From positions 255,934-319,933 of the forward strand of contig JABLUY010000005.1 in assembly GCA_013306675.1 (NCBI GenBank): a stretch of DNA of 64,000 bases. The letters are read 5' to 3'. Below, one piece after another: positions 1 to 64,000 of the stretch (position 1 is its first letter; each line of letters opens with the position of its first letter). The notes beneath the pieces are model-generated. The model was not told the origin of the DNA and ran no database searches. It was given only the letters and a program-made list of their open reading frames with translations. Origin of the DNA: Thraustochytrium sp. TN22 (lineage: Eukaryota > Sar > Bigyra > Thraustochytrida > Thraustochytriidae). A program made the position numbers and the translations under genes.

Positions 1-48
1 ATGTTGATATCTTAGTTCACATGGTTCAGTGATTGCTCATTCGTGGTG

Positions 49-1878
49 CTATAGCGCGTCGTGGAAGAGCTGCAGTGAATCGGCGTCCTGCTCGCCATGG
101 TCCAGTGTGAGCTCCGGGGCCGGCAGAGGGCCCGCAGCTTTGGCTGCTAGGCTCTCGAGCAGTCTGTCGCCCGAGCTCGCGAGGCGGTCCGAACTGGCGA
201 CAAGCCTGGCACTCGCCCCCGCGGTGCCCGCCCCCGCGGCCGTGCGGCGCGCGTCTTCGAAGAACGGGTGCTCGAGCGTCTCCTTGAGCTTGTTCTCCTC
301 GTCGTAGAACTCTTCGAGGATGCGCAGGCGCTCGCGCGAGACCTTGGTGCGTGAGCTGCGCTCCTCCTCGAGCTGGCGCGAGAGGGAGGCGTTGGTCTGC
401 ATCTCCGTGACGAGCTGCGCCTGCAGGTCCTGCACCTTGACGGCGAGGTTCTTGAGCTGGAGCTCCATGCGCCGCCGGTGCGCGCCGGCGCGCTGCAGGC
501 TGGCCTCGTACTCGGCAAAGTGAGTCTGCGTGCGCTGCGTCTGGTCCTCAGTGATGCGCGAGTCCATGCGTGAGTGCACGAGGTCGGTGCGCAGCTGCTC
601 CACGAGGCCGTCGGCCTCGGCGAGGCGCGCGAGCGCATCCTTGAGCTGGCGCCGCAGGTCTTGGTCGCCGTGCTCCGTGAGCTCCACCTGCTCGCGCAGC
701 ACATTCAGGTTCTCCTCGAGCTCAGAGATGGTGCCCTGCAGCAAATTCTCGCGGCGCTCCGCCTCTTCCAGAGCCGCGGTCTTGGCGTCGAGCTGCTCGC
801 GCTGCTTGTTGTTGACCAGCGTCAGACTGTCGGCCTTATCGCGCCACTCGGCCAGCTGCGACTTGCGCGCGGCCGCGAGCCGCTCCGCCTCCTCGCACCG
901 CTTCTCGGCCGCGGCGGCCGCCGTGCCCTGGCGCGCTTGGGCGCGCTCCAGGTCGCGCGCCTTGTCCTCGAGCGCGCGCTGAAGCTCCGCCACCTGGTCC
1001 TGGAGGGCCTCCTTGTCCGCAAGCAGCCGCACGTTGGACGCGCGTAGCTCCTTGGTCTCCGTTTCGTCGCGCCGCTGCGCCTCCTGCAGCTCGGCCTGCG
1101 TGCGCGCCAGCTCGCATCGGAGCCCGCTCTCGGTCTGCTGTGCCTCCTGTAGCAAGCTTTTGAGTTCCAGCGCCACGGTGGCCTCGCTGTCGCGCTTGTG
1201 CGTCACATCCTGCTCCACGGCTAGCAGGCGCGACCGCAGCGCGCGCTCGCGCTCCAGCGCCTGCAGCGACGCCTGCGACGCCTGCGACCGCAGCCGCTGC
1301 ACGAGCAGGTCGAGATCTGCGATGCGTCGATCCTTGGCTTCCGCCTCTAATCTAATGCGCTCTACGATGAGCCGCTGGTCCCGCAGCCGCTGCACCGACC
1401 GCTGGATCTCCTCCAGCTCGCCCGACACACGCTCTACGGCGCGGCCTGGCACGGTCGAAGTCTGCGCTGTCGCATGGAGTCGGGCGCGATTGGCGCGTGC
1501 GAGAAGGCCCTCGGCCCGCCGCCGCGCGAGCGCCGTGGCGCCGCCCGCGTCATCGCCGACGCCCAGGTTCTCCGTGCTCTGCTGCTGCTGCTCCTCCTCC
1601 TCCTCCTCTTCGTCTTGGTCTCCCTCCTCCTCGCGGCTCGGCCGCGCCTTGGCCGGTGCTTTTCTCCGCTGCGACCGACGCAGCCGTGTCTTGCCGCCCG
1701 GCGCCACGGTCTGCGCCTGCGCTGTGGCAGCGCCGCCGCTGCCGGGCGCCGCACGCCGCCGCGAGGTCGTCGCGGTCGTCGTCGCCGGCACTGCCGCGTT
1801 GCCTCCGCCGCCACCGCCGCCGCCACGGCTGCCGCGCGCGCCGCCGCCGCCCTGCTCGCGGGCTGCGCCGCTGCGCAT
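49..1878 (-). CDS. Long coiled-coil protein with low-complexity N-terminus
   Basis: Starting from the ATG at 1878, the protein has about 609 residues. The open frame continues upstream to 1950 but only through non-ATG codons. Residues 1-130 are disordered: Gly-rich runs, a basic stretch and a Glu/Gln run. From about residue 150 to 560 it is almost unbroken heptad-like coiled coil rich in Glu, Arg, Leu and Ala. The last 60 residues are an Ala/Gly/Ser-rich tail ending in an acidic patch. It resembles the rods of myosin-tail, centrosomal or Golgi coiled-coil proteins, but I see no diagnostic domain and assign no function. No TM segment or signal peptide is visible. The GC-repeat-rich sequence beyond 1878 would hold its promoter. 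Confidence 0.75.
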   Translation of the reverse strand: MRSGAAREQGGGGARGSRGGGGGGGGNAAVPATTTATTSRRRAAPGSGGAATAQAQTVAPGGKTRLRRSQRRKAPAKARPSREEEGDQDEEEEEEEQQQQSTENLGVGDDAGGATALARRRAEGLLARANRARLHATAQTSTVPGRAVERVSGELEEIQRSVQRLRDQRLIVERIRLEAEAKDRRIADLDLLVQRLRSQASQASLQALERERALRSRLLAVEQDVTHKRDSEATVALELKSLLQEAQQTESGLRCELARTQAELQEAQRRDETETKELRASNVRLLADKEALQDQVAELQRALEDKARDLERAQARQGTAAAAAEKRCEEAERLAAARKSQLAEWRDKADSLTLVNNKQREQLDAKTAALEEAERRENLLQGTISELEENLNVLREQVELTEHGDQDLRRQLKDALARLAEADGLVEQLRTDLVHSRMDSRITEDQTQRTQTHFAEYEASLQRAGAHRRRMELQLKNLAVKVQDLQAQLVTEMQTNASLSRQLEEERSSRTKVSRERLRILEEFYDEENKLKETLEHPFFEDARRTAAGAGTAGASARLVASSDRLASSGDRLLESLAAKAAGPLPAPELTLDHGEQDADSLQLFHDAL

Positions 1879-1885
1879 CAGCCCC

Positions 1886-1925
<40 letters not shown>

Positions 1926-2616
1926 GCGCGCGCGCGCGCGCCACCGCCACCGCCGCCGCCGCTCGCCGTTAGGCTCTTGCCAGGGGCCGTCTTGTTTGCT
2001 CGCGTGCGTGCGCGCCGTGCTCTCGCGCGGGGCGGGAAAAATCCGCGTCAAGCGCCGCAGCCTCTAGAGCAAGTGTCAAGAGGCGCTGTCCGAGCGCGTC
2101 GCAAGCTGAGCCTCTATAGCCGCGACGGCGCCCGTGCCGCGCAACGACTCGAGCAGACGAATCAACGTCATCAGGCAGAATTTATCACGCAGACCTTGGT
2201 AACAACCTTCAAGCTCTCTACGTTGCTATGCTGCTACTCTCAGTGTGTCTCGCTTCCTCGCTCAAAGTCGTGAGGAAGCGACCAGGGAAGAGCCCTGCGA
2301 CAGGACCGACCCGCGCTGGAGCCAATCGCTTGCATTGCTCTGACCTCGCTTTGCTCGCCGTTATTTACCTCCCTACGCGGACCTGCTCATGCAAGACGGG
2401 CCCAAGGGCGCCTGCCTCGCACGGAGCCCACCATCGCGTCTGGGTCGTCTCTCCGTCTCTCTCGTCTCTCTCGTCTTTCTCGTCTCTCTCCTCCGTGCAT
2501 GCGCCGCCTCAGCTGGGACGAGTGCCCCGGCTTTGGCCGGACTCCGCCGCGTGGCGCAGCGCGACACCGCGCCACGACTCGCGAGCGTAGTCGCGACTTG
2601 GCCCGGAGCCAGACGC
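1879..2616. other. Intergenic region, no gene seen
   Basis: This lies between the start of the coiled-coil gene and the stop of GAR1, both on the minus strand. It contains a GCC/CG run (about 1890-1940) and a pyrimidine-rich CTCTCTCGT tract (about 2450-2490). The longer open frames here are GC-driven shadows without conserved content. Confidence 0.5.
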
Positions 2617-3231
2617 TTACCACCGGCCACGGCCGCCGCCGCCGCGAGGGGCACCGCGGCCACGGCCGCCGCCGCGAGGCGCGCCGCGAAAGCCACCGGC
2701 ACCACCACGGCCGCCGCGCATGCCGCCGCGCATGCCGCCGCCACGGCCACCACGCATGCCACCACGGCCGCCGCCGCGGCCACCGCCGCGGCCACCACCA
2801 CGGCCGCCGCGGCCGCCGCCGCCGCCGGCCTTGGGGTCCGTGAAGCGGGAGACGGACAGGACCTTCTCCGGGCTAATATACACCTTGTCGTCCTCCTTGA
2901 AGGACGAGGGCTGGAAGCCATCGTCCAGCTTCACGGTGAACATGATCTTGTTGATGGGGCCAAAGACCTCGTCGATCTTGCCGATCTTGTTCTTGTTCTC
3001 CAGGTACGCCCCGGCGTTGAAGTGCGGCAGCTGGTCCGGCAGGATGCACTCGAAGAGCAGCTCGTTCTCCGCCGGATGCATGAACTTGCCGGCCTCGATC
3101 ACATGCTCGGGCGGGCCCTCCTCGAAGCTCCTCCGCTGGAACCCGCCGCGGCCACCGCCGCGGCCACCGCCGCGCCCGCCGAAGCCGCCGCGCCCGCCGC
3201 CGCGCCCGCCGCCGCGCCCGCCGCGCTGCAT
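2617..3231 (-). CDS. GAR1: H/ACA snoRNP core protein GAR1
   Basis: GAR1 is a core subunit of box H/ACA snoRNPs, which pseudouridylate rRNA and snRNA in nucleoli and Cajal bodies. The 204-residue protein has the exact family layout. An N-terminal GAR domain (RGG repeats, residues 1-30) is followed by the conserved Gar1 beta-barrel core (about 40-115), with GPPEHVIEAGKF, FNAGAYLENKNKIGKIDEVF, FTVKLDDG and the SSFKEDDKVYI turn. A long C-terminal RGG/GGR tail closes it. The length is close to the human protein (217). I chose the ATG at 3231 because RGG repeats begin immediately after it. The frame stays open upstream through a 12-Gln run to 3537, without recognisable Gar1 sequence, and this is more likely 5' UTR. 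The gene appears intronless. Confidence 0.95.
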   Translation of the reverse strand: MQRGGRGGGRGGGRGGFGGRGGGRGGGRGGFQRRSFEEGPPEHVIEAGKFMHPAENELLFECILPDQLPHFNAGAYLENKNKIGKIDEVFGPINKIMFTVKLDDGFQPSSFKEDDKVYISPEKVLSVSRFTDPKAGGGGGRGGRGGGRGGGRGGGRGGMRGGRGGGMRGGMRGGRGGAGGFRGAPRGGGRGRGAPRGGGGRGRW

Positions 3232-3236
3232 TCTGC

Positions 3237-3240
<4 letters not shown>

Positions 3241-3276
<36 letters not shown>
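3241..3276. repeat. (CTG)12 trinucleotide repeat upstream of GAR1
   Basis: Twelve perfect CTG units lie 9 bp upstream of the GAR1 ATG. On the GAR1 strand they read CAG. They are probably in the 5' UTR, but would encode polyglutamine if translation began further upstream in the same open frame. Confidence 0.9.
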
Positions 3277-3277
<1 letters not shown>

Positions 3278-3610
3278 GCCCGACCGCTTCCGCGCGCGAT
3301 CGACCGGCCTGCCGGCACCTCGAGCCGCGCCTCCGCCGCGAGGGCAGCTGCCGCGACGCGCCGCCGCCTGCCTCCGCGCCGCGCGAGTCTGCGCTGCGCC
3401 GCGCGGCCGCCGCCCTCGACGGAGTCCGCAAGGCCCGCGCGGGGCCAACCATGTTTTCCCCACTTGCGCGCGCGCCCCGCCCTTTGCGGCCGCCGCCGCG
3501 CCCTTTCCGGCGCCTCTGCCGCACTTGCCGCCGCCAACTCCCACTTGCGCCTGCCGCGCTCCCGCCTCCCGCCGCCTCCCGCCTTACCTTCTCAGCGCGA
3601 GGCGCCTGCG

Positions 3611-3626
3611 CCAATGGAAGATATAA
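3611..3626 (+). promoter_or_regulatory. CCAAT/TATA-like core promoter for the PRPP-synthetase-like gene
   Basis: A CCAAT at 3611-3615 is followed by TATAA at 3622-3626. They point toward the plus-strand gene at 4116 and would place transcription start near 3650. This is inferred from motif match and orientation only. Confidence 0.4.
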
Positions 3627-3710
3627 GGCGGGACTGCTCAGCCACTGGCCCTAGCTAACTAGCAGGTCCTTGGAAAGAAAGGACCTCGTCGGGCTCGGGA
3701 CACTGAGATC

Positions 3711-4012
3711 GTAAGAGCGCCGCGCCACTGGCAGCGCTTGCAAACTTGCGGCAGAACCCGCTGAGCAGCACAGCATTACAGCATCGCACAGCATCACAGC
3801 GCCCATCATGATTCGTGTGGCCTGACTGACTCATGCTTCGCAGGGTGCTCCAAGGCTTGGTGCTCTCGGCAAGGCCGCTGGAGGCCTGCCAACAACGATC
3901 GTTGGCAGCGCCTGCTCGTTGCTTGCCATTGCTTGCCATTGCGTGCCAGTGCTCGCTCGTCGCTTGCTCGCTCCATGTCTGGTTGGTACTAACAACGCTG
4001 CGCTGCGCGCAG
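3711..4012 (+). other. Putative 5' UTR intron of the PRPP-synthetase-like gene
   Basis: The donor GTAAGA is at 3711. A perfect TACTAAC branch-site heptamer at 3987-3993 lies 19 nt before the acceptor GCGCAG ending at 4012. No ATG lies between the TATA-like box and the donor, so the upstream exon would be purely leader. After splicing, an ATG at 4033 lies upstream of the main ATG in a different frame and would act as an overlapping upstream ORF. Confidence 0.5.
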
Positions 4013-4115
4013 GCTACGCACTGTACACGGCCATGCAGGCCAACGGCGCAGAGCGCGTTGCTGGGCCTGGCGGCGAGCGGCGGCGGCGGGCGGCAGCGGC
4101 GGCGGCAGCGGCAGG

Positions 4116-5411
4116 ATGCGGCGCGCGGTGCTGGGACGCGGCGGGCCGGCCGCGGCGGCCGCGCTGGGCTTGGCCGGCGCGGCCTGGGCGGCGGCGTGGC
4201 GCGGCGCGGGCGGCGCGGATGGATCCGCGCGGTGCGAGCAGGCGAGCGGCGGCGGCGCGGCGGCGACGGCGGCGGCGGCCGCAGCGGCGGCGGCGAGCGG
4301 CGACGCGCCGCGGCTGCGGCCGCGGTCGAGCACCAAGGCCATCACGGGCACCAAGAAGCCGCACGCGTGCTCGGTCAAGAACGAGTTCACGCCGGGGTGC
4401 GGGGAGCTCATGGTGTTCGCGGGCAACAGCAACGTGCCGCTGGCCAAGGAGGTGGCGCAGCGGCTCGGGTGCCCGCTGGGCAGGGCCACCGTGGGGCAGT
4501 TCGCGGACGGCGAGGTGAGCGTCAAGATCAACGACTCGGTGCGCGGCAAGGACGTGTACATCGTGCAGCCCACGTCGCCGCCCGTGAACGAGCACCTCAT
4601 GGAGCTGCTGCTCATGGTGAGCGCGGCGCGGCACGCCAGCGCCAAGCGGGTGACCGTGGTGGTCCCCTACTTTGGCTACATGCGCTCGCTCGCGCACTCG
4701 GCGCCCACCAAGAGCCGCACGGACTGGAACTACGCGCGGTCCAACCTCGCGGCCTCGGACGTGGCGCGCATGATGGAGGTTGCCGGCGCGCAGAGCGTCA
4801 TCGCCGTCGACATTTACCCGCCGGGCCAGGGCATGGCCGAGGGCTTCTTCCAGGAGACGCCCATCGAGACGCTTGAGGCCGACAATTTCGTGCCGCCCGA
4901 GCTGGCCACCGCCATCATGGTGCGCGATGAGCCCAGCATCGCTGTCGTCTCGCCGCACGCGTCCTGCCTGACCAAGGCCAAGCTCTTCAAGGTCGGCCTC
5001 TCCGACGCGCTCGACCGCCCCATTGACCTCGCCACCATCATCCGCACCCCACCGCCTCCGGCCAAGGAGGGCGACCCCATGCCGCGCAGTGTCGACCTCG
5101 TCGGCAACGTCGAGGGCAAGGCTGTAGTTATCGTCGAGAACATCATCGAGTCCGGCCGCACCACCTGCGACGCTGTCGAGGCCGTCAAGGCAGCGGGTGC
5201 CGGCTCCGTCTCCGTCTACTGCAGCCACGCTCTTTTCAACGAATCTGCCGCCGAGCGACTGGCCGCCGCGCCAATTGATAAAATCGTCGTCCTGAACACC
5301 GTGCCTATCCGCGAGGCTGACCAGAAGCGCCTGGGCGACAAGCTTCACATTATCTCTGTCGCGCCGCGCATCTCGGAGCTCATTTGCCGCATGCATTACG
5401 AGCCCAAGTGA
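4116..5411 (+). CDS. Ribose-phosphate pyrophosphokinase-like protein with altered active site
   Basis: PRPP synthetase makes phosphoribosyl pyrophosphate from ribose-5-phosphate and ATP. This 431-residue protein has an Ala/Gly-rich N-terminal extension (about 1-95), possibly an organelle-targeting peptide. The two phosphoribosyltransferase-type domains follow, with VFAGNSNVPLAKEVAQRLG near 99, GQFADGEVSVKI, IVQPTSPPVNEHLMELLLM and VPYFGY near 183-188. Family motifs are changed at three sites. The Arg-Gln-Asp/Lys stretch after PYFGY is replaced by MRSLAHS. The metal-binding DLH is DIY (232-234). The PRPP-loop VDDxxDTGGT is VENIIESGRTT (340-350). Vertebrate PRPS-associated proteins also carry altered loops, so a regulatory, non-catalytic role is possible. 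Family length is about 320 residues; the excess is the N-terminus and short insertions. Confidence 0.85.
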   Translation: MRRAVLGRGGPAAAAALGLAGAAWAAAWRGAGGADGSARCEQASGGGAAATAAAAAAAAASGDAPRLRPRSSTKAITGTKKPHACSVKNEFTPGCGELMVFAGNSNVPLAKEVAQRLGCPLGRATVGQFADGEVSVKINDSVRGKDVYIVQPTSPPVNEHLMELLLMVSAARHASAKRVTVVVPYFGYMRSLAHSAPTKSRTDWNYARSNLAASDVARMMEVAGAQSVIAVDIYPPGQGMAEGFFQETPIETLEADNFVPPELATAIMVRDEPSIAVVSPHASCLTKAKLFKVGLSDALDRPIDLATIIRTPPPPAKEGDPMPRSVDLVGNVEGKAVVIVENIIESGRTTCDAVEAVKAAGAGSVSVYCSHALFNESAAERLAAAPIDKIVVLNTVPIREADQKRLGDKLHIISVAPRISELICRMHYEPK

Positions 5412-5530
5412 GCGCGGTTTTCGTGACGTGATGTGAGAAGGAGACAAGCTGCACGCACACAGGAGGGGCGAGAACGAGAGAGCGAGAGCGAGAGCGCATG
5501 CATGAATAACAAAAAGGCAAAAGTTGATCA

Positions 5531-5556
5531 AGAGAGAGAGAGAGAGAGAGAGAGAG
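5531..5556. repeat. (GA)n microsatellite in convergent intergenic space
   Basis: A run of about 13 GA units lies between the two convergent genes ending at 5411 (plus) and 5729 (minus). The rest of this 317-bp gap is AT-richer and holds no gene. Confidence 0.9.
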
Positions 5557-5702
5557 GTAGAGAGAGGCCAAAGGAGAAGCAAGCACATGTGAGGAGGGGG
5601 TGGGTTGCGGTATTGGAAAAAGAAGGTGTTGTTGATTTCTTCATGTGTGTCTTCAAGTTTGATTTCAGGCTCCATCTCCTTTCTTGATCGCGCGATGTCG
5701 CA

Positions 5703-5708
5703 AATAAA
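5703..5708 (+). terminator. AATAAA, possible polyadenylation signal
   Basis: An AATAAA hexamer lies about 290 nt downstream of the PRPP-synthetase-like stop codon and 20 nt before the end of the opposing gene. It is plausible as a poly(A) signal but unproven for this lineage. Confidence 0.3.
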
Positions 5709-5728
5709 CTACAGTGCGGCGCCCACCT

Positions 5729-7096
5729 CTACTTGCTGGCTGCGCCAGTCGGCTGCTCGGCGCGCGCAACCTCGAGACGCTCGCGCACCGCCTGCGCAAG
5801 CGAGGCGATCGTGTAGAGCTCGTGGCGGCGCTCGGCCTGCGCAGCGCGCACGTGCTCGATGGTCTCCACCATCAGGCTCTTCTTCCAGCCGTTAAAGGCC
5901 TCCAGCGAGGCGAGACGGGCCGCCGCATACGGGCGCGGATACGAGAGACCGACCTCGAAGGAGGCGACGATGCCCTCAGGCAGTGTGACGATGACCTCGT
6001 TGTCCGCGACGCTGACCGGACACGTCTTTCGCAGCGTGGCAATCTCCTGGTCGAGCGCGCGGCCGCAGCGCACGCTTTCGCGCAGCTCGCGCACGAGGAA
6101 GCGGATGTCGTTGCGCCGCACGGCTTCGGCCAGCACGCGCGCGTGCAGCTCCTTGCGACGTGAGAAGAGCGCCTTGGGCGCGTCCGCGTCGTCCCCCGAC
6201 AGCGGCGACACCTTGGCGTCCGTGAGCAGCGAGGTCTCCGGGTCGAAGTGCAGCTGCAGCCGCAAGTTCTCGCGAGCCGCCTGCACCACAAAGGAGGCCT
6301 CCTCGAAGTCGCTCACAGTGATGCCGCTCAGGCTGTCCAGCACGCGACGCACCTCGCCTACCCATTCAAGCTTCTCCTGCACCTGCGAGGTGCGATCGTC
6401 CGCGCCCTCCTCTTCGGCGGCGCGCAACGCCTGCTCGGCCGCCTGCGTGCGCTCCGCCAGCGTCGCCGTGTCGGCCACCAGCTCCTTGCAGCGCGCCTCG
6501 GACCCTGCGCAGGCGTCCTGCAGCACCTTGCGGCGCTCGTTCAGCCGCTGCATCACTGCCACCTCCTTCTCGATCAGCGCGTCGCACGCGTCTGCGCTCA
6601 GCTCGCCCAGGCCCTCGGGCAACTCGGCGCGCGTCAGCTCGCGCAGGCCGGCCAGCCGCTCCACCAGCTCCAGCCGCCGCTCCTCGTAGCGCCCGATCAG
6701 GCCAGTCAGCTCCGCCGCTGCCGCGCCCACCTGCTCCTGCAGCGCGTCGAACCGCGCGCGCACCTCGCGCGCCTTGGCCTCGGCCGCGCGCTCGCCCTCG
6801 CGCAGCACCTCCAGCGCGCCCTCGTTCACCGACCCTTGCGCCTGGAACTCGAAGAGCTTCTCCACGAGCAGCTGCTGCGCCTCCAGCTCCACCATGGCTT
6901 CGCGCAGCGCCTCGCGCCGCGTCGCCACGCGCCGCTCCTCGCCCGCGTCGCCATCCTGCCACGCCGCGCGCGCCGCCAGAAAGCTGCTCACCACGTCCGT
7001 GCTCTGCACCGACCGGCTGCTAAACGCCTCCTCCAGCGGCGCCAGGTCCTCCGCCACGCGCCGCAGCGCCGCGCCGCTCATCGCTGCCGCCGCCAT
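5729..7096 (-). CDS. Coiled-coil protein with possible C-terminal RWD-like domain
   Basis: The 455-residue protein begins at the ATG at 7096. Residues 1-290 are predominantly helical coiled coil rich in Ala, Glu and Arg. From about 290 the character changes to alternating beta/alpha sequence, with LRLQLHFDPETSLLTDAKV and, near 370-410, a hydrophobic beta pattern ending in VGLSYPRPY. A long coiled coil followed by a compact domain of this kind recalls kinetochore proteins of the KNL1/Spc7 type, whose C-termini carry RWD folds. That is only a fold-level impression and I give no gene name. No TM or signal peptide is seen. The minus-strand neighbour MFS gene ends 533 bp upstream of this start. 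Confidence 0.7.
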   Translation of the reverse strand: MAAAAMSGAALRRVAEDLAPLEEAFSSRSVQSTDVVSSFLAARAAWQDGDAGEERRVATRREALREAMVELEAQQLLVEKLFEFQAQGSVNEGALEVLREGERAAEAKAREVRARFDALQEQVGAAAAELTGLIGRYEERRLELVERLAGLRELTRAELPEGLGELSADACDALIEKEVAVMQRLNERRKVLQDACAGSEARCKELVADTATLAERTQAAEQALRAAEEEGADDRTSQVQEKLEWVGEVRRVLDSLSGITVSDFEEASFVVQAARENLRLQLHFDPETSLLTDAKVSPLSGDDADAPKALFSRRKELHARVLAEAVRRNDIRFLVRELRESVRCGRALDQEIATLRKTCPVSVADNEVIVTLPEGIVASFEVGLSYPRPYAAARLASLEAFNGWKKSLMVETIEHVRAAQAERRHELYTIASLAQAVRERLEVARAEQPTGAASK

Positions 7097-7629
7097 CGCG
7101 CTGCGGGCCGCCCGCGCTGCCCGCGCCTCTGCACGTTGGCCGCCGCCGCCGCCGCCGCCGCGCCGTGCTCTCGGTTCTGCGCGCCGTCGTCGCGCGCTGT
7201 CGGCGGTTATCCCCGGGCCCGGCCACCGAGGCTGGGACAGTCACGGTCACTGCCTGCCAACTTACTTTGCACTGGCATGTCATGGTGTCAGTGGCGCCCA
7301 AAAAGGCGTGGCGCGCAGCTTGAAGAGCCCAACGATGTGACGTGCAACGAGCTCGAGGCCGTGATGATGAGGGAACGCCAAAGGATCGCCAGGCCATCGC
7401 AACCAGTACGGCCCGGAGAGGTAAAGGAGCAGCAGCTCGCCCTGCGTATTCCCCCCACCCCACGAGGCGCGCCTGTGACGCAAGATGCAAACAGGAGACG
7501 CGTCGCAGCGTGGCCCGGCCAAAATCTCGCCGCAGCCTCAGCCAAGGCATACGAGACGAGAATTTATGTGACACAGTTCCGTACTCATCAACAAACTGTG
7601 CGTTGGCTTAGGTAGCTCTATAAGGATGG
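7097..7629. other. Intergenic region, presumed promoter of the 5729-7096 gene
   Basis: This lies between two tandem minus-strand genes. I see no conserved coding content. A CTATAAG at about 7617 points along the plus strand and so fits neither neighbour. Confidence 0.5.
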
Positions 7630-9249
7630 TCACGCTGCCTGGAGCAGGGGTTCCCTCGCGCCTTGTTGGCCCGTGGTGCCTTGGCCAAGGTTCGCGTCCG
7701 AGTCAGCCTCTAGATCCGCATTGCCGTCTCCCTCCGCTGCACGCTCGTTTCCCTCGGCGGGCAGGCAGATCGGGGCCTTGGTCGGGACGAGAAAGAGGAC
7801 CAGGATGTTGAGGACAAAGGTAACGACGGAGAGTGCGATGCAGCCAAGAATCGTGCCCGGCGCGACGCGCATGTGCTCCGGGTGCGACGGGCGGTTGCCG
7901 AGCGTGAAACCGACGAAGATTGGGCCGACCGCGCCGCCCAAGGAGGCGAAGACGCTCACGGTGGAGTTCAGGAAGCCCTGCAGCTGCGATTCCTCAACGA
8001 GGCGCGAGAAAATGGAGCGGTTCGACGGGATGGCGAGAGAGATAGGAATGGCCCAGAGCACGAGACCGACCCAAAAGTGCCAGTGAGCCATGTCGTAAAA
8101 GTAGACGATGCGTGTAAAGACGGTGCCGATGATGGCGATGGTCGCAGAGGCCATCAGGAAGGTGCGGTCCTCGACAGCGCCGCTCAGCACCATAAGCATG
8201 ATGGAAATGACCAAAATGGTGGCCGTGATGACCAGAAAGATGTACGAGGTCTGCATGGTGGACCAGCCAAAGGCGATGCTCGCCGTTGGCACCACGAGGC
8301 TCTCCACGCAGCCGATGATGAAGTTGTAAAAGAAGATGTTGTAGAAGCAGAGCACCACCGGCACGGAGATGAAGCGGTGCACGCGCCAGATCGAAGTGAC
8401 GTCCTCGAGTTCCGACGGCGTCTGCTCCGTCGCCGGCCGCGCGTATTCTGGCGGCTCCTTGAGCACCAGCAGGAGGGCCGCCACGAGCGCCACAAGCACC
8501 ACCGCCACGAAGAGGCCCGGGGAGTTATACTCGTCCACGTGAAACGTGCCCAACGAGAATTTGATCTGCGAGGTGAGCGCGTTGAGCGCCGGCCCGAACA
8601 AAAAGCCCACAATCTTTCCCATGGAGAGCACCGTCATGAAGCGCGTGCGCCGGCGCGGCGGCACGGTACGGGCCACGAAGGCGAAGATGAGTGAGGTGTT
8701 GGCGCAGCCCACGCCACACAGGATGCGCGCCGTCAGCAGGTACGCAAAGGCGTTGTCCGGGTGGCCGTCCCGCTGCACCAGATACTCGGCAAGCATGTAG
8801 AGCACGTTGCCGGCAACGGCCACGAGCGTGGACGCCACGAGCGTCTCTAGGTACGGCCGCTTGTCCACCGTAAAGCCGAGCACCGGCTTGCTCAGCAGCG
8901 ACGCGAAGCTGAAGGCGCTCAGGATCACGCCGTACTGGTAGTTCACCGTCGCATCCGAGTGCCGGCCGCCGTCTATGCGCACCAGGTACGTGAAGAGCGA
9001 GGGCATCACCACGCCATACTCGATGGCGTCGACCAGCCCCAACAGCGACAGCACCACGTACGACGACTTGTACTCGCGCCACCACGCGTCCTCGCCGTCG
9101 AGGCCCGTGCCCTGGACCTCGCCGCCGTCCCCCTGGCCCTGGGTCGCCGCCTCCTGGTGCTCCTCGTCGCTGTCCTCGCCCGCCGCCGCGCGCCCCAGCA
9201 GCGCCTGCGCGCGCCCGTCCGCCTGGTCCTCGTCAAGCGGGGCCGGCAT
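7630..9249 (-). CDS. Major facilitator superfamily transporter, MFSD8/CLN7-like
   Basis: From the ATG at 9249 the protein has 539 residues and about 12 TM helices. An acidic cytosolic N-terminus (1-60) leads to TM1 with SYVVLSLLGLVDAIEYGVVM. The MFS signature region between TM2 and TM3 includes KPVLGFTVDKRPY. RILCGVGCANTSLIFAFVAR and the basic loop PPRRRTRF follow, and the second six-helix half begins near residue 300. Size and TM1 pattern fit the MFSD8/SPX-less MFS group; human MFSD8 (518 aa) is lysosomal and acts as a chloride channel. The C-terminus is acidic and ends EPLLQAA, a possible dileucine sorting signal. An in-frame ATG at 9423 would add 58 Arg-rich residues that look like UTR. 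Divergent to the NBAS gene. Confidence 0.85.
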   Translation of the reverse strand: MPAPLDEDQADGRAQALLGRAAAGEDSDEEHQEAATQGQGDGGEVQGTGLDGEDAWWREYKSSYVVLSLLGLVDAIEYGVVMPSLFTYLVRIDGGRHSDATVNYQYGVILSAFSFASLLSKPVLGFTVDKRPYLETLVASTLVAVAGNVLYMLAEYLVQRDGHPDNAFAYLLTARILCGVGCANTSLIFAFVARTVPPRRRTRFMTVLSMGKIVGFLFGPALNALTSQIKFSLGTFHVDEYNSPGLFVAVVLVALVAALLLVLKEPPEYARPATEQTPSELEDVTSIWRVHRFISVPVVLCFYNIFFYNFIIGCVESLVVPTASIAFGWSTMQTSYIFLVITATILVISIMLMVLSGAVEDRTFLMASATIAIIGTVFTRIVYFYDMAHWHFWVGLVLWAIPISLAIPSNRSIFSRLVEESQLQGFLNSTVSVFASLGGAVGPIFVGFTLGNRPSHPEHMRVAPGTILGCIALSVVTFVLNILVLFLVPTKAPICLPAEGNERAAEGDGNADLEADSDANLGQGTTGQQGAREPLLQAA

Positions 9250-9770
9250 CGCGCTGCGTCGCGGGCCGCGCCGCTCGCCGATCGAGGTCTGCCGGCGCTC
9301 GCCCGAGCCAGGCGCGGCGCGCCTTGCCGGTCGGGTCGGGTCGAGGCGTCGAGGCGAGGCTCCTCGTTCGCCGGCAGCCCGTTCAAACTCTGATCTTTGC
9401 GCGAGCCGCCGAGCCGAGGCCATGAGCGCGGCTGCGGCGGGCGGCGGCGCGGCGCGGGTGCTGTACGTGCGGGCGCGGCGGCGGCGGCGCGGCGGCCGCC
9501 AGGGGCGGCTGCCGCCGCGCGGGCGCGGCGCGGCGCGGCGCGGCGCGCCTGTCCTCTGCCGGACTTGATTTTGAACGCGCATGGCGTGGCACGTGGCGAG
9601 CTGCGCGACGCTGCACGGCACGGCGAGGCGAGGCGAGGCGAGGCGAGGCGAGGACGCGGAGAAAAGGGAAAGAAGGACGGAAGACTGACGGTCGCGATGG
9701 CCGTGCACTTGCTCGCTCGCACCGCACCGCGTCGCATCGCATCGCATCGATCACAGCGCAACCAGGGACG
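9250..9770. promoter_or_regulatory. Divergent promoter region between MFS and NBAS-like genes
   Basis: The two genes face away from each other, so this ~0.5 kb should hold both promoters. It contains GC-rich trinucleotide runs and a GGCGA pentamer array at about 9621-9654. No clear TATA box is seen. Confidence 0.45.
9621..9654. repeat. GGCGA pentanucleotide tandem array
   Basis: About six consecutive GGCGA units. A nearly identical array sits at 53841-53876 just upstream of SLU7, so it recurs in front of separate genes. Confidence 0.85.
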
Positions 9771-9859
9771 ATGTTGGACCAGGATGGTATCCGGAGTGCG
9801 GAGGCCATGCCTTCGCGCTGGACAGGCTTCCGGCAGAGGAACAGGCACGCCATGAGGAG

Positions 9860-12800
9860 GTGAGCGCCGAAGCCTTCGCGGAAGCCGAATCAGAGCTGCG
9901 CGCCGAGCGCATCAGCCTCTGGCAGCAGATATGGCGCCTCGTAGCGGGCGACGACGCGCCCGAGGAGCACCGCGAGGAGCCGCTCCGCTGGCGCGTCGCC
10001 GCGGCGCCCAACGGCGTCTGTGCGGTCGCCAAGCGCGGCGCGCAGGCCGTGGGCGTTTGCTTTGCGGCCGCCTCGGGCCACGCGCGCGCCCACGACGTCC
10101 CGCTCCCACAGCTTCGCTCCGTCGATCTCTGCGCCTGGAGCGACGACGGCGACCTGCTTGCGTGCGCCTGCCGCGCCGACGCCGCCGTCGTCGTCCTGCG
10201 CGTCGACGCCGCCGCGCAAACCGTGACCCCGGAGGGCCAGGTCGTAGAACTCGGTCCGGACGACGGCGCGGTCGCTAGTCTCCACTTCCGCGCCGCGCAC
10301 GAGCTCCTTGTGGTGTCCAGCACCGCCTGCATCCTGCGCGTCACCGTCGACGGCCAACATGGCGTCCGGCCATGGCCACCGGCGTACTTTGCCGGCGGCA
10401 AGGCCGACACCGCGGCGCCCCGCCTCTCGCGAACGCTCGGCTCGGCCGGCGCCGTGCAGTGCGCCGCGCTCTGGCGCCACCGCCCGGACCACGACCTTTT
10501 TTGGGCCAAGGGCGGCGACGTTCTAACGCTCGCCTGCGACATGGACCTCTACCTGATCGGCCTGCTAGACCACGAGCCGTACTTTGAGCGCATCCGCTCG
10601 CTCCCGGTGCGCGCGCCGGGCCAGCCGGCGCCGGAAGCAGCCTTCGGCTTCCTCACGCCGGCTGGCCGCTCGCGCCTGGCCCGCAAGGACCGCGTTACGC
10701 GCCTCGTGCTCTCGCCGCGCGGCAACTACCTCGCGTCGCTCTCGCGAGACGGCCAGCTGCTCGTACGCTACGCCGGGCTCCAGTTCAACCGCGAGGAGCC
10801 CACGGACCTCGGCAACGCGCTTGTAGCGCGATCTGCCCCGGAGGACCGCATCTTTGACCTCGCGTGGTGGGGCAACGACCACCTGCTGGTTGCGCGCCGC
10901 CCGGACTCGAAGGCCCCGCTCAGCCGCGCCAGCCTCGCGCTCGTGCCACTGGAGGACCCTCTCCCGCCAACCTCGGCGCTGGTGGACGCAGTGCCGACGG
11001 CGCTGGGTCGCCCGCTCAGCCTGGTGGAGCACCCGGCGGCGCTCGCCACCACCGCCTTCGCGCTCTCCTGCGACAAACAGTGGATGGCGGCGGACGACGC
11101 GCAGCGGCCGGCTCGGGCCGCCGCCATTGTGCGCCGTGGCCGCGTCCTGCTCCGCCACTACCGCCTCGCGGCGCTCGTGGCGCGCAGCCCGACCGAGCTC
11201 TACGACCACTACCTGTCCAAGGCGCACTTCGCCGAGGCGGAGGTGCTCGCCACGACCTTTGCGCTTGACCGCGACCTGCTCGCCAAGGCGCGCTGGGAGC
11301 ACGCGTCTTCGCGCTCGCCGGACCAGGTTGAGGACCTGCTCGGCGCCGTCAACGACCTGGACTGGGTCCTGGAGTGCTGTGCCACGCAGCTCCCCGCCAC
11401 CGAGGCTGGTGCGCGCGCGCTCCTGGAGCACGGCCTGCGCCGCGCCCAGGAGGCAGCAGGCCGCCTAACGGACGCGCAGAGCGCGCTGGTGACCGACATT
11501 CAGGCCCTCGCTTTTCGCCTCGATGTCTTCATGGAAATGCACGCAGACAGCGACTTTGATGCCGTCGACTTCTCCATCTTTCGAACGCGCGACCTCGGGA
11601 CGCAGGCGCGCGAGGCTGCCGAGGAGGGAGACGTCAAGGCCGTGTCCACGCTCGTGCGGAGCTTCCCACACGCGCTCGGTGGCGATCTCCTCGCCGTGCT
11701 CACCTGTTTTCCCGAGACCGTCAGCCCGCTCGCCTACGATGACATCCTCCCAGCTTGGGCGCCACAGCCGACGTCGGACGACCCCGTCTTCCAGGTCCTC
11801 GGGCCGGAGGGCGCGCCCGTGCCGCTCTCGGCAGATGTTGGGCCCGACGCTGCCAAGGGCGCCGCGCCCGGCCCTTCGCTCGAGCGGATCGTGCGCTGGT
11901 ACCAGGACCGGATGATCGAGATTGACTCCGTGAGCGGCATGCTGGACCTCGCCGTCGAGCTGGGCCGTTGCGCGCTCGTGCGCTTGGAAGACTGCGCCGA
12001 CGCGGCAGCTGGCGGTGCGGTCGCCAACCTGCGACGCCTCGTTGCCGTGGCTCAGGACCTGGATCGCCTTGTGTACCAGGTTGGCATGCGCGATTCGATG
12101 ACGCTGAAGGCGTGGCTCGCCATGGACGACTACGAGCGTCTCTGCGTGGCAATGGATGGCACGCAGGCCTCAAACGTCGTCCGGGTCATGTGCGCGCGCG
12201 TGCTTCCGTGGTACCGCGACCTTGAGCCACCTGAGCTCATCGCCTGGCTCGGACACGTGCGCCGCTACCTGCGCGCGCGCGCGCTGGGGCTCGAGGACCC
12301 GCGTGCCATGCCGGTCGGTGCGATGGACGAGGATGCGCGCCTGGAGATGGAGATGGACCTGGACGCCGCGCGCGAGGGCATTGCGCTCTGCGCGGAGGTC
12401 ATCCATCAGTCGCGGCCCCTGGCTGTCGCAGACGGCGGCGTGCAGCGGCGAGACCGCCTCATTCCGCTGCCCACGGCGCTCATCGAGACCGCGCTGGCCT
12501 GCTGCTATACGTGCCCGGTCACCGACGCCACCCGAGACTTTGACAAGATCTTCGACTCGCTCCCGGCGCGGCAGCGGGAGGTTGAGGACAAGGTGCCGGC
12601 GCTCGCTGCGCTCCAGGACCGCGTGGAGCTCCTGGACACGCACCTCGACGTGAACGCACAGCTTGCGCGCTTCAATGCTGCCGTTCCGCTGCACGTCTAC
12701 CTCACGTGCTGTCAGGCGCACGACGCGCAGCAAGCCGACAAGCTGCTCGCGTCGCACCCCATCTCACCGGAGAACGATCGCGTGCTGGAGGCGCTCATTG

Positions 12801-15800
12801 GCAACGGCGCTGCCGGCGGCGACGATGCCGATAGCGAGGGAAATGAGCCCTGGCTCGAGCCTACCGACGACGCGCGCAGCGAGGCTCCCGAAATGGGGGA
12901 CCTTCCCCGCACGGACTCGGGCAAGGCCGATGCGGCGAGTTCTGCGGAGGAGGCGGTGGACGCGGACGACCATCCGCTCGAGCGCGACACCGCGGACCAG
13001 GGCGTGGCGCTCGTCTACAGCCTCCTGCAGCGCGCGACGGAGGCAGAGGACCAGAGCCGCGAGCACTGGGATCGGGCCATGGCGACCGTGTGGAGCCTGC
13101 GTCGTGCCCTGCCGTACCTCTCGCGGCGATTCTTGGCGCGTCAGAGCCTGCTCGCGCTCCTGCGCGTGGGCCAGTTCGACGCGGCGCACGAGCTCATTCT
13201 GAACCTAGACGAGGCTGCCAACGGCACCAGCATTCTGTCACGGGAGGAAATGGAAGATCTCGTCATCCTGGTGTCGCAAGAGTTCTTCAACAGCTCCGCG
13301 GACCTGGGCAGTCGTGAGATGGCCAAAGCACGCGAAGTCCTCAAGACGTTGCCGTTCGCGGCTTCGCAGCGCGTGCACACTGAGGCGAACCTGGTGCAGA
13401 TCCTGGACATTTTATGCAACGAGCTCAACGCGCCCATGGTTCCGCTCCAGGTGCGCATGTTCATCACCTCCGATGCGCCGGAGGAAATCGTCGATCGGCT
13501 GCTTGAGTCGGACGCCACGCTGTACAAGAGCGACGCCAAGCTCCTGCGTCTCGTTTCGCTCATGGGCCTGAACGCGCCGCACCAGTCCGCGGCGATCCGC
13601 CTGCGCGTGCTGCGTGCTGCGCTGGCGCAGGGCGATGTGGACATGGCATGCCGTCTTGCGGACTCCATGGCGGACAAGGCGCGTGTGCTGCTCGATGGCG
13701 ACGCCGCGGACACGGACCCTGTGCGCCGGACCGCCGCGGCCTCGGCGCGGGCCTCTTTGGAGCTGGCGCGCGCCGGGGCCGACCTCATCGAAGCCAAACG
13801 TGCTCAGCAGTTCGCGACGCGTGCCCTGCAGCTCGCGCCGGACGGCGAGGTGGCCGGGGAAGCCCTGGCCGCGCTCGCGGACCTCGACAGGGCGGAGCCC
13901 CAGAGCACCGCCCCGGCGTCGTGGGACGCGGTTTTCGCCATGGATGGCATTCGCGCCTTTCGCCGCGAACGCCACCGCGACCCGGCGGCGTGGGCCATCG
14001 CTGAGCTCGCGCATGAGCCTGCGCTCGGTGCCCTGGCGCTCGCAGAGCTCGCAAGCTCGGACTCGAACGCCATGGAGCGCATTGCGACCGCTTTCTCAAG
14101 CCTGCAAGGAGCCATGACGACGCCCGAGGCGTCTGCAAAGCAAACTCAGGTCGTGCACGGTGCGCTGCGCGCCATCGCGCTCTGCCTGGAGGTGGAGGCG
14201 GGCGACCCGGTGCGCACGTTGCGGGCGCCCATCGCCTCGCTCGTTCGCGCCATCGAAGAGGTGGCCACGCCGGGCGCCTCGCCCGTCGCGAGCTTTGGGT
14301 TGCGTCTCTGCGACGAGTACCGCGCGCTGTCGGACAGCGACTCGCTGCTACGCCTGGTTCCGGGCGCGAACGTTTCCCTTTTCAAGAGCGACGCCGCCTA
14401 CCGCAAACGGGCGCTCATGGACGCCGCCCGCGCCCTGGGCCGTGCGCTCGAGCCGGTGGACAGCGAGGCCTGGCTCGGGCTGGTGGAGCTCGCAGAGAGC
14501 AGCGGCGCCAGGGCCTCGGACGGCGTGTCGGCGTCCGTGTGGGATCTCCATGCAGCGCGCATGACAGGCCTCCTGCTGAGCGGCGCGCCGGCCAAGGTGC
14601 TCGAGACGCGCCTCCGCAAGGACGCTGGCGTTGCGCAGGTGCTTGCGGACGGCGCGAGCGCGGCCAAGGCGCTCAATCAGCTGTGGAAGGGGATGCAGGG
14701 CGACGCGTATGAGGCGCTCGGTCTTGTCGAGTCGCAGCTGGCCCGCGCGCTCGGTCCGGACGCTGGTGAGGCGACGATGGAGCGACTCAGGGCGCGCCAG
14801 GGGTTTCTGCGGCGTCTTGAGAAGATGGCCGCCAAGCCCGACGCGAAGCGCTTCTTACGAACCCCGCTAGACACGGATGGGTCCCTGGATCGCGAAGCGG
14901 CGCTTGAGGAAGCCATGCTCGTCATGGACAAAAAGCAGGCAAAGCGTATGGCGCAATTCGCAAGGAAGAACATTGAATGCGAGCCGCCTCTCCGGGGGAG
15001 CGAGGTGGTGCTGCGCTATTGCTCCGGCCTGCTGGGCCTCTCCAAGGAGCCTCCTGCCTTTTCGATTGAGAATGGCGCTCGTGTCCTCACCGACGTGGCA
15101 CCGTCCGCGGCACTGGCCGGCCGGCAGACGTACCGGTCGACTTGCGCCGACCTCGTAAGCATTCTCGTCCCGGGCGACGCAGCGGTGCTGGCGAGGCGCT
15201 GCGCGACGCGCGCGGCGCGCCTTGACCTGTTCGATCTCGACCTGCGAGAGGAGATTGTCGAGGACTGCACGCGGAGTATGGAAAGGACCAAGAAGGCGCC
15301 GGAGGACGCGGAGAAGATCGCCGCGTCGTTGGCGGCCTCTGAAGCCTTCTTGCGCGCCGTGCGGTACTTTTATGAGACGCTGGACCTCGCTCGGCCGGCG
15401 AGCGTGCAGCTCTTGAACCGACTGGAGTGTTGCGACCTGGTCGCCGAGAAGGTGGACGCGGCCGTGTGCGACGCGCTCCTCGGCGGCGCCTGCTCGCCGG
15501 AGGTGCTCGTGCGCGGCTGCGTGCACATGGACGCCCCGCCGCTCGAGACCTTTGCACGACTCGCCTCCCAGGCGCTGCACCGCACTGGCGACATCGGCGA
15601 CCACGTTTCGGCGCTCGTCTCCTCGACGGCCTTTTTGCTCGACTTCGCCCCTGGCTCTGATTACCTCGAGTACGAGACGGGCGAGGCCATGTTGGAAGCC
15701 CTGAGACGCTTCGCAGAGGAGGCCTCCGACGAGCGGATCCGCATCGACCTCCTGAGGCACCTCAGCCTCGCCGGCCTGGACCAGGCCGGCGACCAAGAGC

Positions 15801-18800
15801 TGATGCGGAACCTCAGCGCGCTGCAAGCAGTGCAGGAGATCTGGGCGGATCGCGCCTCTGGTGTTGGCCTCGAGCGCATCCGGGACGCCGCTTCGCGCTG
15901 CGAGCTGCTGCGCGAGCTCGGCGTCCCCGCTGCCGAGGCCTCGCGCTTGCGTGTCGCGCGGCTCCTCCTGGAGTGGGATGGACTTACGATCGATGTCATC
16001 CCCCTCGAGGACGCGACGCACGGCCTGGAGATGCACGCTACGGCTTTGGCACCCGCGCTGGTGCGCGAATACCTCTCACAGCAGCCGCTGCAGGAGGACG
16101 AGTCCTTGGCGGCCAGCGTCAGCGCGTACGCCCCGGCGTGGGAGTTGCTGCTGGCGGAGGGGCTCGCTGCAGGCGACCGTGCGCTTGCACGTGCCCTCCG
16201 CTACGTGCCGGGCCATGCAGCGCTGCTTTCCGAGGAGGCGGAGGAGCGTCTTCTGGGCCAGACCTCTGATTCGCAAGCACTGCTCTTTGGCCTCCTTTCG
16301 TGCTACGCAGGCGTTCGCGCACTGGCGCGGGCGCGAACCCTTTCTCGCGAGAGCGCGCCGGTGGGACTGGACGATGAGGAGGTCCTGGCGGTGCTGGCGA
16401 CCTGCTCGCTGCTGCCGCTGCAGGGGGTCCTCGTGAAGGAGCTTAGCCATCGTGCGAGCGCGCTCGCGGCGAAGCCAGCGGTGGTCGCGTCGCAGGTGTT
16501 TACGTGGTCTCCGACGTACGTGGCGCTCGCGCTCTCCCTTCGCGGCGACCATGTGCAGGCGGGCCTGATTGGCATGACCGCAAGCGGCGCTTCCGGTGTC
16601 CTGATCCGCGGCACGGCGTGGTATGCCAGCTTACGCCACACCATCATGCAAGCGTCGCTGGCACAATCGCGTGCACCGGGTTGGGGGCTGGCTGCTGAGC
16701 TTGCGAGCGCTGCACAGGCGCGCTTTAGTGCGGATTGCTGCGCGGTCCGCGAGGATGACCTCTCGGGGCTCATCCGTGCCATGCTGGGCAAAAATGACTT
16801 GCAAGCTGATGCGACCGTGGAGCAGTGGGACGACGCCTGGGGCGAGGAGGAGAGCCCCGTGGACAGGACGAAGCCTGCGAATACGGGGAGCCCTGGGGAC
16901 GATGCTCCCGTCCAGGAGGATGGTTGGTCGGACGGGGACCTCGAGGAGGACGACGCTGGCGCGGACGCGGTGCTGGCGGATCTGTCCGCGGCTGGCGAAC
17001 CGGAAGGCGCGGCGCTCGCTCCTGGCTGGCAGGACGAAGACTTGAGCGACACGCCGGACGAGGAGGAAGTCGCTCAGAAGGACACCGGCTGGTCTGGAGA
17101 GGGCGATGACCTCGAGTTCGCCGAGGACCAGCCTCGCCCTGCTGATCATGCGGTGGCCGGCAAGATGACAGAGGAAGAGCAGGGCGGCGCCGTCACGACA
17201 GGCTGGGCTGAAGACGACGATGAGCTTGAGCTCGATGGCGACGAAGTCGGTTCTCCTGCCCTGGTGTCCGGCTGGGCTGATGGCGATGATGATATCGCAA
17301 TCGAAGGTGATGCTGACGTTGTAGCCGCGGCGGACGAGGACGAGGACGCAAGCCGTGCTGCAGGTGTGAGCATGGGCGCGGTCGCGTCTGGCTGGACCGA
17401 GGGTGAGGATGAGGAGGACGTGGACGTGGATGTGGACGAAGCAGGCCGTGCTGCATCCGGTCCTCGGGATGTTGCTGGCAATGCTGGTGTTGAAAGCGGC
17501 GAGCATGAGCTCCGTGCCTTCGTGGGCGCGGACGTGGGCGCCGAAGCGAGCGTAGGCGCGGCCGCGTCCGGCTGGGCTGAGAGCGATGATGATCTCGCGA
17601 TTGAAGGCGACACTGATGTTGTTGCCGCTGAGGATGAGGATGTGGACCAGGCACGTCGTGCTGCATCCGGCCTTTCTGAGGATGCTGGCAACACCGGGGT
17701 CGAGGACGACGGCGAGCATAAGCCCCGCGCCGTCGCGGGCGTGGGCGCGGACGTGGGCGCGGACGCTGACGCTGACGCGGACGCGGACGTGAGCGCTGGC
17801 GCAGACGCGGGCATGGACATGGACGCGGGCGTGGACGCGGATAGGTCTGGCTGGAAGGAGAGCGATGATCATCTCTCGATGGAGGGCGACGTTGATGTTC
17901 TTTCTGCCGAGAATGAGGACGCGGACGAGGCGAGCCGTGCTGTATCCGACCAAGCTGAGGCTGGTGGCAACGCTGGATTCGGGGGTGGCGAGCACGAGCT
18001 GCGTGCCGTCGTGGATGACGGCACTGAGGCCAATGCCACCGAGACTCGGGAGATCGACGTACCTGTGTCTGGGTGGGCTGCGAATGAAGATGAGCTCGAG
18101 CTCGGTGACGAGGCTGCCATTGAGCTTGCTGACAATAATGCCGACGCTCCTCTCGGCACCGCCGAAGATCGCGAGGTTGGCGTTTGTATTCCCGGTCGGC
18201 CTGCCAACGATGGTGGACTTGACCCTGAAGCCACCGGCGCTGATGTACATGTCTCCGATGGAACTGGCACCTCCGCAGCTGATACCGCCGAAGAGACTGG
18301 GAGAGGTGTGGCTGCGTCCGGGTGGTCGGTGGATGACGAAGAACTCGAATTAGAAGAGGCTCTGGACGATGCTCACGTCGGCGTTGTCGAGGAAGATGTT
18401 CTTGCAGACGTCATGCTTGACGAAAGCAGCAACAAAGCAGAATGGAGCGACGCGAAGCAGAACGTGATGCCTGGTGCTGGTTCTGGTGCTGCTGCGGTTG
18501 AACATGGGTGGGCTCAAGATGACGAGGAGTTGGAGCTGGAAGAGGCGCTCGACGATGCTCACATTGGTGTTGTCGAGGAAGATCTGGCCGCCGACATTGC
18601 CCTCGACAAGGATGCAAACCAAGATCGCACAAGCGATGCCGCTGCATCGCCAGGGTGGGCTCAAGACGACGAGGAACTCGAACTAGACGAAGCGATGGGC
18701 GCTGCTCCCGTCGGCGCTGTCGAGGAAGGCGTTGCTCAAGATGGCTCTCGCCACGAAGACGATAACAAGGTTGATGGGGGCGAGGTGGTGGACGACCAGG

Positions 18801-21418
18801 ACGGCACATCGGATGGTGAGGTCGCCTCGGACGGGACGAGCGAAGACAACTGCGAGGACAGGGGCGCTGCACCTGTTGATACGGTCACGGCGGCTGTTGA
18901 GCACGAAGGGCCTGAGCCGTCAGGGACGACGGCTGGCACTCTCGAGGCGACGAACGGTGCGACCACCGCTGGCTGTGAGGATGAAGACAACGTTAAACCC
19001 GAGGAAGGCGACGCCCGGCTGGAGAGTGCGGGCGCCAGCCCGCAAAATTTCGCCACTTTTGCGGCCGCCGCCGCAGATGATGGAGAGGATAGCGCTGCAC
19101 GCGTGGGTCCTGACCACGACAATGATGTACAAGAAGTGGAGCGCAACGCTGAGGTTGCCATGGTGGAGGAGAAGGACAAGACTGAGGACAAGATCGAAAC
19201 CAACGGTGAGGACGGGAGTGCTGCTTCGGGTGGCTGGACCGAGGATGGTGACGATGTCGAGGTCAAGAAGGCAGCGGTGGCTGGCGCGGCGGGCGCACAG
19301 ACGAGTGCTCTCGACGTCTCGCAGACCGGATGGGACGATGACGAGGACCTAGGCCTAGAGGACATGGAGTTGGCGAATGATCAGGGAGAGATCGCGACTG
19401 CGGAACCTGAGACTCCCGACCGTGGCGCTGGCAAGGACGTGAGGGCTCTCCATGTGGACGCCCGCCCAGAAACTGCGACAGGCTGGTCCGGAGACGAGGA
19501 TCTCGAGGTCGAGGAGGCTGACGCCAGCTCCAAGGGCGCAGCTGTGGCCGCAACAAATGCCGCGGCGGGCCCTGCTGCGGACACAAACGTCAGCACGGCC
19601 CTGCCAGAGATGGCCGGTGTCGATCTAGATGGCAAGGATGTCGCTGCAAGCAGCGAAGGCACAGCCAGCGCTGCTGAGAGTGCGGCGAACGCCTCGGGAT
19701 GGGCCGAGGACGGCCTCGATCTGCGTCGTGGAGACGTTGCCGCGACGGGCGAAGTCGTCGCCGAGGACGCTGGGCATACCCTCGAGGCCACAGCAGACGC
19801 AGACGATGGCTCGCGCAATGCTTCGCAGCCGGGTGCGCAAGTCGTGGAGGAAGAAGCACAGGGCTCCCCAGAGGCGCCCGAAAGTGGTGGCGCTATCGCT
19901 GGCGCTGGCGCTGGCGCTGGCGCTAGCGCTGGCGCTGGCGCTGGCGCTGGCGCTGGCGCTGGCGCTGGATGGTCTGACGAGGATATTGAGGACGAGCTAA
20001 GCCTGGGCGACAGCGGCAACGGCGAGCTCGTGGCGGCCGCGGAGGGGGGCACGGGCGCCGAGCAAGCCGCGGCACCTGACGGCTGGGGTGATGACGGACT
20101 CTCTGACGAGGACGTGCCTGGCGGCGTAGTCATGGAAGCTGGCAGCCGCGGCACGGAGCGCGCCGAGGCGGACCCGGAGGTGCGGCCGAGCGAGCAGATG
20201 GAGGGCGACCAGCCCGTTGAGACGCCCCCTGCGGACCCAGTGAGCCTCGCCGGAGGGTTCGTGACGGACCCGGACGGCGCGCTGTCTCTGGCGGACATGA
20301 CGGACGCGAGTGGCAGCACGATGGGGCGGCTGGCCCGCGCCATGGACCGGCTCGAGCTTGCCGGCTCGGTCGGATCGGACGAGGAGGACCTGCACAGCGA
20401 GCCATCCGAGGAGTTGGCGGGCGAGGACACTGCGGGCGACGGCCTTGACCGCACGCTGGACGGCCGCGGTGGCGCTGAGGGGGCCGACGCAGCGGAGGTC
20501 ACTGCCGAGCACAGGGTGCCCGCGGGCGATGAAGACGAGCACCTTTTGGACGCTCTGCACGCGCAGGACGAGGCCGCGGAGCAAGGAGGCCAGGGCTGGG
20601 TGGACGAGCCGCTGTGGCGCGACCTGGCCGTGGATCCGGTCGCGGATGCCGAAAGAGAAGAAGAAGAAGAAGAAGAACAACAAGCGCCGGAGCACGGCGG
20701 CCACGGCGATGTGGGCGCCGCGGCGCAAGCCGCGGGTGCGAACGACGCGTGGGAGGCGGGCCCAGACGCGACGGACACCGGGGCATGGGCGCAATCTGCA
20801 GGGGCAGATGATGGCTGGGAGACCCAGGCCGCGAGCGACGTCGCAGCGCTGCGAGCTGCGTGGCCTGGTGGCGGCACGACGCCGGGCGAGGCACCTGCGT
20901 CGGGCGACGCGGTCCGGTCCCGCACCTTGTCGGGCCACGCGTCGCACGTGAGTGCGGGCGAGGGCTCGTCCAGTGTGTGGGCAGGCGGCTCGCCTACTTC
21001 GCAGGAGGGCGCCGGCGGTGAGACGAGCGGCGAGGTGGCGGCTGCGATCGCGCGCGACGCGGCTGGGATTCAGGGTGGTATGCTCGGCGGCGCTGGCGAG
21101 ACCTCTGCGGGCGAGTCGGGCGACGCCTGGGGTTTGCAGGAGGAACTGGATCTCGATTTCGATGGCGAGGACGACTCTGCCGACGATCGCGGCGGCCTCG
21201 CCCCGGGTTCTCCCGGCCCGGGCGCTCTCGCCGAGGACTTCGCGCAGCTGGGCTTGGGCCTGGAAGTGGGTGCGGCCGCCGAATTGGAGGCGGCCCGCCA
21301 GAGCGCGGGTGATCATGCGAGCGGCGAGCAGGGCGCCGGCACCGATGCCAGCGCCGAGCAGGGAGGCGCCACGGCTGCCCCTGCGACCGGCTGGGAGGAG
21401 GATGATCTTGACCTTTAG
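9860..21418 (+). CDS. NBAS: NBAS/Sec39-family ER tether subunit with giant acidic tryptophan-repeat tail
   Basis: NBAS (yeast Sec39) is a scaffold of the NRZ/Dsl1 complex, which captures COPI vesicles at the ER. The frame encodes about 3,850 residues. Residues 1-420 are the WD40-like NBAS N-terminal domain, starting with a helix like SLWQQIWRLVA. Alpha-solenoid with Sec39 character follows, including YLSKAHFAEAEVLATTF near 455, FPETVSPLAYDDILP, LERIVRWYQDRMIEID near 675-690 and CCYTCPV near 885. Solenoid continues to about 2,315, matching the whole human protein (2,371). The remaining ~1,535 residues are an acidic low-complexity tail with about 20 GW-acidic-LxL motifs, ending GWEEDDLDL. The start is unresolved: position 9860 is GTG, the frame is open back to 9689 with no ATG, and the first in-frame ATG lies inside the WD40 region. 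An upstream exon, a non-AUG start or an indel is likely. Confidence 0.9.
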   Translation: MSAEAFAEAESELRAERISLWQQIWRLVAGDDAPEEHREEPLRWRVAAAPNGVCAVAKRGAQAVGVCFAAASGHARAHDVPLPQLRSVDLCAWSDDGDLLACACRADAAVVVLRVDAAAQTVTPEGQVVELGPDDGAVASLHFRAAHELLVVSSTACILRVTVDGQHGVRPWPPAYFAGGKADTAAPRLSRTLGSAGAVQCAALWRHRPDHDLFWAKGGDVLTLACDMDLYLIGLLDHEPYFERIRSLPVRAPGQPAPEAAFGFLTPAGRSRLARKDRVTRLVLSPRGNYLASLSRDGQLLVRYAGLQFNREEPTDLGNALVARSAPEDRIFDLAWWGNDHLLVARRPDSKAPLSRASLALVPLEDPLPPTSALVDAVPTALGRPLSLVEHPAALATTAFALSCDKQWMAADDAQRPARAAAIVRRGRVLLRHYRLAALVARSPTELYDHYLSKAHFAEAEVLATTFALDRDLLAKARWEHASSRSPDQVEDLLGAVNDLDWVLECCATQLPATEAGARALLEHGLRRAQEAAGRLTDAQSALVTDIQALAFRLDVFMEMHADSDFDAVDFSIFRTRDLGTQAREAAEEGDVKAVSTLVRSFPHALGGDLLAVLTCFPETVSPLAYDDILPAWAPQPTSDDPVFQVLGPEGAPVPLSADVGPDAAKGAAPGPSLERIVRWYQDRMIEIDSVSGMLDLAVELGRCALVRLEDCADAAAGGAVANLRRLVAVAQDLDRLVYQVGMRDSMTLKAWLAMDDYERLCVAMDGTQASNVVRVMCARVLPWYRDLEPPELIAWLGHVRRYLRARALGLEDPRAMPVGAMDEDARLEMEMDLDAAREGIALCAEVIHQSRPLAVADGGVQRRDRLIPLPTALIETALACCYTCPVTDATRDFDKIFDSLPARQREVEDKVPALAALQDRVELLDTHLDVNAQLARFNAAVPLHVYLTCCQAHDAQQADKLLASHPISPENDRVLEALIGNGAAGGDDADSEGNEPWLEPTDDARSEAPEMGDLPRTDSGKADAASSAEEAVDADDHPLERDTADQGVALVYSLLQRATEAEDQSREHWDRAMATVWSLRRALPYLSRRFLARQSLLALLRVGQFDAAHELILNLDEAANGTSILSREEMEDLVILVSQEFFNSSADLGSREMAKAREVLKTLPFAASQRVHTEANLVQILDILCNELNAPMVPLQVRMFITSDAPEEIVDRLLESDATLYKSDAKLLRLVSLMGLNAPHQSAAIRLRVLRAALAQGDVDMACRLADSMADKARVLLDGDAADTDPVRRTAAASARASLELARAGADLIEAKRAQQFATRALQLAPDGEVAGEALAALADLDRAEPQSTAPASWDAVFAMDGIRAFRRERHRDPAAWAIAELAHEPALGALALAELASSDSNAMERIATAFSSLQGAMTTPEASAKQTQVVHGALRAIALCLEVEAGDPVRTLRAPIASLVRAIEEVATPGASPVASFGLRLCDEYRALSDSDSLLRLVPGANVSLFKSDAAYRKRALMDAARALGRALEPVDSEAWLGLVELAESSGARASDGVSASVWDLHAARMTGLLLSGAPAKVLETRLRKDAGVAQVLADGASAAKALNQLWKGMQGDAYEALGLVESQLARALGPDAGEATMERLRARQGFLRRLEKMAAKPDAKRFLRTPLDTDGSLDREAALEEAMLVMDKKQAKRMAQFARKNIECEPPLRGSEVVLRYCSGLLGLSKEPPAFSIENGARVLTDVAPSAALAGRQTYRSTCADLVSILVPGDAAVLARRCATRAARLDLFDLDLREEIVEDCTRSMERTKKAPEDAEKIAASLAASEAFLRAVRYFYETLDLARPASVQLLNRLECCDLVAEKVDAAVCDALLGGACSPEVLVRGCVHMDAPPLETFARLASQALHRTGDIGDHVSALVSSTAFLLDFAPGSDYLEYETGEAMLEALRRFAEEASDERIRIDLLRHLSLAGLDQAGDQELMRNLSALQAVQEIWADRASGVGLERIRDAASRCELLRELGVPAAEASRLRVARLLLEWDGLTIDVIPLEDATHGLEMHATALAPALVREYLSQQPLQEDESLAASVSAYAPAWELLLAEGLAAGDRALARALRYVPGHAALLSEEAEERLLGQTSDSQALLFGLLSCYAGVRALARARTLSRESAPVGLDDEEVLAVLATCSLLPLQGVLVKELSHRASALAAKPAVVASQVFTWSPTYVALALSLRGDHVQAGLIGMTASGASGVLIRGTAWYASLRHTIMQASLAQSRAPGWGLAAELASAAQARFSADCCAVREDDLSGLIRAMLGKNDLQADATVEQWDDAWGEEESPVDRTKPANTGSPGDDAPVQEDGWSDGDLEEDDAGADAVLADLSAAGEPEGAALAPGWQDEDLSDTPDEEEVAQKDTGWSGEGDDLEFAEDQPRPADHAVAGKMTEEEQGGAVTTGWAEDDDELELDGDEVGSPALVSGWADGDDDIAIEGDADVVAAADEDEDASRAAGVSMGAVASGWTEGEDEEDVDVDVDEAGRAASGPRDVAGNAGVESGEHELRAFVGADVGAEASVGAAASGWAESDDDLAIEGDTDVVAAEDEDVDQARRAASGLSEDAGNTGVEDDGEHKPRAVAGVGADVGADADADADADVSAGADAGMDMDAGVDADRSGWKESDDHLSMEGDVDVLSAENEDADEASRAVSDQAEAGGNAGFGGGEHELRAVVDDGTEANATETREIDVPVSGWAANEDELELGDEAAIELADNNADAPLGTAEDREVGVCIPGRPANDGGLDPEATGADVHVSDGTGTSAADTAEETGRGVAASGWSVDDEELELEEALDDAHVGVVEEDVLADVMLDESSNKAEWSDAKQNVMPGAGSGAAAVEHGWAQDDEELELEEALDDAHIGVVEEDLAADIALDKDANQDRTSDAAASPGWAQDDEELELDEAMGAAPVGAVEEGVAQDGSRHEDDNKVDGGEVVDDQDGTSDGEVASDGTSEDNCEDRGAAPVDTVTAAVEHEGPEPSGTTAGTLEATNGATTAGCEDEDNVKPEEGDARLESAGASPQNFATFAAAAADDGEDSAARVGPDHDNDVQEVERNAEVAMVEEKDKTEDKIETNGEDGSAASGGWTEDGDDVEVKKAAVAGAAGAQTSALDVSQTGWDDDEDLGLEDMELANDQGEIATAEPETPDRGAGKDVRALHVDARPETATGWSGDEDLEVEEADASSKGAAVAATNAAAGPAADTNVSTALPEMAGVDLDGKDVAASSEGTASAAESAANASGWAEDGLDLRRGDVAATGEVVAEDAGHTLEATADADDGSRNASQPGAQVVEEEAQGSPEAPESGGAIAGAGAGAGASAGAGAGAGAGAGAGWSDEDIEDELSLGDSGNGELVAAAEGGTGAEQAAAPDGWGDDGLSDEDVPGGVVMEAGSRGTERAEADPEVRPSEQMEGDQPVETPPADPVSLAGGFVTDPDGALSLADMTDASGSTMGRLARAMDRLELAGSVGSDEEDLHSEPSEELAGEDTAGDGLDRTLDGRGGAEGADAAEVTAEHRVPAGDEDEHLLDALHAQDEAAEQGGQGWVDEPLWRDLAVDPVADAEREEEEEEEQQAPEHGGHGDVGAAAQAAGANDAWEAGPDATDTGAWAQSAGADDGWETQAASDVAALRAAWPGGGTTPGEAPASGDAVRSRTLSGHASHVSAGEGSSSVWAGGSPTSQEGAGGETSGEVAAAIARDAAGIQGGMLGGAGETSAGESGDAWGLQEELDLDFDGEDDSADDRGGLAPGSPGPGALAEDFAQLGLGLEVGAAAELEAARQSAGDHASGEQGAGTDASAEQGGATAAPATGWEEDDLDL
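16850..21415 (+). repeat. Degenerate GW-acidic repeat region encoding the NBAS-like tail
   Basis: The tail carries roughly 20 copies of a short motif: Gly-Trp, one to three small or acidic residues, an Asp/Glu run, then Leu-x-Leu. Examples are GWAEDDDELEL, GWAQDDEELEL and GWSGDEDLEVEE. Between about 17260 and 18060 the motif sits in three to four longer units of about 90-110 codons, sharing IEGD..DVV, SRAA and GEHELRA blocks, so there was tandem duplication of larger segments. DNA-level identity is partial, suggesting old duplications. Confidence 0.85.
19897..19968 (+). repeat. (GCTGGC)n hexanucleotide array coding for Ala-Gly
   Basis: About eleven near-perfect GCTGGC units, one mutated to GCTAGC, encode an Ala-Gly repeat in the tail of the NBAS-like protein, immediately before another GW-acidic motif. 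Length polymorphism would be expected. Confidence 0.9.
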
Positions 21419-22759
21419 TTTGCCAAGATGCGAAGGGGAAGGTGTGGTGGCCTCTTTTCCCTGCCGCACAGCCTGAGCAGGCAGGCATGTAATGCGAAAG
21501 TCTTTTAGCATAACGCTTCCGTGAAGATCTTGATTCGTGCCTCCCTCCAGAACCAGTCGCTGTGGCTCCGCATGTCCGCCGCCACTCGCGCAGCATCGCG
21601 CAGCATCGCGCCGCCTCGTACCTTGTGCCGTCAATGGGACGCCGATCACAGCTCAAGGTCCCGAAACCGTAAAATTTGGAAGAAGGAGCAAAGGGCGGGG
21701 GGGAGGCCCATTGTTTGCGGTAGTGGGGCTGCTGGCGTGCAGTCGAGCGGCTGTGTTCGCTCGCCAAGACCGCCGCGCCGCGTTCGAGCAGGGCTTTCGC
21801 GCTTCGTTAAGGACCGGAGGCGGGCAGCGCGCGGCGCAGCGTCTGAGTCCGAGTCCGAGTCCGTGCCACGCCTCTTCACGGTGGTACACACGTTCCGAGC
21901 TCGGGCACCCTTCGCATCGCTTTCTTCTTCCCTTCTTCCCATTCTTCCACGTGGCTCCCCAGGAGCCCGCCGAGCCCGCCGAGAGCGCTCCCCCATCCAG
22001 CCGATGTTATGTTATGTTTGCGCCTTGCTCGCACCGGCAGCTAGCTAGCCCTCCGTTGGGCTAGCGGCCAGCGCGCGGCGTGCAGTGGCGTGCAGACCCA
22101 AACGCAGCGCCGCTCGTGCAGCGCCAGCCAGCCTGCCGAAGCGACCGCGCGTGGCGTCCTGCCAGACTCGCGCGGCGCGTGATTGCTCGCCTCCGCCTGC
22201 ACGCTCGCACGCTCGCACGCACGCTGCCTCTTCTCCATCAGCCAGCCAGCCAGCCAGCCAGCCATCACCAGCCAGCAGCCATCACCGCGCCTGTTGCCTT
22301 CTGCCTTGCGGCGCTCGCCTCTCTCCCTCCCTCGCTCCCTCCGGCTCCCCCTCGCTCCTCTCCAGCTCCAGCGCCTCGGCCTCGGCCTAGTCGTCCTGCG
22401 ACGCAGCCGCGCGGCCGCCGGCTCAGCGCGCGCGCGCCGCTCCGCCGCTCCGCTCACGCGCCGGCCGGCCGCCGCGCGGCGCGTGCGGCTTCCGGCTCTG
22501 GAGTCTGGCCGCGCCCTCCGCGCCTCGGGCCGGGCCGCCCGCGCTCGCTCGCTCGCTCGACCGCGGCGGCGCGGCGTGAGCCTGCAGTAGCCGGAGCCGA
22601 GCTGGAGCTGGAGCCTGAGCGGGAGCTGGAGCTGGAGCTCGGGCGGCGCGCGGCCTTTTTCGAAATTCGAAAAGCAAACCCCCTTCGCCAGGCAGCGGCT
22701 CCGCGCGGCGCGCGCGGGCGGGCGGCGCGGCGGGCGCGGCGCGCGGACGAGCGAGGCGC

Positions 22760-22791
<32 letters not shown>

Positions 22792-22819
22792 GAGGGCCGG
22801 GCGGGCGGCGCTGGCGACC
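21419..22819. other. 1.4-kb intergenic region with simple repeats
   Basis: No gene is supported. It holds AGTCCG repeats near 21845, a CCAGCCAG array near 22240-22265, GCTGGA-type repeats near 22610-22640 and a GGCA array near 22761-22790, 30 bp before the next start. It should include the promoter of the four-TM membrane protein gene. Confidence 0.5.
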
Positions 22820-23986
22820 ATGCTGGTGAGCTCGCAGATGGCGGCGCAGGGCGAGGCCGGCAGCAGGACGCTGCCGTGGGACCAGGTGGCGCTGTCGCCG
22901 CCGCCGCAGAGCAGCAGGCCCAAGGCGGCGCCCTCGCGCGAGACGGAGCCGGAGCGGCGGCTGGCGCGGCACGCCAGCAGGATGATGGAGGTGGAGTGGC
23001 CGGAGTTCGCGAGCTGGCGCCAGTGCGTGTGGGTGGTGTTCTGCTTCGTGACGCTGCCGGTGCTGGCGCTGCTGTGCCTGGCCATGGTGTACTACCTGGA
23101 TCTGCCGGCGCGGCACGACCCGGACTATGTGCTCCGGTGCACGATGGACACGGAGAACACCAAGGAATACCTCTGCGGCAGCTTCGTGGTGCTGGCCTTT
23201 CTCGGGTCCGTGGGCTTCCTCTCGTTCTTCGCGCCAATCCTGGCAGTCCTGCTGCAGACGGTGTATCACGAGCGGCTCTCGCAGACCGTAGCGGGCCAGC
23301 TGTTGCTGGTGACCATGGTCATTTTCGCGGCGGCAAGCTTCTCAGTGGGCGTCACGCTCATCGTCAAGAGCGACGAGAGCTGGGCGTTCTGGACATACAC
23401 GTATCTGGCCATCATCCTTGGCGGCATCCTCGGCCTTTTGGTCATCGCCATCGGCAGCTTCTATCTGGGCTCCGTGCTCGTGTTGCACTTCTTCACGTCC
23501 TTTATGGGCTACTCGGAGGACGAGATCCGCCGCGACTTCATGTACGGCGGCGGCGGCGCGAAGCGCGGACTCCACTCTCTTGACGACAGCGACGAGGACA
23601 GCATCAAGGACCTGGAGCGCGGACGCTCGCGCTCACGCTCGCATTCTCACTCGCGTTCTCATTCGCACTCGCTGCCGCCGGGCTTTGAGCCGGAGAAGGC
23701 CATCACCGACCGGCCCGCAGCTCACTCCGCGGGCTCCGCCTCGGAAAGCGCTGACAAGGCCGCAGACCTGGAGGCGCTGCGGCGCCAGCTCAAACGCGAG
23801 AAGCACAAGCTCGGGCTCGAGCGGCACCGCCTGGAGCAGCTCGACGAGAACCTCAAGAAGCGCGAGAAGGAGCTGCGAGCGCGCGAGGACGATCTCGAGC
23901 TCTTCGAGACGCAGCTTCAGAAGCGCGAGGCGGACCTCGAGCTGGCCGAGCAGGAGTTTGCCAAGCAGTTGGAGAAGGCGGCCTGA
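22820..23986 (+). CDS. Four-TM membrane protein with His/Ser repeat and C-terminal coiled coil
   Basis: 388 residues from the ATG at 22820; an alternative ATG lies seven codons in. After a basic N-terminus there are four hydrophobic helices, near residues 70-95 (VWVVFCFVTLPVLALLCLAM), 115-140, 155-180 and 195-225. A cytosolic region follows with an Arg/Ser-His/Ser alternating run (SRSHSHSRSHSHS, about 272-284). The last 75 residues are a charged coiled coil (EALRRQLKREKHKLGLERHR onward). The luminal loop between TM1 and TM2 has two cysteines that could pair. I do not recognise the family; it has the general form of a tetraspan scaffold. It is intronless and lies outside the LRR duplication. 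Confidence 0.75.
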   Translation: MLVSSQMAAQGEAGSRTLPWDQVALSPPPQSSRPKAAPSRETEPERRLARHASRMMEVEWPEFASWRQCVWVVFCFVTLPVLALLCLAMVYYLDLPARHDPDYVLRCTMDTENTKEYLCGSFVVLAFLGSVGFLSFFAPILAVLLQTVYHERLSQTVAGQLLLVTMVIFAAASFSVGVTLIVKSDESWAFWTYTYLAIILGGILGLLVIAIGSFYLGSVLVLHFFTSFMGYSEDEIRRDFMYGGGGAKRGLHSLDDSDEDSIKDLERGRSRSRSHSHSRSHSHSLPPGFEPEKAITDRPAAHSAGSASESADKAADLEALRRQLKREKHKLGLERHRLEQLDENLKKREKELRAREDDLELFETQLQKREADLELAEQEFAKQLEKAA

Positions 23987-25487
23987 GCGAGGCCCCAAAG
24001 CATGCGACGGTGCGAAGAGTGAGTGTGACATAATTTGCTGAGCGAAGAGAGCTGGACGGCCTGCAAGTTCTTGATGATTCGACGGAAGCCATCTCCTCCC
24101 TTCTGTGGCGCACGCGCAAGAGCGCTGCCATGCAGTCCTGCGAGAAGCCTCGACGAACCGAGCGCGCGTCTACTGATTGTCAGAGAAGGGAAAAAGTGCG
24201 ATGGTCCTCATTTTATGAACTGCTTGAGCATGAGCTGTCGTCAGACGCATGGAGGGCGACGGCTGCGTTGGCCACGACAAATGGGCGTTGACGGGTGCTT
24301 CTAAGTTAGATATCGCTTATCGGGCATCGTCCCACTGCACGCCGCCGCCTGCAAACGCTCAAGTCCGGACTGGCCTCGCAGCACAAGGTAGCCATTTGAT
24401 GACCAAGAGCAAGCGAGCTCCTGCTGTGCCCGTCGCAGCGCACGGGCAAGCCCAGGCCCCAGCGCCCTGATTTCGCTCGAGACGGCACGCGCGCGGCGGG
24501 CCGTGACGCGGCTGAACCGGCCGACTATGGCGACCAGCTCTTTGCGCGTGGTGCCGCCGCAGCACTTGCACAACCCGCTGTCGGCGCGTGTCGCGATCAA
24601 GACTCTGACTCACACTTGAGTCAGGCCCAGGGTCCAAGCCCGCACTTTCCGGTTGTCCGGTGCCGTGTGAACGCTGGCCTACACCTGGCCAGATCTTGAA
24701 CGCTTCGTCGCTTTTGCCAAGCCGCCGGTAATCCTGAAGGCCGCCAAACTAAGCTACAGGACCATGACGTGACGGCTTGCACACAAGCAACTTTTCGCGG
24801 CCCTTGGGCAGCCTGTCCCACACCACGCAGCCGTGCACTCACACACCCCCACGCATCCGAGAGTACCATTGCAGTATCAAGGGTACCATGGGTTACCGTA
24901 CGGTCCAGCCGCTGCGATCGAAGCGCGCAGGAGTTACTAGGTCTAACAGTAAGTACTAGCGCGCGGTCGCTCTGCGACTTTGGAAGACAGGACCACCCGC
25001 CCCACTGCCTCCAGGCCCGGCTGACAGTGTGCGAGCGAAAACCTTGCTGGAGGCGGCAGCCGCCTCTGGCCAGGCCAGCAGCCACCCCCGCGTGAGTCCG
25101 CTAGTGTGCACGCCCCTGTTTGCCCGGTTCGTGGCCGCGATGACGTGGCGATCCCTCGGTCTCATTACTCTACCTTGCTAACAAGAGCACCGAATTTGTG
25201 CTTCGGACCTGTGCATTGGTGACAAACGGATTACGTCTCCTAACAACCAACGGTGAGCTCTGAATGTTGGGGCCCTCGTAAAGTCTCACAGTGCTTGCGT
25301 CCGAGCACGACAGACGACGCCCGTCCCTTCTGGGCGCCGTGCACCGCATAATAGTAGGACCCTGCAGGCTGCGCTTGCCAGGCGCTCCGCGCCGAGCAAA
25401 GTCGCAACTCAGCCAAGCTCCGCGTCGTTGGCAAGCTCGAGCCCGGGAGGGGATTCTGGTCTGCGCGTTGAAGCTCGCGCTTTCGGC
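23987..25487. other. Intergenic region upstream of LRR gene A
   Basis: No gene is supported. The first 300 bp are 3' flank of the membrane protein gene. From about 24310 the sequence is the outer part of the inverted-duplication arm, and closely matches the complement of the region upstream of LRR gene B. This similarity in presumed promoter DNA suggests A and B may share expression control. Confidence 0.6.
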
Positions 25488-26969
25488 ATGATGCGCACAA
25501 TTGTCATCATTGTCTGCCTTCTCGTCGCACTCATCCCATTCGCGGAGGCCACGTGCGACTGCCAGGTTGTCGGTGCCTCGACGGTTTGTGACGGTTATTG
25601 CGACACATTCCCCGAATATCTCCCCGCCTATAGCTCGGTTACCACGCTGTACGTGGCTGAGCTAAGAATTACAACGAGGGATTTCTTGAAAGGATGGATT
25701 GTTGACTGACTATCTACCTCGCGCTCCAGCCTTTTTGATGTGTACTATGATTCTGAGTGGTATGATTCTTTTGGGCTCCTTGAGTCTGTGCCAGCGTCCA
25801 TCTCAGCATGGACTGGACTGGAGGAACTTCGCATCTTTGGCCACCCCGCGATCTCTTCCCTGCCAGACGAGATCTCCGCTCTTACACGGCTGAGGTACTT
25901 GTGAGTAAGGCTTCGACAAGTACACAGCATGGAACACGCATGACTGGTGAGAGTCGTTAGTAGCCTGCCTGAAGTGGAACTCGTTCGTTGACTCTGTGAG
26001 CTCTCTATGCGACACCACAGGGACATTCCAGATAACAGTCTCACCTCTCTCCCGGACGGTATTCTCGCTTTGACCAATCTCGCTTACCTGTGAGTTACGT
26101 TACGGACTTCTGACGATTGTGCAATATCGAGTCCTGAGGGCGAAACCGGAGCGCAAACGTGGTGGCCGGACAGCTTCAAGCATTGGACGCTTTCCCGCGG
26201 CTGTAATGTGAACTAACGCCGCCACAGAAACGTAGACGATAACGATCTCACAGCACTTCCGAGTGATTTCGGCAATCTAGCGAGCTTGACGTTCCTTAAC
26301 GTGAACGGCGATCTTCTCACATCGTTGCCGATGTCTCTCACGCAACTCACGAGCCTCAATACACTTTATACTTATGGTCTTGACCTACAAGGCCCTCAAC
26401 CCAACATGGCTTTCGTCACGAACCAATACCCGGTGCGCGACTGGGCCAGTTATACGCAATATCCCACCGTTTCACCCACGGCTGAGCCCACGACCGAGCC
26501 CACGGTCGAGCCCACGGCCGAGCCCACGGCCGAGCCCACGGCCGAGCCCACGGCCGAGCCCACGGCCGAGCCCACGGCCGAGCCCACGGCAGAGCCCACG
26601 GCCGAGCCCACGAGAGAACCCTCTGCCAGCCCGACTGCCCTTCCTACCGAAGAGCCCACCTCCTACCCCACCAGCCTGCCGACGGCAGATCCAACTGCCT
26701 ACACCACCAGCCTGCCCACTGCGAATCCTACAGCATTTCCTTCTGCCGGCGATGCAAGCGCCTCGCCCACGGCAACTCCTTCAAGCACCGACGACAACGA
26801 AGACTCTCTCTCGTCCAGCAACGCGGAGGCTCTCGCACCCAGCGAGACGGCTGGTGTTGTGATGGGCACGCTGGTCGCCCTGGCCGGCCTCGGAGCTGCG
26901 GGTGTTTCCGTGCAGCGATACCGTCTTCGAGTCGGGCAGCTTCAGCAGCAGCGAGCTCTGGCCGTCTAA
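25488..26969 (+). CDS. LRR surface protein A: signal peptide, LRRs, Pro/Thr stalk, TM (4 exons)
   Basis: Exons: 25488-25648, 25730-25900, 26021-26089, 26228-26969, giving 380 codons with no internal stop. All three introns are phase 2 and split the Leu codon that closes a repeat; donors are GTACGT, GTGAGT and GTGAGT. Exon 1 encodes a signal peptide (MMRTIVIIVCLLVALIPFAEA) and a CDC...C...CDTFPEY cap. Exon 2 gives a leader plus one LRR, and exon 3 exactly one 23-residue LRR (DIPDNSLTSLPDGILALTNLAYL). Exon 4 holds the last LRRs, a GPQPNMAFV...RDWASY linker, a PTAE/PTxxP stalk of about 100 residues, a TM helix (VVMGTLVALAGLGAAGV) and a short basic tail. It is probably a cell-surface receptor or adhesin. 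Gene B is its inverted paralogue. Confidence 0.85.
26475..26612 (+). repeat. 12-bp tandem repeat encoding PTAE stalk of gene A
   Basis: About eleven copies of CCCACGGCCGAG, encoding Pro-Thr-Ala-Glu, with edge copies degenerate. Such Pro/Thr stalks are often O-glycosylated spacers between a ligand-binding head and a membrane anchor. Confidence 0.9.
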
Positions 26970-27589
26970 ACGTCGGCAACCACCATAAGGAAGTACGGGA
27001 GGCCTCCCTAAGCCCCGGTCCGAACAGGAAGAATCTCATCAAGTCTTATCTCAAATCTCGTCTTGCTTGGTCGCGCTCAACGCGCGTTTGTTGGCCAAGT
27101 TGAATTTGAGCTTTGCTGCAGTTTGCACCGCGTGTGAGGCATCGCGCAAGGATCAGGCCGAGGCACATGAAGCAGTCTCTCGCTCGCGTCTCGCAATGTC
27201 TTGGTATGCTCATGTAACTTAGTTGTGATGCGCCTACGTGCTGCTGCGCGCGGCCTTCAAAACTGCGGCAAACTGCATTCAGCTTGGAACCACCAGGTAC
27301 ATGCTTTCGAGAAGGGGCGACCACGCGCGAGTAGCATTCACTGTCAATGTGCTCTGTGATGGCCTAAATTGCGCGTCGCGCGGCATAGACTGCCCAGCGC
27401 TGAGCTCAACTGGGCGCCGAGGCCGCCGCCCTTTGGCATAGCAGCCTGATTTTCCGTGCGTAGGGCTCGATCGGCCGCAGAAGCCTCGCTTCGCTATACC
27501 GCTCTACGGCGGATGTATCTTTGCAAGCTCTTTTGTGAAAGTAAGATTGTTCGCCTTTTCAGCAGATGGGATTTCTCCCTCTGCCCCAG
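26970..27589. other. Tail-to-tail intergenic region between LRR genes A and C
   Basis: No gene is supported. The segment to about 27345 belongs to the duplicated arm. The rest (27346-27589) is absent from the other arm. Small open frames here have no signal peptide, LRR or conserved motif. Confidence 0.55.
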
Positions 27590-29323
27590 CTACACGGCGC
27601 CTCTGGCGCAAAGGCCTACCGCAAAAAGCGCGCTCATGACGGCCGCAGCCGATGGTGCAAGCGCCACGCTGTCGCTAGGTTTCAGCAGTTCGTCCTCATC
27701 GCCGGTGACGGAGCTTGTAGGCTCTGTTGTTGCAGGCTCCGCTGCAGGCTCCGTCGCCGTTGGAGAGGTCGTAAGGTCTTCGGTGGCCAAGGTCGTGGGT
27801 ACCTCCGTGGGGGACGCAGTAGGCGCTTCCGTAAGTGTCGTGTTTGGAGTCGGCGCCTCCGTCGGATGGTCGGTCGGGGCCAAGGTTGGCTCGGTCGGGG
27901 CATTCGTCGGGCAGGGTGTGTAGCTAGACCAGTCGCGATCTGGGTTCTCCGCGAAGAGGGTGAGCGTGTCCATGTCAGGCTGCTCGCACATGAGATTGAG
28001 GTTGGACGTATGAAGGAACCGCAATGACGAAAGAAGTGTGAAGGTCAGTGGCAGCGACGTAAGTGGGTTGTCGGAGACGTCAAGGTTTGTCAGTGCTGGC
28101 AGAGAGCCCATGCTGCTTGGAAGCGCCTTGAGCTGGTTGGACCTTGCGCTTCTGCGAAAGCGTCGGTAAGCTGAAGAGCGCTGATGAAGTCCTGTCCGCA
28201 ATGCAACGTACAAGTGTACGAGGCTGTTCAGGCTGCCAAACGTGGAGGGAAATGTGACGAGCTGGTTGTTGTCCATCAACCTGTGTGCAAGGAACGAGGA
28301 TGGCTCACATGAGCTCATTCAGTCGGGCATAGATGGTTGTAAGACGCGCCACGTACAGTGAATTGATGCTCGTCGGTAGCCCGTTGAGGCCGTCCGCGAG
28401 CATGGAGTTCTCGCGAATGTCGCTGCAGCGGTGCGGCGCGTTAGATTGCCTGATCGCACCAGAATTTCACTCCGGCGCAGTCTGGGCGACCTGCGCGCCT
28501 GGGTGGTGGTGATTTACGTACAGTTTATGCAGCTCGGTGAGCGCTGATAGTCCAAGAGGCATGTCGGAGAGCTGGTTCGAAAGCAAGGTTCTGAGTTGCG
28601 GAGCCTTCGGTTAGCGCTCGGTGTCCGCGCACTTTCATCCGCTTGCAAGCACATACAGTTTGGAAAGGCTGGCGACACCGAGGAGGTTGCTGGGAAAGGT
28701 GGCGAGGGAGTTCGAGGTGAAGTCACTGCGCGTACATCGGCGGCTCGGCGTGTTAGGAATGTCTCTGGAGACCTACGAGACCACTACGAACCACTCCTCG
28801 AGAAGTGTGAGGGCGCTGATGCTTGCTGGCAGAGCGGCCAAGCCACAGTTGCTCAATGTCCTGGTGACGATTTCAAACGTGGCTATGGCATCAGACAAGA
28901 CTCCGCGTTCGGTCAACATACAGCGCGGTGAGACGTTGAAGACCGCTGATCTCGTCTGGCAAGGTGCTGAGGCCGGTGTGATCGTAGAGCCGCACGGTGT
29001 TGAGTTTTGTCCAGTCTCCCAGCTCCGTTGAGAGTGACGTGAGGCCTAGCGTGCTTCCTCTCCACATCACGCTGGGTTGCGAGCTCGAGTCAGCAACAGA
29101 GTTTCCGAGCCTTGAAAGGGGGCGGGGGCGCCAGCACCTACAGCATAGTCATCCACGTGTAGCTGGAGTAGTCCGCATGACTCGGAAGAGCGTCGCAGTC
29201 ATTGCAGTGTAGCTGGCCCTTGCCATCGCCCATCGCACTGCAATCGCAGGCCGCTTTGGCGAGGGCTGCCAAGCAAGCCACTGTGGCACAGAGAAGCGCC
29301 GAGCGCGCCCCGAGGGGGACCAT
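27590..29323 (-). CDS. LRR surface protein C (8 exons, one LRR per exon)
   Basis: Exons in transcript order: 29323-29142, 29110-28922, 28860-28795, 28725-28657, 28590-28522, 28422-28357, 28280-28212, 28151-27590, giving 424 codons with the stop. All seven introns are phase 2. Exon 1 encodes a signal peptide (MVPLGARSALLCATVACLAA) and the ACDC...CNDCDALP cap. Exons 4, 5 and 7 are each exactly 69 nt and encode one 23-residue LRR; exon 6 (66 nt) gives 22 residues. Exon 3 uses a displaced donor (GTGGTT, 6 nt past the expected place) to keep phase, and is the weakest call. The last exon has two LRRs, an NPDRDWSSYTPCP linker, a PT-rich stalk and a short hydrophobic C-terminus (APSAAAVMSALFAVGL) with almost no cytosolic tail, so GPI anchoring is possible. 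Confidence 0.8.
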
Positions 29324-30176
29324 GCTCGTGCGTGCGCGATCCTTCTCGCGCTGCCCTGGCCGATCTCTTGCGCTGCCTCGCCGCGCTCTTACAATGCCCT
29401 CGCTGCACTCTTGCTCGCTACCTCGCCGTCGAGCAAGACTAGCAACTTGAGATGCACTCGCTCGGGTTGCGGTTCTGCTCGGGTAGCTCCGTGGCCCAGC
29501 CTGCCAGAGAGAGGGGGGGTCATGGTCACGTGGCCCGGCCGCTCTGCCTGGCCGGGCGCCCCGGGCCGACTCGGTCTCCATCACACGCCTCACAGTCAGG
29601 CTGCCTTTTGTCAACTTGGTTTTACTGCGACACAGCGGTGGCGGCGGTGACAGCCTGAGCGCCAAGGCAAGTACGGTACGTACGACTCGGATTGTCCGAT
29701 GCCTACCAGCAACAAAAAATGACGCCATTTCATCGGCGGGCCGCTGGCCCATCTTCGAGTCGGACTCGATCAGCACCCAGCGGTCGATGGCGACTCCAGC
29801 ACATCTGTCCACTGGCAACTTGAAAGTACGGCGGGACCAACTGAGCTGAGCTGAGTCACGGACTCGGAGCCTGAGATGGGAAGGACGGCAGCCTGAGGGC
29901 GAATTGCCGCGCGCCTGATGGACTGGTGGAAGCAACTTGAACGCAGCCGAATGCACACCGTGCCGGTGCAGGTAGCCAGCCTGAGCACTGGTGTTTTAGT
30001 AGGCGGCGCAGGCGGCGCAGGCGGCGCCGCCCGCCGGCGCGGCAGCCGCTTCTCACACCTTCCATGCTCGCTCGTCCAAGCGGGCCGGGGCCAAGCGGAG
30101 CGAGTACGACTCGCAGACTGTAAGTTATCTTAGTGGCAGCGTTTTCGCACGCAGCGCGGCTGATTCTTTCTACGTT
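29324..30176. other. Intergenic region between LRR genes C and D
   Basis: No gene is supported; it should contain the promoter of gene C. It has a CACAGTCAGGCTGCC element near 29590 like one upstream of the ankyrin gene, and GAGTCGGACTCG-type motifs near 29757 and 29855. Confidence 0.5.
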
Positions 30177-33100
30177 TTAGGCGTCTTCGTCGGCCGAAAC
30201 CTGCTTGGCGCTGGCCCCACCCGGGCCTGACTGCGAAGCCGCGAGTGCCTCTTGCTCACTGGGCCGGGGCTGGAAGCGCTGCTGCATGTTGTCCATGGCG
30301 CGGCCCATGGCCCCGCGCGCGGATCCCGCAAGAGAGACAGCATTCGCCTTTGCAGCCGCAGCCCTCGCCTTGGTGGTGTCCCACGCAGCGGAGCTCCTCG
30401 CGGCCAACGCAGCAGCGCGCGTCGGCTGGCCAGAAGCAGGCGGTGCGTCGCCTCCACCACTACGTGCCTTCTGATAGCGGCGCCGGGCAAAGTAGACCAC
30501 GGCACCGAGAGCGGCCAGCGCGAGCAGCGTTCCGATCACCGCGCCGGCCGTGTCGCCTGCCGAGGACGACTCGCCACTGTCTGAATCCGCAGCGGCGGGT
30601 CCGCCGCCTGAGCTCCTGCCCACGCGCACGGTAAAGCTCGTCGCCGACTCCGAGACCGCAATCGTCGGCTCTGCCTTGCCGCTCGCATCGCACGCGGCCG
30701 GCAACGCAAAGCTGATCGCGGCCTGCACCTCAAACGCCACCTCCGAGTCGGTTGCCGTGATGTGCGACGCATCTGTCACGCACGCTGCCAGCTTGGCCGC
30801 CAGCGCGCCGCTGCCAATGTTGAGCGAGTACACCCCGTCGGCCGCGGTGCTCTCGGCCAGGGTTTCGTCGCAAACGTCGCCGAGCTGTAGCGCGAGCGAG
30901 GCCGGGAATGCGCAGCCCTCACTCGCAAAGATGCTCTTGGTGAGCTCCACGTTGACCACGAGCGCACCGTGGGTCTCGGTCTGCTCGCCAGAAAAGTCCG
31001 CGACGGCAAAGTTGGGCTGGGCCAGGTCGGCCCGCGTCGTGATGTGGCCGGCTTTGACCGCGACGCTGACCGTGCCGCTGCTGGACATGAGTCTGTTGAG
31101 CATGTACAGCAGCACGAAATCGTCGGGGTTCTCGAACTCGGCCGCATTTGCAAAAGTGCCGTTCCAGTTGACAACGCAGCCCACCTCGGGATCCGTTTCG
31201 AGCTCCACCGTGTAGTTCGTACCCGAAGCCATCGAGTAGAGCACCGCCTTGCTCATGGAACAGTTCAGGTCCTCTGGCACCGTGTAATCCGAAGTGAGTG
31301 ATTTGGCCACCGGCAGCGGAGCCACGAGCGGGGTGATGATCTTGTGCGTGAGCGTATTGATGTCCTCGGACAGGATGAGGTCGAAGAGGTCTCCATCATG
31401 ATCGGGACCGCGCTTGACGCCTGTGCCAAGCGCTTCGTAGGTGAAAGCTGACGAGTCGAGGACCGTGCCGTCCGGCTCGCAGCAGTTATCCACGGCGCAC
31501 ACAGAGCAAAAGGTTGCCGAGACGAAGCCGGTAGGCGCCGTCGTGGGCAAGTCGGTCGGGTAGGCGGTGGGCTCCTCCGTGGGATAGGCAGTCGGGTATG
31601 CCGTGGGATCCTCCGTGGGATATGCGGTCGGATCGGCAGTCGGATCGGCAGTCGGAACGGGAGTCGGGCTGGGAGTAAAGCTGGCCCAGTCACGGTTCGG
31701 CTGATCCACGATGAGCCCGAGCGAGTCCATGTTGGGCTGAGGCCCGTCTAGATTGAGGTTACTCGTGACCAGGAACTTGAGAGCGGTTAAATGCGTGAAG
31801 GTCATCGGTAGGGAGGTGAGTTCACCGTTGCTGGACACGTCGAGGATGCTTAATCTCGGTAGGTAACCCATCGCACTCGGAAGTGCGGTCAAACTGTCGG
31901 ACACCATGGAACTGCGTACGAAGGTCAGACAGAGCGCGGACCTCTCGCCACGACAAAAGAACATACAGGGCGCCGAGCTTCGTGAGGCTCGTGATGTTTG
32001 ACGGGATCGCGGTAAGCTGGTTGGAGTTGAGGTAACTGTTCACGATGTGGCCCATACGTGAGTGCTCCAAGTGATTTATAGCCACTTCTTCAATCAGTCA
32101 GAGGCTACCACGTACAGAGTTACGAGGCTCTTCAGATCTGTGATCACGTCCGGAAAGGAAAGAAACGAGTTCTTGACAAGATTCCTGCAGGAGTTCGATA
32201 ATGTCAGGTCACGGTGCTGACGCGGGTAAACGAAAGAAGGCGGGTGGATGGGTCACTTACAGATACGTGAGTGCCGTGAGATCGGAAAGTTCGACGGGCA
32301 AAGTAGAAAGCAGGTTCGAGCTCAGCGTCCTGTGCGTGCGATCGCATTTGTGTGAGGCGGATCTGCATGCCTATGGACGGAACGAACAACAGTTCTCGCG
32401 TCAAACGTACATGCTCTTAAGATTCCGCACGTCAGAGAGCCAGGTTGGGACGCTGGTGAGTAGGTTGTTGTTCAGATCGCTGTGACTCTTTGCGAATGAG
32501 TATTGCTGTGTACGTGCAGAAGGCGTGGCCGGGGCCGGCTGGGCGTCGTACCCGGCCCAGCCGGGCCAAATACGACCCGACTCACATTGTCTCGAGAGTG
32601 GATATCGTGGAGAGAGATGTGGGCATCTCCGACGCGCCGATACTTTGCGCGGAGCTGCGGATCGCCGGGCCGGTGCCGTGAGCTATGTTTCAGCTGGCCA
32701 TGCATGCGCAGAAGTTCACGTACAGCAGCGTCAGACGAGTCAATGCCGAGAAGTCGGCAGGCAGGGTGGAAAACTGGTTGGAGTTCAGTTTCCTGCGCGG
32801 TTGTACCACGTGTCAGCCTTGAGCATTCCCGGCTCATTTGTGGACATGCAGCACTTCACCTACAGGTTGAGGAGCTTTGTGAGACTAAGAAGGCCGCTTG
32901 GGAAGGTCACGAAAGAGTTCGAGCTCATGTCGCTGCGCGCGGAGAAGAGACTCGCTTCGTCAGCCATCGCTGGGTGAGCGAGGTATTGCGCCCAGCGCCG
33001 AGTTCTTACACGGTGTGCAACATGGAATGCAGGGACGAAACTCCGGTCGGAAGGGTGCTCACCTTGTTTTGGGCCATGGACCTGGGCAAGCGAAGGAGTG

Positions 33101-33701
33101 AGTAACTTTCTCCGGTTGCATCGCGGGTGCGGGGGGAGTGGGCCGGGGTGAGAGAGCACGCGGGGTGCTGGCCCGGTCCTACCTAACTTACAGCGTCATG
33201 AGAGCCGACAAGCCGCTGATACCCTCCGGAAGGGCGGTCAGGCCAAGGTTGGTGAGGTACCTAGCGTAGTTGCACCACGTGAGCCATGCTGGCAACGCGA
33301 CCCTCAATTTCTTCCCGACTCACAGAAAAGAGAGCATAGACAGGCTGCTGATCTCGTTCGGCAAGGACGCGAGGTTGGTATGGTCGAGAATGGACAGGTA
33401 GTGGAGGTTCGACCAGGCCGAGATGGACGTCGGGACCGACACCAAACCAGTCGACACGCCCTTTCTGATGGCGCTGTGGACCAGTCATCGGTCAGCATCT
33501 ATTCACCTCCCAAGCAACGCCAGAGTACACAACCTACAGCGTCTCGATGACGGAGTGCGTGGCGGCCTCGTACGTTGGGAAGGTGTCGCAGTCGATGCAG
33601 TTGAGCATTGTAGTTGAGAGAATCGAGCACGAGCAGGTCGCCGCTGCGCCCATGGCCACCAAACCAGCGACCAACACCCAAAAGAGCGCCGTCGTGTGCA
33701 T
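30177..33701 (-). CDS. LRR receptor-like protein D with large Cys ectodomain, TM and long cytosolic tail (11 exons)
   Basis: Exons: 33701-33538, 33473-33324, 33260-33192, 33081-33010, 32932-32864, 32792-32724, 32479-32411, 32329-32261, 32184-32116, 32035-31967, 31911-30177; 868 codons including stop, all ten introns phase 2. Exon 1 gives a signal peptide (MHTTALFWVLVAGLVAMGAA) and CSC...CIDCDTFP cap. Exons 3 and 5-10 are each 69 nt, one 23-residue LRR apiece; exon 4 is 72 nt because its donor has shifted 3 nt. The last exon ends the LRRs, then has a DQPNRDWASF linker, a short PTAYPTEEPTAYP stalk, a ~300-residue Cys-containing ectodomain not seen in A-C, TM (VIGTLLALAALGAVVYF) and a ~90-residue Ala/Arg/Gln-rich tail. 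Probably a plasma-membrane receptor. Confidence 0.85.
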
Positions 33702-34857
33702 CGTGAACGCGCAACCCGGGGCCTCCCTCGCACTGCGGCTCCTCTGCAGTGAGATGATGCGGCTTTGCCTGGCCAGGCCGGGCCCGGCCGCACAGTAGTA
33801 TGACTCGGCCCCGCCATTCTGGCAGGCGTTGCGCCTACTGGGCGCACACGTAGTCAGGGCCCCATGGTCAACACCCCCTCTCGGAGTCGACCTGCTGGCT
33901 GACTGCCAGTGGGCCCGGGCCAGGACCCTCAAAGTCAAGTCTACTGTCACTCGGGTCCCCCCTGAGCAAACACGCGGGCTGTGGTGTGCGTTCGCCTCTC
34001 CAGCATGCTGATGCTGTGAAGCAATAACGTTATTCAAAGACGTCAAGCTCCCGCACACTCTCTCCACGACACCACCATCGTGCGCCTACGGTCTTGCTCA
34101 TCTGGCTGTTTCAAGTGGGTCACTTCCCCCCACCAAATTTGCTGAGGTAAACAAGGGGACCACACTGTCTTGTTTTTGTCCTGGCTGCTCCGCGTTTGAC
34201 AAATCGGACTCGGACTCGGACTCGGAGTCACCGAGTGTCTGGCTCCACAGAGTCCGAGTCGGCCCGGCGCGGCTCGGCGCGGCGCCTTCAAACTCGGTGG
34301 GACGGTGTCAAACGCCAGCTGTCGTCTCGTTGACGAGATGTTTGTTCTTGGCGGTCGCTGGCGGTCGGTCTGAGGGCTCTCGAGCTTGGCCATCCGCCAC
34401 CGATGTTGCACCAGGTAGTACCAGGGTACCCTTCCAACAACACCTGACACTCAGGAGGTCCTGCTGCTTGTTCCGAGAGCGATTTCGGGACCGAGATGCT
34501 TGACCCAGCAGCATGGCACGGCCCGGCCCGGCTTTGCCAAGTCTTGACTGCCCCTGTCATGACGCTGTCCGACTGCCGCCACATCATCTCAAAGCAGACG
34601 TAGCAAGGGAACCAAGTCGTGAGCAAGTGTGTGAGCACGCCAGGCAAAGTACTGCGGCTGTCTTCGGCTGCCTTGCATAGCCTTCGGAAAGTTGACGACC
34701 CTTACTTACACAGGCACGTCCGAGTGCGTAAGTAAAGCTACTAGTAACTTAGGTAAAACGTGCGAGCGCACTCATCCCCGTACCCCCTCTCTATCCCTTA
34801 CTTCCGTGATCGTTGCTCGCTTGCTTGCTGGCCTGCTTGCTCCCTCGCGGCAAGGCG
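33702..34857. other. Intergenic region upstream of LRR gene D
   Basis: No gene is supported. It holds the triple TCGGACTCGGACTCGGACTC repeat near 34204 and several short palindromic GC stretches. It should include the promoter of gene D and, at its right edge, the 3' flank of the gene ending at 34858. Confidence 0.5.
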
Positions 34858-36132
34858 TCACTTGCCGTCTGGGATGGCCTCGATCTCGATTTCATCGTCC
34901 TCGTCGCCTTCAACGCCGTCCAGCCACTCGTAGAGAAGATACATGTTGTTCTCCTCGGCAATGTGCTCGAGTCCCGAGAGGATGGTGTATACGTTGAGCA
35001 TGCCATCCTCCTTCCAGCCGTCGTAGAGGTCCATGAGCTCCTGCTTGTGGAAAGAAATCTTGGCGAGCTCGATCTGCATCTCGTAGTAGTCGACGATGGA
35101 GTTGTGCTTGGAGGGGTCGAACTTCTCCACGTTCGGCGCGTGCATGGAGATCTTCTGGCCAACGCGAGTGCGGATCTGGTTCAGGTCGACCTCCTTCTCT
35201 TCATCCGCGAGCGTCCCGGAAATACTCTGCATGTCGGTCTCCCAATCCTCGATGACGTCAAGCTTGAGCAGCGGGTAGTCGTGCGCCTTGAGCTTGGCAA
35301 AGAACTTCTCCACGGACTCGCGGATCTCCTTCTCGTCCTCGTCCACGTCCTCGCCCTCATCGTTCTCGTCGAGAACACCGTACTGGTCGTAGTCGTGGGC
35401 CTTCCTGTTGGACTCCTTGGCGTCGTCCTTGGAGACGTCGACGCCAAAGAGGTTCTGCATCTTCTCCCGGAAGCGGTCCTCCTCCTTGCGATCGAGCTCG
35501 ACATCGCTCACTATAGCGTGCGCCACTCGCTTGAGGCTGTGCTTGGCGTTGTCGGCCACGCGCTGGAAGTGATGCAAGAAGTTGTCAAAGGACCCGTCCA
35601 GGTTCTTGCGCAGCTCGTCCGTTGACTTTTCGACAGTGGAGACCACGTCGTCGTCCACGCCGGCATTCCTCAGCGTCTTGAGCACCGACGTGGAGTAGTC
35701 GCCCAGGGCGTACTCGGCGATGGACCGGAACTCCTCGAATCTGCTCGTCTCGTGGATCTCCGTCTCTAGCGCCTTTTGCAACTCCAGGTGCGCCTTCATT
35801 AGCCTCACCTGCGCCTGGTGTTCCAGCTCGTGGTGCACGCGCTCGGCCTTCATTGCCTCGCGCCGCGACACGCGCACCTGGAGCACCGTGTTGAAGAGCA
35901 CCAGCAGGCCCACGCCGAAGATGGCCAGAATCAGCAGCAGCGTCTTCATCGCCCAGTTCTGCCTGACGATGTACGCGCGCTCCTTGTCGCCCGACCCAGC
36001 CTTGGTGCTCTTGATGCCGGCCATCGTCATGCCCTTGTCGAACGCCGACTGCAGCTTCACGGCCGTCGGCGGCCCGCCGCCCAGCCCGCCGGCCCCGCCG
36101 CCGCCTCGCTGCTTCGTGTGCGTCGGCAGCAT
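34858..36132 (-). CDS. Single-pass membrane protein with long acidic helical C-terminal region
   Basis: From the ATG at 36132 the protein has 424 residues; the frame extends upstream only through low-complexity, Arg/Ala-rich sequence. There is a Gly-rich N-terminus, a basic stretch (KERAYIVRQNWAMK), then one TM helix (TLLLILAIFGVGLLVLFNTVL, about residues 65-85). This suggests a type II anchor. The rest is charged and mainly helical, with acidic patches (DENDEGEDVDEDEKE), a conserved-looking block FDPSKHNSIVDYYEMQIELA and an acidic end (DGVEGDEDDEIEIEA). I do not recognise the family. It faces away from the tRNA methyltransferase gene. Confidence 0.75.
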   Translation of the reverse strand: MLPTHTKQRGGGGAGGLGGGPPTAVKLQSAFDKGMTMAGIKSTKAGSGDKERAYIVRQNWAMKTLLLILAIFGVGLLVLFNTVLQVRVSRREAMKAERVHHELEHQAQVRLMKAHLELQKALETEIHETSRFEEFRSIAEYALGDYSTSVLKTLRNAGVDDDVVSTVEKSTDELRKNLDGSFDNFLHHFQRVADNAKHSLKRVAHAIVSDVELDRKEEDRFREKMQNLFGVDVSKDDAKESNRKAHDYDQYGVLDENDEGEDVDEDEKEIRESVEKFFAKLKAHDYPLLKLDVIEDWETDMQSISGTLADEEKEVDLNQIRTRVGQKISMHAPNVEKFDPSKHNSIVDYYEMQIELAKISFHKQELMDLYDGWKEDGMLNVYTILSGLEHIAEENNMYLLYEWLDGVEGDEDDEIEIEAIPDGK

Positions 36133-36737
36133 CCTGCCGCGCCGCCTCCCGCCGCCTCGCCGCGCGCCGTGCCGTGCCCGCCGCCGCCGCCGCCGCCGCG
36201 CGCAGCCCACCGCAGCCCAAGCCAGCCCACCGCAGCCCACCGCAGCCCAGCGCCGCGGGCCGCCGCCGCCGCGCGCGCGGAGGCTCGCCGCGCCCCCTCG
36301 CCGCCGCGCGACCTCGGCGGCCGCCTCCGCGTCCGGCTCCGCCGCGCCCAACCCGCTCTGCGCGATCGTCACCATCCTCCTCCTCTCCAACGTGTCGCGG
36401 TGGGACCCAGCCGGATTCCGGGACCGCCGCCGCCCGCCGCCGCGGCAGGCCAGGCAGGCAGGCAGGCCGGGAGCGTGGGTGTGCGCCGGGGTGTGCGTGC
36501 GGACCCCGGGCGCGGCCCCGCCTGGCCTGAGTGGCCCCGCGGCGGCGCCTCGCACCGCCATGGGCACAGGCAGGTAGGTGGTGGAGGCCGCCGCCGCCGC
36601 CGCCGCCAGCGCGCAGGGAGAAGCGCGCGAGCCGCCACGCGGAGCCGCAGCGCAGGTCGCGGCCGGCGGAGCGCAGCAGCCGCGGGTCGGCGCGGGCAAG
36701 GCCGGCACCGCGGCGCGGGCGGGCTCCGGGCTCGAGC
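36133..36737. promoter_or_regulatory. Shared divergent promoter region
   Basis: 605 bp separate the divergent starts of the membrane protein (36132, minus) and the tRNA methyltransferase (36738, plus). The region is very GC-rich with GCC runs and a GGCAGGCA array near 36448-36463. No TATA box is visible. Confidence 0.4.
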
Positions 36738-37754
36738 ATGGAGGGCGAGGGCGCCGCGCGCGGCTCGAAGCGGGAGCGCGAGGGCGAGCTGGACAAGGTG
36801 CGCTGGCCGCTGTGGTACCACGCGCGGCGCCGCACGGTGTCCAAGCGGCAGAAGGCGACGCTGCGCGACGTCTGGCCGGCGATCGGGAAGGAGCTGCGCA
36901 GCGTCGCCTTCGGCGAGCCCATCGACCTGGACGCCTGGTTTGAGGCCGACCTGGACGCGTGGCTCGAGGCCGGCAAGCAGCAGACCAGCAGCTGTAGTCA
37001 GGAGAACAAGGAGGACAGGGATGAGAAGCTCGCTTTGAGCAGTGGAGAGGAGGAGGCGGCGGGGCCGCCGCGCACCGTGCTGGACGTCGGCTTCGGCACG
37101 GGCGACTCCATCTTGGAGCTGGCGGCCCGGCACCCGCGGGACCGCTTCCTGGGCCTGGAAATCTACCGCGCTGGCCACGCGCTCGTGGCGGAGGCCTGCG
37201 TCGAGCGCCGCCTGCGTAACATCCGGCTCTTCGGCGGCGAGGCGACCAAGTTTCTGCAGCGGAACTGCTCGGACGCGAGCTTTGACACTGTGCAGGTTTT
37301 CTTTCCGGACCCCTTTAGCAACAGCGACCTCGACATGAACTGCCGGCTGCTGAGCGCCGGCTTCTTGGAGATGCTCGCGCCCAAGCTGCGGGCCGGCGGC
37401 GTGCTGCACGTGGCCACTGACGTCGGCCGCTACATGCTGGACGTCGTAAACCACCTCACCACGGGCCGCAACACCTCCTTGTGGCGCGTTCGCAGCCTTG
37501 GCAAGAGTGCTGGACCTGCGGACCGCCTGGCGGATGCCCAGGAAGTTCGGGACGAGGTGGAAACAGAGCGCGAGCTTGAGGCGCGGGCGAAGGAGCTCGG
37601 CGTGCCACTCGGCGCGCGCCCAGAGGCGCGGCCGCGCACCAAGTTCGAGGAGAAGGCCGTCGTGGAGGGCCGGTTTGTGTGGGACCTCGAGGTGGACGTG
37701 CTCGCAGCGAGCGCGACAGCCGCAGAGGCACCGTCTCCCTCTCTAGCTAGCTAG
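36738..37754 (+). CDS. tRNA (guanine-N7)-methyltransferase, TrmB/METTL1-like, divergent
   Basis: TrmB-family enzymes methylate G46 of tRNA using S-adenosylmethionine. From the ATG at 36738 the protein has 338 residues. The SAM-binding motif VLDVGFGTGDSILELAARHP sits at about 114-133 and continues into FLGLEIYRAGHAL, both diagnostic for TrmB. A second signature follows near 187 (VQVFFPDPF) and a TD motif (LHVATDVGRYM). The canonical PDPW-x-K-x-RHxKRR segment reads PDPFSNSDLDMNCRL here, so the basic tRNA-contacting residues are missing. The N-terminus carries an extra acidic loop (about 80-110). Start choice: the upstream frame to 36531 has only non-ATG starts. The 3' end runs into a TAGC microsatellite that supplies the stop. 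Confidence 0.85.
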   Translation: MEGEGAARGSKREREGELDKVRWPLWYHARRRTVSKRQKATLRDVWPAIGKELRSVAFGEPIDLDAWFEADLDAWLEAGKQQTSSCSQENKEDRDEKLALSSGEEEAAGPPRTVLDVGFGTGDSILELAARHPRDRFLGLEIYRAGHALVAEACVERRLRNIRLFGGEATKFLQRNCSDASFDTVQVFFPDPFSNSDLDMNCRLLSAGFLEMLAPKLRAGGVLHVATDVGRYMLDVVNHLTTGRNTSLWRVRSLGKSAGPADRLADAQEVRDEVETERELEARAKELGVPLGARPEARPRTKFEEKAVVEGRFVWDLEVDVLAASATAAEAPSPSLAS

Positions 37755-37766
37755 CTAGCTAGCTAC
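37743..37766. repeat. (TAGC)n microsatellite at the 3' end of the TrmB-like gene
   Basis: About five CTAG units span the end of the reading frame; the stop codon TAG itself lies in the repeat. Length changes here would alter the last residues of the protein. A GA-rich run follows. Confidence 0.85.
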
Positions 37767-37828
37767 TAGAGCGAGAGCGAGAGAGAGAGAGAGTGGTCGC
37801 GAGAGGAAACGAGCGAGAAGGGAGGCCC

Positions 37829-39415
37829 TCAGCCGAGTGATGCGAAAAGCGACGAAAGGTCCTGGCGCTGTGGGCAGTCCATCTCGCGTACCGAGAGCGC
37901 CGAGGCGCGCAGCGGCGTGGCGGCATGGCGAAGACCTGTGCGAGCACGGTGCTCGAGACGCGGCGACTCGGCCCCATAGCGCAGCTTGCGCACACGCAGA
38001 GACTCGGCGCTCTGCGCCAGCACGCGCGCCGCCTCGCTGTCCCGCTCCACAGAACTGCGGAGTGGCGTCTGGGGCCGCGGCGGCAAGCCGCAGTCTGAGG
38101 CCGCTGCTGCCGTCGCGGCTGGCGCCCACGCCGCTCGCGCCGTCAGCAGCGCCTCGCACTCCCGGAGCGAGTCGCGCAGCACGCGTGACTCCTGCGCCGC
38201 CACCCCGGCGGACCTCCGGCTCTGCGCGGCGGCGCGCTCGAAGCTCTGCGCGAGCTGCGCGAGCTTCGTGCGCAGGCCCTGGGTGCAAGAGCGCTCCGTG
38301 TGCAGGTCAGCGCGCGCCGCGGCCAGCGCCTGCGCGGCCTCGTCACGTTCGCGCGCCACGGCGGCCGTCGCGCTGGCCTGCTCCTCGCGCGCGAGCCGCA
38401 GGTCAACCTGCAGCTTGGCGAGCTCGGTGCGCGTTTGTGCGAGGTCGTCGTCGCCCCGGCCGCCGCGCTCGCGTGCCGCGGCCAGCTCGAGGCGGGCGAC
38501 GTCTCGCTCGTGCTGCGCCTGGCGCGCCGTGGCCTCGGCACGGTCCGCGCGACGGCCGGCCTCCTCCAGGCGCGCGTTAGCGCTGCCAAGTTGGTCCTCG
38601 AGCAGCCGAGTGAACTCGCCGCCGCTGGCGCGTGCGGCCTCGAGGCGCTCCTCCAGGCGCGTCGCTGCGCTGCGAGCGTCCGCCAGCTCCGCGTTGGCCT
38701 GTTTTGAAGCGAGGCGGGCTTCCTCATGCGCCTCGGCTAGGAGTCGCTCGAGCTCGGTGACGCGCGCGCGGTGCGTGTCGCGGTCCGCAGCGACAGCCGC
38801 CTGCTCCTGCGCCTCGTCGCGCGCCGCGACCGCGCTCGCCTCGAGTCGGCGCACCTGCTCGCGCAGCGCCTCGTTCTCGCCCTGCAGCGCTCGGTTCTCG
38901 TCGCAGGCGCGCGCGGTGGCTTTGATTTGCATGGCGAGCGCGGCCTCCTCGTCGCTCGCAGCCTGCAGGCGCCGGCGCGTGGCGTCCAGGTCGGCACGCA
39001 GCGCTGCGGCCTCCTCGCGGCTGCGCTGCAGGTCGGCCTCGGTGGCCGTCAGCCGGCCCTGGGTCTGCTGCAGCGCGCGCTGCGCGAGCTTCGCGTCCTG
39101 CTGCAGCCGCTGCAGGGCGCCCTCTCGCGCGCGCAGCTGCGTCGTGGCCTCCTCAAGCCGCGAGTCCAGCGAGGCGCACTTGCTCTCCAGCAGTGTCTCC
39201 GTGGACTGCAGAAAGCTATTCTCGTACTCGAGCCGCGTCAGCTCCTCCTCGGACGCCGCGCACGACAACGACGCCGTCGCATCCCAGGACGCCAGCCGCG
39301 CCCGCGGCGCTGATGCCGTCGACGGCCGCGACGACCACGACCACGCCCCGGACGCCCGCTGCTGCAGCGCGTCCATGTCCTCCAGGATCTCGCGCAGCTC
39401 TGTGTCCTCCGCCAT
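37829..39415 (-). CDS. Ala/Arg-rich long coiled-coil protein
   Basis: From the ATG at 39415 the protein has 528 residues; another in-frame ATG at 39463 would add 16. Residues 1-70 are Ser/Ala-rich and disordered. From about 75 to 430 it is continuous coiled coil with very regular Ala-Arg-Glu-Leu heptads (LEYENSFLQSTETLLESKCA onward). The C-terminal ~100 residues are Ser/Arg/Pro-rich and end with DLSSLFASLG. The pattern resembles centriolar or ciliary rootlet-type proteins, but composition alone cannot decide. It converges on the TrmB-like gene with a 74-bp gap. Confidence 0.75.
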   Translation of the reverse strand: MAEDTELREILEDMDALQQRASGAWSWSSRPSTASAPRARLASWDATASLSCAASEEELTRLEYENSFLQSTETLLESKCASLDSRLEEATTQLRAREGALQRLQQDAKLAQRALQQTQGRLTATEADLQRSREEAAALRADLDATRRRLQAASDEEAALAMQIKATARACDENRALQGENEALREQVRRLEASAVAARDEAQEQAAVAADRDTHRARVTELERLLAEAHEEARLASKQANAELADARSAATRLEERLEAARASGGEFTRLLEDQLGSANARLEEAGRRADRAEATARQAQHERDVARLELAAARERGGRGDDDLAQTRTELAKLQVDLRLAREEQASATAAVARERDEAAQALAAARADLHTERSCTQGLRTKLAQLAQSFERAAAQSRRSAGVAAQESRVLRDSLRECEALLTARAAWAPAATAAAASDCGLPPRPQTPLRSSVERDSEAARVLAQSAESLRVRKLRYGAESPRLEHRARTGLRHAATPLRASALSVREMDCPQRQDLSSLFASLG

Positions 39416-40202
39416 GCTCCGATTCTGCGCAATTCCGCGCGATTCTGTGATGCCGCCAACCATTGGCAACGAAGCTGCGCTACTGCTGCGCACGGCGGCG
39501 GCGGTTTCTACATCGCACACCCCATCCTCGTGGTCAAAGTGCTAACTTCACCAAAAGAGTCACGAATCCGAGTCCGAATCCAACTTCAAGTCCGAACCGC
39601 CAGTCACACAGTCAAAGCCTGTCAAAGCGTCGTGACTTGCACTCGCCGACTTGAACAAACTCGTCTCTCGTTATGCTCACCTCGCTCGTGGCATGCATGC
39701 ATGGCTTGGAAGGGAGCATCGCAGCGATGGGCAGCGCGCAAGCAGCCGCAAGCCAAGCAGCCGCAAGCAGCTGAGCTCAGCTGAGCGGCGGCCTTGGCGG
39801 TGTTTTTATGCTCACTAAATCCCGCCCTCTCGAGCCCCCCGAGCTGCGACAGTGCCGCAAAGTTCCTTGCTCGTCGAGCAACACGTCCCAGACCCGCCGC
39901 CTAGCTAGCTAGGCACCTTTCACGTTGCAGCGCGCGGTTTGCAAGCTGTTTTGGTTACTTGGTATCCCGCCGCTAAACTGTAAGTGGTACTGCCCCCTCG
40001 GCCGTCACCGCGCCAGCCCGAGAGCGGCACGGGCACGCGAGCGAGCGTCCCGCCGGCGGCCCAGGCCGGGCAGACGCGCAACGCGAGCGGAGCGCGCGCG
40101 GGAGGAGGCAGGAGAGCAGGCTCGCGCACGCGCGTGCGCTCGCGGCGGGCGACCTCGCCTGAGCTGTCGCGGGCCGGCCTCAGGCTGAGCAAAGCCGGAG
40201 CC
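39416..40202. promoter_or_regulatory. Divergent intergenic region between coiled-coil and P450 genes
   Basis: 787 bp with no gene. It includes a GAGTCCGAATCC-type motif about 150 bp upstream of the coiled-coil ATG, AGCAGCCGCAAGC repeats near 39745-39770 and a CTAGCTAGCTAG run near 39901. It should contain both promoters. Confidence 0.45.
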
Positions 40203-41819
40203 ATGACGATGCTGGTACAGCGCGTGAAGCTCGTGCTGCGGCTGCTGCTCGTCGCTGGCGTGGCGGGCCTGGTGCGCATGGTGCTGCGGTTCGTGCGCAT
40301 CCGCAACCTGATGCTGCGCAAGAACCCGCACCTGGACGCGCGGTCGCTGTACACGGGCGGGCTCATGGGCGCGACGCTGGAGGCGGTCAAGAACCGCAAG
40401 CGGCTGTATGACTACCGCCTGGACCGGAAGAAGAAGTACGGCCGCACGGCGATGGTGATTAGCGCGCTGTGGCGGCCGGTGGCCATAGTGAGCACGTCGG
40501 ATCCAGCGAACGTGAAGCACATTCTGCGCACGGAGTTCGACAACTACATCAAGAGCGACACGCTGATGGTGCTGCTGGGGCCGCTTCTGGGCAAGGGCAT
40601 CTTTGCCACGAACCACGGGCCGCACGCCGCGGACAAGGGCGCGGACTGGCTGCTGCAGCGTAAGACGGCGTCGAAGATCTTCACGCGCAACGTGTTTCAG
40701 GGCAAGATGTATGACGTCTTCGCGCAGAACGCGCACAAGGTGGCGGCGCGCCTGGAGCGCGCTGGCGGCACGCAGCCCGTGGACCTGCAGATGATCTTCT
40801 TCAAGTTCACCATGGACTCCATCGGCACGGTGGGCTTTGGCGTGGACCTTCAGACCCTCGATAAGGAGGAGAACGCGTGGTTCGCGGATTCCTTCGACCA
40901 GGCACAGAAGCTGAGCTTTTGGCGCATCGCGCTGCCCTTCTTCGAGTACCTGGGCCCGATATACAAGGCAGAGCGCGAGCTGCACCACCACATCGCCAAG
41001 ATGGACGAATTCTGCTACGAGGTCATCAACGAGCGCCTGGCCGACCCGGACGTGCGCGGCAAGCAGGACATCCTCTCGCACTTCATCACGCACTTCCGCG
41101 ACGAGAAGCTGCTGCCGCTCGACGGAGAGGAGGCGCCGGCCAGCACGCGCAAGTACCTGCGCGATGTGGTCATGAGCTTCTTCATTGCCGGCCGCGACAC
41201 CACGGCCTGCGCGCTATCCTTCACCTTCCTCATCCTCGCCACACACAAGGACATCCAGGAACGCCTCTTCCAGGAGATTCAGGCGGAGCTGTCCGAGGCA
41301 GGCCAAGACGGCGCCGACCTGCAGCCGCCCACGCTTGAGCACCTCAAGCGCGGCTTCCCGTACCTGAACGGCCTCATCATGGAGAGCCTGCGCCTCTTCC
41401 CGCCCGTGCCCAGTGATGGCAAGATGGCCTGCACGGACGATGTGCTGCCGGATGGCACCTTCGTGCCCAAGGGCGGCATCGTCAACTTTGACATTTACAG
41501 CATGGGTCACTCTGTGGAGCTCTGGGGCAACGATGTCGACGAGCCGCGCCCGGACCGCTGGATCCTCGAGGACGGCTCCAAGCGCGAGGTCGAGGAGTGG
41601 ATGTTTCCCGTCTTCCAGCCCGGCCGCCGCAAGTGCCTTGGCGCCGACCTCGCCGTCTTCGAGGCCAAGGTGCTCACTGTCGAGCTCGCGCGGCGCTTCA
41701 CGATCCAGCTTGCGCGCCCCGTGCAGGACCCTCCTTACAGCGCCGGCATCACCATGACCGTCGAGGGGGGGCTGCCCATCCTTGCCACTCCACGCGTGCC
41801 TGCCGAGTCCAGCGCGTGA
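40203..41819 (+). CDS. Cytochrome P450, CYP86/CYP704-like fatty-acid hydroxylase
   Basis: A 538-residue microsomal P450. An N-terminal membrane anchor (about 8-28, VLRLLLVAGVAGLVRMVL) is followed by a complete P450 fold. The I-helix oxygen-activation motif is AGRDTT at 329-334. The K-helix ExxR is ESLR at 394-397. The PERF-type element lies near PRPDRW, and the heme loop FQPGRRKCLG at 471-480 supplies the axial Cys478. FFIAGRDTTACALSF and the length resemble the CYP86/CYP94/CYP704 clan, whose members omega-hydroxylate fatty acids; substrate here is inferred, not shown. The ATG at 40203 directly precedes the anchor. No intron is evident. Neighbouring DNA to the right is the LRR duplication arm. 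Confidence 0.93.
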   Translation: MTMLVQRVKLVLRLLLVAGVAGLVRMVLRFVRIRNLMLRKNPHLDARSLYTGGLMGATLEAVKNRKRLYDYRLDRKKKYGRTAMVISALWRPVAIVSTSDPANVKHILRTEFDNYIKSDTLMVLLGPLLGKGIFATNHGPHAADKGADWLLQRKTASKIFTRNVFQGKMYDVFAQNAHKVAARLERAGGTQPVDLQMIFFKFTMDSIGTVGFGVDLQTLDKEENAWFADSFDQAQKLSFWRIALPFFEYLGPIYKAERELHHHIAKMDEFCYEVINERLADPDVRGKQDILSHFITHFRDEKLLPLDGEEAPASTRKYLRDVVMSFFIAGRDTTACALSFTFLILATHKDIQERLFQEIQAELSEAGQDGADLQPPTLEHLKRGFPYLNGLIMESLRLFPPVPSDGKMACTDDVLPDGTFVPKGGIVNFDIYSMGHSVELWGNDVDEPRPDRWILEDGSKREVEEWMFPVFQPGRRKCLGADLAVFEAKVLTVELARRFTIQLARPVQDPPYSAGITMTVEGGLPILATPRVPAESSA

Positions 41820-41964
41820 GCCCTCGTTTCAGCATGCGGCACACATGACATGCGGCATGAGGCGCGCTGGGTTGTTTTTCTCGAGATTTGATTTTATTTC
41901 CCCCCATTGTAGATTCCAAGCGTTGGTCGGAAGCAAAGACGCGCTCGAGACCCACAGGGCCTGC

Positions 41965-42120
41965 TCTCTCCTTCTCGGAGAAAACCCAGAGCATGACTGG
42001 TCCAGCTCCACACCCTGCTCGACGGATGCCTCGAGGAGCCAACCTTAGCCCCGACCAACCATCCGACGGAGGCACCGACTGCTGATACGACACTCGCAGA
42101 GGCGCTTACTGCGGTCAGGC
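41965..42120 (+). pseudogene. Fragment of an LRR gene C copy (linker plus PT stalk)
   Basis: About 150 bp are clearly related to the last exon of gene C. GAGAA..CCCAGA..GACTGGTC.AGCT.CACACCCTGC is followed by GAGCCAACCTTAGCCCCGAC and sequence encoding EPTLAPTNHPTEAPT. Relative to gene C there is an insertion after GAGAA and a 2-nt deletion before the PT segment, so no single frame reads through. It lies next to the right duplication arm in the position and orientation expected for a second gene C copy. Confidence 0.75.
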
Positions 42121-42510
42121 CGTCGCACAGCACATCGGATGCTACTCGCACGTGGGCGCTACTCGAAAGCATGTATCTGGCAGTTTCAAGCTCAAGCAAT
42201 TTACCTCAGTTTGAAAGGCCGCGCACAACAGCACCTAGAAGCATCACCACAACATGAGCATACCAAGACATTCTGCGAGACACGGGCGAGAGACTGCTTC
42301 AAGTGCCTCGGCCTGATCCTCGCGCGACGCCTCACATCACAGTCTTTCGCAGTGCAGACTGCAGCAAAGCTCAAAGTTCACTTGGCCAACGAACGCGCGT
42401 TCAGTGCGGCCAAACAAGATGAGATTTGAGATAAGACTTGGCGAGATTCTTCATGTTCGGACCGGGGCTCTGGGAGGACACCCATGCTTCCTTATGGTGG
42501 TTGCCGACGT

Positions 42511-43996
42511 TTAGACGGCCAGAGCTCGCTGCTGCTGTAGCTGCCCGACTCGAAGACGGTACCGCTGCACGGAAACGCCCGCAGCACCGAGGCCGGCCAG
42601 AGCGACCAGCGTGCCCATCACAATCCCGGCCGTCTCGCTGGGTGCGAGAGCCTCCGCGTTGCTGGAAGAGAGAGAGTCTTCGTTGTCGTCGGTGCTCGAA
42701 GGAGTTGCCGTGGGCGAGGCGCTTGCATTGCCCGCAGAAGGAAATGCTGTAGGATGCGCAGTGGGCAGGCTGGTGGGATAGGCAGTTGGATCTGCCGTCG
42801 GCAGGCTGGTGGGGTAGGAGGTGGGCTCTTCGGTAGGAAAGGCGGTCGGGCTGGCAGAGGGTTCTCTCGTAGGTTCGGCCGTGGGCTCGGCCGTGGGCTC
42901 GGCCGTGGGCTCGGCCGTGGGCTCGGCCGTGGGCTCGGCCGTGGGCTCGGCCGTGGGCTCGGCCGTGGGCGCGGCCGTTGGGTCTGCTGTCGGCTGGCGG
43001 GTAGGGTATTTAGTTGGGTCCGCAGTAGGCTCGTTCGTCGGTGAAACGGTGGGGTATTGCGTATAACTGGCCCAGTCACGCACCGGGTGTTGGTTCGTGA
43101 CGAAAGCCATGTTAGGTTGAGGGCCTTGTAAGTCGAGACCATAAGTATAAAGTGTATTGAGGCTCGTGAGCTGCGTGAGCGACATCGGCAACGATGTGAG
43201 AGGATTGGAGCTCACGTAAAGGGACGTCGAGCTCGATAGATTGCCGAAATCACTCGGAAGTGCTGTGAGACCGTTGTATTCTACGTTTCTGTGGCGGCGT
43301 TAGTTCACATTACAGCCGCGGGAAAGCGTCCAATGCTTGAAGCTGTCCGGCCACCAAGTTTGCGCTCCGGTTTCGCCCTCAGGACTCGATATTGCACAAT
43401 CGTCAGAAGTCCGTAACTTACAGGTAAGCGAGATTGGTCAAAGCGAGAATACCGTCCGGGAGAGAGGTGAGACTGTTGTATCCAATGCTCCTGTGGTGTC
43501 GCATAGAGAGCTCACCGAGTCAACGAACGAGTTCCACTTCAGGCAGGCAACTAACGACTCTCACCTGTCATGCGTATTTCATGCTGTGTTCGTGTCGAAG
43601 CCTTACTCACAAGTACCTCAGCCGTGTAAGAGCGGAGATCTCGTCTGGCAGGGAAGAGAGCGCGGCGTTGTCTTGCATGAAAAGTTCCTCCAGGCCAGTC
43701 CATGCTGAGATGGACGCTGGCACAGGCTCAAGGAGCCCTTCAGAACCAAACACATCAAAAAGGCTGGAGCGCGAGGAAGATAGTCAGTCAACAATCCATC
43801 CTTTCAAGAAAACCCTCGTTGTAGTTCTTAGCTCAGCCACGTACAGCGTGGTAACCGAGCTATAGGCGGGGAGATATTCGGGGAATGTGTCGCAATGGTC
43901 ACAAGTCATCGAGGTACCCATAGGTTGGCAGTTGCACCAGGCCTCCGCGATTGGGATGATTGCGACGAGAAGGCACACAACAATCATGCGCAACAT
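42511..43996 (-). CDS. LRR surface protein B, inverted paralogue of A (4 exons)
   Basis: Exons: 43996-43845, 43763-43611, 43490-43422, 43288-42511, giving 384 codons including stop. Intron positions and phase 2 are identical to gene A. Exon 1 encodes MLRMIVVCLLVAIIPIAEA and a WCNC...CDHCDTFPEY cap, one residue shorter than A between the last cysteines. Exon 3 is one 69-nt LRR. Exon 4 holds the final LRRs (SSSTSLYVSSNPLTSLPMSL), the GPQPNMAFV...RDWASY linker, a Pro/Thr stalk, a TM helix (IVMGTLVALAGLGAAGV) and a tail ending QQQRALAV, as in A. The LRR face differs from A (NVEYNGL against NVDDNDL), while signal peptide, linker and TM are nearly identical. That is consistent with divergence concentrated in the repeat region. 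Confidence 0.85.
42872..42976 (-). repeat. 12-bp tandem repeat encoding PTAE stalk of gene B
   Basis: About eight copies of the same 12-bp unit as in gene A, read on the minus strand. Copy number and flanking units (PTNEPTADPTKYPT, PTRQPTADPT) differ from A, showing independent expansion after duplication. Confidence 0.9.
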
Positions 43997-45406
43997 AGTC
44001 CCTCACGTGCGCGAGCCTACCCTACGACCGACGCTGCGCTTGGTGGGTTGAATTGCGACTTTGCTCGGCGCGGAGCGCCTGGCAAGCGCAGCCTGCAGGG
44101 TCCTTAAATTGACGCAGAAGCACCGTATGCGGTGCACGGCGCCCAGAAGGGACGGACTTCATCTGTCAGAGGCTAGCGGGGTACTACCCTGAGAAGAGAG
44201 GGCCCCGACATTCAAAGCTCAGCTCGGTAGGAGACGTAATCCGTCTGTCGCCCATGCACACGCCGAAATGCCCGAAGCACGAATTCGGTGGCAGCAAACT
44301 TCACTCACTGTCAATGAGACCGGTCCGGGGGATCCCAACGAATCGGGGCAAACCAGTGCGCGCACACGGGCGTCTCCCAGCAAGGATTTTCGCTCGCGCA
44401 CTTTTAGGGAGGCAGTGGGCGGCCCGGCGCGGCCCGGCGCGGCCCGGGGGTCTTGACTGTTCGCAAGCGGCAAGTGCGTAGGTCCCCATAGTGACCGCGC
44501 GCTAGCTGGCGCTAGCTGGCTAGCTGCAGCCAGACTCCGTTCTGTCCCTTGCATGTCACCGGTGAGTGTGGCGATTGCACGGCTGCGTACTACGTGCAGG
44601 ATGGGCGGGGCCCGGAGTCCCGGCGGACGGCGGCCCAGGCCGCGAAGTGCAAGTCCGCGCGACTGGTTGCTTGTGCAAGCCGTCACGTCATTGTCCCGAA
44701 GGTGGACACGCTCACTAGGCCTCTGGCGGCTTGCCATCGCTTCACTGCGTGCCGGCGATGAGCTGAGCCTATTCGCCGTGTGCTGCTGCAAACTAGCCCT
44801 TCGTACGCTGAGCCTGCACCTTTGCAAAATCAGATCTTGAACGCTTATCAGATCCAGCTGAAAAGCGCAAGCTTGGAGCCTGGACACGCGCAGGACAGCG
44901 GGTTTCGCAAGTGCTGCGGTGCACACGCGCAGAGAGCTGGTCGCCATTGTCAGCCGGCTCAGCCGCGTCACGGCCCGCCGCGCGCGTGGCGGCCACGGCT
45001 CGAGCGAAATCTGGGCGCTGGGCTTGCGCGGGCGCTGCGGCGGACACAAAAGGAGCTTGCTTGCTTGCTCTTATTACAGCTTAGTTGGAGGAGAGAACCA
45101 TCAAAAGGCTTCCTTTCTCTGCGATGCAAGTCCGGACTTGAGCGTTCCCAGGCAGCCTGCAAGAATTGGCGGGTGGGGCGATGCCCAATCGACCTGCACG
45201 ACGAGCGGGAAGCAGTCAAGAAGCCGTCAACGCCCCGAGGCGCGCCACGCGCACAAACTCGTGGTGCCCGTCTGCGAAAGGCACATTGCTCGTACTTGTT
45301 GCGCGCATTGCTCATGCTAGGGCGGGCAGCTGGCTGGACGAGGAGCTCACGTTACGCCGCGGCCGTCGTATACGAGCATGAGCGAGCGCAACCTAAGGCT
45401 CGCAAA
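43997..45406. other. Intergenic region upstream of LRR gene B
   Basis: No gene is supported. To about 45200 it is the outer part of the right duplication arm. The longest open frames correspond, inverted, to equally unsupported frames in the left arm, so similarity between the arms reflects duplication and not coding constraint. Confidence 0.55.
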
Positions 45407-46222
45407 CTATCTCCGACGCAGGACGCGCAGGCCGCCCGGGAAGCGTGTCTTTTCGCGCGCGATACTGCGCGAGTCGTGCTCTGAGCTCAGCGCCAGCTCC
45501 ACGAGATGGTGCGCGTTGCGGTGGTCGTAGTCTGCGCCATAGTGGAAAAGGTCGCGCGGGATGCGGAAGCGGAGCGTCCAGCGGTTCAAGTCCAGCGCCG
45601 CCTCTTCCATGTCGCGGTAGTACATGACCATGTGAATCTGCGCCGCCTGGTATGGGTGGTGGAACTGGTACTCGCAGCGGTTCGTGTAGAATTGCACGAT
45701 TGACGGGAACTTGCTGGCGAGCTTGCCCACCACGAAGCTCTGCGCAGGCACTTGGAAGAGCAGTGTCGCGCTCGCCGCGCCGGCGCTCGACGACTCGAGG
45801 CCAAAGGTCTTGGTGAGCTGCTGTGTGATCTCGCTGGCCTCTGCGCCGATCTTCGCCAGCTGGCTTGACAGCGATGGCCGCTGGCGTCGGGGCCGCGGCT
45901 GTGGCGGCGGTGGTGCGTGCTTCCGTCGGTGCCTTGGCGGAACGTCGATCTGCACAGGCGGTCTGCTTGGCCGCGGCGATGGCGTCCTGGGCTGTGAAGT
46001 CTCCTCCCGCTGCAGCACCTTGCTATTCCTGCTGCTGCTGCTGCTGTCGTCCTCCTCCTCGGGCGCCGCGCCTGGTCGCGGCGACACGCGCGGCGAGACG
46101 GCGAGCGGCAGCTTCTTGCGCCGCAGGCTGTTGCTGCCCATGGCGTGGTGTTTGGACGTCCAGGACCGCTGCCGCGCGGCGCGCTGGAGCACCATTTGCG
46201 CGTGCTCGGCCGTCTGCGTCAT
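45407..46222 (-). CDS. Hypothetical protein with conserved-looking C-terminal domain
   Basis: From the ATG at 46222 the protein has 271 residues. Residues 1-130 are disordered, basic and Pro/Ser-rich with an Asp/Glu-Ser run. Residues 135-271 look like a folded domain: SSQLAKIGAEASEITQQL, then hydrophobic strands (TLLFQVPAQSFVVGKLA), an aromatic block (FYTNRCEYQFHHPYQAAQIH) and RFRIPRDLFHYGADYDHRNA. I do not recognise it. The frame continues upstream to 46573, but that part is Gly/Pro/Arg-rich with a repeated GGCGCCCTGT and is more likely UTR. No TM segment or signal peptide. Confidence 0.65.
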   Translation of the reverse strand: MTQTAEHAQMVLQRAARQRSWTSKHHAMGSNSLRRKKLPLAVSPRVSPRPGAAPEEEDDSSSSSRNSKVLQREETSQPRTPSPRPSRPPVQIDVPPRHRRKHAPPPPQPRPRRQRPSLSSQLAKIGAEASEITQQLTKTFGLESSSAGAASATLLFQVPAQSFVVGKLASKFPSIVQFYTNRCEYQFHHPYQAAQIHMVMYYRDMEEAALDLNRWTLRFRIPRDLFHYGADYDHRNAHHLVELALSSEHDSRSIAREKTRFPGGLRVLRRR

Positions 46223-46806
46223 CTGGCGCGCCTCTGGGCGCTGCGCCCTCGGCACCACTGCCCTGCTCTGCACTGCACTGACACTGCCCTGCACGACGCG
46301 TGGTTGAGTCACTGAAAACTCGAACTTTGGTGATGGGTGTGCTCGCGAAGTCCGCAGGGTGTGCACCGACTTCTTGCCGGGGCCGGGCCTTGGGCCCTGT
46401 GGCGCCCTGTGGCGCCCTGTGGTTGCCTGCGCTGCGCTGCCTGCCAGTGTGGCTGCGCCATGACTGACGGACCGGATGACAGTGGCGGTCATTGGCACTG
46501 ATGCCGGCACGGCCTTTGCAGATGTCAAAGTCCACAAGCCTGGATGGACACCACTGGTACGCCACCACATCAATCGACTTCGGAAAAGAAATGATCACAT
46601 CGGCTCCTTCGTTTACGGTCTCACGCCTGCACGTCGCGGTCCCGGCCAGCGCTTGGCAAGGGAGCTCAATGTTTGCTCGCCACCGAAGTTCGCTCGCCCC
46701 TTCGCCCCCGGCTTCCGCTTCAGCCTCGAGATGAACAGATAAAAGGAAAGCATGATGGCGCGCGCACGCGCACACAGGCACACATCACGCACTAGTGAAT
46801 TCCAGC
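46223..46806. other. Intergenic region, nothing recognised
   Basis: This lies between the hypothetical gene's start and the ankyrin gene's stop. A GTGGCGCCCTGTGGCGCCCTGT direct repeat lies near 46400. No coding feature is supported. Confidence 0.5.
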
Positions 46807-47453
46807 TCAGGAGCCAATGAGGTGGATGATGACGACCAAAAAGAGCAGAAAGAGCACGGGAAGAAGGATGCCAGTGAGCCCGGAGCCGCTGGACTTGCTC
46901 TTCTTCTTGCTGCTGCGCAGCTTCTTCTTGAGCGACTTGAGCTTCTTCTTGCCAGCCTTGGCGTCCTTGACGCCCTTGCCCTCTAGATACTCGACGATAT
47001 CCTCGTGGCCGCGCAGCTCAGCAACGTGCAGTGGCGAGCGGCCTTGCTTCTGCAGGGCCTTGGTGCTGGCACCGTAGCGGACCAGCGTCTTGACTGTGCC
47101 GAGCTGGCCCTGGTGGCACGCCATGTGCAGCGCCGTCTCGTCCTTCTACGCACGCAGCATCGTTCGCACGTCGTCAGTTCCGCCCGCCTCCCCCACCGCG
47201 CCCGTGCCCTCGCTCTCCCCCGTCGCTCCGCACGGTCACGTACGCTGCTCGTCTTGTCGATCTTGGCTCCATTCTCCAGCAGCAGCTTGACCATCTCCTT
47301 CTGGCCCTTGCGCGCGGCCGCGTGCAGCGGCGTGAAGTTGCCGGGCTCCGTGCCGTTCACGTCCACGCCGCGCTTGATGAGCTTCTTCGCCGTGGCCTCG
47401 TCGCCGTCCTCCACGGCCTCGATGAGCTTGCGCAGCGCCGCCGCATTCGTCAT
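46807..47453 (-). CDS. Small ankyrin-repeat protein with C-terminal membrane tail anchor (2 exons)
   Basis: Exon 1 is 47453-47244 and exon 2 is 47145-46807, separated by a 98-nt phase-0 intron (donor GTACGT, acceptor CGTAG). The 182-residue product has about three ankyrin repeats: GDEATAKKLIKRGVDVNG, FTPLHAAARKGQKEMVKLLL, then TALHMACHQGQLGTVKTLV across the splice junction, and SPLHVAELRGHEDIVEYL. A Lys-rich segment (KKKLKSLKKKLRSSKKKSK) and one hydrophobic helix at the extreme C-terminus (ILLPVLFLLFLVVIIHLIG) follow, typical of tail-anchored proteins inserted post-translationally into ER or outer mitochondrial membrane. The ankyrins would face the cytosol. The splice restores an unbroken repeat, which supports the model. 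Confidence 0.88.
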
Positions 47454-47482
47454 GGCTGCCGCGCCCGCAGCCGCCCCCGCCC

Positions 47483-47513
<31 letters not shown>

Positions 47514-49836
47514 GCTCCGCCGCGCTCCGCCGCGCGCGCCACCGGGTCTGCGCGCCCGCCGCCGCCGCCGCCGCCGCCGCCTCGACTGGATGCTCGCTCG
47601 CCTGACTCTGCCTCTGACTCCGGCTCACTGTCAGGCTGCCGCGGCTGCGACTGACTCGACGGGGCCGACTCGGCCCTCCGACAGTAGGCTAGCTCGACTC
47701 AACTCGACTCGACTCGACTCGACTCGCCGCGCGCGGGCGCGTGCACGGGCGTGCCGGGGGCACGCGCCGCGCCGCGCCGCCGCGCCGCCGCGCGCCGACC
47801 CGGCGCGCGCGCTGCGTTTCGCCGCGGCGCTCCGGCGCCTGCCCCCTCGCGCCGACTCGCGCTCTGCGCCCGCATGGGCGCGGGCAGACGGGATCCAACC
47901 GCGGCACGCGGGGGCGGCGGGAAAGTCCCTGCGGTTCGAGGGAATGAAGGGGGAGAGCGCCGCGGCGCGCGCGAGCGCGAGGAGCGATCCTGATGCGTTC
48001 TGCAGTGCGCGCTGCGAGAACTGCAAATGGTGCCGGCGCTGGCGGCGGGCCAAGCCGGGCTAAGACTTCGTGCGACTTCGCTATGCGTCAAGGTGGCGCC
48101 GCCCGCGAGAGCGCACTGTTCTTCGTGCGTATGCTCAGTCTTCTAGGAGACGCCTTCGTCGCTTTCAAGATTCCTTCCCCCCTTGGTCTGTGCTGGAGTT
48201 CTTGTCAGCATTTCCGACCTTCATTCTCATCCTCATCCTCACTCGCGCCTGGCTGCTTTTCCAGGGGCTCGTCGCGATGACATGATTTGAACGAAGATCA
48301 TGTTCGATGAACCCTGGAACGACCCACGATCATTTTGCCTTGGAGTCGATCATTTGGATTGTGCTTGGCCTTCCAGTTGTTACTGAGCAGGTTGCTAGGC
48401 TTGCTCAAGATCGAGCACCAGACCGGTGTCCGCCAACGACACGCCCATCTGCTCCGTGACCAGCATGAGGCGGCGCATTCGCGGACGTCGGCGTCGCAGC
48501 ACACCAGGCGCATGATGTTCACGCCCTGCAGGTCTGCCAGATGTGCAAACACGCAAGGCTCGGCGCGCCAGGCGCCTTGGCAGCACGGACGAGATGCCGT
48601 TGCGCACAGGGTTGCGCTGATCTCGATGCAACATTCTTCCGCAAAGCCAGAGTCTGCGGCTGCCGCTGCCGCCGACGACTGGCTTATCATTTGCCCCAGC
48701 CTCCAGCACGCCGGCCCTGAGAGCCTGCACGTCGCTTTCGGTCTCTTCGTCCAAAGGGCACCCCGTAGTGTGCAGAGGTCATGTGGTTCTCCTTGAACTT
48801 CGTCCTCGTACGGGCCAGCGCAACCGCTTCCTTGAGATCATGCGTTTTTTACGGCCAAAAGAGCACTGGCTGGTGCTCATGATGTACTTCGAGTAGACCC
48901 AAGCGAAGGAGGCCGAGACGTCGACGTTGCTGGGATGGACCGGAGATCGCCTTGAGTCGTCTGCAGTCGGCGTCCGCCTGTGCAGCGGTCGAGTCTTGAG
49001 CGTCAGTTTCGCTTGCGCCTGCCGGCTCGGGCATGCGAAAAAAAGGCCGTCCGGGCTGGCCAAACATCACCTTGGCGCGGCCTTCGCGTCGCGCGGGAGC
49101 GCCTGCCCATTTGCTCCAAGTCACGAGCGCACCTCTTCGCGCTGCAGCCCTGATCGCCACGCTGCACGTGCTGCACCTGCAAGTGCCAGGGCCGCACTGG
49201 CACTGCAGTGGGCCTGAGTTACACTGCTGGCACTGCAACACAGATCGCCACAGTCAGAGCAGAGCAGTCACGGCGGTTCGCGGCGCTTGTCTGCCAGTGC
49301 AGTGCCGGCGCTTGCGTCAGACTCACTGTCAGCTGCAGTGGGCTCGGACTCGGCCCCGGACGGCAGCGCCCACAGTCTGGCGTTACGTGGCGTAGCACGC
49401 CTCCGAGTCCGAGTCGGCGGGCTCGCGGCTCAGGAGCCTCACTGCAGCTGCCAGAAGGCAGTGTTTCATTCCTCTCTCAAGACACACGCAACCAAGTTCA
49501 CGGCTCGCGCGTTTACGCCATTCCCGCCGAATTTGCCGGCCCGCTGCTGGCTGTCGTTTGGCCTAAAAAGCGCCTCAACTTACCTTACTACTTCACCGGC
49601 GGCGCGCGCAAGCTTCATCACGACCAAACTCGCCCTCGCTCGCTGGCGGGTCGCCAAGCAAACCCTCGCCTCCTCTCGCGCCCCCCTTGGGCTCCTCCGC
49701 GCGGCCGGCGCTGTCTCGCCCCCCGCGGCGCTGCACTGCGCTGCGCAGCGGCGGCACGGGCTAGCAGCTAGCAAGCTCAGCGCGTGCCGCGGCCGGCGCT
49801 ACGCTTTGGCCGGCCGCGAGGATCGCGCGCAGCATC
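47454..49836. other. 2.4-kb intergenic region with repeats and possible gene remnant
   Basis: It contains GCC runs next to the ankyrin ATG, an ACTCG pentamer array near 47697-47728, a possible frameshifted remnant at 48395-48754, many CACTGCAGTGC-like short palindromes between 49190 and 49340, and a GAGTCCGAGTCGG motif near 49402. No intact gene is supported. Confidence 0.5.
48395..48754 (-). pseudogene. Possible decayed coding remnant with frameshift
   Basis: On the minus strand one frame reads CVFAHLADLQGVNIMRLVCC and then breaks down. The next frame, offset by one base, continues RRLMLVTEQMGVSLADTGLV and stops at 48395. The two look like a single domain split by an indel. There is no start, no family match that I recognise and no paralogue in the window, so this is tentative. 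Confidence 0.25.
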
Positions 49837-51081
49837 ATGTGTGAGGTGGCCGTGAACGTGACGTGCGTCGACAACGTGGACTGCCCGGACAACGAGCTGT
49901 GCTACGCCGGGGTGTCGTGGTACGAGTCCGGCGAGTACTCGACGTCGACGGCGTGCTCCCGGGCCGGGTGCTACTGCAACACCTTCTACGGCTTCACAGG
50001 GCCGACTTGCAGTGAGCTGAGCACGTCCTCGTACGTGACAATCGTGTGGAACATGATCTCCTTCGCGGTGGGCATCACGGCGGCGGTGCTCGTCATCGTG
50101 GCGGCGGTGCGCCTGCAGAAGCGCAATAAGCTGCGGTCCAGCCTCGCCATGGAGACCACGCTGGTGCTCACCTTCGTGAGCTCGCTGTCGGCCGGGTTAT
50201 GGGCGCTCATGGTCGCGCTCTCGGCGGCCGTGGTGAGCGGGCCGTCGCCGCCCTCCTGGCACAGGAGCGACCAGTACAAGGGCCGCTACAACGCGCCGAG
50301 CATCGCCTTTGGCCCGATCGCGGTGGCGCTCGGTGCCCTCGCGCTGCTCCACGTGAGCCTGACGTGGCTGGAGATTGCCATCAACTCGGGCCGCCTCACG
50401 GCGCACCAGAGCTCGCAGCTTCGCGCCACTCGCAAGTACGTGCTGGCCTTCGAGTTCTTCTCCGTCGCGGCCGGTATCATTGGCACGAGCTACGAGAGCG
50501 CGGTCGGCCGCAGCATCCTGGGCTTCGTGCTCATTCCACTCATCATTATGCTCATCATCTCCTACATCTCCGGCGCCATCTACCTTCGACGCCTGCTGCG
50601 CCAAGCCACCAGGGCGCACTCCGAGATGAGCGCCATGACGAGCTCCACGCGCGGCGCCGGCTCGGGCCGCTCAGACCCGGTCGTCGCGCCGCCCTCCTTC
50701 AGCGAGGACTCCGGGCCGGAAGACAACAAGGGCGGCTTCGCCATCATCCGCCCCGCCACCTCGCGCTCTAGCGCCGCCACGGAGGGCAGCAAGAAGTCGC
50801 GCCGCCCGCGCCCGGGCCGCAAGCCTGCGCAGGTCTTCGTCGCTGCCATGATCAAGGTGCGGAACACCGTCCTGGTCATTATCACTGGCTTGCTCTTCTT
50901 CCTCGCCGCCACCGTCGGCATCTCCTCCATTGACAACGCCGCCGACGGCGGCTGGAAGGAGATATCCCCACCCGACGTCTTCCCGTACATCAAGGTCTTT
51001 CACCACATGCAGATGACCTGCATTGCCGGCTGCCTTCTTGCCGTCGCCATCTACGTCAACCCCACGGACAAGCTCCCGTGA
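49837..51081 (+). CDS. Seven-TM receptor-like protein with Cys-rich EGF-like N-terminus
   Basis: 414 residues from the ATG at 49837. Residues 1-60 hold eight cysteines in an EGF-like spacing ending CYCNTFYGFTGPTCSE. No classic signal peptide is seen, so an upstream exon is possible. Seven hydrophobic helices follow: about 68-90 (WNMISFAVGITAAVLVIVAA), 105-133, 150-175, 190-210, 222-245, 347-370 and 386-405. The third intracellular-type loop between TM5 and TM6 is about 100 residues, Ser/Arg/Pro-rich. Topology and an extracellular Cys-rich head fit an adhesion- or slime-mould-type GPCR, but no DRY or NPxxY motif is evident. The family is therefore unassigned. Confidence 0.75.
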   Translation: MCEVAVNVTCVDNVDCPDNELCYAGVSWYESGEYSTSTACSRAGCYCNTFYGFTGPTCSELSTSSYVTIVWNMISFAVGITAAVLVIVAAVRLQKRNKLRSSLAMETTLVLTFVSSLSAGLWALMVALSAAVVSGPSPPSWHRSDQYKGRYNAPSIAFGPIAVALGALALLHVSLTWLEIAINSGRLTAHQSSQLRATRKYVLAFEFFSVAAGIIGTSYESAVGRSILGFVLIPLIIMLIISYISGAIYLRRLLRQATRAHSEMSAMTSSTRGAGSGRSDPVVAPPSFSEDSGPEDNKGGFAIIRPATSRSSAATEGSKKSRRPRPGRKPAQVFVAAMIKVRNTVLVIITGLLFFLAATVGISSIDNAADGGWKEISPPDVFPYIKVFHHMQMTCIAGCLLAVAIYVNPTDKLP

Positions 51082-51791
51082 TTCCATCGGGCTGACCCGT
51101 CTGCGCCGCCTGCCCTTGTCCGCCCATTTTGACCATCATAGCGCGCGTGTACGACACGCGCGCGCACGGACTCGGAGCACTGCATGTCGAGCGTCGCGAT
51201 ACGATCTGAATGATCTCTGACTGAGCAGTACATAATAGTAGTAAGTAGCCGTAGCCTAGCTTCACGGTTCGCTCGAGCTCGAGCTAGCTGGTTAGCTAGC
51301 TGGCCAGCAACCCTTCTGGCTGGCTGCCGGTGCCGCCGACGAACAAAGTCGCGTACATTCATCGGCCACTTGTTGGCAACGACGAACAAAGTCGCGTACA
51401 CCCATTGGCAACAGCCACCTGCCTGGCCGGCCACCAGACATTCGGCGTCCGAGGATTGTCACTCGCCGCCTCATCGAGGCCATCCTGCGGCCCGCCTGGC
51501 TGCCTGCCGCAATTCTCCAGCACTGGCACCGCCACGTGGACCACTCCACGCGCGGCGAGCACCGTCGTGGCGGTCTCGCGGCCGTCCTGCTGATCAGTGA
51601 GACTGAAAGGCAACGATGTCAAGACTTGGAAGGCACCTGTCAAACCAAAAGTCCGAGCCGCCGCTTGAGATCAGCCGCGCCGGCAGAGTCACTGTCGCGT
51701 CCGCGACTCTCGCAGGCCGGGCAGACCGCCAACGAGAAGGTGAACGCGGAGCCGCAGAGGAGGAGGACTGGCGCTGGGCCGAAGAAGAAAG
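51082..51791. other. Intergenic region with short direct repeat
   Basis: No gene is supported. A perfect 21-bp direct repeat (CGACGAACAAAGTCGCGTAC plus A) occurs at 51337-51357 and 51380-51400. The promoter of the downstream peptidase should lie here; a GTCCGAGCC is at 51651 and a GTCACTGTCGC at 51688. Confidence 0.5.
51337..51400. repeat. 21-bp direct repeat pair
   Basis: Two identical 21-bp copies begin 43 bp apart, and the interval also repeats TTGGCAAC. A short tandem duplication or a pair of protein-binding sites would both explain it. Confidence 0.85.
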
Positions 51792-53579
51792 ATGGCGAGG
51801 CCGGGGCCGCGACCGCTGCACCGGTGCTGGGTCTGCGCGACGCGCGAGGAGGGCCTCGTGCACGAGCCAGGCCTGCGCGCCAAGGCGACGGCCGCGCTGG
51901 AGGACGCCGACCCGGTGGGCGCCTCCGTCCGCTCGCTGCGCGCGCTCGACCGCGTTGCGCGGGCAAGCGGCACGCTGGCGGTGGTGGCCGTGGCGCTGCT
52001 GCTCGCCGCGGCGCAGCCGGTGGACGCCCAGGGCGGCGCGTCGGCCACGTGGGCGCACAGCGGCTCGCTCGCGCTGGCGCCCGTGCTGGCTGCCGCGCTG
52101 GGCATCCTGGCCGTGGCGCTGGCGTCCAATGTGGCAATGCTCCCGGACCTCCAGGTGGTCGGCCGCGTCATGGTCGAGGAGTCGCCCATCCCGCACGCCG
52201 AGGTGCGCCGCTTGGGCGAGACGCTGGCGGCCGCCATCCGCTTGCGCACCATCTCGCACGACGCAGATTCGGATCAGCAGCTCGACACGCAGGCCTTTCT
52301 GGACCTGCACCGCCTGCTGGAGTCCAGCTTCCCGCTCACGCACGCCAGCGACCACGTGCGCCGCGACGTGGTCAACCACTATAGCCTGCTCTACGAATGG
52401 ACCGGCGTCGACCCGAGCCTGGAGCCCGTCGTGCTTTGTGCGCACCTGGACGTGGTCCCGGCACCGCAGGCGGCGCGCTGGAAGGTGGACCCATTCTCTG
52501 GCCACATTGACGAGGACGGCGTCATCTGGGGCCGCGGCGCCATCGACAACAAACACAACGTCGTCAGCCTGCTGGACGCCGTGGAGCGTCTCCTGGCGCA
52601 AGGCACGGCGCAACCGCCCCGGACCGTGTACCTGGCGTTCGGTCACGACGAGGAGATTGGCGGCCACGACGGCGCCGCGATGCTGGCCAAGGTCCTGCGC
52701 AAGCGCCTCGACGGCAGGCGGCCGTCCTTCGTCATGGACGAGGGCCCCTTTGTGATCCATGGCATTGTCCCGGGCGTCGTCAAGCCCGTGGCCCTCATTG
52801 GCACCTCCGAGAAAGGCGCCTGCACGGCCAAGATCACCGTGGACTGCGTGCCACCCGGCCACTCGTCCATGCCGGGCCCGGAGACCAACATTGGTGTGCT
52901 CTCGCGCGCGCTGGACCGCCTCGAACGTCGCCCCTTCGCGGCGCACATGGACAACCACGTCAACAATCTGCGCTTCCTCGGCTCGCAGCTGCCAGTCTGG
53001 CTGCGTCTGGTCGTGGCCAACAACTGGCTCTTCGAGCCCGTGCTGCGCCGCATCACGCTCGCCTCGCCGCAGACTGCCGCCGCCGTGCGCACGACCACGG
53101 CCATCACGCGCTCGCGCGCTGGCGACAAGATCAACACCATACCGGGCGAGGCCGTTGCCTGGGTCAACCATCGCATCCACCCCAGCGACACCAGCGCTGA
53201 AGCCGTGCTCGCGTTCGACCGCTCAGTCATTCGCGACCCGCGCGTGCGCGTCGAGGAGTACAAGGAAGGCGGCGACGCCTACCTGCCGCCCGCTCCGTGC
53301 TCTTCTCCCGACACGCCCCAGTTCAAGCGCCTCCAGCGCACCGTGGCCCAGGTCTTCGACGCGCCCGTGCTCCCGGTCATCATGGTTGGCAACACCGACA
53401 CGCGCCACTACTGGGACCTCTTCCCGAATCCTGGCGCCTGCGACATTTACCGTTTTACGCCGGTCGTCTTCCAGCACGTCTCGGACACCTCCATGTTCCA
53501 CGGCATCGACGAGCGCATCTCGCTTGATCAGCTCGACCAGCTTGCCCACTTTTACTACCGCCTCATCGCGGACCTTTGA
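51792..53579 (+). CDS. M20-family metallopeptidase, PM20D1-like
   Basis: PM20D1-type enzymes condense or hydrolyse N-fatty-acyl amino acids; the wider M20 family are zinc aminoacylases and carboxypeptidases. The protein has 595 residues. Residues 60-120 contain two hydrophobic helices (TLAVVAVALLLAAAQPVDA and LALAPVLAAALGILAVALA) that anchor it to a membrane, against one in the human protein. The catalytic core has HLD at 218-220 (first zinc ligand), GRGAIDNK with bridging Asp252, GHDEEIGG with the Glu287/Glu288 base and ligand, the PPGHSSMPG dimerisation-lid segment, GNTDTRHYW, and FHGIDERIS near the end with the last zinc histidine. All metal-site elements are intact, so activity is likely. 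Intronless. Confidence 0.9.
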   Translation: MARPGPRPLHRCWVCATREEGLVHEPGLRAKATAALEDADPVGASVRSLRALDRVARASGTLAVVAVALLLAAAQPVDAQGGASATWAHSGSLALAPVLAAALGILAVALASNVAMLPDLQVVGRVMVEESPIPHAEVRRLGETLAAAIRLRTISHDADSDQQLDTQAFLDLHRLLESSFPLTHASDHVRRDVVNHYSLLYEWTGVDPSLEPVVLCAHLDVVPAPQAARWKVDPFSGHIDEDGVIWGRGAIDNKHNVVSLLDAVERLLAQGTAQPPRTVYLAFGHDEEIGGHDGAAMLAKVLRKRLDGRRPSFVMDEGPFVIHGIVPGVVKPVALIGTSEKGACTAKITVDCVPPGHSSMPGPETNIGVLSRALDRLERRPFAAHMDNHVNNLRFLGSQLPVWLRLVVANNWLFEPVLRRITLASPQTAAAVRTTTAITRSRAGDKINTIPGEAVAWVNHRIHPSDTSAEAVLAFDRSVIRDPRVRVEEYKEGGDAYLPPAPCSSPDTPQFKRLQRTVAQVFDAPVLPVIMVGNTDTRHYWDLFPNPGACDIYRFTPVVFQHVSDTSMFHGIDERISLDQLDQLAHFYYRLIADL

Positions 53580-53923
53580 TGATGGTAAGTTAACACAGAA
53601 AAGCGACAAAACGTATACGAGCTCTTTGATCGCGGAGTCGTGCCGTGCGCACGACACGTCGCGACACGCCGCGACACGCCCAGGCGCCTGCGCGGCGGCT
53701 GCGCAGTCTCGTGCGCCACCGCTGTACTTTGAGAGTCGTCCCGCCGGCCCGGTGAAGGCTGTCACCACAGAGTCTGCCCACTCCACTCCACAGACCGGCA
53801 CTCGCCAAGCTTCCCGCCGCTCGTCGCGGGCGGCGCTGCGCGGCGAGGCGCGGCGAGGCGAGGCGAGGCGAGGCGTAGGCTGCCGCGCGGCGCGAGACCG
53901 GAGGCGCAGCGCGCGCTCGCGAC
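53580..53923. promoter_or_regulatory. SLU7 upstream region with GGCGA array
   Basis: 344 bp between the peptidase stop and the SLU7 ATG. A GGCGA pentamer array at about 53841-53876, the same unit as at 9621, lies about 50 bp before the ATG and is probably in the leader. Confidence 0.5.
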
Positions 53924-55939
53924 ATGGCGTCGTCGTCGTCCACGACGTCGGGCGCCATGCTGACGCGCGAGGAGCTGGCGCGCAAGCGCGCGCTGGACGA
54001 GGCGCGCAAGAGCGGCGTGCTGCCGCCGCAGGTGGACAACGAGGGCAACATGATGAACCCGCACGTGCCCGAGTACATGGCAGAGGCGCCGTGGTACCTG
54101 AAGCAGGACGAGGGCGACGGCCTCAAGCACCAGCGGTTGTCCAGGCAGGACAAGGACGCCAAGAAGTTGGACCTGGATGCCTGGTACAAGCGCGGCAAGG
54201 CGGCAGTGGCCGGGCATAAGCGCACGCGCTTCGTCAAGGGCGCCTGCAAGAACTGCGGCGCCACGACGCACAAGGAAAAGGAGTGCATGGAGCGTCCGCG
54301 TAAGCGTGGCGCGTGGAAGACGAACCAGGATCTCGCCGCGGACGACTCGCGCCAGGACAAGCTGGACCTCTCGTACGACGCCGCCCGCGACCGCTGGAAT
54401 GGCTTCGACGCCGACGCGCACATGCGCCAGACCAGCAAGCTGTATGAACGCGCCGAGCAGGAGAAGCGCAAGCAGGCGCAGCGCCAGCGCGACGAAAAGT
54501 TCCGCCAGCGCCAGGAGCGCCGGGCCAAGCGCCGAGCCGAGCGCCAGGCGCGCAAGGACGCGCGCGCCGCGGCCAAGAGGGACAAAGCCGCAACGACTGG
54601 CGGCGAGGCGTCCGGGGAGTCGGGCAGCGACGCGGAGGACGACTCGTCGTCCTCCTCGTCCAGCTCCGGCTCGGGCTCGGACTCGGACGCGGACTCGGAC
54701 GCTGGCGACGACGTCATGGGCGTGCGCCAGCGCGGCGATGAGACCGCCGCCTTTCGCGCCGGCAACAAGGTCAAGGCCGCCGTGCACAGCCTGCGCATCC
54801 GCGAGGACACGGCCAAGTACTTGCGCAACCTGAACGCGGACTCGGCATTTTACGACCCAAAGACGCGCTCCATGCGCGCCAACCCCAATCCAGAGATGCG
54901 CCCGGACGAGGCCGAGTACCGCGGGGACAACTTTGTCAAGGTATCTGGGGACGCCATCGAGCTCGCCAAGGCGCAGGTCTTCGCGTGGGACGCTGCTGGC
55001 CGCGCCGACGGCAGCGGCGCCGGCGACCCCAACGCCGTGCATCTGCAGGCCAACCCGACCCAGGTCTATCTCGCCCAGAAACAGCACGAGGAACGCGCCA
55101 AGAGGGCCAAGGAGATGCGCGAGGCGCAGCTCCGCGACAAGTACGGCGAGGCTGCCCTGGCCGCGACGCGCAAGGCCGACCCGACGCTCGTTGGCGCCGC
55201 CTCCTCCGAATTCATGCAGTACACGCCGGACGGCCGTCCCATCCGCTCGAGCGCCGCCGCCGCCAGGTCGCGGACTGGGCCCCGCTACGAGGAAGACCGC
55301 ATGGAGGGCAACCACACCACCGTGTGGGGCTCCTACTTTGACCGCGAAACCATGCGCTGGGGTTTCCAGTGCTGCTGGCAGACCTCGCGCCGTTCCTATT
55401 GCACGGGCGAGGCAGGCAAGCGAGCCAAGATCGCCGCGTTGGAGCACGCCACCAAGAGCGCTCCCGAGAGGGATACCGAGCAAGACACGCAGCGCAAGCG
55501 GGTACGAGAGGACGAGGTTGGCGGTAGTAGAGCCGACCCGAAGAAGCATCGTCGCGGCGATGAGGCTGACGACAAGACTGAAGGCAGGCCCAAGACAAAC
55601 AAGAAGAAGAACAAGAAGAAGAGGACGACGCGCAGCAAAAAGAGCAAGCGGAGCAAGCGGCGGCGCAGTTCAAGCGACAGCGACAGCTCAAGCGACAGCT
55701 CAAGCGACAGCGGAAGTGACAGTGACAGCGACAGTGGCAGCCGCAGCGAAAACGAACGCGCGAGCAACGGCGGAAAGAGCAACGACAAGGGCGACAGGAA
55801 GAAGACCAAGTCCAAGGCGACCACGCCGCCTCATCGGATCGATCTGCGGGGCGCCGCATCCGAGGCGGAGCTGGAGGCTTACCACCGGTCCCGGGGGCGC
55901 GATGGCGACCCCATGGCGGCCTTCTCCAGCACTTCGTGA
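53924..55939 (+). CDS. SLU7: Pre-mRNA splicing factor SLU7
   Basis: SLU7 acts in the second catalytic step of splicing and helps select the 3' splice site. The 671-residue protein starts with the conserved N-terminal block (YMAEAPWYLKQDEGDGLKHQ, about 45-65). The single CCHC zinc knuckle CKNCGATTHKEKEC follows at 108-121, with MERPRKRGA. The SLU7 core continues with YDAARDRWNGFDADAH, DTAKYLRNLNADSAFYDPKT, MRANPNPEMRPDE and a late HTTVWGSYFDR...FQCCW segment typical of the family. An Asp/Ser-rich insertion lies near 230-265. The C-terminal ~150 residues are a Lys/Arg-Ser/Asp low-complexity tail. Its presence fits a genome with spliceosomal introns. Length is slightly above human (586). Confidence 0.95.
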   Translation: MASSSSTTSGAMLTREELARKRALDEARKSGVLPPQVDNEGNMMNPHVPEYMAEAPWYLKQDEGDGLKHQRLSRQDKDAKKLDLDAWYKRGKAAVAGHKRTRFVKGACKNCGATTHKEKECMERPRKRGAWKTNQDLAADDSRQDKLDLSYDAARDRWNGFDADAHMRQTSKLYERAEQEKRKQAQRQRDEKFRQRQERRAKRRAERQARKDARAAAKRDKAATTGGEASGESGSDAEDDSSSSSSSSGSGSDSDADSDAGDDVMGVRQRGDETAAFRAGNKVKAAVHSLRIREDTAKYLRNLNADSAFYDPKTRSMRANPNPEMRPDEAEYRGDNFVKVSGDAIELAKAQVFAWDAAGRADGSGAGDPNAVHLQANPTQVYLAQKQHEERAKRAKEMREAQLRDKYGEAALAATRKADPTLVGAASSEFMQYTPDGRPIRSSAAAARSRTGPRYEEDRMEGNHTTVWGSYFDRETMRWGFQCCWQTSRRSYCTGEAGKRAKIAALEHATKSAPERDTEQDTQRKRVREDEVGGSRADPKKHRRGDEADDKTEGRPKTNKKKNKKKRTTRSKKSKRSKRRRSSSDSDSSSDSSSDSGSDSDSDSGSRSENERASNGGKSNDKGDRKKTKSKATTPPHRIDLRGAASEAELEAYHRSRGRDGDPMAAFSSTS

Positions 55940-56019
55940 GTCAAGCATGGTGGTAAAACACGGGTCCGGGTTCGGGTCCCAGCACGTTCTCTTTTGGGTT
56001 TTTAATTCACATCATCATG

Positions 56020-57108
56020 TCAAGCAGCGATTTGCGAGAGGACACGTGCCTCCTTTTGCGTTCGGTCGATGGAGACGAGCGAGTTGGCCACGAGGCCGTA
56101 GACGAACTGGATGACCTTGGCGCTGGACAGGCCAAGCGCGTCCGCAATGGCGCGCTTCCAGTCATTGAGCAGCATCTCGCCGCCGTGGTCCTGCAGCAAC
56201 GCGAGGGAGGTGGCCATGGCGCCGGCCTGCCAGCGCGCGCTGGCATGCGGTTCCTGCGCAGCGGCGCGCGCGCCCTCCGACGAGAGCGCCTGGACCATGG
56301 CTTGCCGCATTGCAGCCGCCACGAGCTGCTTCACGCGGGCCTCCTCCTGCAGCGACTCGAGGTGCGCGCGCGTGGCGTTCACCTTGTCACGCAGGCCGCG
56401 CAGGCTGGGGCTGGTCTGCGCGGCCTCGCGCTTGGCCTCCTCGAAGGCGCCCGCCTTGCGCGCGAACTCGTCGCAGGCCGCCGCAGCGCTCGCCATGCGC
56501 CCCGGGTCCGCGCTGCTCGTCGACCCAGCGGCGCTCGCGGGCCGGCCCCGGTCGCCGCCGCTGCCGCTGCCGCCGGACGCCAGCGCACGCAGGTCCTGGA
56601 CGTGGCCGTCGAGTTCGTCGAGCTGCTTGCGCAGCGTGGCGATGCGGCCGCGCGAGACCTCGAGTTTCTCGTCGGCAGCGTTCGCGTCGCCCAGCGCCTC
56701 CTGCGCCTCCCGCAGCTGCTTGCGCACGGCCTCCAGCTGCGCCGTGGCGGCGCCGCGCGCGTCCGAGTCCTCCGGGTCGTCCTGCTGCTGCTGCTCGCGC
56801 TGCCGCAGCTCCAAGCCCGCGCGCCGCGCGCGCAGCTTCTGGTACCTGGCCACGAGCGCCGCCACCTCGTCCGCCTGCGCGCCCTCCCACGCCAGCGCGC
56901 CCACCTCCGCGAGCGTCTTGTCCAGCGGCCTCTCGCGCGTGAACCTGCGCCGTGCGTCCCAGGCCTCCACGGCGACGCGCTCCTCCTCGCCCAGCTCCGC
57001 GCGCAGCCGCACGTGCTCGAGCCCTCCGCGCCGTCCCTCGCGCCCCTTGAGCGCCGCGCAGCTGGCGGCCAGGTGCGCGAGCGCCGCCGCGAGCGCCTCG
57101 TCGCGCAT
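56020..57108 (-). CDS. Coiled-coil protein with helical C-terminal domain
   Basis: 362 residues from the ATG at 57108. Residues 1-190 form Ala/Glu/Arg-rich coiled coil, interrupted by a Gln/Asp patch (EQQQQDDPEDSD). A Ser/Gly-rich linker follows near 190-215, then more helix. The last ~60 residues look like a small globular helical domain (DWKRAIADALGLSSAKVIQF and YGLVANSLVSIDRTQ). I do not recognise the family. It ends 80 bp from the convergent SLU7 stop and is divergent to the GMC oxidoreductase. Confidence 0.7.
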   Translation of the reverse strand: MRDEALAAALAHLAASCAALKGREGRRGGLEHVRLRAELGEEERVAVEAWDARRRFTRERPLDKTLAEVGALAWEGAQADEVAALVARYQKLRARRAGLELRQREQQQQDDPEDSDARGAATAQLEAVRKQLREAQEALGDANAADEKLEVSRGRIATLRKQLDELDGHVQDLRALASGGSGSGGDRGRPASAAGSTSSADPGRMASAAAACDEFARKAGAFEEAKREAAQTSPSLRGLRDKVNATRAHLESLQEEARVKQLVAAAMRQAMVQALSSEGARAAAQEPHASARWQAGAMATSLALLQDHGGEMLLNDWKRAIADALGLSSAKVIQFVYGLVANSLVSIDRTQKEARVLSQIAA

Positions 57109-57474
57109 GTCGGCGGTTGCGCGCTCCCCCGCCCTGGCGCGCGCGCTCGCGGGGCCCTCGCGCCGCCGCTGCCGCCGCCGCGCGCCGCCTGCCGCGCGCC
57201 GCTCTCGCTCGCCCCTCCCCGCCCGCCCGCCCGCCCGCCCGCCGCCGCGCCTGGCTCGCCGGGCGCTGCGGTTCTGCCGCGCGCCGCCCCGCGCGCCGCT
57301 GTGCGCGGCCTCGGGATGCCTGCCTGCCTGCCTGCCTGCCTGCTACTGGGATGCGGCAGACTCGGAGCCGCGTCCCGGCCTCGCGGTCGGCTCGGCTCGG
57401 CTCGAGCGGCGGCGGCGGCGGGCGGGCTGGCGGGCGGGCGAGCGGGCGGGCGGGCAGGCGGGCGGGCAGGCAGG
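57109..57474. promoter_or_regulatory. Divergent promoter region with tetranucleotide arrays
   Basis: 366 bp between the divergent coiled-coil and GMC genes. It contains a TGCC array at about 57317-57343, a CGGGCGGG array near 57425-57465 and an AGACTCGGAGCC motif near 57358, 115 bp before the GMC ATG. Confidence 0.45.
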
Positions 57475-59421
57475 ATGGCGCCCCCCGCGACGCGGCGACT
57501 GGCGGCGGCCGCGGCGGCGGCGGCCGCGGCCGGCCTGGGCGCATGGACGCTGCGCGGCGGCGGCGGCCCCGAGGCCGCGCAGGCGCCGCGGCCGCCGCAG
57601 GAGCCCGCCGCCCAGCGGGGGATGCAGCAGGCGCAGCAGACGCAGCAGACGCAGGACACGCGAAGCAAGGCGCAGCCCAAGACCGATCTGACGTGGGACG
57701 CGGAGGTGGACGTGCTCGTGGTGGGCGCCGGGTCGGCGGGGTGCGCTGTGGCGGCGCGCCTGGCGCAGAGCGCGCCGGAGAAACGCACGCTGCTTGTGGA
57801 GGCCGGGGACTCGGACGATCTGCCGGAGATCCAGACGGCCGTGGCGTACTTTGACAAGGCGGAGCGCATCTTTGGGTCGTCGCGCGACCACCAGTACCAT
57901 GCGGAGGCGCAGGAGGAGCTCATGGGCCGCGCGCTGTACTGGCCGCGCGGCAAGGTGGTGGGCGGCTGCTCCTCGTTCAACACGATGGTCTACCTGCGCG
58001 CCGACAAGGCGGACTACGACGCGTGGGCCGAAGCGCTGGGGCCAGGGTTCGAGGACTTCTCGTACGCGGGCGTGCTGCCGTTCTTCAAGCGCGCCGAGAG
58101 CCATCCGGGCGACCCGGCGCTGCACGGGCGCGACGGCCCAATGATGGTGGCGCCGCTCTCGCACCCGTCGCATCACCCGGACAACGCGGCGCACCCGGTG
58201 ACCATGGCGTTCATTCGCGCTGCGAACGCGCTGGGTGTCCCAACGAACGAGGACTTCGCCAACGGCACGCTGGGCGTGAACGTGAACGACGTGAACGCTC
58301 GGCGCGGGCGGCGGTGCAACGCGGCGGCCTACCTTAAGATGGTGGGCGCTTACCCGGAGCGCGGCCAGCTGTCGGCGCTCTCGCGCAAGCCGGCCGGCGC
58401 GCTGAGCGTGTGGCTCTGCTCGCCGGTGCGCCGCATCATCTTCGACCCGGACACGAAGCGGGCGCTCGGCGTGGAGCTTGAGCTGCGGCCCAGCGTGGAC
58501 GACGATGACGCGGACGACGACGAGTCCGCCCAGGAGCGCGCACTGCCGAACGGCGAGACGGTGCGCGGCCGTGTCGTGCGCGTGCGCGTGCGCGAAGAGA
58601 CCGTGCTGAGCTGCGGCGCCGTGGACTCGCCGCGCCTGCTCATGCTGTCCGGCGTGGGGCCGCGCGAGGACCTAGAGCGTCTCGGCATCGAGAGCGTCGT
58701 GGACCTGCCCGGCGTTGGCCAGCGCCTGCAGGACCACCTGCACGTGCCCATGTGCTACCGCATCCCGCAAGGCGTCAAGCCGCATTCGCACTCGAATATC
58801 TGCGAAGGGAGCCTCTTCACCAAGCTCAACCCGGAGTCGCGGTCGCCCGACCTCCAGGTGCACGTGGGCACCATCTTCTTCGAGCCGGACGGCTTCGAGC
58901 CGCTCGGCGAGGGCTTCACGCTGACGCCCTCGCTCATCCACCCGGCCTCGGTGGGCGCCGTGCGCCTGGCCTCCGCGGACCCGGCGGACCAGCCCATCAT
59001 CGACGCGCGCTACTTGACTGACCCGGAGGGCCGCGACATGGCGCAGCTCGTGGCCGGTGTGCGCTTTGTGCGCAACCTCGGCGACCGCATGCTTTCCGAC
59101 CTGCAGCGCACCGGGCGCACGCGCGCCGCCGGCCAGGAGGCTTTTCCCGGCCCCGCGGTGCGCACAGACGCCGAGATTGAGGCCTATATCCGCCGCTTCG
59201 TCGGCACCATGTATCACCCGGTGGGCACCTGCCGCGTGGGTCGCGACGACGACGCGCTCGCCGTGCTGGACGGTCGCTTTCGCGTGCGCGGCGCGACTGG
59301 GCTTCGCGTCGTGGACGCCTCGGCAATCCCACGCGTCGTGGGCTCCAACACCAATGCCACTTGCATCATGCTCGGTGAAATGGCTGCCGACAAGATCGCG
59401 CCTGACGTTGCGCAGCAGTAG
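57475..59421 (+). CDS. GMC-family FAD oxidoreductase (choline dehydrogenase/alkane-alcohol type)
   Basis: Glucose-methanol-choline enzymes oxidise alcohols using FAD. From the ATG at 57475 the protein has 648 residues. An Ala-rich N-terminus with a Gln-rich segment (about 1-70) may be a targeting peptide. The FAD Rossmann motif is VDVLVVGAGSAGCAVAARLA at about 78-97. The GMC signature WPRGKVVGGCSSFNTMVYLR sits near 157-176. The second signature GAVDSPRLLMLSGVG is near 383-397, and the C-terminal active site is MYHPVGTCRVG (His near 581) with SNTNATCIM (Asn near 625), the His-Asn pair used by choline dehydrogenase-type enzymes. An acidic insertion (DDDDADDDES) lies near 343-352. Algal fatty-acid photodecarboxylases belong to the same superfamily; I cannot exclude that subtype. 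Upstream open frame to 56017 is antisense shadow. Confidence 0.92.
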   Translation: MAPPATRRLAAAAAAAAAAGLGAWTLRGGGGPEAAQAPRPPQEPAAQRGMQQAQQTQQTQDTRSKAQPKTDLTWDAEVDVLVVGAGSAGCAVAARLAQSAPEKRTLLVEAGDSDDLPEIQTAVAYFDKAERIFGSSRDHQYHAEAQEELMGRALYWPRGKVVGGCSSFNTMVYLRADKADYDAWAEALGPGFEDFSYAGVLPFFKRAESHPGDPALHGRDGPMMVAPLSHPSHHPDNAAHPVTMAFIRAANALGVPTNEDFANGTLGVNVNDVNARRGRRCNAAAYLKMVGAYPERGQLSALSRKPAGALSVWLCSPVRRIIFDPDTKRALGVELELRPSVDDDDADDDESAQERALPNGETVRGRVVRVRVREETVLSCGAVDSPRLLMLSGVGPREDLERLGIESVVDLPGVGQRLQDHLHVPMCYRIPQGVKPHSHSNICEGSLFTKLNPESRSPDLQVHVGTIFFEPDGFEPLGEGFTLTPSLIHPASVGAVRLASADPADQPIIDARYLTDPEGRDMAQLVAGVRFVRNLGDRMLSDLQRTGRTRAAGQEAFPGPAVRTDAEIEAYIRRFVGTMYHPVGTCRVGRDDDALAVLDGRFRVRGATGLRVVDASAIPRVVGSNTNATCIMLGEMAADKIAPDVAQQ

Positions 59422-59621
59422 AGATAGGAGCGGGTTCGCCGGGATCTTGCAAAACGTAGTCGTAGCACGGAGATGTGGGCTGCACGTACTGGGCTCGCTG
59501 CTTGCAAGGCTCAAGGAGTTTTAGCTTCAGCCTACAGTGAGTGGCTTCATGCAAAAGATGCGCACCCTCATCGAGGGAGGGCAGCACTTGGTCACTCATT
59601 CGCTGTGCTCACGCACGATGT
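59422..59621. other. Convergent intergenic gap
   Basis: 200 bp between the GMC stop and the SDHAF2 stop. AT content is higher than in neighbouring coding DNA. No gene or clear poly(A) hexamer is seen. Confidence 0.5.
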
Positions 59622-60212
59622 TTAATTACTCATCTTAGCCTTGATCTTGGCATACATGGTGGGGTCAGCCGCGCCGACAGGCTGCGAGGCGGCGTACTTT
59701 TGCAGGCGCTCCATCATGGGCGTCTGCAGGCGCGGCGGCACCTCCATCTGACCAGTGATCATGTTGTAAATGTCGAGCGTCTCCATGTTGAGGATGTTCT
59801 CGAACTGGATGCACTCCTCGGCCGAGAGCGACATGACGTGATCCTCGGCCCAGCTGCCGAGCAGCAGGTCCACCTCGAGCCAGCCGCGCTGCTTGGCGCG
59901 GTACTTGAGGCGCTTGCGGTATGCCAGATCGGCGTCCACAGGCGGGCCCTCCTTGGGCTGCGCGAACTCCGGATACTGCTCCCTGCGCGCGTGATGCTCC
60001 GCGCGCAGCTTGATGTCCTTCTCCACCGCGTGGATCGGCAGCCGCTTCTTGAGCTCATCCTCCGACGCGAAGTTGCTCAGGTCCACCATGGTCGGCCCCG
60101 TCATGGACGGCGCCTTGCTGGTCCCGCTCAGCGCCCGCCGCGCCTGCGTCAGCGCCTGCCCCTGCGCCTGCTGCAGCGCACGCAGCGCCGCGCCGCCGCG
60201 CATCATCATCAT
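59622..60212 (-). CDS. SDHAF2: Succinate dehydrogenase assembly factor 2 (Sdh5 family)
   Basis: SDHAF2/Sdh5 helps attach FAD covalently to the flavoprotein subunit of mitochondrial complex II. The 196-residue protein starts at a run of four ATGs (60212-60201). The N-terminus (MMMMRGGAALRALQQAQGQA) is Arg/Ala/Gln-rich without acidic residues, as expected for a mitochondrial presequence. The family core is RKRLKYRAKQRGWLEVDLLL, then GSWAEDHVMSLSAEECIQFE and LDIYNMITGQMEVPP. These match the family signature RKRLxYxSxxRGxLExDLLL...WDIYxxxT. Length is close to the human protein (166). A GAGTCCGAGTCC motif lies ~130 bp upstream of the start. Confidence 0.93.
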   Translation of the reverse strand: MMMMRGGAALRALQQAQGQALTQARRALSGTSKAPSMTGPTMVDLSNFASEDELKKRLPIHAVEKDIKLRAEHHARREQYPEFAQPKEGPPVDADLAYRKRLKYRAKQRGWLEVDLLLGSWAEDHVMSLSAEECIQFENILNMETLDIYNMITGQMEVPPRLQTPMMERLQKYAASQPVGAADPTMYAKIKAKMSN

Positions 60213-60923
60213 GGCCTTGCTCCCCGCGCGCGTCTGCCGCCTGGCCCGCCGCCTCTCCCCTCTCTCGCCGCGCGCGGCCGCGAAGCCGCTCTGCCGCCGC
60301 GCCTCCGCCGCGCCTCCTTCCTTCTTCGCGGGCGCGCGAGTCCGAGTCCACTGACTCGAACACCGCCTGCTCCGACTCCTTCGAGACCTTGTCCGCATCC
60401 ACGGCGCGCCCTGTGCACGGGTCGTACGGCCCTTGCAAGGGTCGCTCGCTCTGCTCATTGCATTGCATTGCGTGCAAGACACCAGCGCGAGGCGGCAAAC
60501 CATGGCCGCCGGGCGCCGCAAGACTTGCTTCGGGGCGGGCTGCGCTGCAGGAGAGCGAAGAGGGCTGCAGCGGTCGCAACACGCGCTGCATGCGCGAGCT
60601 CGAGCGGATGTCAGCACTGCAAGGCGACCGTGACCGTGACCATGATCGTGACCGTCACGTGACCGTGACCGTGACTATGATGAGCCCGGAGCCGCCTGAT
60701 CAGCATGATGAGAACATAGGCCGGTTCTCGAGATCGCTCTCGAGATCGCTCTCGATCGCTCGAGATCGCTCGCTTGCATCGTGACAGCAGTGCAGCGCAG
60801 CGCAGCGACGGCGGAGCAGATCTCTCACCGTCACCGAGCTTGCGCGGGGCGCGCGCGGTCGTCGAGGCGCGCTCGCCGCTCGGGCTGCGTGCTCGTGCTC
60901 AGCACCGCGCAGTCCCCTCGTCC
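60213..60923. promoter_or_regulatory. Divergent promoter region of SDHAF2 and the TIR-NACHT gene
   Basis: 711 bp with no gene. It holds GTGACC hexamer repeats (about 60627-60675), some in inverted orientation (GTGACCGTCACGTGACCGTG), and a GAGATCGCTCTC array near 60728-60775. The repeats lie nearer the TIR-NACHT gene and could be its regulatory DNA. Confidence 0.45.
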
Positions 60924-63900
60924 ATGAGGCTGATGTCAAGCCTCTGCTGCTGCGGCTGCTTGCTGCGCTGGGACGCGGCGCCCGACGTGGCCCCGGCGGA
61001 CAAGCCAAGGCAAGACCTCGTCGCGGATGAGGTCGCCGAGGCCGAGGCCGCGCCGGATCCGGCGCCGGTCGCGAAGGTGGACGCCGTGGTGGTCGTGGCG
61101 TTCGAGCGTGCGGACGCGACCACGGCGTCGCGACTCGTCGCCCGCCTGCAGCCGTACGTGAGCAAGCCCTTGCAACTGCTGAGCGACACGCAGGACGTCG
61201 CGGGCGCCGACGTGGTCCTCGTCCTTGTGAGCCAGGCGCTGCAGCGGAACGGCGCGGACCTCGTGCGAGCGGTGGGCTCAAGACGACCTGACGCGCTGCT
61301 GCCCGTTGTCGTGGACCGTACCATGCTCGGCGCGAGCAAGGCGTGGCGAGGCGCCGTTAGCTGGTACATGGCGAACGAGCTGTACTTTGAGTTCTGCGAC
61401 CCGGACACCGCCATCATGTCGGACCTTGTGAGGCATCTGAAGGCCAAGGTGAAGCGCGGCCACGTGGCCGAGACTCAGTGGGACGTCTTCGTCTCGTACG
61501 AGTGGGGTGTCCATGAGCAGGCGCTGGACATGGCGACGCGCCTGGAGGCTAACCATGAGCTCAAGGTCTGGATGGCAGCTGAGGAGATCAAGTCCGGCAG
61601 CACCGACGTGGCCATGTCGCAGGGCATCGAGCACTCGCGCGTCTTCCTCGTGCTGGCCACCAAGCGATACATGGAGAAGGTCAACAGCGGAAACGCGGCG
61701 GACAATTGCCTCAAGGAGTTCCGGCACGGCCATGCGCAGCGCTTCGATCGCGCCGTGGTGGCTGCGATGGAGCCTGAGATGCTCAACGCCAACTCCGGCT
61801 GGCGCGGCGAGTTCTTCATGGCTTTGTCGCGTCAGACGCCCGTCGACATGACCTCGGTCAGCGATGCGTCGGTCGCCAAGCTCGCGCAGCGCATCCAGCA
61901 GCGCCTTCTCACGCCCGAGGCGTCCGCCGACGTGGCCATGTCGCCGCAGATGCGCGACCTCCATGCGGCCCTGAACCCGTACAGCTCGCAAACGCGGGCC
62001 ATGGACAAGGCTGCCAAGTTCACCACAGACACGCGAAGCTGGATCTTCAGTGCTTTGGGCGAATGGTTCATGCAAGGTGTGAGCCAGGTCTTTGTGCTGG
62101 TCGGCGACGGCGGCGTGGGCAAGAGCGTGGTGATGAGCGAGATCTGCTCGCGCGGGGGCGCTTTCCGCGACGCGGGCCGGGTGAGCGAGGGCGAGGACCG
62201 TCCCGTCATCTCCGTCGCCGCATACCACTTCTTTCGTCACGACGAGGCGAGGGCGGCCTCCGCAAAGGAGGCGTTGCTCAGCATCGCCTGGCAGCTCTGC
62301 GCGAACCTGCGCGGTAACGGCGACGACGGCACGCCTTCATTTGCGGACGCGCTCGGTCCTGTTAGCAGCGCGGAGCTCCTGTCCCTGCCGCTCCCCGACG
62401 TCTTCAAGACGCTCCTGCGTGACCCGCTAAGCCGACTCGGCGAGAACCAACCACGTCAGGTGGTCGTGCTGGACGCGCTGGACGAGTGCAGTGGGTCGGA
62501 GGAGCTCCTGAAGAAGGTCATCCGCGCGTGGAAGGACACGCTTCCCAAGTGGCTTAGCCTTGTCACCAGCACCCGCCCAGAGGGTGCGGTGCAGCGCATC
62601 ATTACCAACAACCACTTCCATCAGACTGTGCTGGAGATGAAGGACGAGCAAAACTATCGTGACATTCGTCTGCACGTAAGGCGGCTCCTGCAGGACTTCA
62701 GCGCCGTAGTGCGCCCGGCCGACGTCGAGGACTGCGCCGATATCCTCACGGAGCGCTCCGAGGGGCTCTTCCTGTGGGCAAGCTTCCTCCCGGAGATGCT
62801 GCGGGAGGCGCAGCGGGCCAAAGGCGGCGCGCTGCTCACTGTGCACGACATCCGCCAGGAGGACATCATTCCCGTCGGTCTCGGGGGCATGTTTGAAGAA
62901 TATTTCGAGCGGCTGCACAGCAAGCTTGGCGCTGCCATGTACGCGGCGCTGCTGGCGCCCATGGTGGCCGCGCGCGAGCCGCTGCGCGTGGAGCAGTTCC
63001 AGCACATCTTGCACACCGACGACGAGGACGACGCCAAGGAGATCTTGGGGCTCGGCCAAAACCTCATCTACAGGTCCGGCGACGGCAAGTACGCGCTCAT
63101 TCACAAGCGAATGGCCGACTGGCTCATGGACGGCGATCAGAGCGGCCCGTTCCGCGTCAAGCTCATGCAGGGCCACCGGCAGCTGGCCGACTACTGCGAC
63201 GTTTTCGAGTCCGACTTCGCGCTCCGACACGCAGTCTTCCACCTCACCACGTGTGGACGGCGCGACGACGCAATTCGGCACTTGAACAACTTCCCCTGGG
63301 TGCAAAAGGCCGTGGCCGCAGGCGAAGACCCGCCGCAGCGGCGCGCCGCCATCAACGCACTGGTTGACGATTGCATCAAGCTCGGCATCTTCGACGTGGA
63401 GGAGACCGACACGCCTCGCCTGCTCGTCAAAGCGCTCAGAGCTCTGAGCAGCGATCCTCGTGAGCTTGCGTCGCAGGTGCTCGCGCGCCTTGGGACTGAC
63501 CGCTCGCAGGCGCTCGTGCGGAGCCTTCGTGCTCCCGACCGAAGATGGCTGCGGCCGCTCACCGCAAGCCTCCCGCATCCGCGCGACCCGCTCCTGCTCG
63601 TCTTGCAGGGCCACTCTGAGCCGGTGACGAGCGTCGCGCTACACAGCGATCGCATTGCATCTGGCTCGGATGATGGCACTGTCCGCGTGTGGGACGCGCG
63701 CTCGGGCGAAGAGCTGCATGAGCTGGATGGACACACGGCCCAGGTCAACTGTGTGGCACTCGAGGGCGAACGCCTGGCATCCGCCTCGACCGACAAAACC
63801 GTGCGCATTTGGAACGCACGCACGGGCGACCTCGTTCGCGTGCTCGAGGGCCACCTCGGCCCTGTGAGGAGCGTCGCGCTCCAAGGCGACCGCCTCGCGT

Positions 63901-64000
63901 CTGGCGCCGACGACTGCACCGTGCGCATCTGGTCGGACTCGTCGAGCTCCGCCAGGGGGTGCTTGGTGCTGAGCGGCCACACAGACACGATCTGGAGACT
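60924..64000 (+). CDS. TIR-TIR-NACHT-WD40 STAND protein, 3' end beyond window
   Basis: The frame is open from the ATG at 60924 to the window edge (over 1,025 codons). The N-terminus MRLMSSLCCCGCLLRW has a Cys cluster that could be S-acylated. Residues 50-165 resemble a degenerate TIR fold (VDAVVVVAFE, ADVVLVLVSQAL, LLPVVVD, ELYFEF). Residues 184-325 are a clearer TIR (WDVFVSYEWG, VWMAAEEIKSGS, IEHSRVFLVLATKRY) with NCLKEF at the usual place of the NADase glutamate. The NACHT-type NTPase has Walker A GDGGVGKS (394-401), Walker B VVVLDALDE (513-521) and a sensor-like TSTRPEG. A helical region follows, then WD40 repeats from about 890 (GHSEPVTSVAL, SGSDDGTVRVWD, GHTAQVNCVAL), cut at the edge. 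Likely a ligand-triggered, oligomerising immune or cell-death sensor. Confidence 0.92.
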   Translation, partial: MRLMSSLCCCGCLLRWDAAPDVAPADKPRQDLVADEVAEAEAAPDPAPVAKVDAVVVVAFERADATTASRLVARLQPYVSKPLQLLSDTQDVAGADVVLVLVSQALQRNGADLVRAVGSRRPDALLPVVVDRTMLGASKAWRGAVSWYMANELYFEFCDPDTAIMSDLVRHLKAKVKRGHVAETQWDVFVSYEWGVHEQALDMATRLEANHELKVWMAAEEIKSGSTDVAMSQGIEHSRVFLVLATKRYMEKVNSGNAADNCLKEFRHGHAQRFDRAVVAAMEPEMLNANSGWRGEFFMALSRQTPVDMTSVSDASVAKLAQRIQQRLLTPEASADVAMSPQMRDLHAALNPYSSQTRAMDKAAKFTTDTRSWIFSALGEWFMQGVSQVFVLVGDGGVGKSVVMSEICSRGGAFRDAGRVSEGEDRPVISVAAYHFFRHDEARAASAKEALLSIAWQLCANLRGNGDDGTPSFADALGPVSSAELLSLPLPDVFKTLLRDPLSRLGENQPRQVVVLDALDECSGSEELLKKVIRAWKDTLPKWLSLVTSTRPEGAVQRIITNNHFHQTVLEMKDEQNYRDIRLHVRRLLQDFSAVVRPADVEDCADILTERSEGLFLWASFLPEMLREAQRAKGGALLTVHDIRQEDIIPVGLGGMFEEYFERLHSKLGAAMYAALLAPMVAAREPLRVEQFQHILHTDDEDDAKEILGLGQNLIYRSGDGKYALIHKRMADWLMDGDQSGPFRVKLMQGHRQLADYCDVFESDFALRHAVFHLTTCGRRDDAIRHLNNFPWVQKAVAAGEDPPQRRAAINALVDDCIKLGIFDVEETDTPRLLVKALRALSSDPRELASQVLARLGTDRSQALVRSLRAPDRRWLRPLTASLPHPRDPLLLVLQGHSEPVTSVALHSDRIASGSDDGTVRVWDARSGEELHELDGHTAQVNCVALEGERLASASTDKTVRIWNARTGDLVRVLEGHLGPVRSVALQGDRLASGADDCTVRIWSDSSSSARGCLVLSGHTDTIWR

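What the first reader, a model, noticed from the sequence alone, without database searches (positions are those of the whole stretch)
25488..43996. Exon-modular LRR receptor cluster: every intron phase 2, about one repeat per exon
Four LRR genes (A 25488-26969, B 42511-43996, C 27590-29323, D 30177-33701) have 23 introns in total, all phase 2, splitting the Leu codon at repeat boundaries. Eleven internal LRR-only exons in A, C and D, and one in B, are exactly 69 nt (23 codons). Any such exon can be skipped, duplicated or exchanged without frame change. Surrounding housekeeping genes are intronless or nearly so. A similar design is known for brown-algal LRR-ROCO genes, where exon shuffling was proposed to diversify receptors. 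Here it appears in secreted or membrane LRR proteins with Pro/Thr stalks, a different architecture. Joined exons sum to whole codons in all four genes.
Basis: partly seen in the sequence, partly recalled or inferred. Interest (0 to 1): 0.9.

Follow-up and report, generated by a model that had tools for sequence, protein, structure and literature searches.

The report
Protist surface proteins, one repeat per exon
Four neighbouring genes of an unidentified eukaryote encode leucine-rich-repeat surface proteins in which most repeats sit on their own frame-neutral exon; this gene design is already known from plants, brown algae, ciliates and animals, and the two youngest copies differ mainly in a narrow strip of probable ligand-contact residues.

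Summary
Genes A-D carry 24 predicted introns (not 23), all phase 2 in my models. Donor phase, read from a leave-gene-out LRR profile, is 2 for 15 of 15 testable donors; 9 of 24 were untestable. Of 16 one-repeat internal exons, 14 are exactly 69 nt. The split codon is Leu at 20 of 24 introns. A CTNAC branch-point motif occurs in 19 of 24 introns, against 4.0 in shuffles.

The design is not new. Rice LRR kinases split the same codon (first Leu of xxLxLxx) in phase 2; brown-algal ROCO, Tetrahymena LRR and gonadotropin-receptor genes are also reported as phase 2.

Shuffling is only partly supported. Homologous ends enclose 1, 1, 5 or 9 one-repeat exons, so exon units were gained or lost. No recent exon copies were found, and the only young pair (A/B) has identical exon order. 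A and B differ instead just after the repeat-start Leu: in four middle repeats 25 of 84 nt, every changed codon nonsynonymous, against 12 of 334 nt in introns (post hoc). This fits diversifying selection on a binding face. Expression, exon skipping and function are untested, and the organism is unidentified.

The parts
25488..26969 (+). Gene A: 380 aa; hydrophobic N-terminus, Cys-containing N-cap, about 6 LRR-like units, PT-repeat stalk, C-terminal membrane segment, 18-aa tail; 3 phase-2 introns (25649-25729, 25901-26020, 26090-26227)
42511..43996 (-). Gene B: 383 aa, inverted young paralogue of A with the same exon structure; 3 phase-2 introns
27590..29323 (-). Gene C: 411 aa; 7 phase-2 introns; P/T-rich stalk by composition; hydrophobic C-terminus with a 6-aa tail (GPI-like)
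30177..33701 (-). Gene D: 890 aa; 11 phase-2 introns; PT stalk, extra ectodomain without a match in the libraries searched, membrane segment, 102-aa tail
25488..25648 (+). A exon 1, 161 nt (signal peptide and N-cap)
25730..25900 (+). A exon 2, 171 nt, two repeats
26021..26089 (+). A exon 3, one-repeat exon, 69 nt
26228..26969 (+). A exon 4, terminal exon (last repeats, cap, stalk, membrane segment)
43845..43996 (-). B exon 1, 152 nt
43611..43763 (-). B exon 2, 153 nt, two repeats
43422..43490 (-). B exon 3, one-repeat exon, 69 nt
42511..43288 (-). B exon 4, terminal exon
29142..29323 (-). C exon 1, 182 nt
28922..29071 (-). C exon 2, 150 nt, two repeats
28792..28860 (-). C exon 3, 69 nt
28657..28725 (-). 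C exon 4, 69 nt (its first base completes the split Cys codon)
28522..28590 (-). C exon 5, 69 nt
28357..28422 (-). C exon 6, 66 nt, divergent repeat; no LRR-profile hit ending at its donor
28212..28280 (-). C exon 7, 69 nt
27590..28151 (-). C exon 8, terminal exon
33538..33701 (-). D exon 1, 164 nt
33324..33473 (-). D exon 2, 150 nt, two repeats
33192..33260 (-). D exon 3, 69 nt
33010..33081 (-). D exon 4, 72 nt
32864..32932 (-). D exon 5, 69 nt
32724..32792 (-). D exon 6, 69 nt
32586..32654 (-). D exon 7, 69 nt, degenerate repeat
32411..32479 (-). D exon 8, 69 nt
32261..32329 (-). D exon 9, 69 nt
32116..32184 (-). D exon 10, 69 nt
31967..32035 (-). D exon 11, 69 nt
30177..31911 (-). D exon 12, terminal exon (last repeats, stalk, ectodomain, membrane segment, tail)
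24408..27325 (+). A-side arm of the inverted duplication (partner 42151-45065, minus strand)
42151..45065 (-). B-side arm of the inverted duplication

Best explanation
The four genes are one family of cell-surface leucine-rich-repeat (LRR) proteins in an unidentified GC-rich, apparently intron-poor eukaryote. Constant ends (signal-peptide and cap exon, two-repeat exon, terminal stalk and anchor exon) enclose a variable number of one-repeat exons with phase-2 introns on both sides. Because each exon begins and ends in the same codon of the repeat, unequal recombination or intron-mediated duplication can add or remove whole repeats without frame change; this built the 1/1/5/9 series. Recent duplicates are then diversified mainly by amino-acid replacement at the start of each repeat, on the presumed concave binding face. 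The proteins most likely act as recognition or adhesion molecules; signalling would need a partner. Shown from sequence: the predicted exon anatomy, the constant ends and the localised A/B divergence. Inferred: splicing in vivo, the recombination route, surface location, ligand binding and function.
For: Gene models and phases. Intron signals. LRR domains (A, C, D) and PT-stalk model (A). Hydropathy. Homologous ends with differing numbers of middle exons. A/B: introns differ at 12 of 334 aligned nt; x residues of xxLxLxx (a set used in plant R-gene work, PMC3113787, passages) differ at 12 of 30 codons against 13 of 101 in the rest of the LRR region (Fisher p = 0.0025); their nt changes are 20 of 90 against 12 of 334 in introns (p = 1.4e-7), while the rest of the LRR region (20 of 303 nt) is not significantly above introns (p = 0.10). 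dN at those codons exceeds dS of the LRR region (p = 0.0025) and of the whole gene (p = 0.015; rounded counts). Post hoc: in the four middle repeats the seven codons after the repeat-start Leu carry 25 of 84 nt changes, with 17 of 28 codons changed, all nonsynonymous (codon list); the rest of those units carries 6 of 192.
Against: No transcripts or strains; no relative in the two collections scanned. Only one young gene pair is available for the selection test. The strip count leaves out the first and last of six repeat units; in those the strip has no replacement (4 alignable codons unchanged in the first, two synonymous changes in the last). The a-priori xxLxLxx mask is not the best register: shifts of +2 and +5 codons give a higher fraction of changed codons (12 of 28 and 12 of 25 against 12 of 30), and sites -2 and -1 hardly vary. 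Intron divergence (3.6%) is lower than flank divergence (13-17%) and than dS after the LRR region (0.17), so introns may be converted or constrained and not a clean neutral yardstick. C/D exon order is not significantly collinear. No signalling domain was found.
Confidence: 0.65

Rival explanations
1. Active exon shuffling: whole LRR exons are exchanged between these genes, or skipped by alternative splicing, to make many receptor versions, as proposed for brown-algal ROCO genes.
For: All 20 internal exons are symmetric 2-2 and all introns share one phase in the models, so any exchange keeps frame; one-repeat exon numbers differ 1/1/5/9; exon shuffling with splice variants is reported in brown algae (PMC11378527, passages).
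Against: Apart from A3/B3 (91%), the best ungapped identity between any two of the fourteen 69-nt exons is 65% (C4/D5), and within a gene 61%; apart from A against B, the only intron-intron match at E up to 0.1 is a 19-nt stretch of A and B intron 2 with D intron 7 at E 0.08; A and B have the same exon order; no LRR unit outside the four genes scored below E 0.8 in a six-frame scan.
Confidence: 0.2
2. Structural LRR proteins (cell wall, scale or adhesion) with inherited exon structure and no recognition role; the localised A/B divergence comes from short-tract conversion or relaxed constraint.
For: No signalling domain; P/T-rich stalks suit wall or matrix proteins (inference); A/B divergence is uneven along the block; B keeps C/D-like residues in one repeat where A differs (alignment).
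Against: Strip replacements exceed intron and synonymous divergence, which relaxed constraint alone does not give; conversion from C or D should also bring changes into the adjacent repeat core, which is almost unchanged (6 of 192 nt).
Confidence: 0.3
3. Introns are late arrivals (introner-like insertions) rather than copies carried along by exon duplication.
For: Intron signatures are scarce outside these genes.
Against: Non-homologous introns share almost no sequence; they sit at one codon position and one phase repeat after repeat, which independent insertion would not be expected to produce.
Confidence: 0.04

Closest known systems
Plant LRR receptor-like kinases (rice; PMC3050792, abstract and passages seen)
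   Same: Phase-2 introns that usually split the first Leu of xxLxLxx; short exons holding one or two repeats; exon duplication and shuffling proposed
   Different: One-repeat exons mostly 72 nt as I read the passage (its wording is 'intron containing 72 nucleotides'), against 69 nt here; plant genes add a kinase domain, not found here
Brown-algal LRR-ROCO genes (PMC11378527, passages seen; Zambounis 2012 not held)
   Same: One repeat per exon, reported as phase 2; candidate recognition proteins; positively selected sites on the concave face
   Different: 72-bp exons; ROC-COR GTPase; the stated coding span (nt 3-71) leaves their exact register unclear to me
Tetrahymena 90-bp LRR exon arrays (PMC6564038, passages seen)
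   Same: Uniform exon length, more than 96% of these exons flanked by phase-2 introns, exon-unit duplication
   Different: 90-bp exons; over 1,000 LRR genes in most species; association with a retrotransposon
Gonadotropin receptors of vertebrates (only as stated in PMC11378527)
   Same: Similar-sized LRR exons, all introns phase 2
   Different: G-protein-coupled receptors, no PT stalk (recalled)
Plant receptor-like proteins such as Cf-type (recalled, no call)
   Same: Extracellular LRR, single membrane segment, short tail without kinase
   Different: No homology test was made; plant-type 24-aa repeats (recalled)

Membership tests
LRR genes built from one-repeat, phase-2 symmetric exons (a design, not a clade) | Internal exons each encode one LRR and are multiples of 3 | tested here: met
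   16 of 20 internal exons hold one repeat, 4 hold two; 20 of 20 are multiples of 3
LRR genes built from one-repeat, phase-2 symmetric exons (a design, not a clade) | Introns phase 2 in the first Leu codon of xxLxLxx | tested here: met
   Phase 2 at 15 of 15 testable donors, 9 of 24 untestable; Leu at 20 of 24 split codons
LRR genes built from one-repeat, phase-2 symmetric exons (a design, not a clade) | Splicing confirmed by transcripts | not testable with these tools
   No RNA data available
LRR-ROCO | ROC-COR GTPase domain | tested here: not met
   Pfam scan of A, C and D (E up to 0.01) found LRR and PT models only; B not submitted
LRR receptor-like kinase | Cytoplasmic kinase domain | tested here: not met
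   No kinase in the Pfam scan of A, C and D; tails of 18 aa (A, B), 6 aa (C), 102 aa (D)
LRR receptor-like protein (RLP-like architecture) | Signal peptide, extracellular LRR, one membrane segment, no kinase | tested here: inconclusive
   Hydropathy fits for A, B and D, no dedicated predictor used; C looks GPI-like; descent not tested
Tetrahymena-type arrays | 90-bp exons | tested here: not met
   69 nt in 14 of 16 one-repeat exons, none of 90 nt

The most novel reading that the evidence does not exclude
In a largely intron-poor protist genome, introns have been kept almost only in a surface LRR family because they act as break points for repeat gain and loss, while each young duplicate is diversified in a short strip just downstream of the repeat-start Leu where the introns fall: a two-speed recognition repertoire that independently reached the same intron phase as plant, brown-algal, ciliate and vertebrate LRR genes, and the same codon as the plant ones.
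Probability: 0.25. Interest if true: 0.75.

Novelty: new member of a known kind. Interest (0 to 1): 0.45.

Why it matters
The same intron phase is reported in LRR genes of plants, brown algae, ciliates and vertebrates, and at least in rice the same codon is split. An apparently intron-poor genome with the same design would help separate common descent of LRR exons from repeated convergence. The A/B pair gives a ready test of whether protist surface LRR proteins evolve like plant resistance genes.

Tried and rejected
Identifying the organism: no genome is held for the window. PDB matches of the Slu7 and PRPP-synthetase ORFs do not place it; Rfam and ARAGORN found no rRNA or tRNA. I name no taxon.

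Relatives: profile A1 found none confirmed in viral contigs (26 pattern matches) or genome contigs (25 pattern matches). Those collections are of viruses and prokaryotes, so this says little.

Gene finding by codon usage over-predicted introns and was dropped.

Structure of the D ectodomain: single-sequence AlphaFold2 gave mean pLDDT 34.3, so no fold search was made. No Pfam, NCBIfam or PDB match for that stretch. NCBIfam matches of the D terminal exon to XopAC and XopAE lie far below their cut-offs (25.6 of 450 and 20.7 of 600 bits) and cover only its first 54 residues, the repeats: generic LRR resemblance.

PDB search with the D LRR region matched generic LRR proteins (301 sequences, best 60 listed, LRRD1 and SHOC-2 among the top); it adds nothing on function.

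Template-directed hypermutation (diversity-generating retroelement) was considered for the A/B strip and dropped: several changed codons also differ at third positions (list), and no further copy of the exon was seen in the window. No reverse transcriptase appeared in the 27 window ORFs scanned with Pfam (one of these listings was cut at 25 of 31 families).

C/D exon collinearity: 10 of 120 permutations reach the observed score, not significant.

Literature: nine searches. I saw no 69-nt one-repeat family with PT stalks in those listings; the library lacks most subscription papers, so this is weak. Passages of PMC4053784 and PMC11863921 were seen and are not used.
Full report
What is there. 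Spliced models of the four genes are open from start to stop: A 380 aa, B 383, C 411 and D 890. All 20 internal exons are multiples of three; 16 encode a single repeat and 14 of those are 69 nt (one is 66, one is 72). The split codon is Leu in 20 of 24, with Cys, Val, Ile and Met once each. In the repeat, the split residue is the first Leu of xxLxLxx.

Are the phases real? The acceptor listing from which I assembled the models admitted only phase 2 and proves nothing by itself. Three other checks bear on it. A fewest-introns model without phase or repeat preference (3, 3, 4 and 8 introns) traced back to phase 2 in every gene, though C and D have co-optimal mixed paths (6 of 12 and 8 of 16 co-optimal paths are pure phase 2); no gene allows a phase-1-only model, and only C allows a phase-0-only one, with a worse score. 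A model using splice signals alone gave phase 2 for 21 of 24 introns, with C the exception at 4 of 7; it differed from the final models at 11 of 24 introns, 10 in the acceptor and one in the donor. Last, a repeat profile trained without the gene under test (A and B left out together) fixes the reading frame before each donor: 15 of 15 testable donors are phase 2, 9 of 24 being untestable. The introns carry GTRNGT donors in 22 of 24 and a CTNAC motif near the 3' end in 19 of 24, against 4.0 expected from shuffling.

Surroundings. Eight ORFs with Pfam matches (PRPP synthetase, MFS transporter, an NBAS-like Sec39 protein in a 3909-aa frame, P450, M20 peptidase, Slu7, GMC oxidoreductase, TIR-NTPase-WD40) show no intron signature in 27.7 kb. 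Of 29 strong signatures in the window, 21 lie within the four LRR genes, which make up 8.2 kb of 64 kb, and 8 elsewhere, 19 were on the sense strand of the LRR genes and 2 antisense. The ORFs were found because they are long and open, so the contrast is biased to an unknown degree.

Architecture. Pfam finds LRR models in A, C and D and the PT repeat model in A, with a sub-threshold PT match in D and none in C (B was not submitted). The stalks are 62-65% Pro, Thr, Ser and Glu in all four. Hydropathy gives a hydrophobic N-terminus in all four, a membrane segment with an 18-aa tail in A and B, a membrane segment with a 102-aa tail in D, and a hydrophobic C-terminus with 6 further residues in C, which resembles a GPI signal (no dedicated predictor). 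No kinase, TIR or GTPase domain was found in A, C or D. D carries an extra ectodomain without a match in the libraries searched; its structure prediction failed.

Evolution by exon units. Exon 1, exon 2 and the terminal exon align across all four genes; between them lie 1, 1, 5 and 9 one-repeat exons. This is exon-unit gain or loss. It looks old: apart from A3/B3 (91%), no two 69-nt exons exceed 65% identity, and within one gene none exceeds 61%. C/D exon order fits collinear descent only weakly (10 of 120 permutations as good). Apart from A against B, the only intron match is a 19-nt stretch at E 0.08.

Evolution of the young pair. A and B are arms of an inverted duplication of about 2.9 kb. 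Their exon number and order are the same. Introns differ at 12 of 334 aligned positions. The x residues of xxLxLxx, a set used in plant resistance-gene work (PMC3113787, passages seen), differ at 12 of 30 codons against 13 of 101 for the rest of the LRR region (p = 0.0025), and at 20 of 90 nucleotides against the intron rate (p = 1.4e-7); the rest of the LRR region, 20 of 303 nt, is not significantly above introns (p = 0.10). Their dN exceeds dS of the LRR region (p = 0.0025) and of the whole gene (p = 0.015) (rounded counts). Looking closer, and after the fact, nearly all the excess falls in the seven codons after the repeat-start Leu: in the four middle repeats 25 of 84 nt and 17 of 28 codons, every changed codon nonsynonymous, against 6 of 192 nt in the rest of the same repeats (codons). 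The first and last of the six repeat units were left out of that count; their strips hold no replacement, 4 alignable unchanged codons in the first and two synonymous changes in the last. The classical mask is not the best register, since shifts of two or five codons give a higher fraction. Introns may themselves be conserved or converted, because the flanks differ by 13-17%; against synonymous sites the excess is smaller but present. One pair cannot settle selection.

Reading. The most likely account is a family of surface recognition or adhesion proteins whose repeat number changes by whole exons and whose binding strip is diversified by replacement. Splicing, ligand binding and function are untested.

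Comparison. The design is known. Rice LRR kinases have phase-2 introns that usually split the same codon, with short one- or two-repeat exons, most of 72 nt as I read the passage (PMC3050792, abstract and passages). Tetrahymena has 90-bp phase-2 LRR exons (PMC6564038, passages). Brown-algal ROCO genes have 72-bp one-repeat exons described as phase 2, and the same paper states that gonadotropin-receptor introns are all phase 2 (PMC11378527, passages). What differs here is the 69-nt unit, the stalked and apparently anchored proteins without a recognised signalling domain, and the apparently intron-poor setting. I therefore rate it a new member of a known kind.

Noticed in passing
60720-63998 (+), runs off the window: Open frame with TIR_2, NPHP3-type NTPase, TANC1-like winged-helix and WD40 matches (listing cut at 25 of 31 families): a STAND-type protein of the kind linked to immunity or cell death, in the same window as the LRR cluster. 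No NCBIfam match.
   Followed up: partly
9689-21418 (+): Single uninterrupted 3909-aa frame with Sec39 and KNTC1-type ARM matches (NBAS-like), no intron signature.
   Followed up: partly
24408-27325 and 42151-45065: Inverted duplication of about 2.9 kb carrying A and B, with C, D and a P450 gene between the arms; introns are less diverged (3.6%) than flanks (13-17%).
   Followed up: partly
26475-26690 and 42746-43053: 12-nt PT-stalk repeats; A and B differ by 36 gap columns in the terminal exon.
   Followed up: no
30615-31553 (-): D ectodomain of 313 aa with no Pfam, NCBIfam or PDB match; single-sequence structure prediction failed.
   Followed up: partly
25488-25648 and 43845-43996: The signal-peptide and N-cap region of A and B is also fast-evolving (dN 0.17, dS 0.14).
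   Followed up: no
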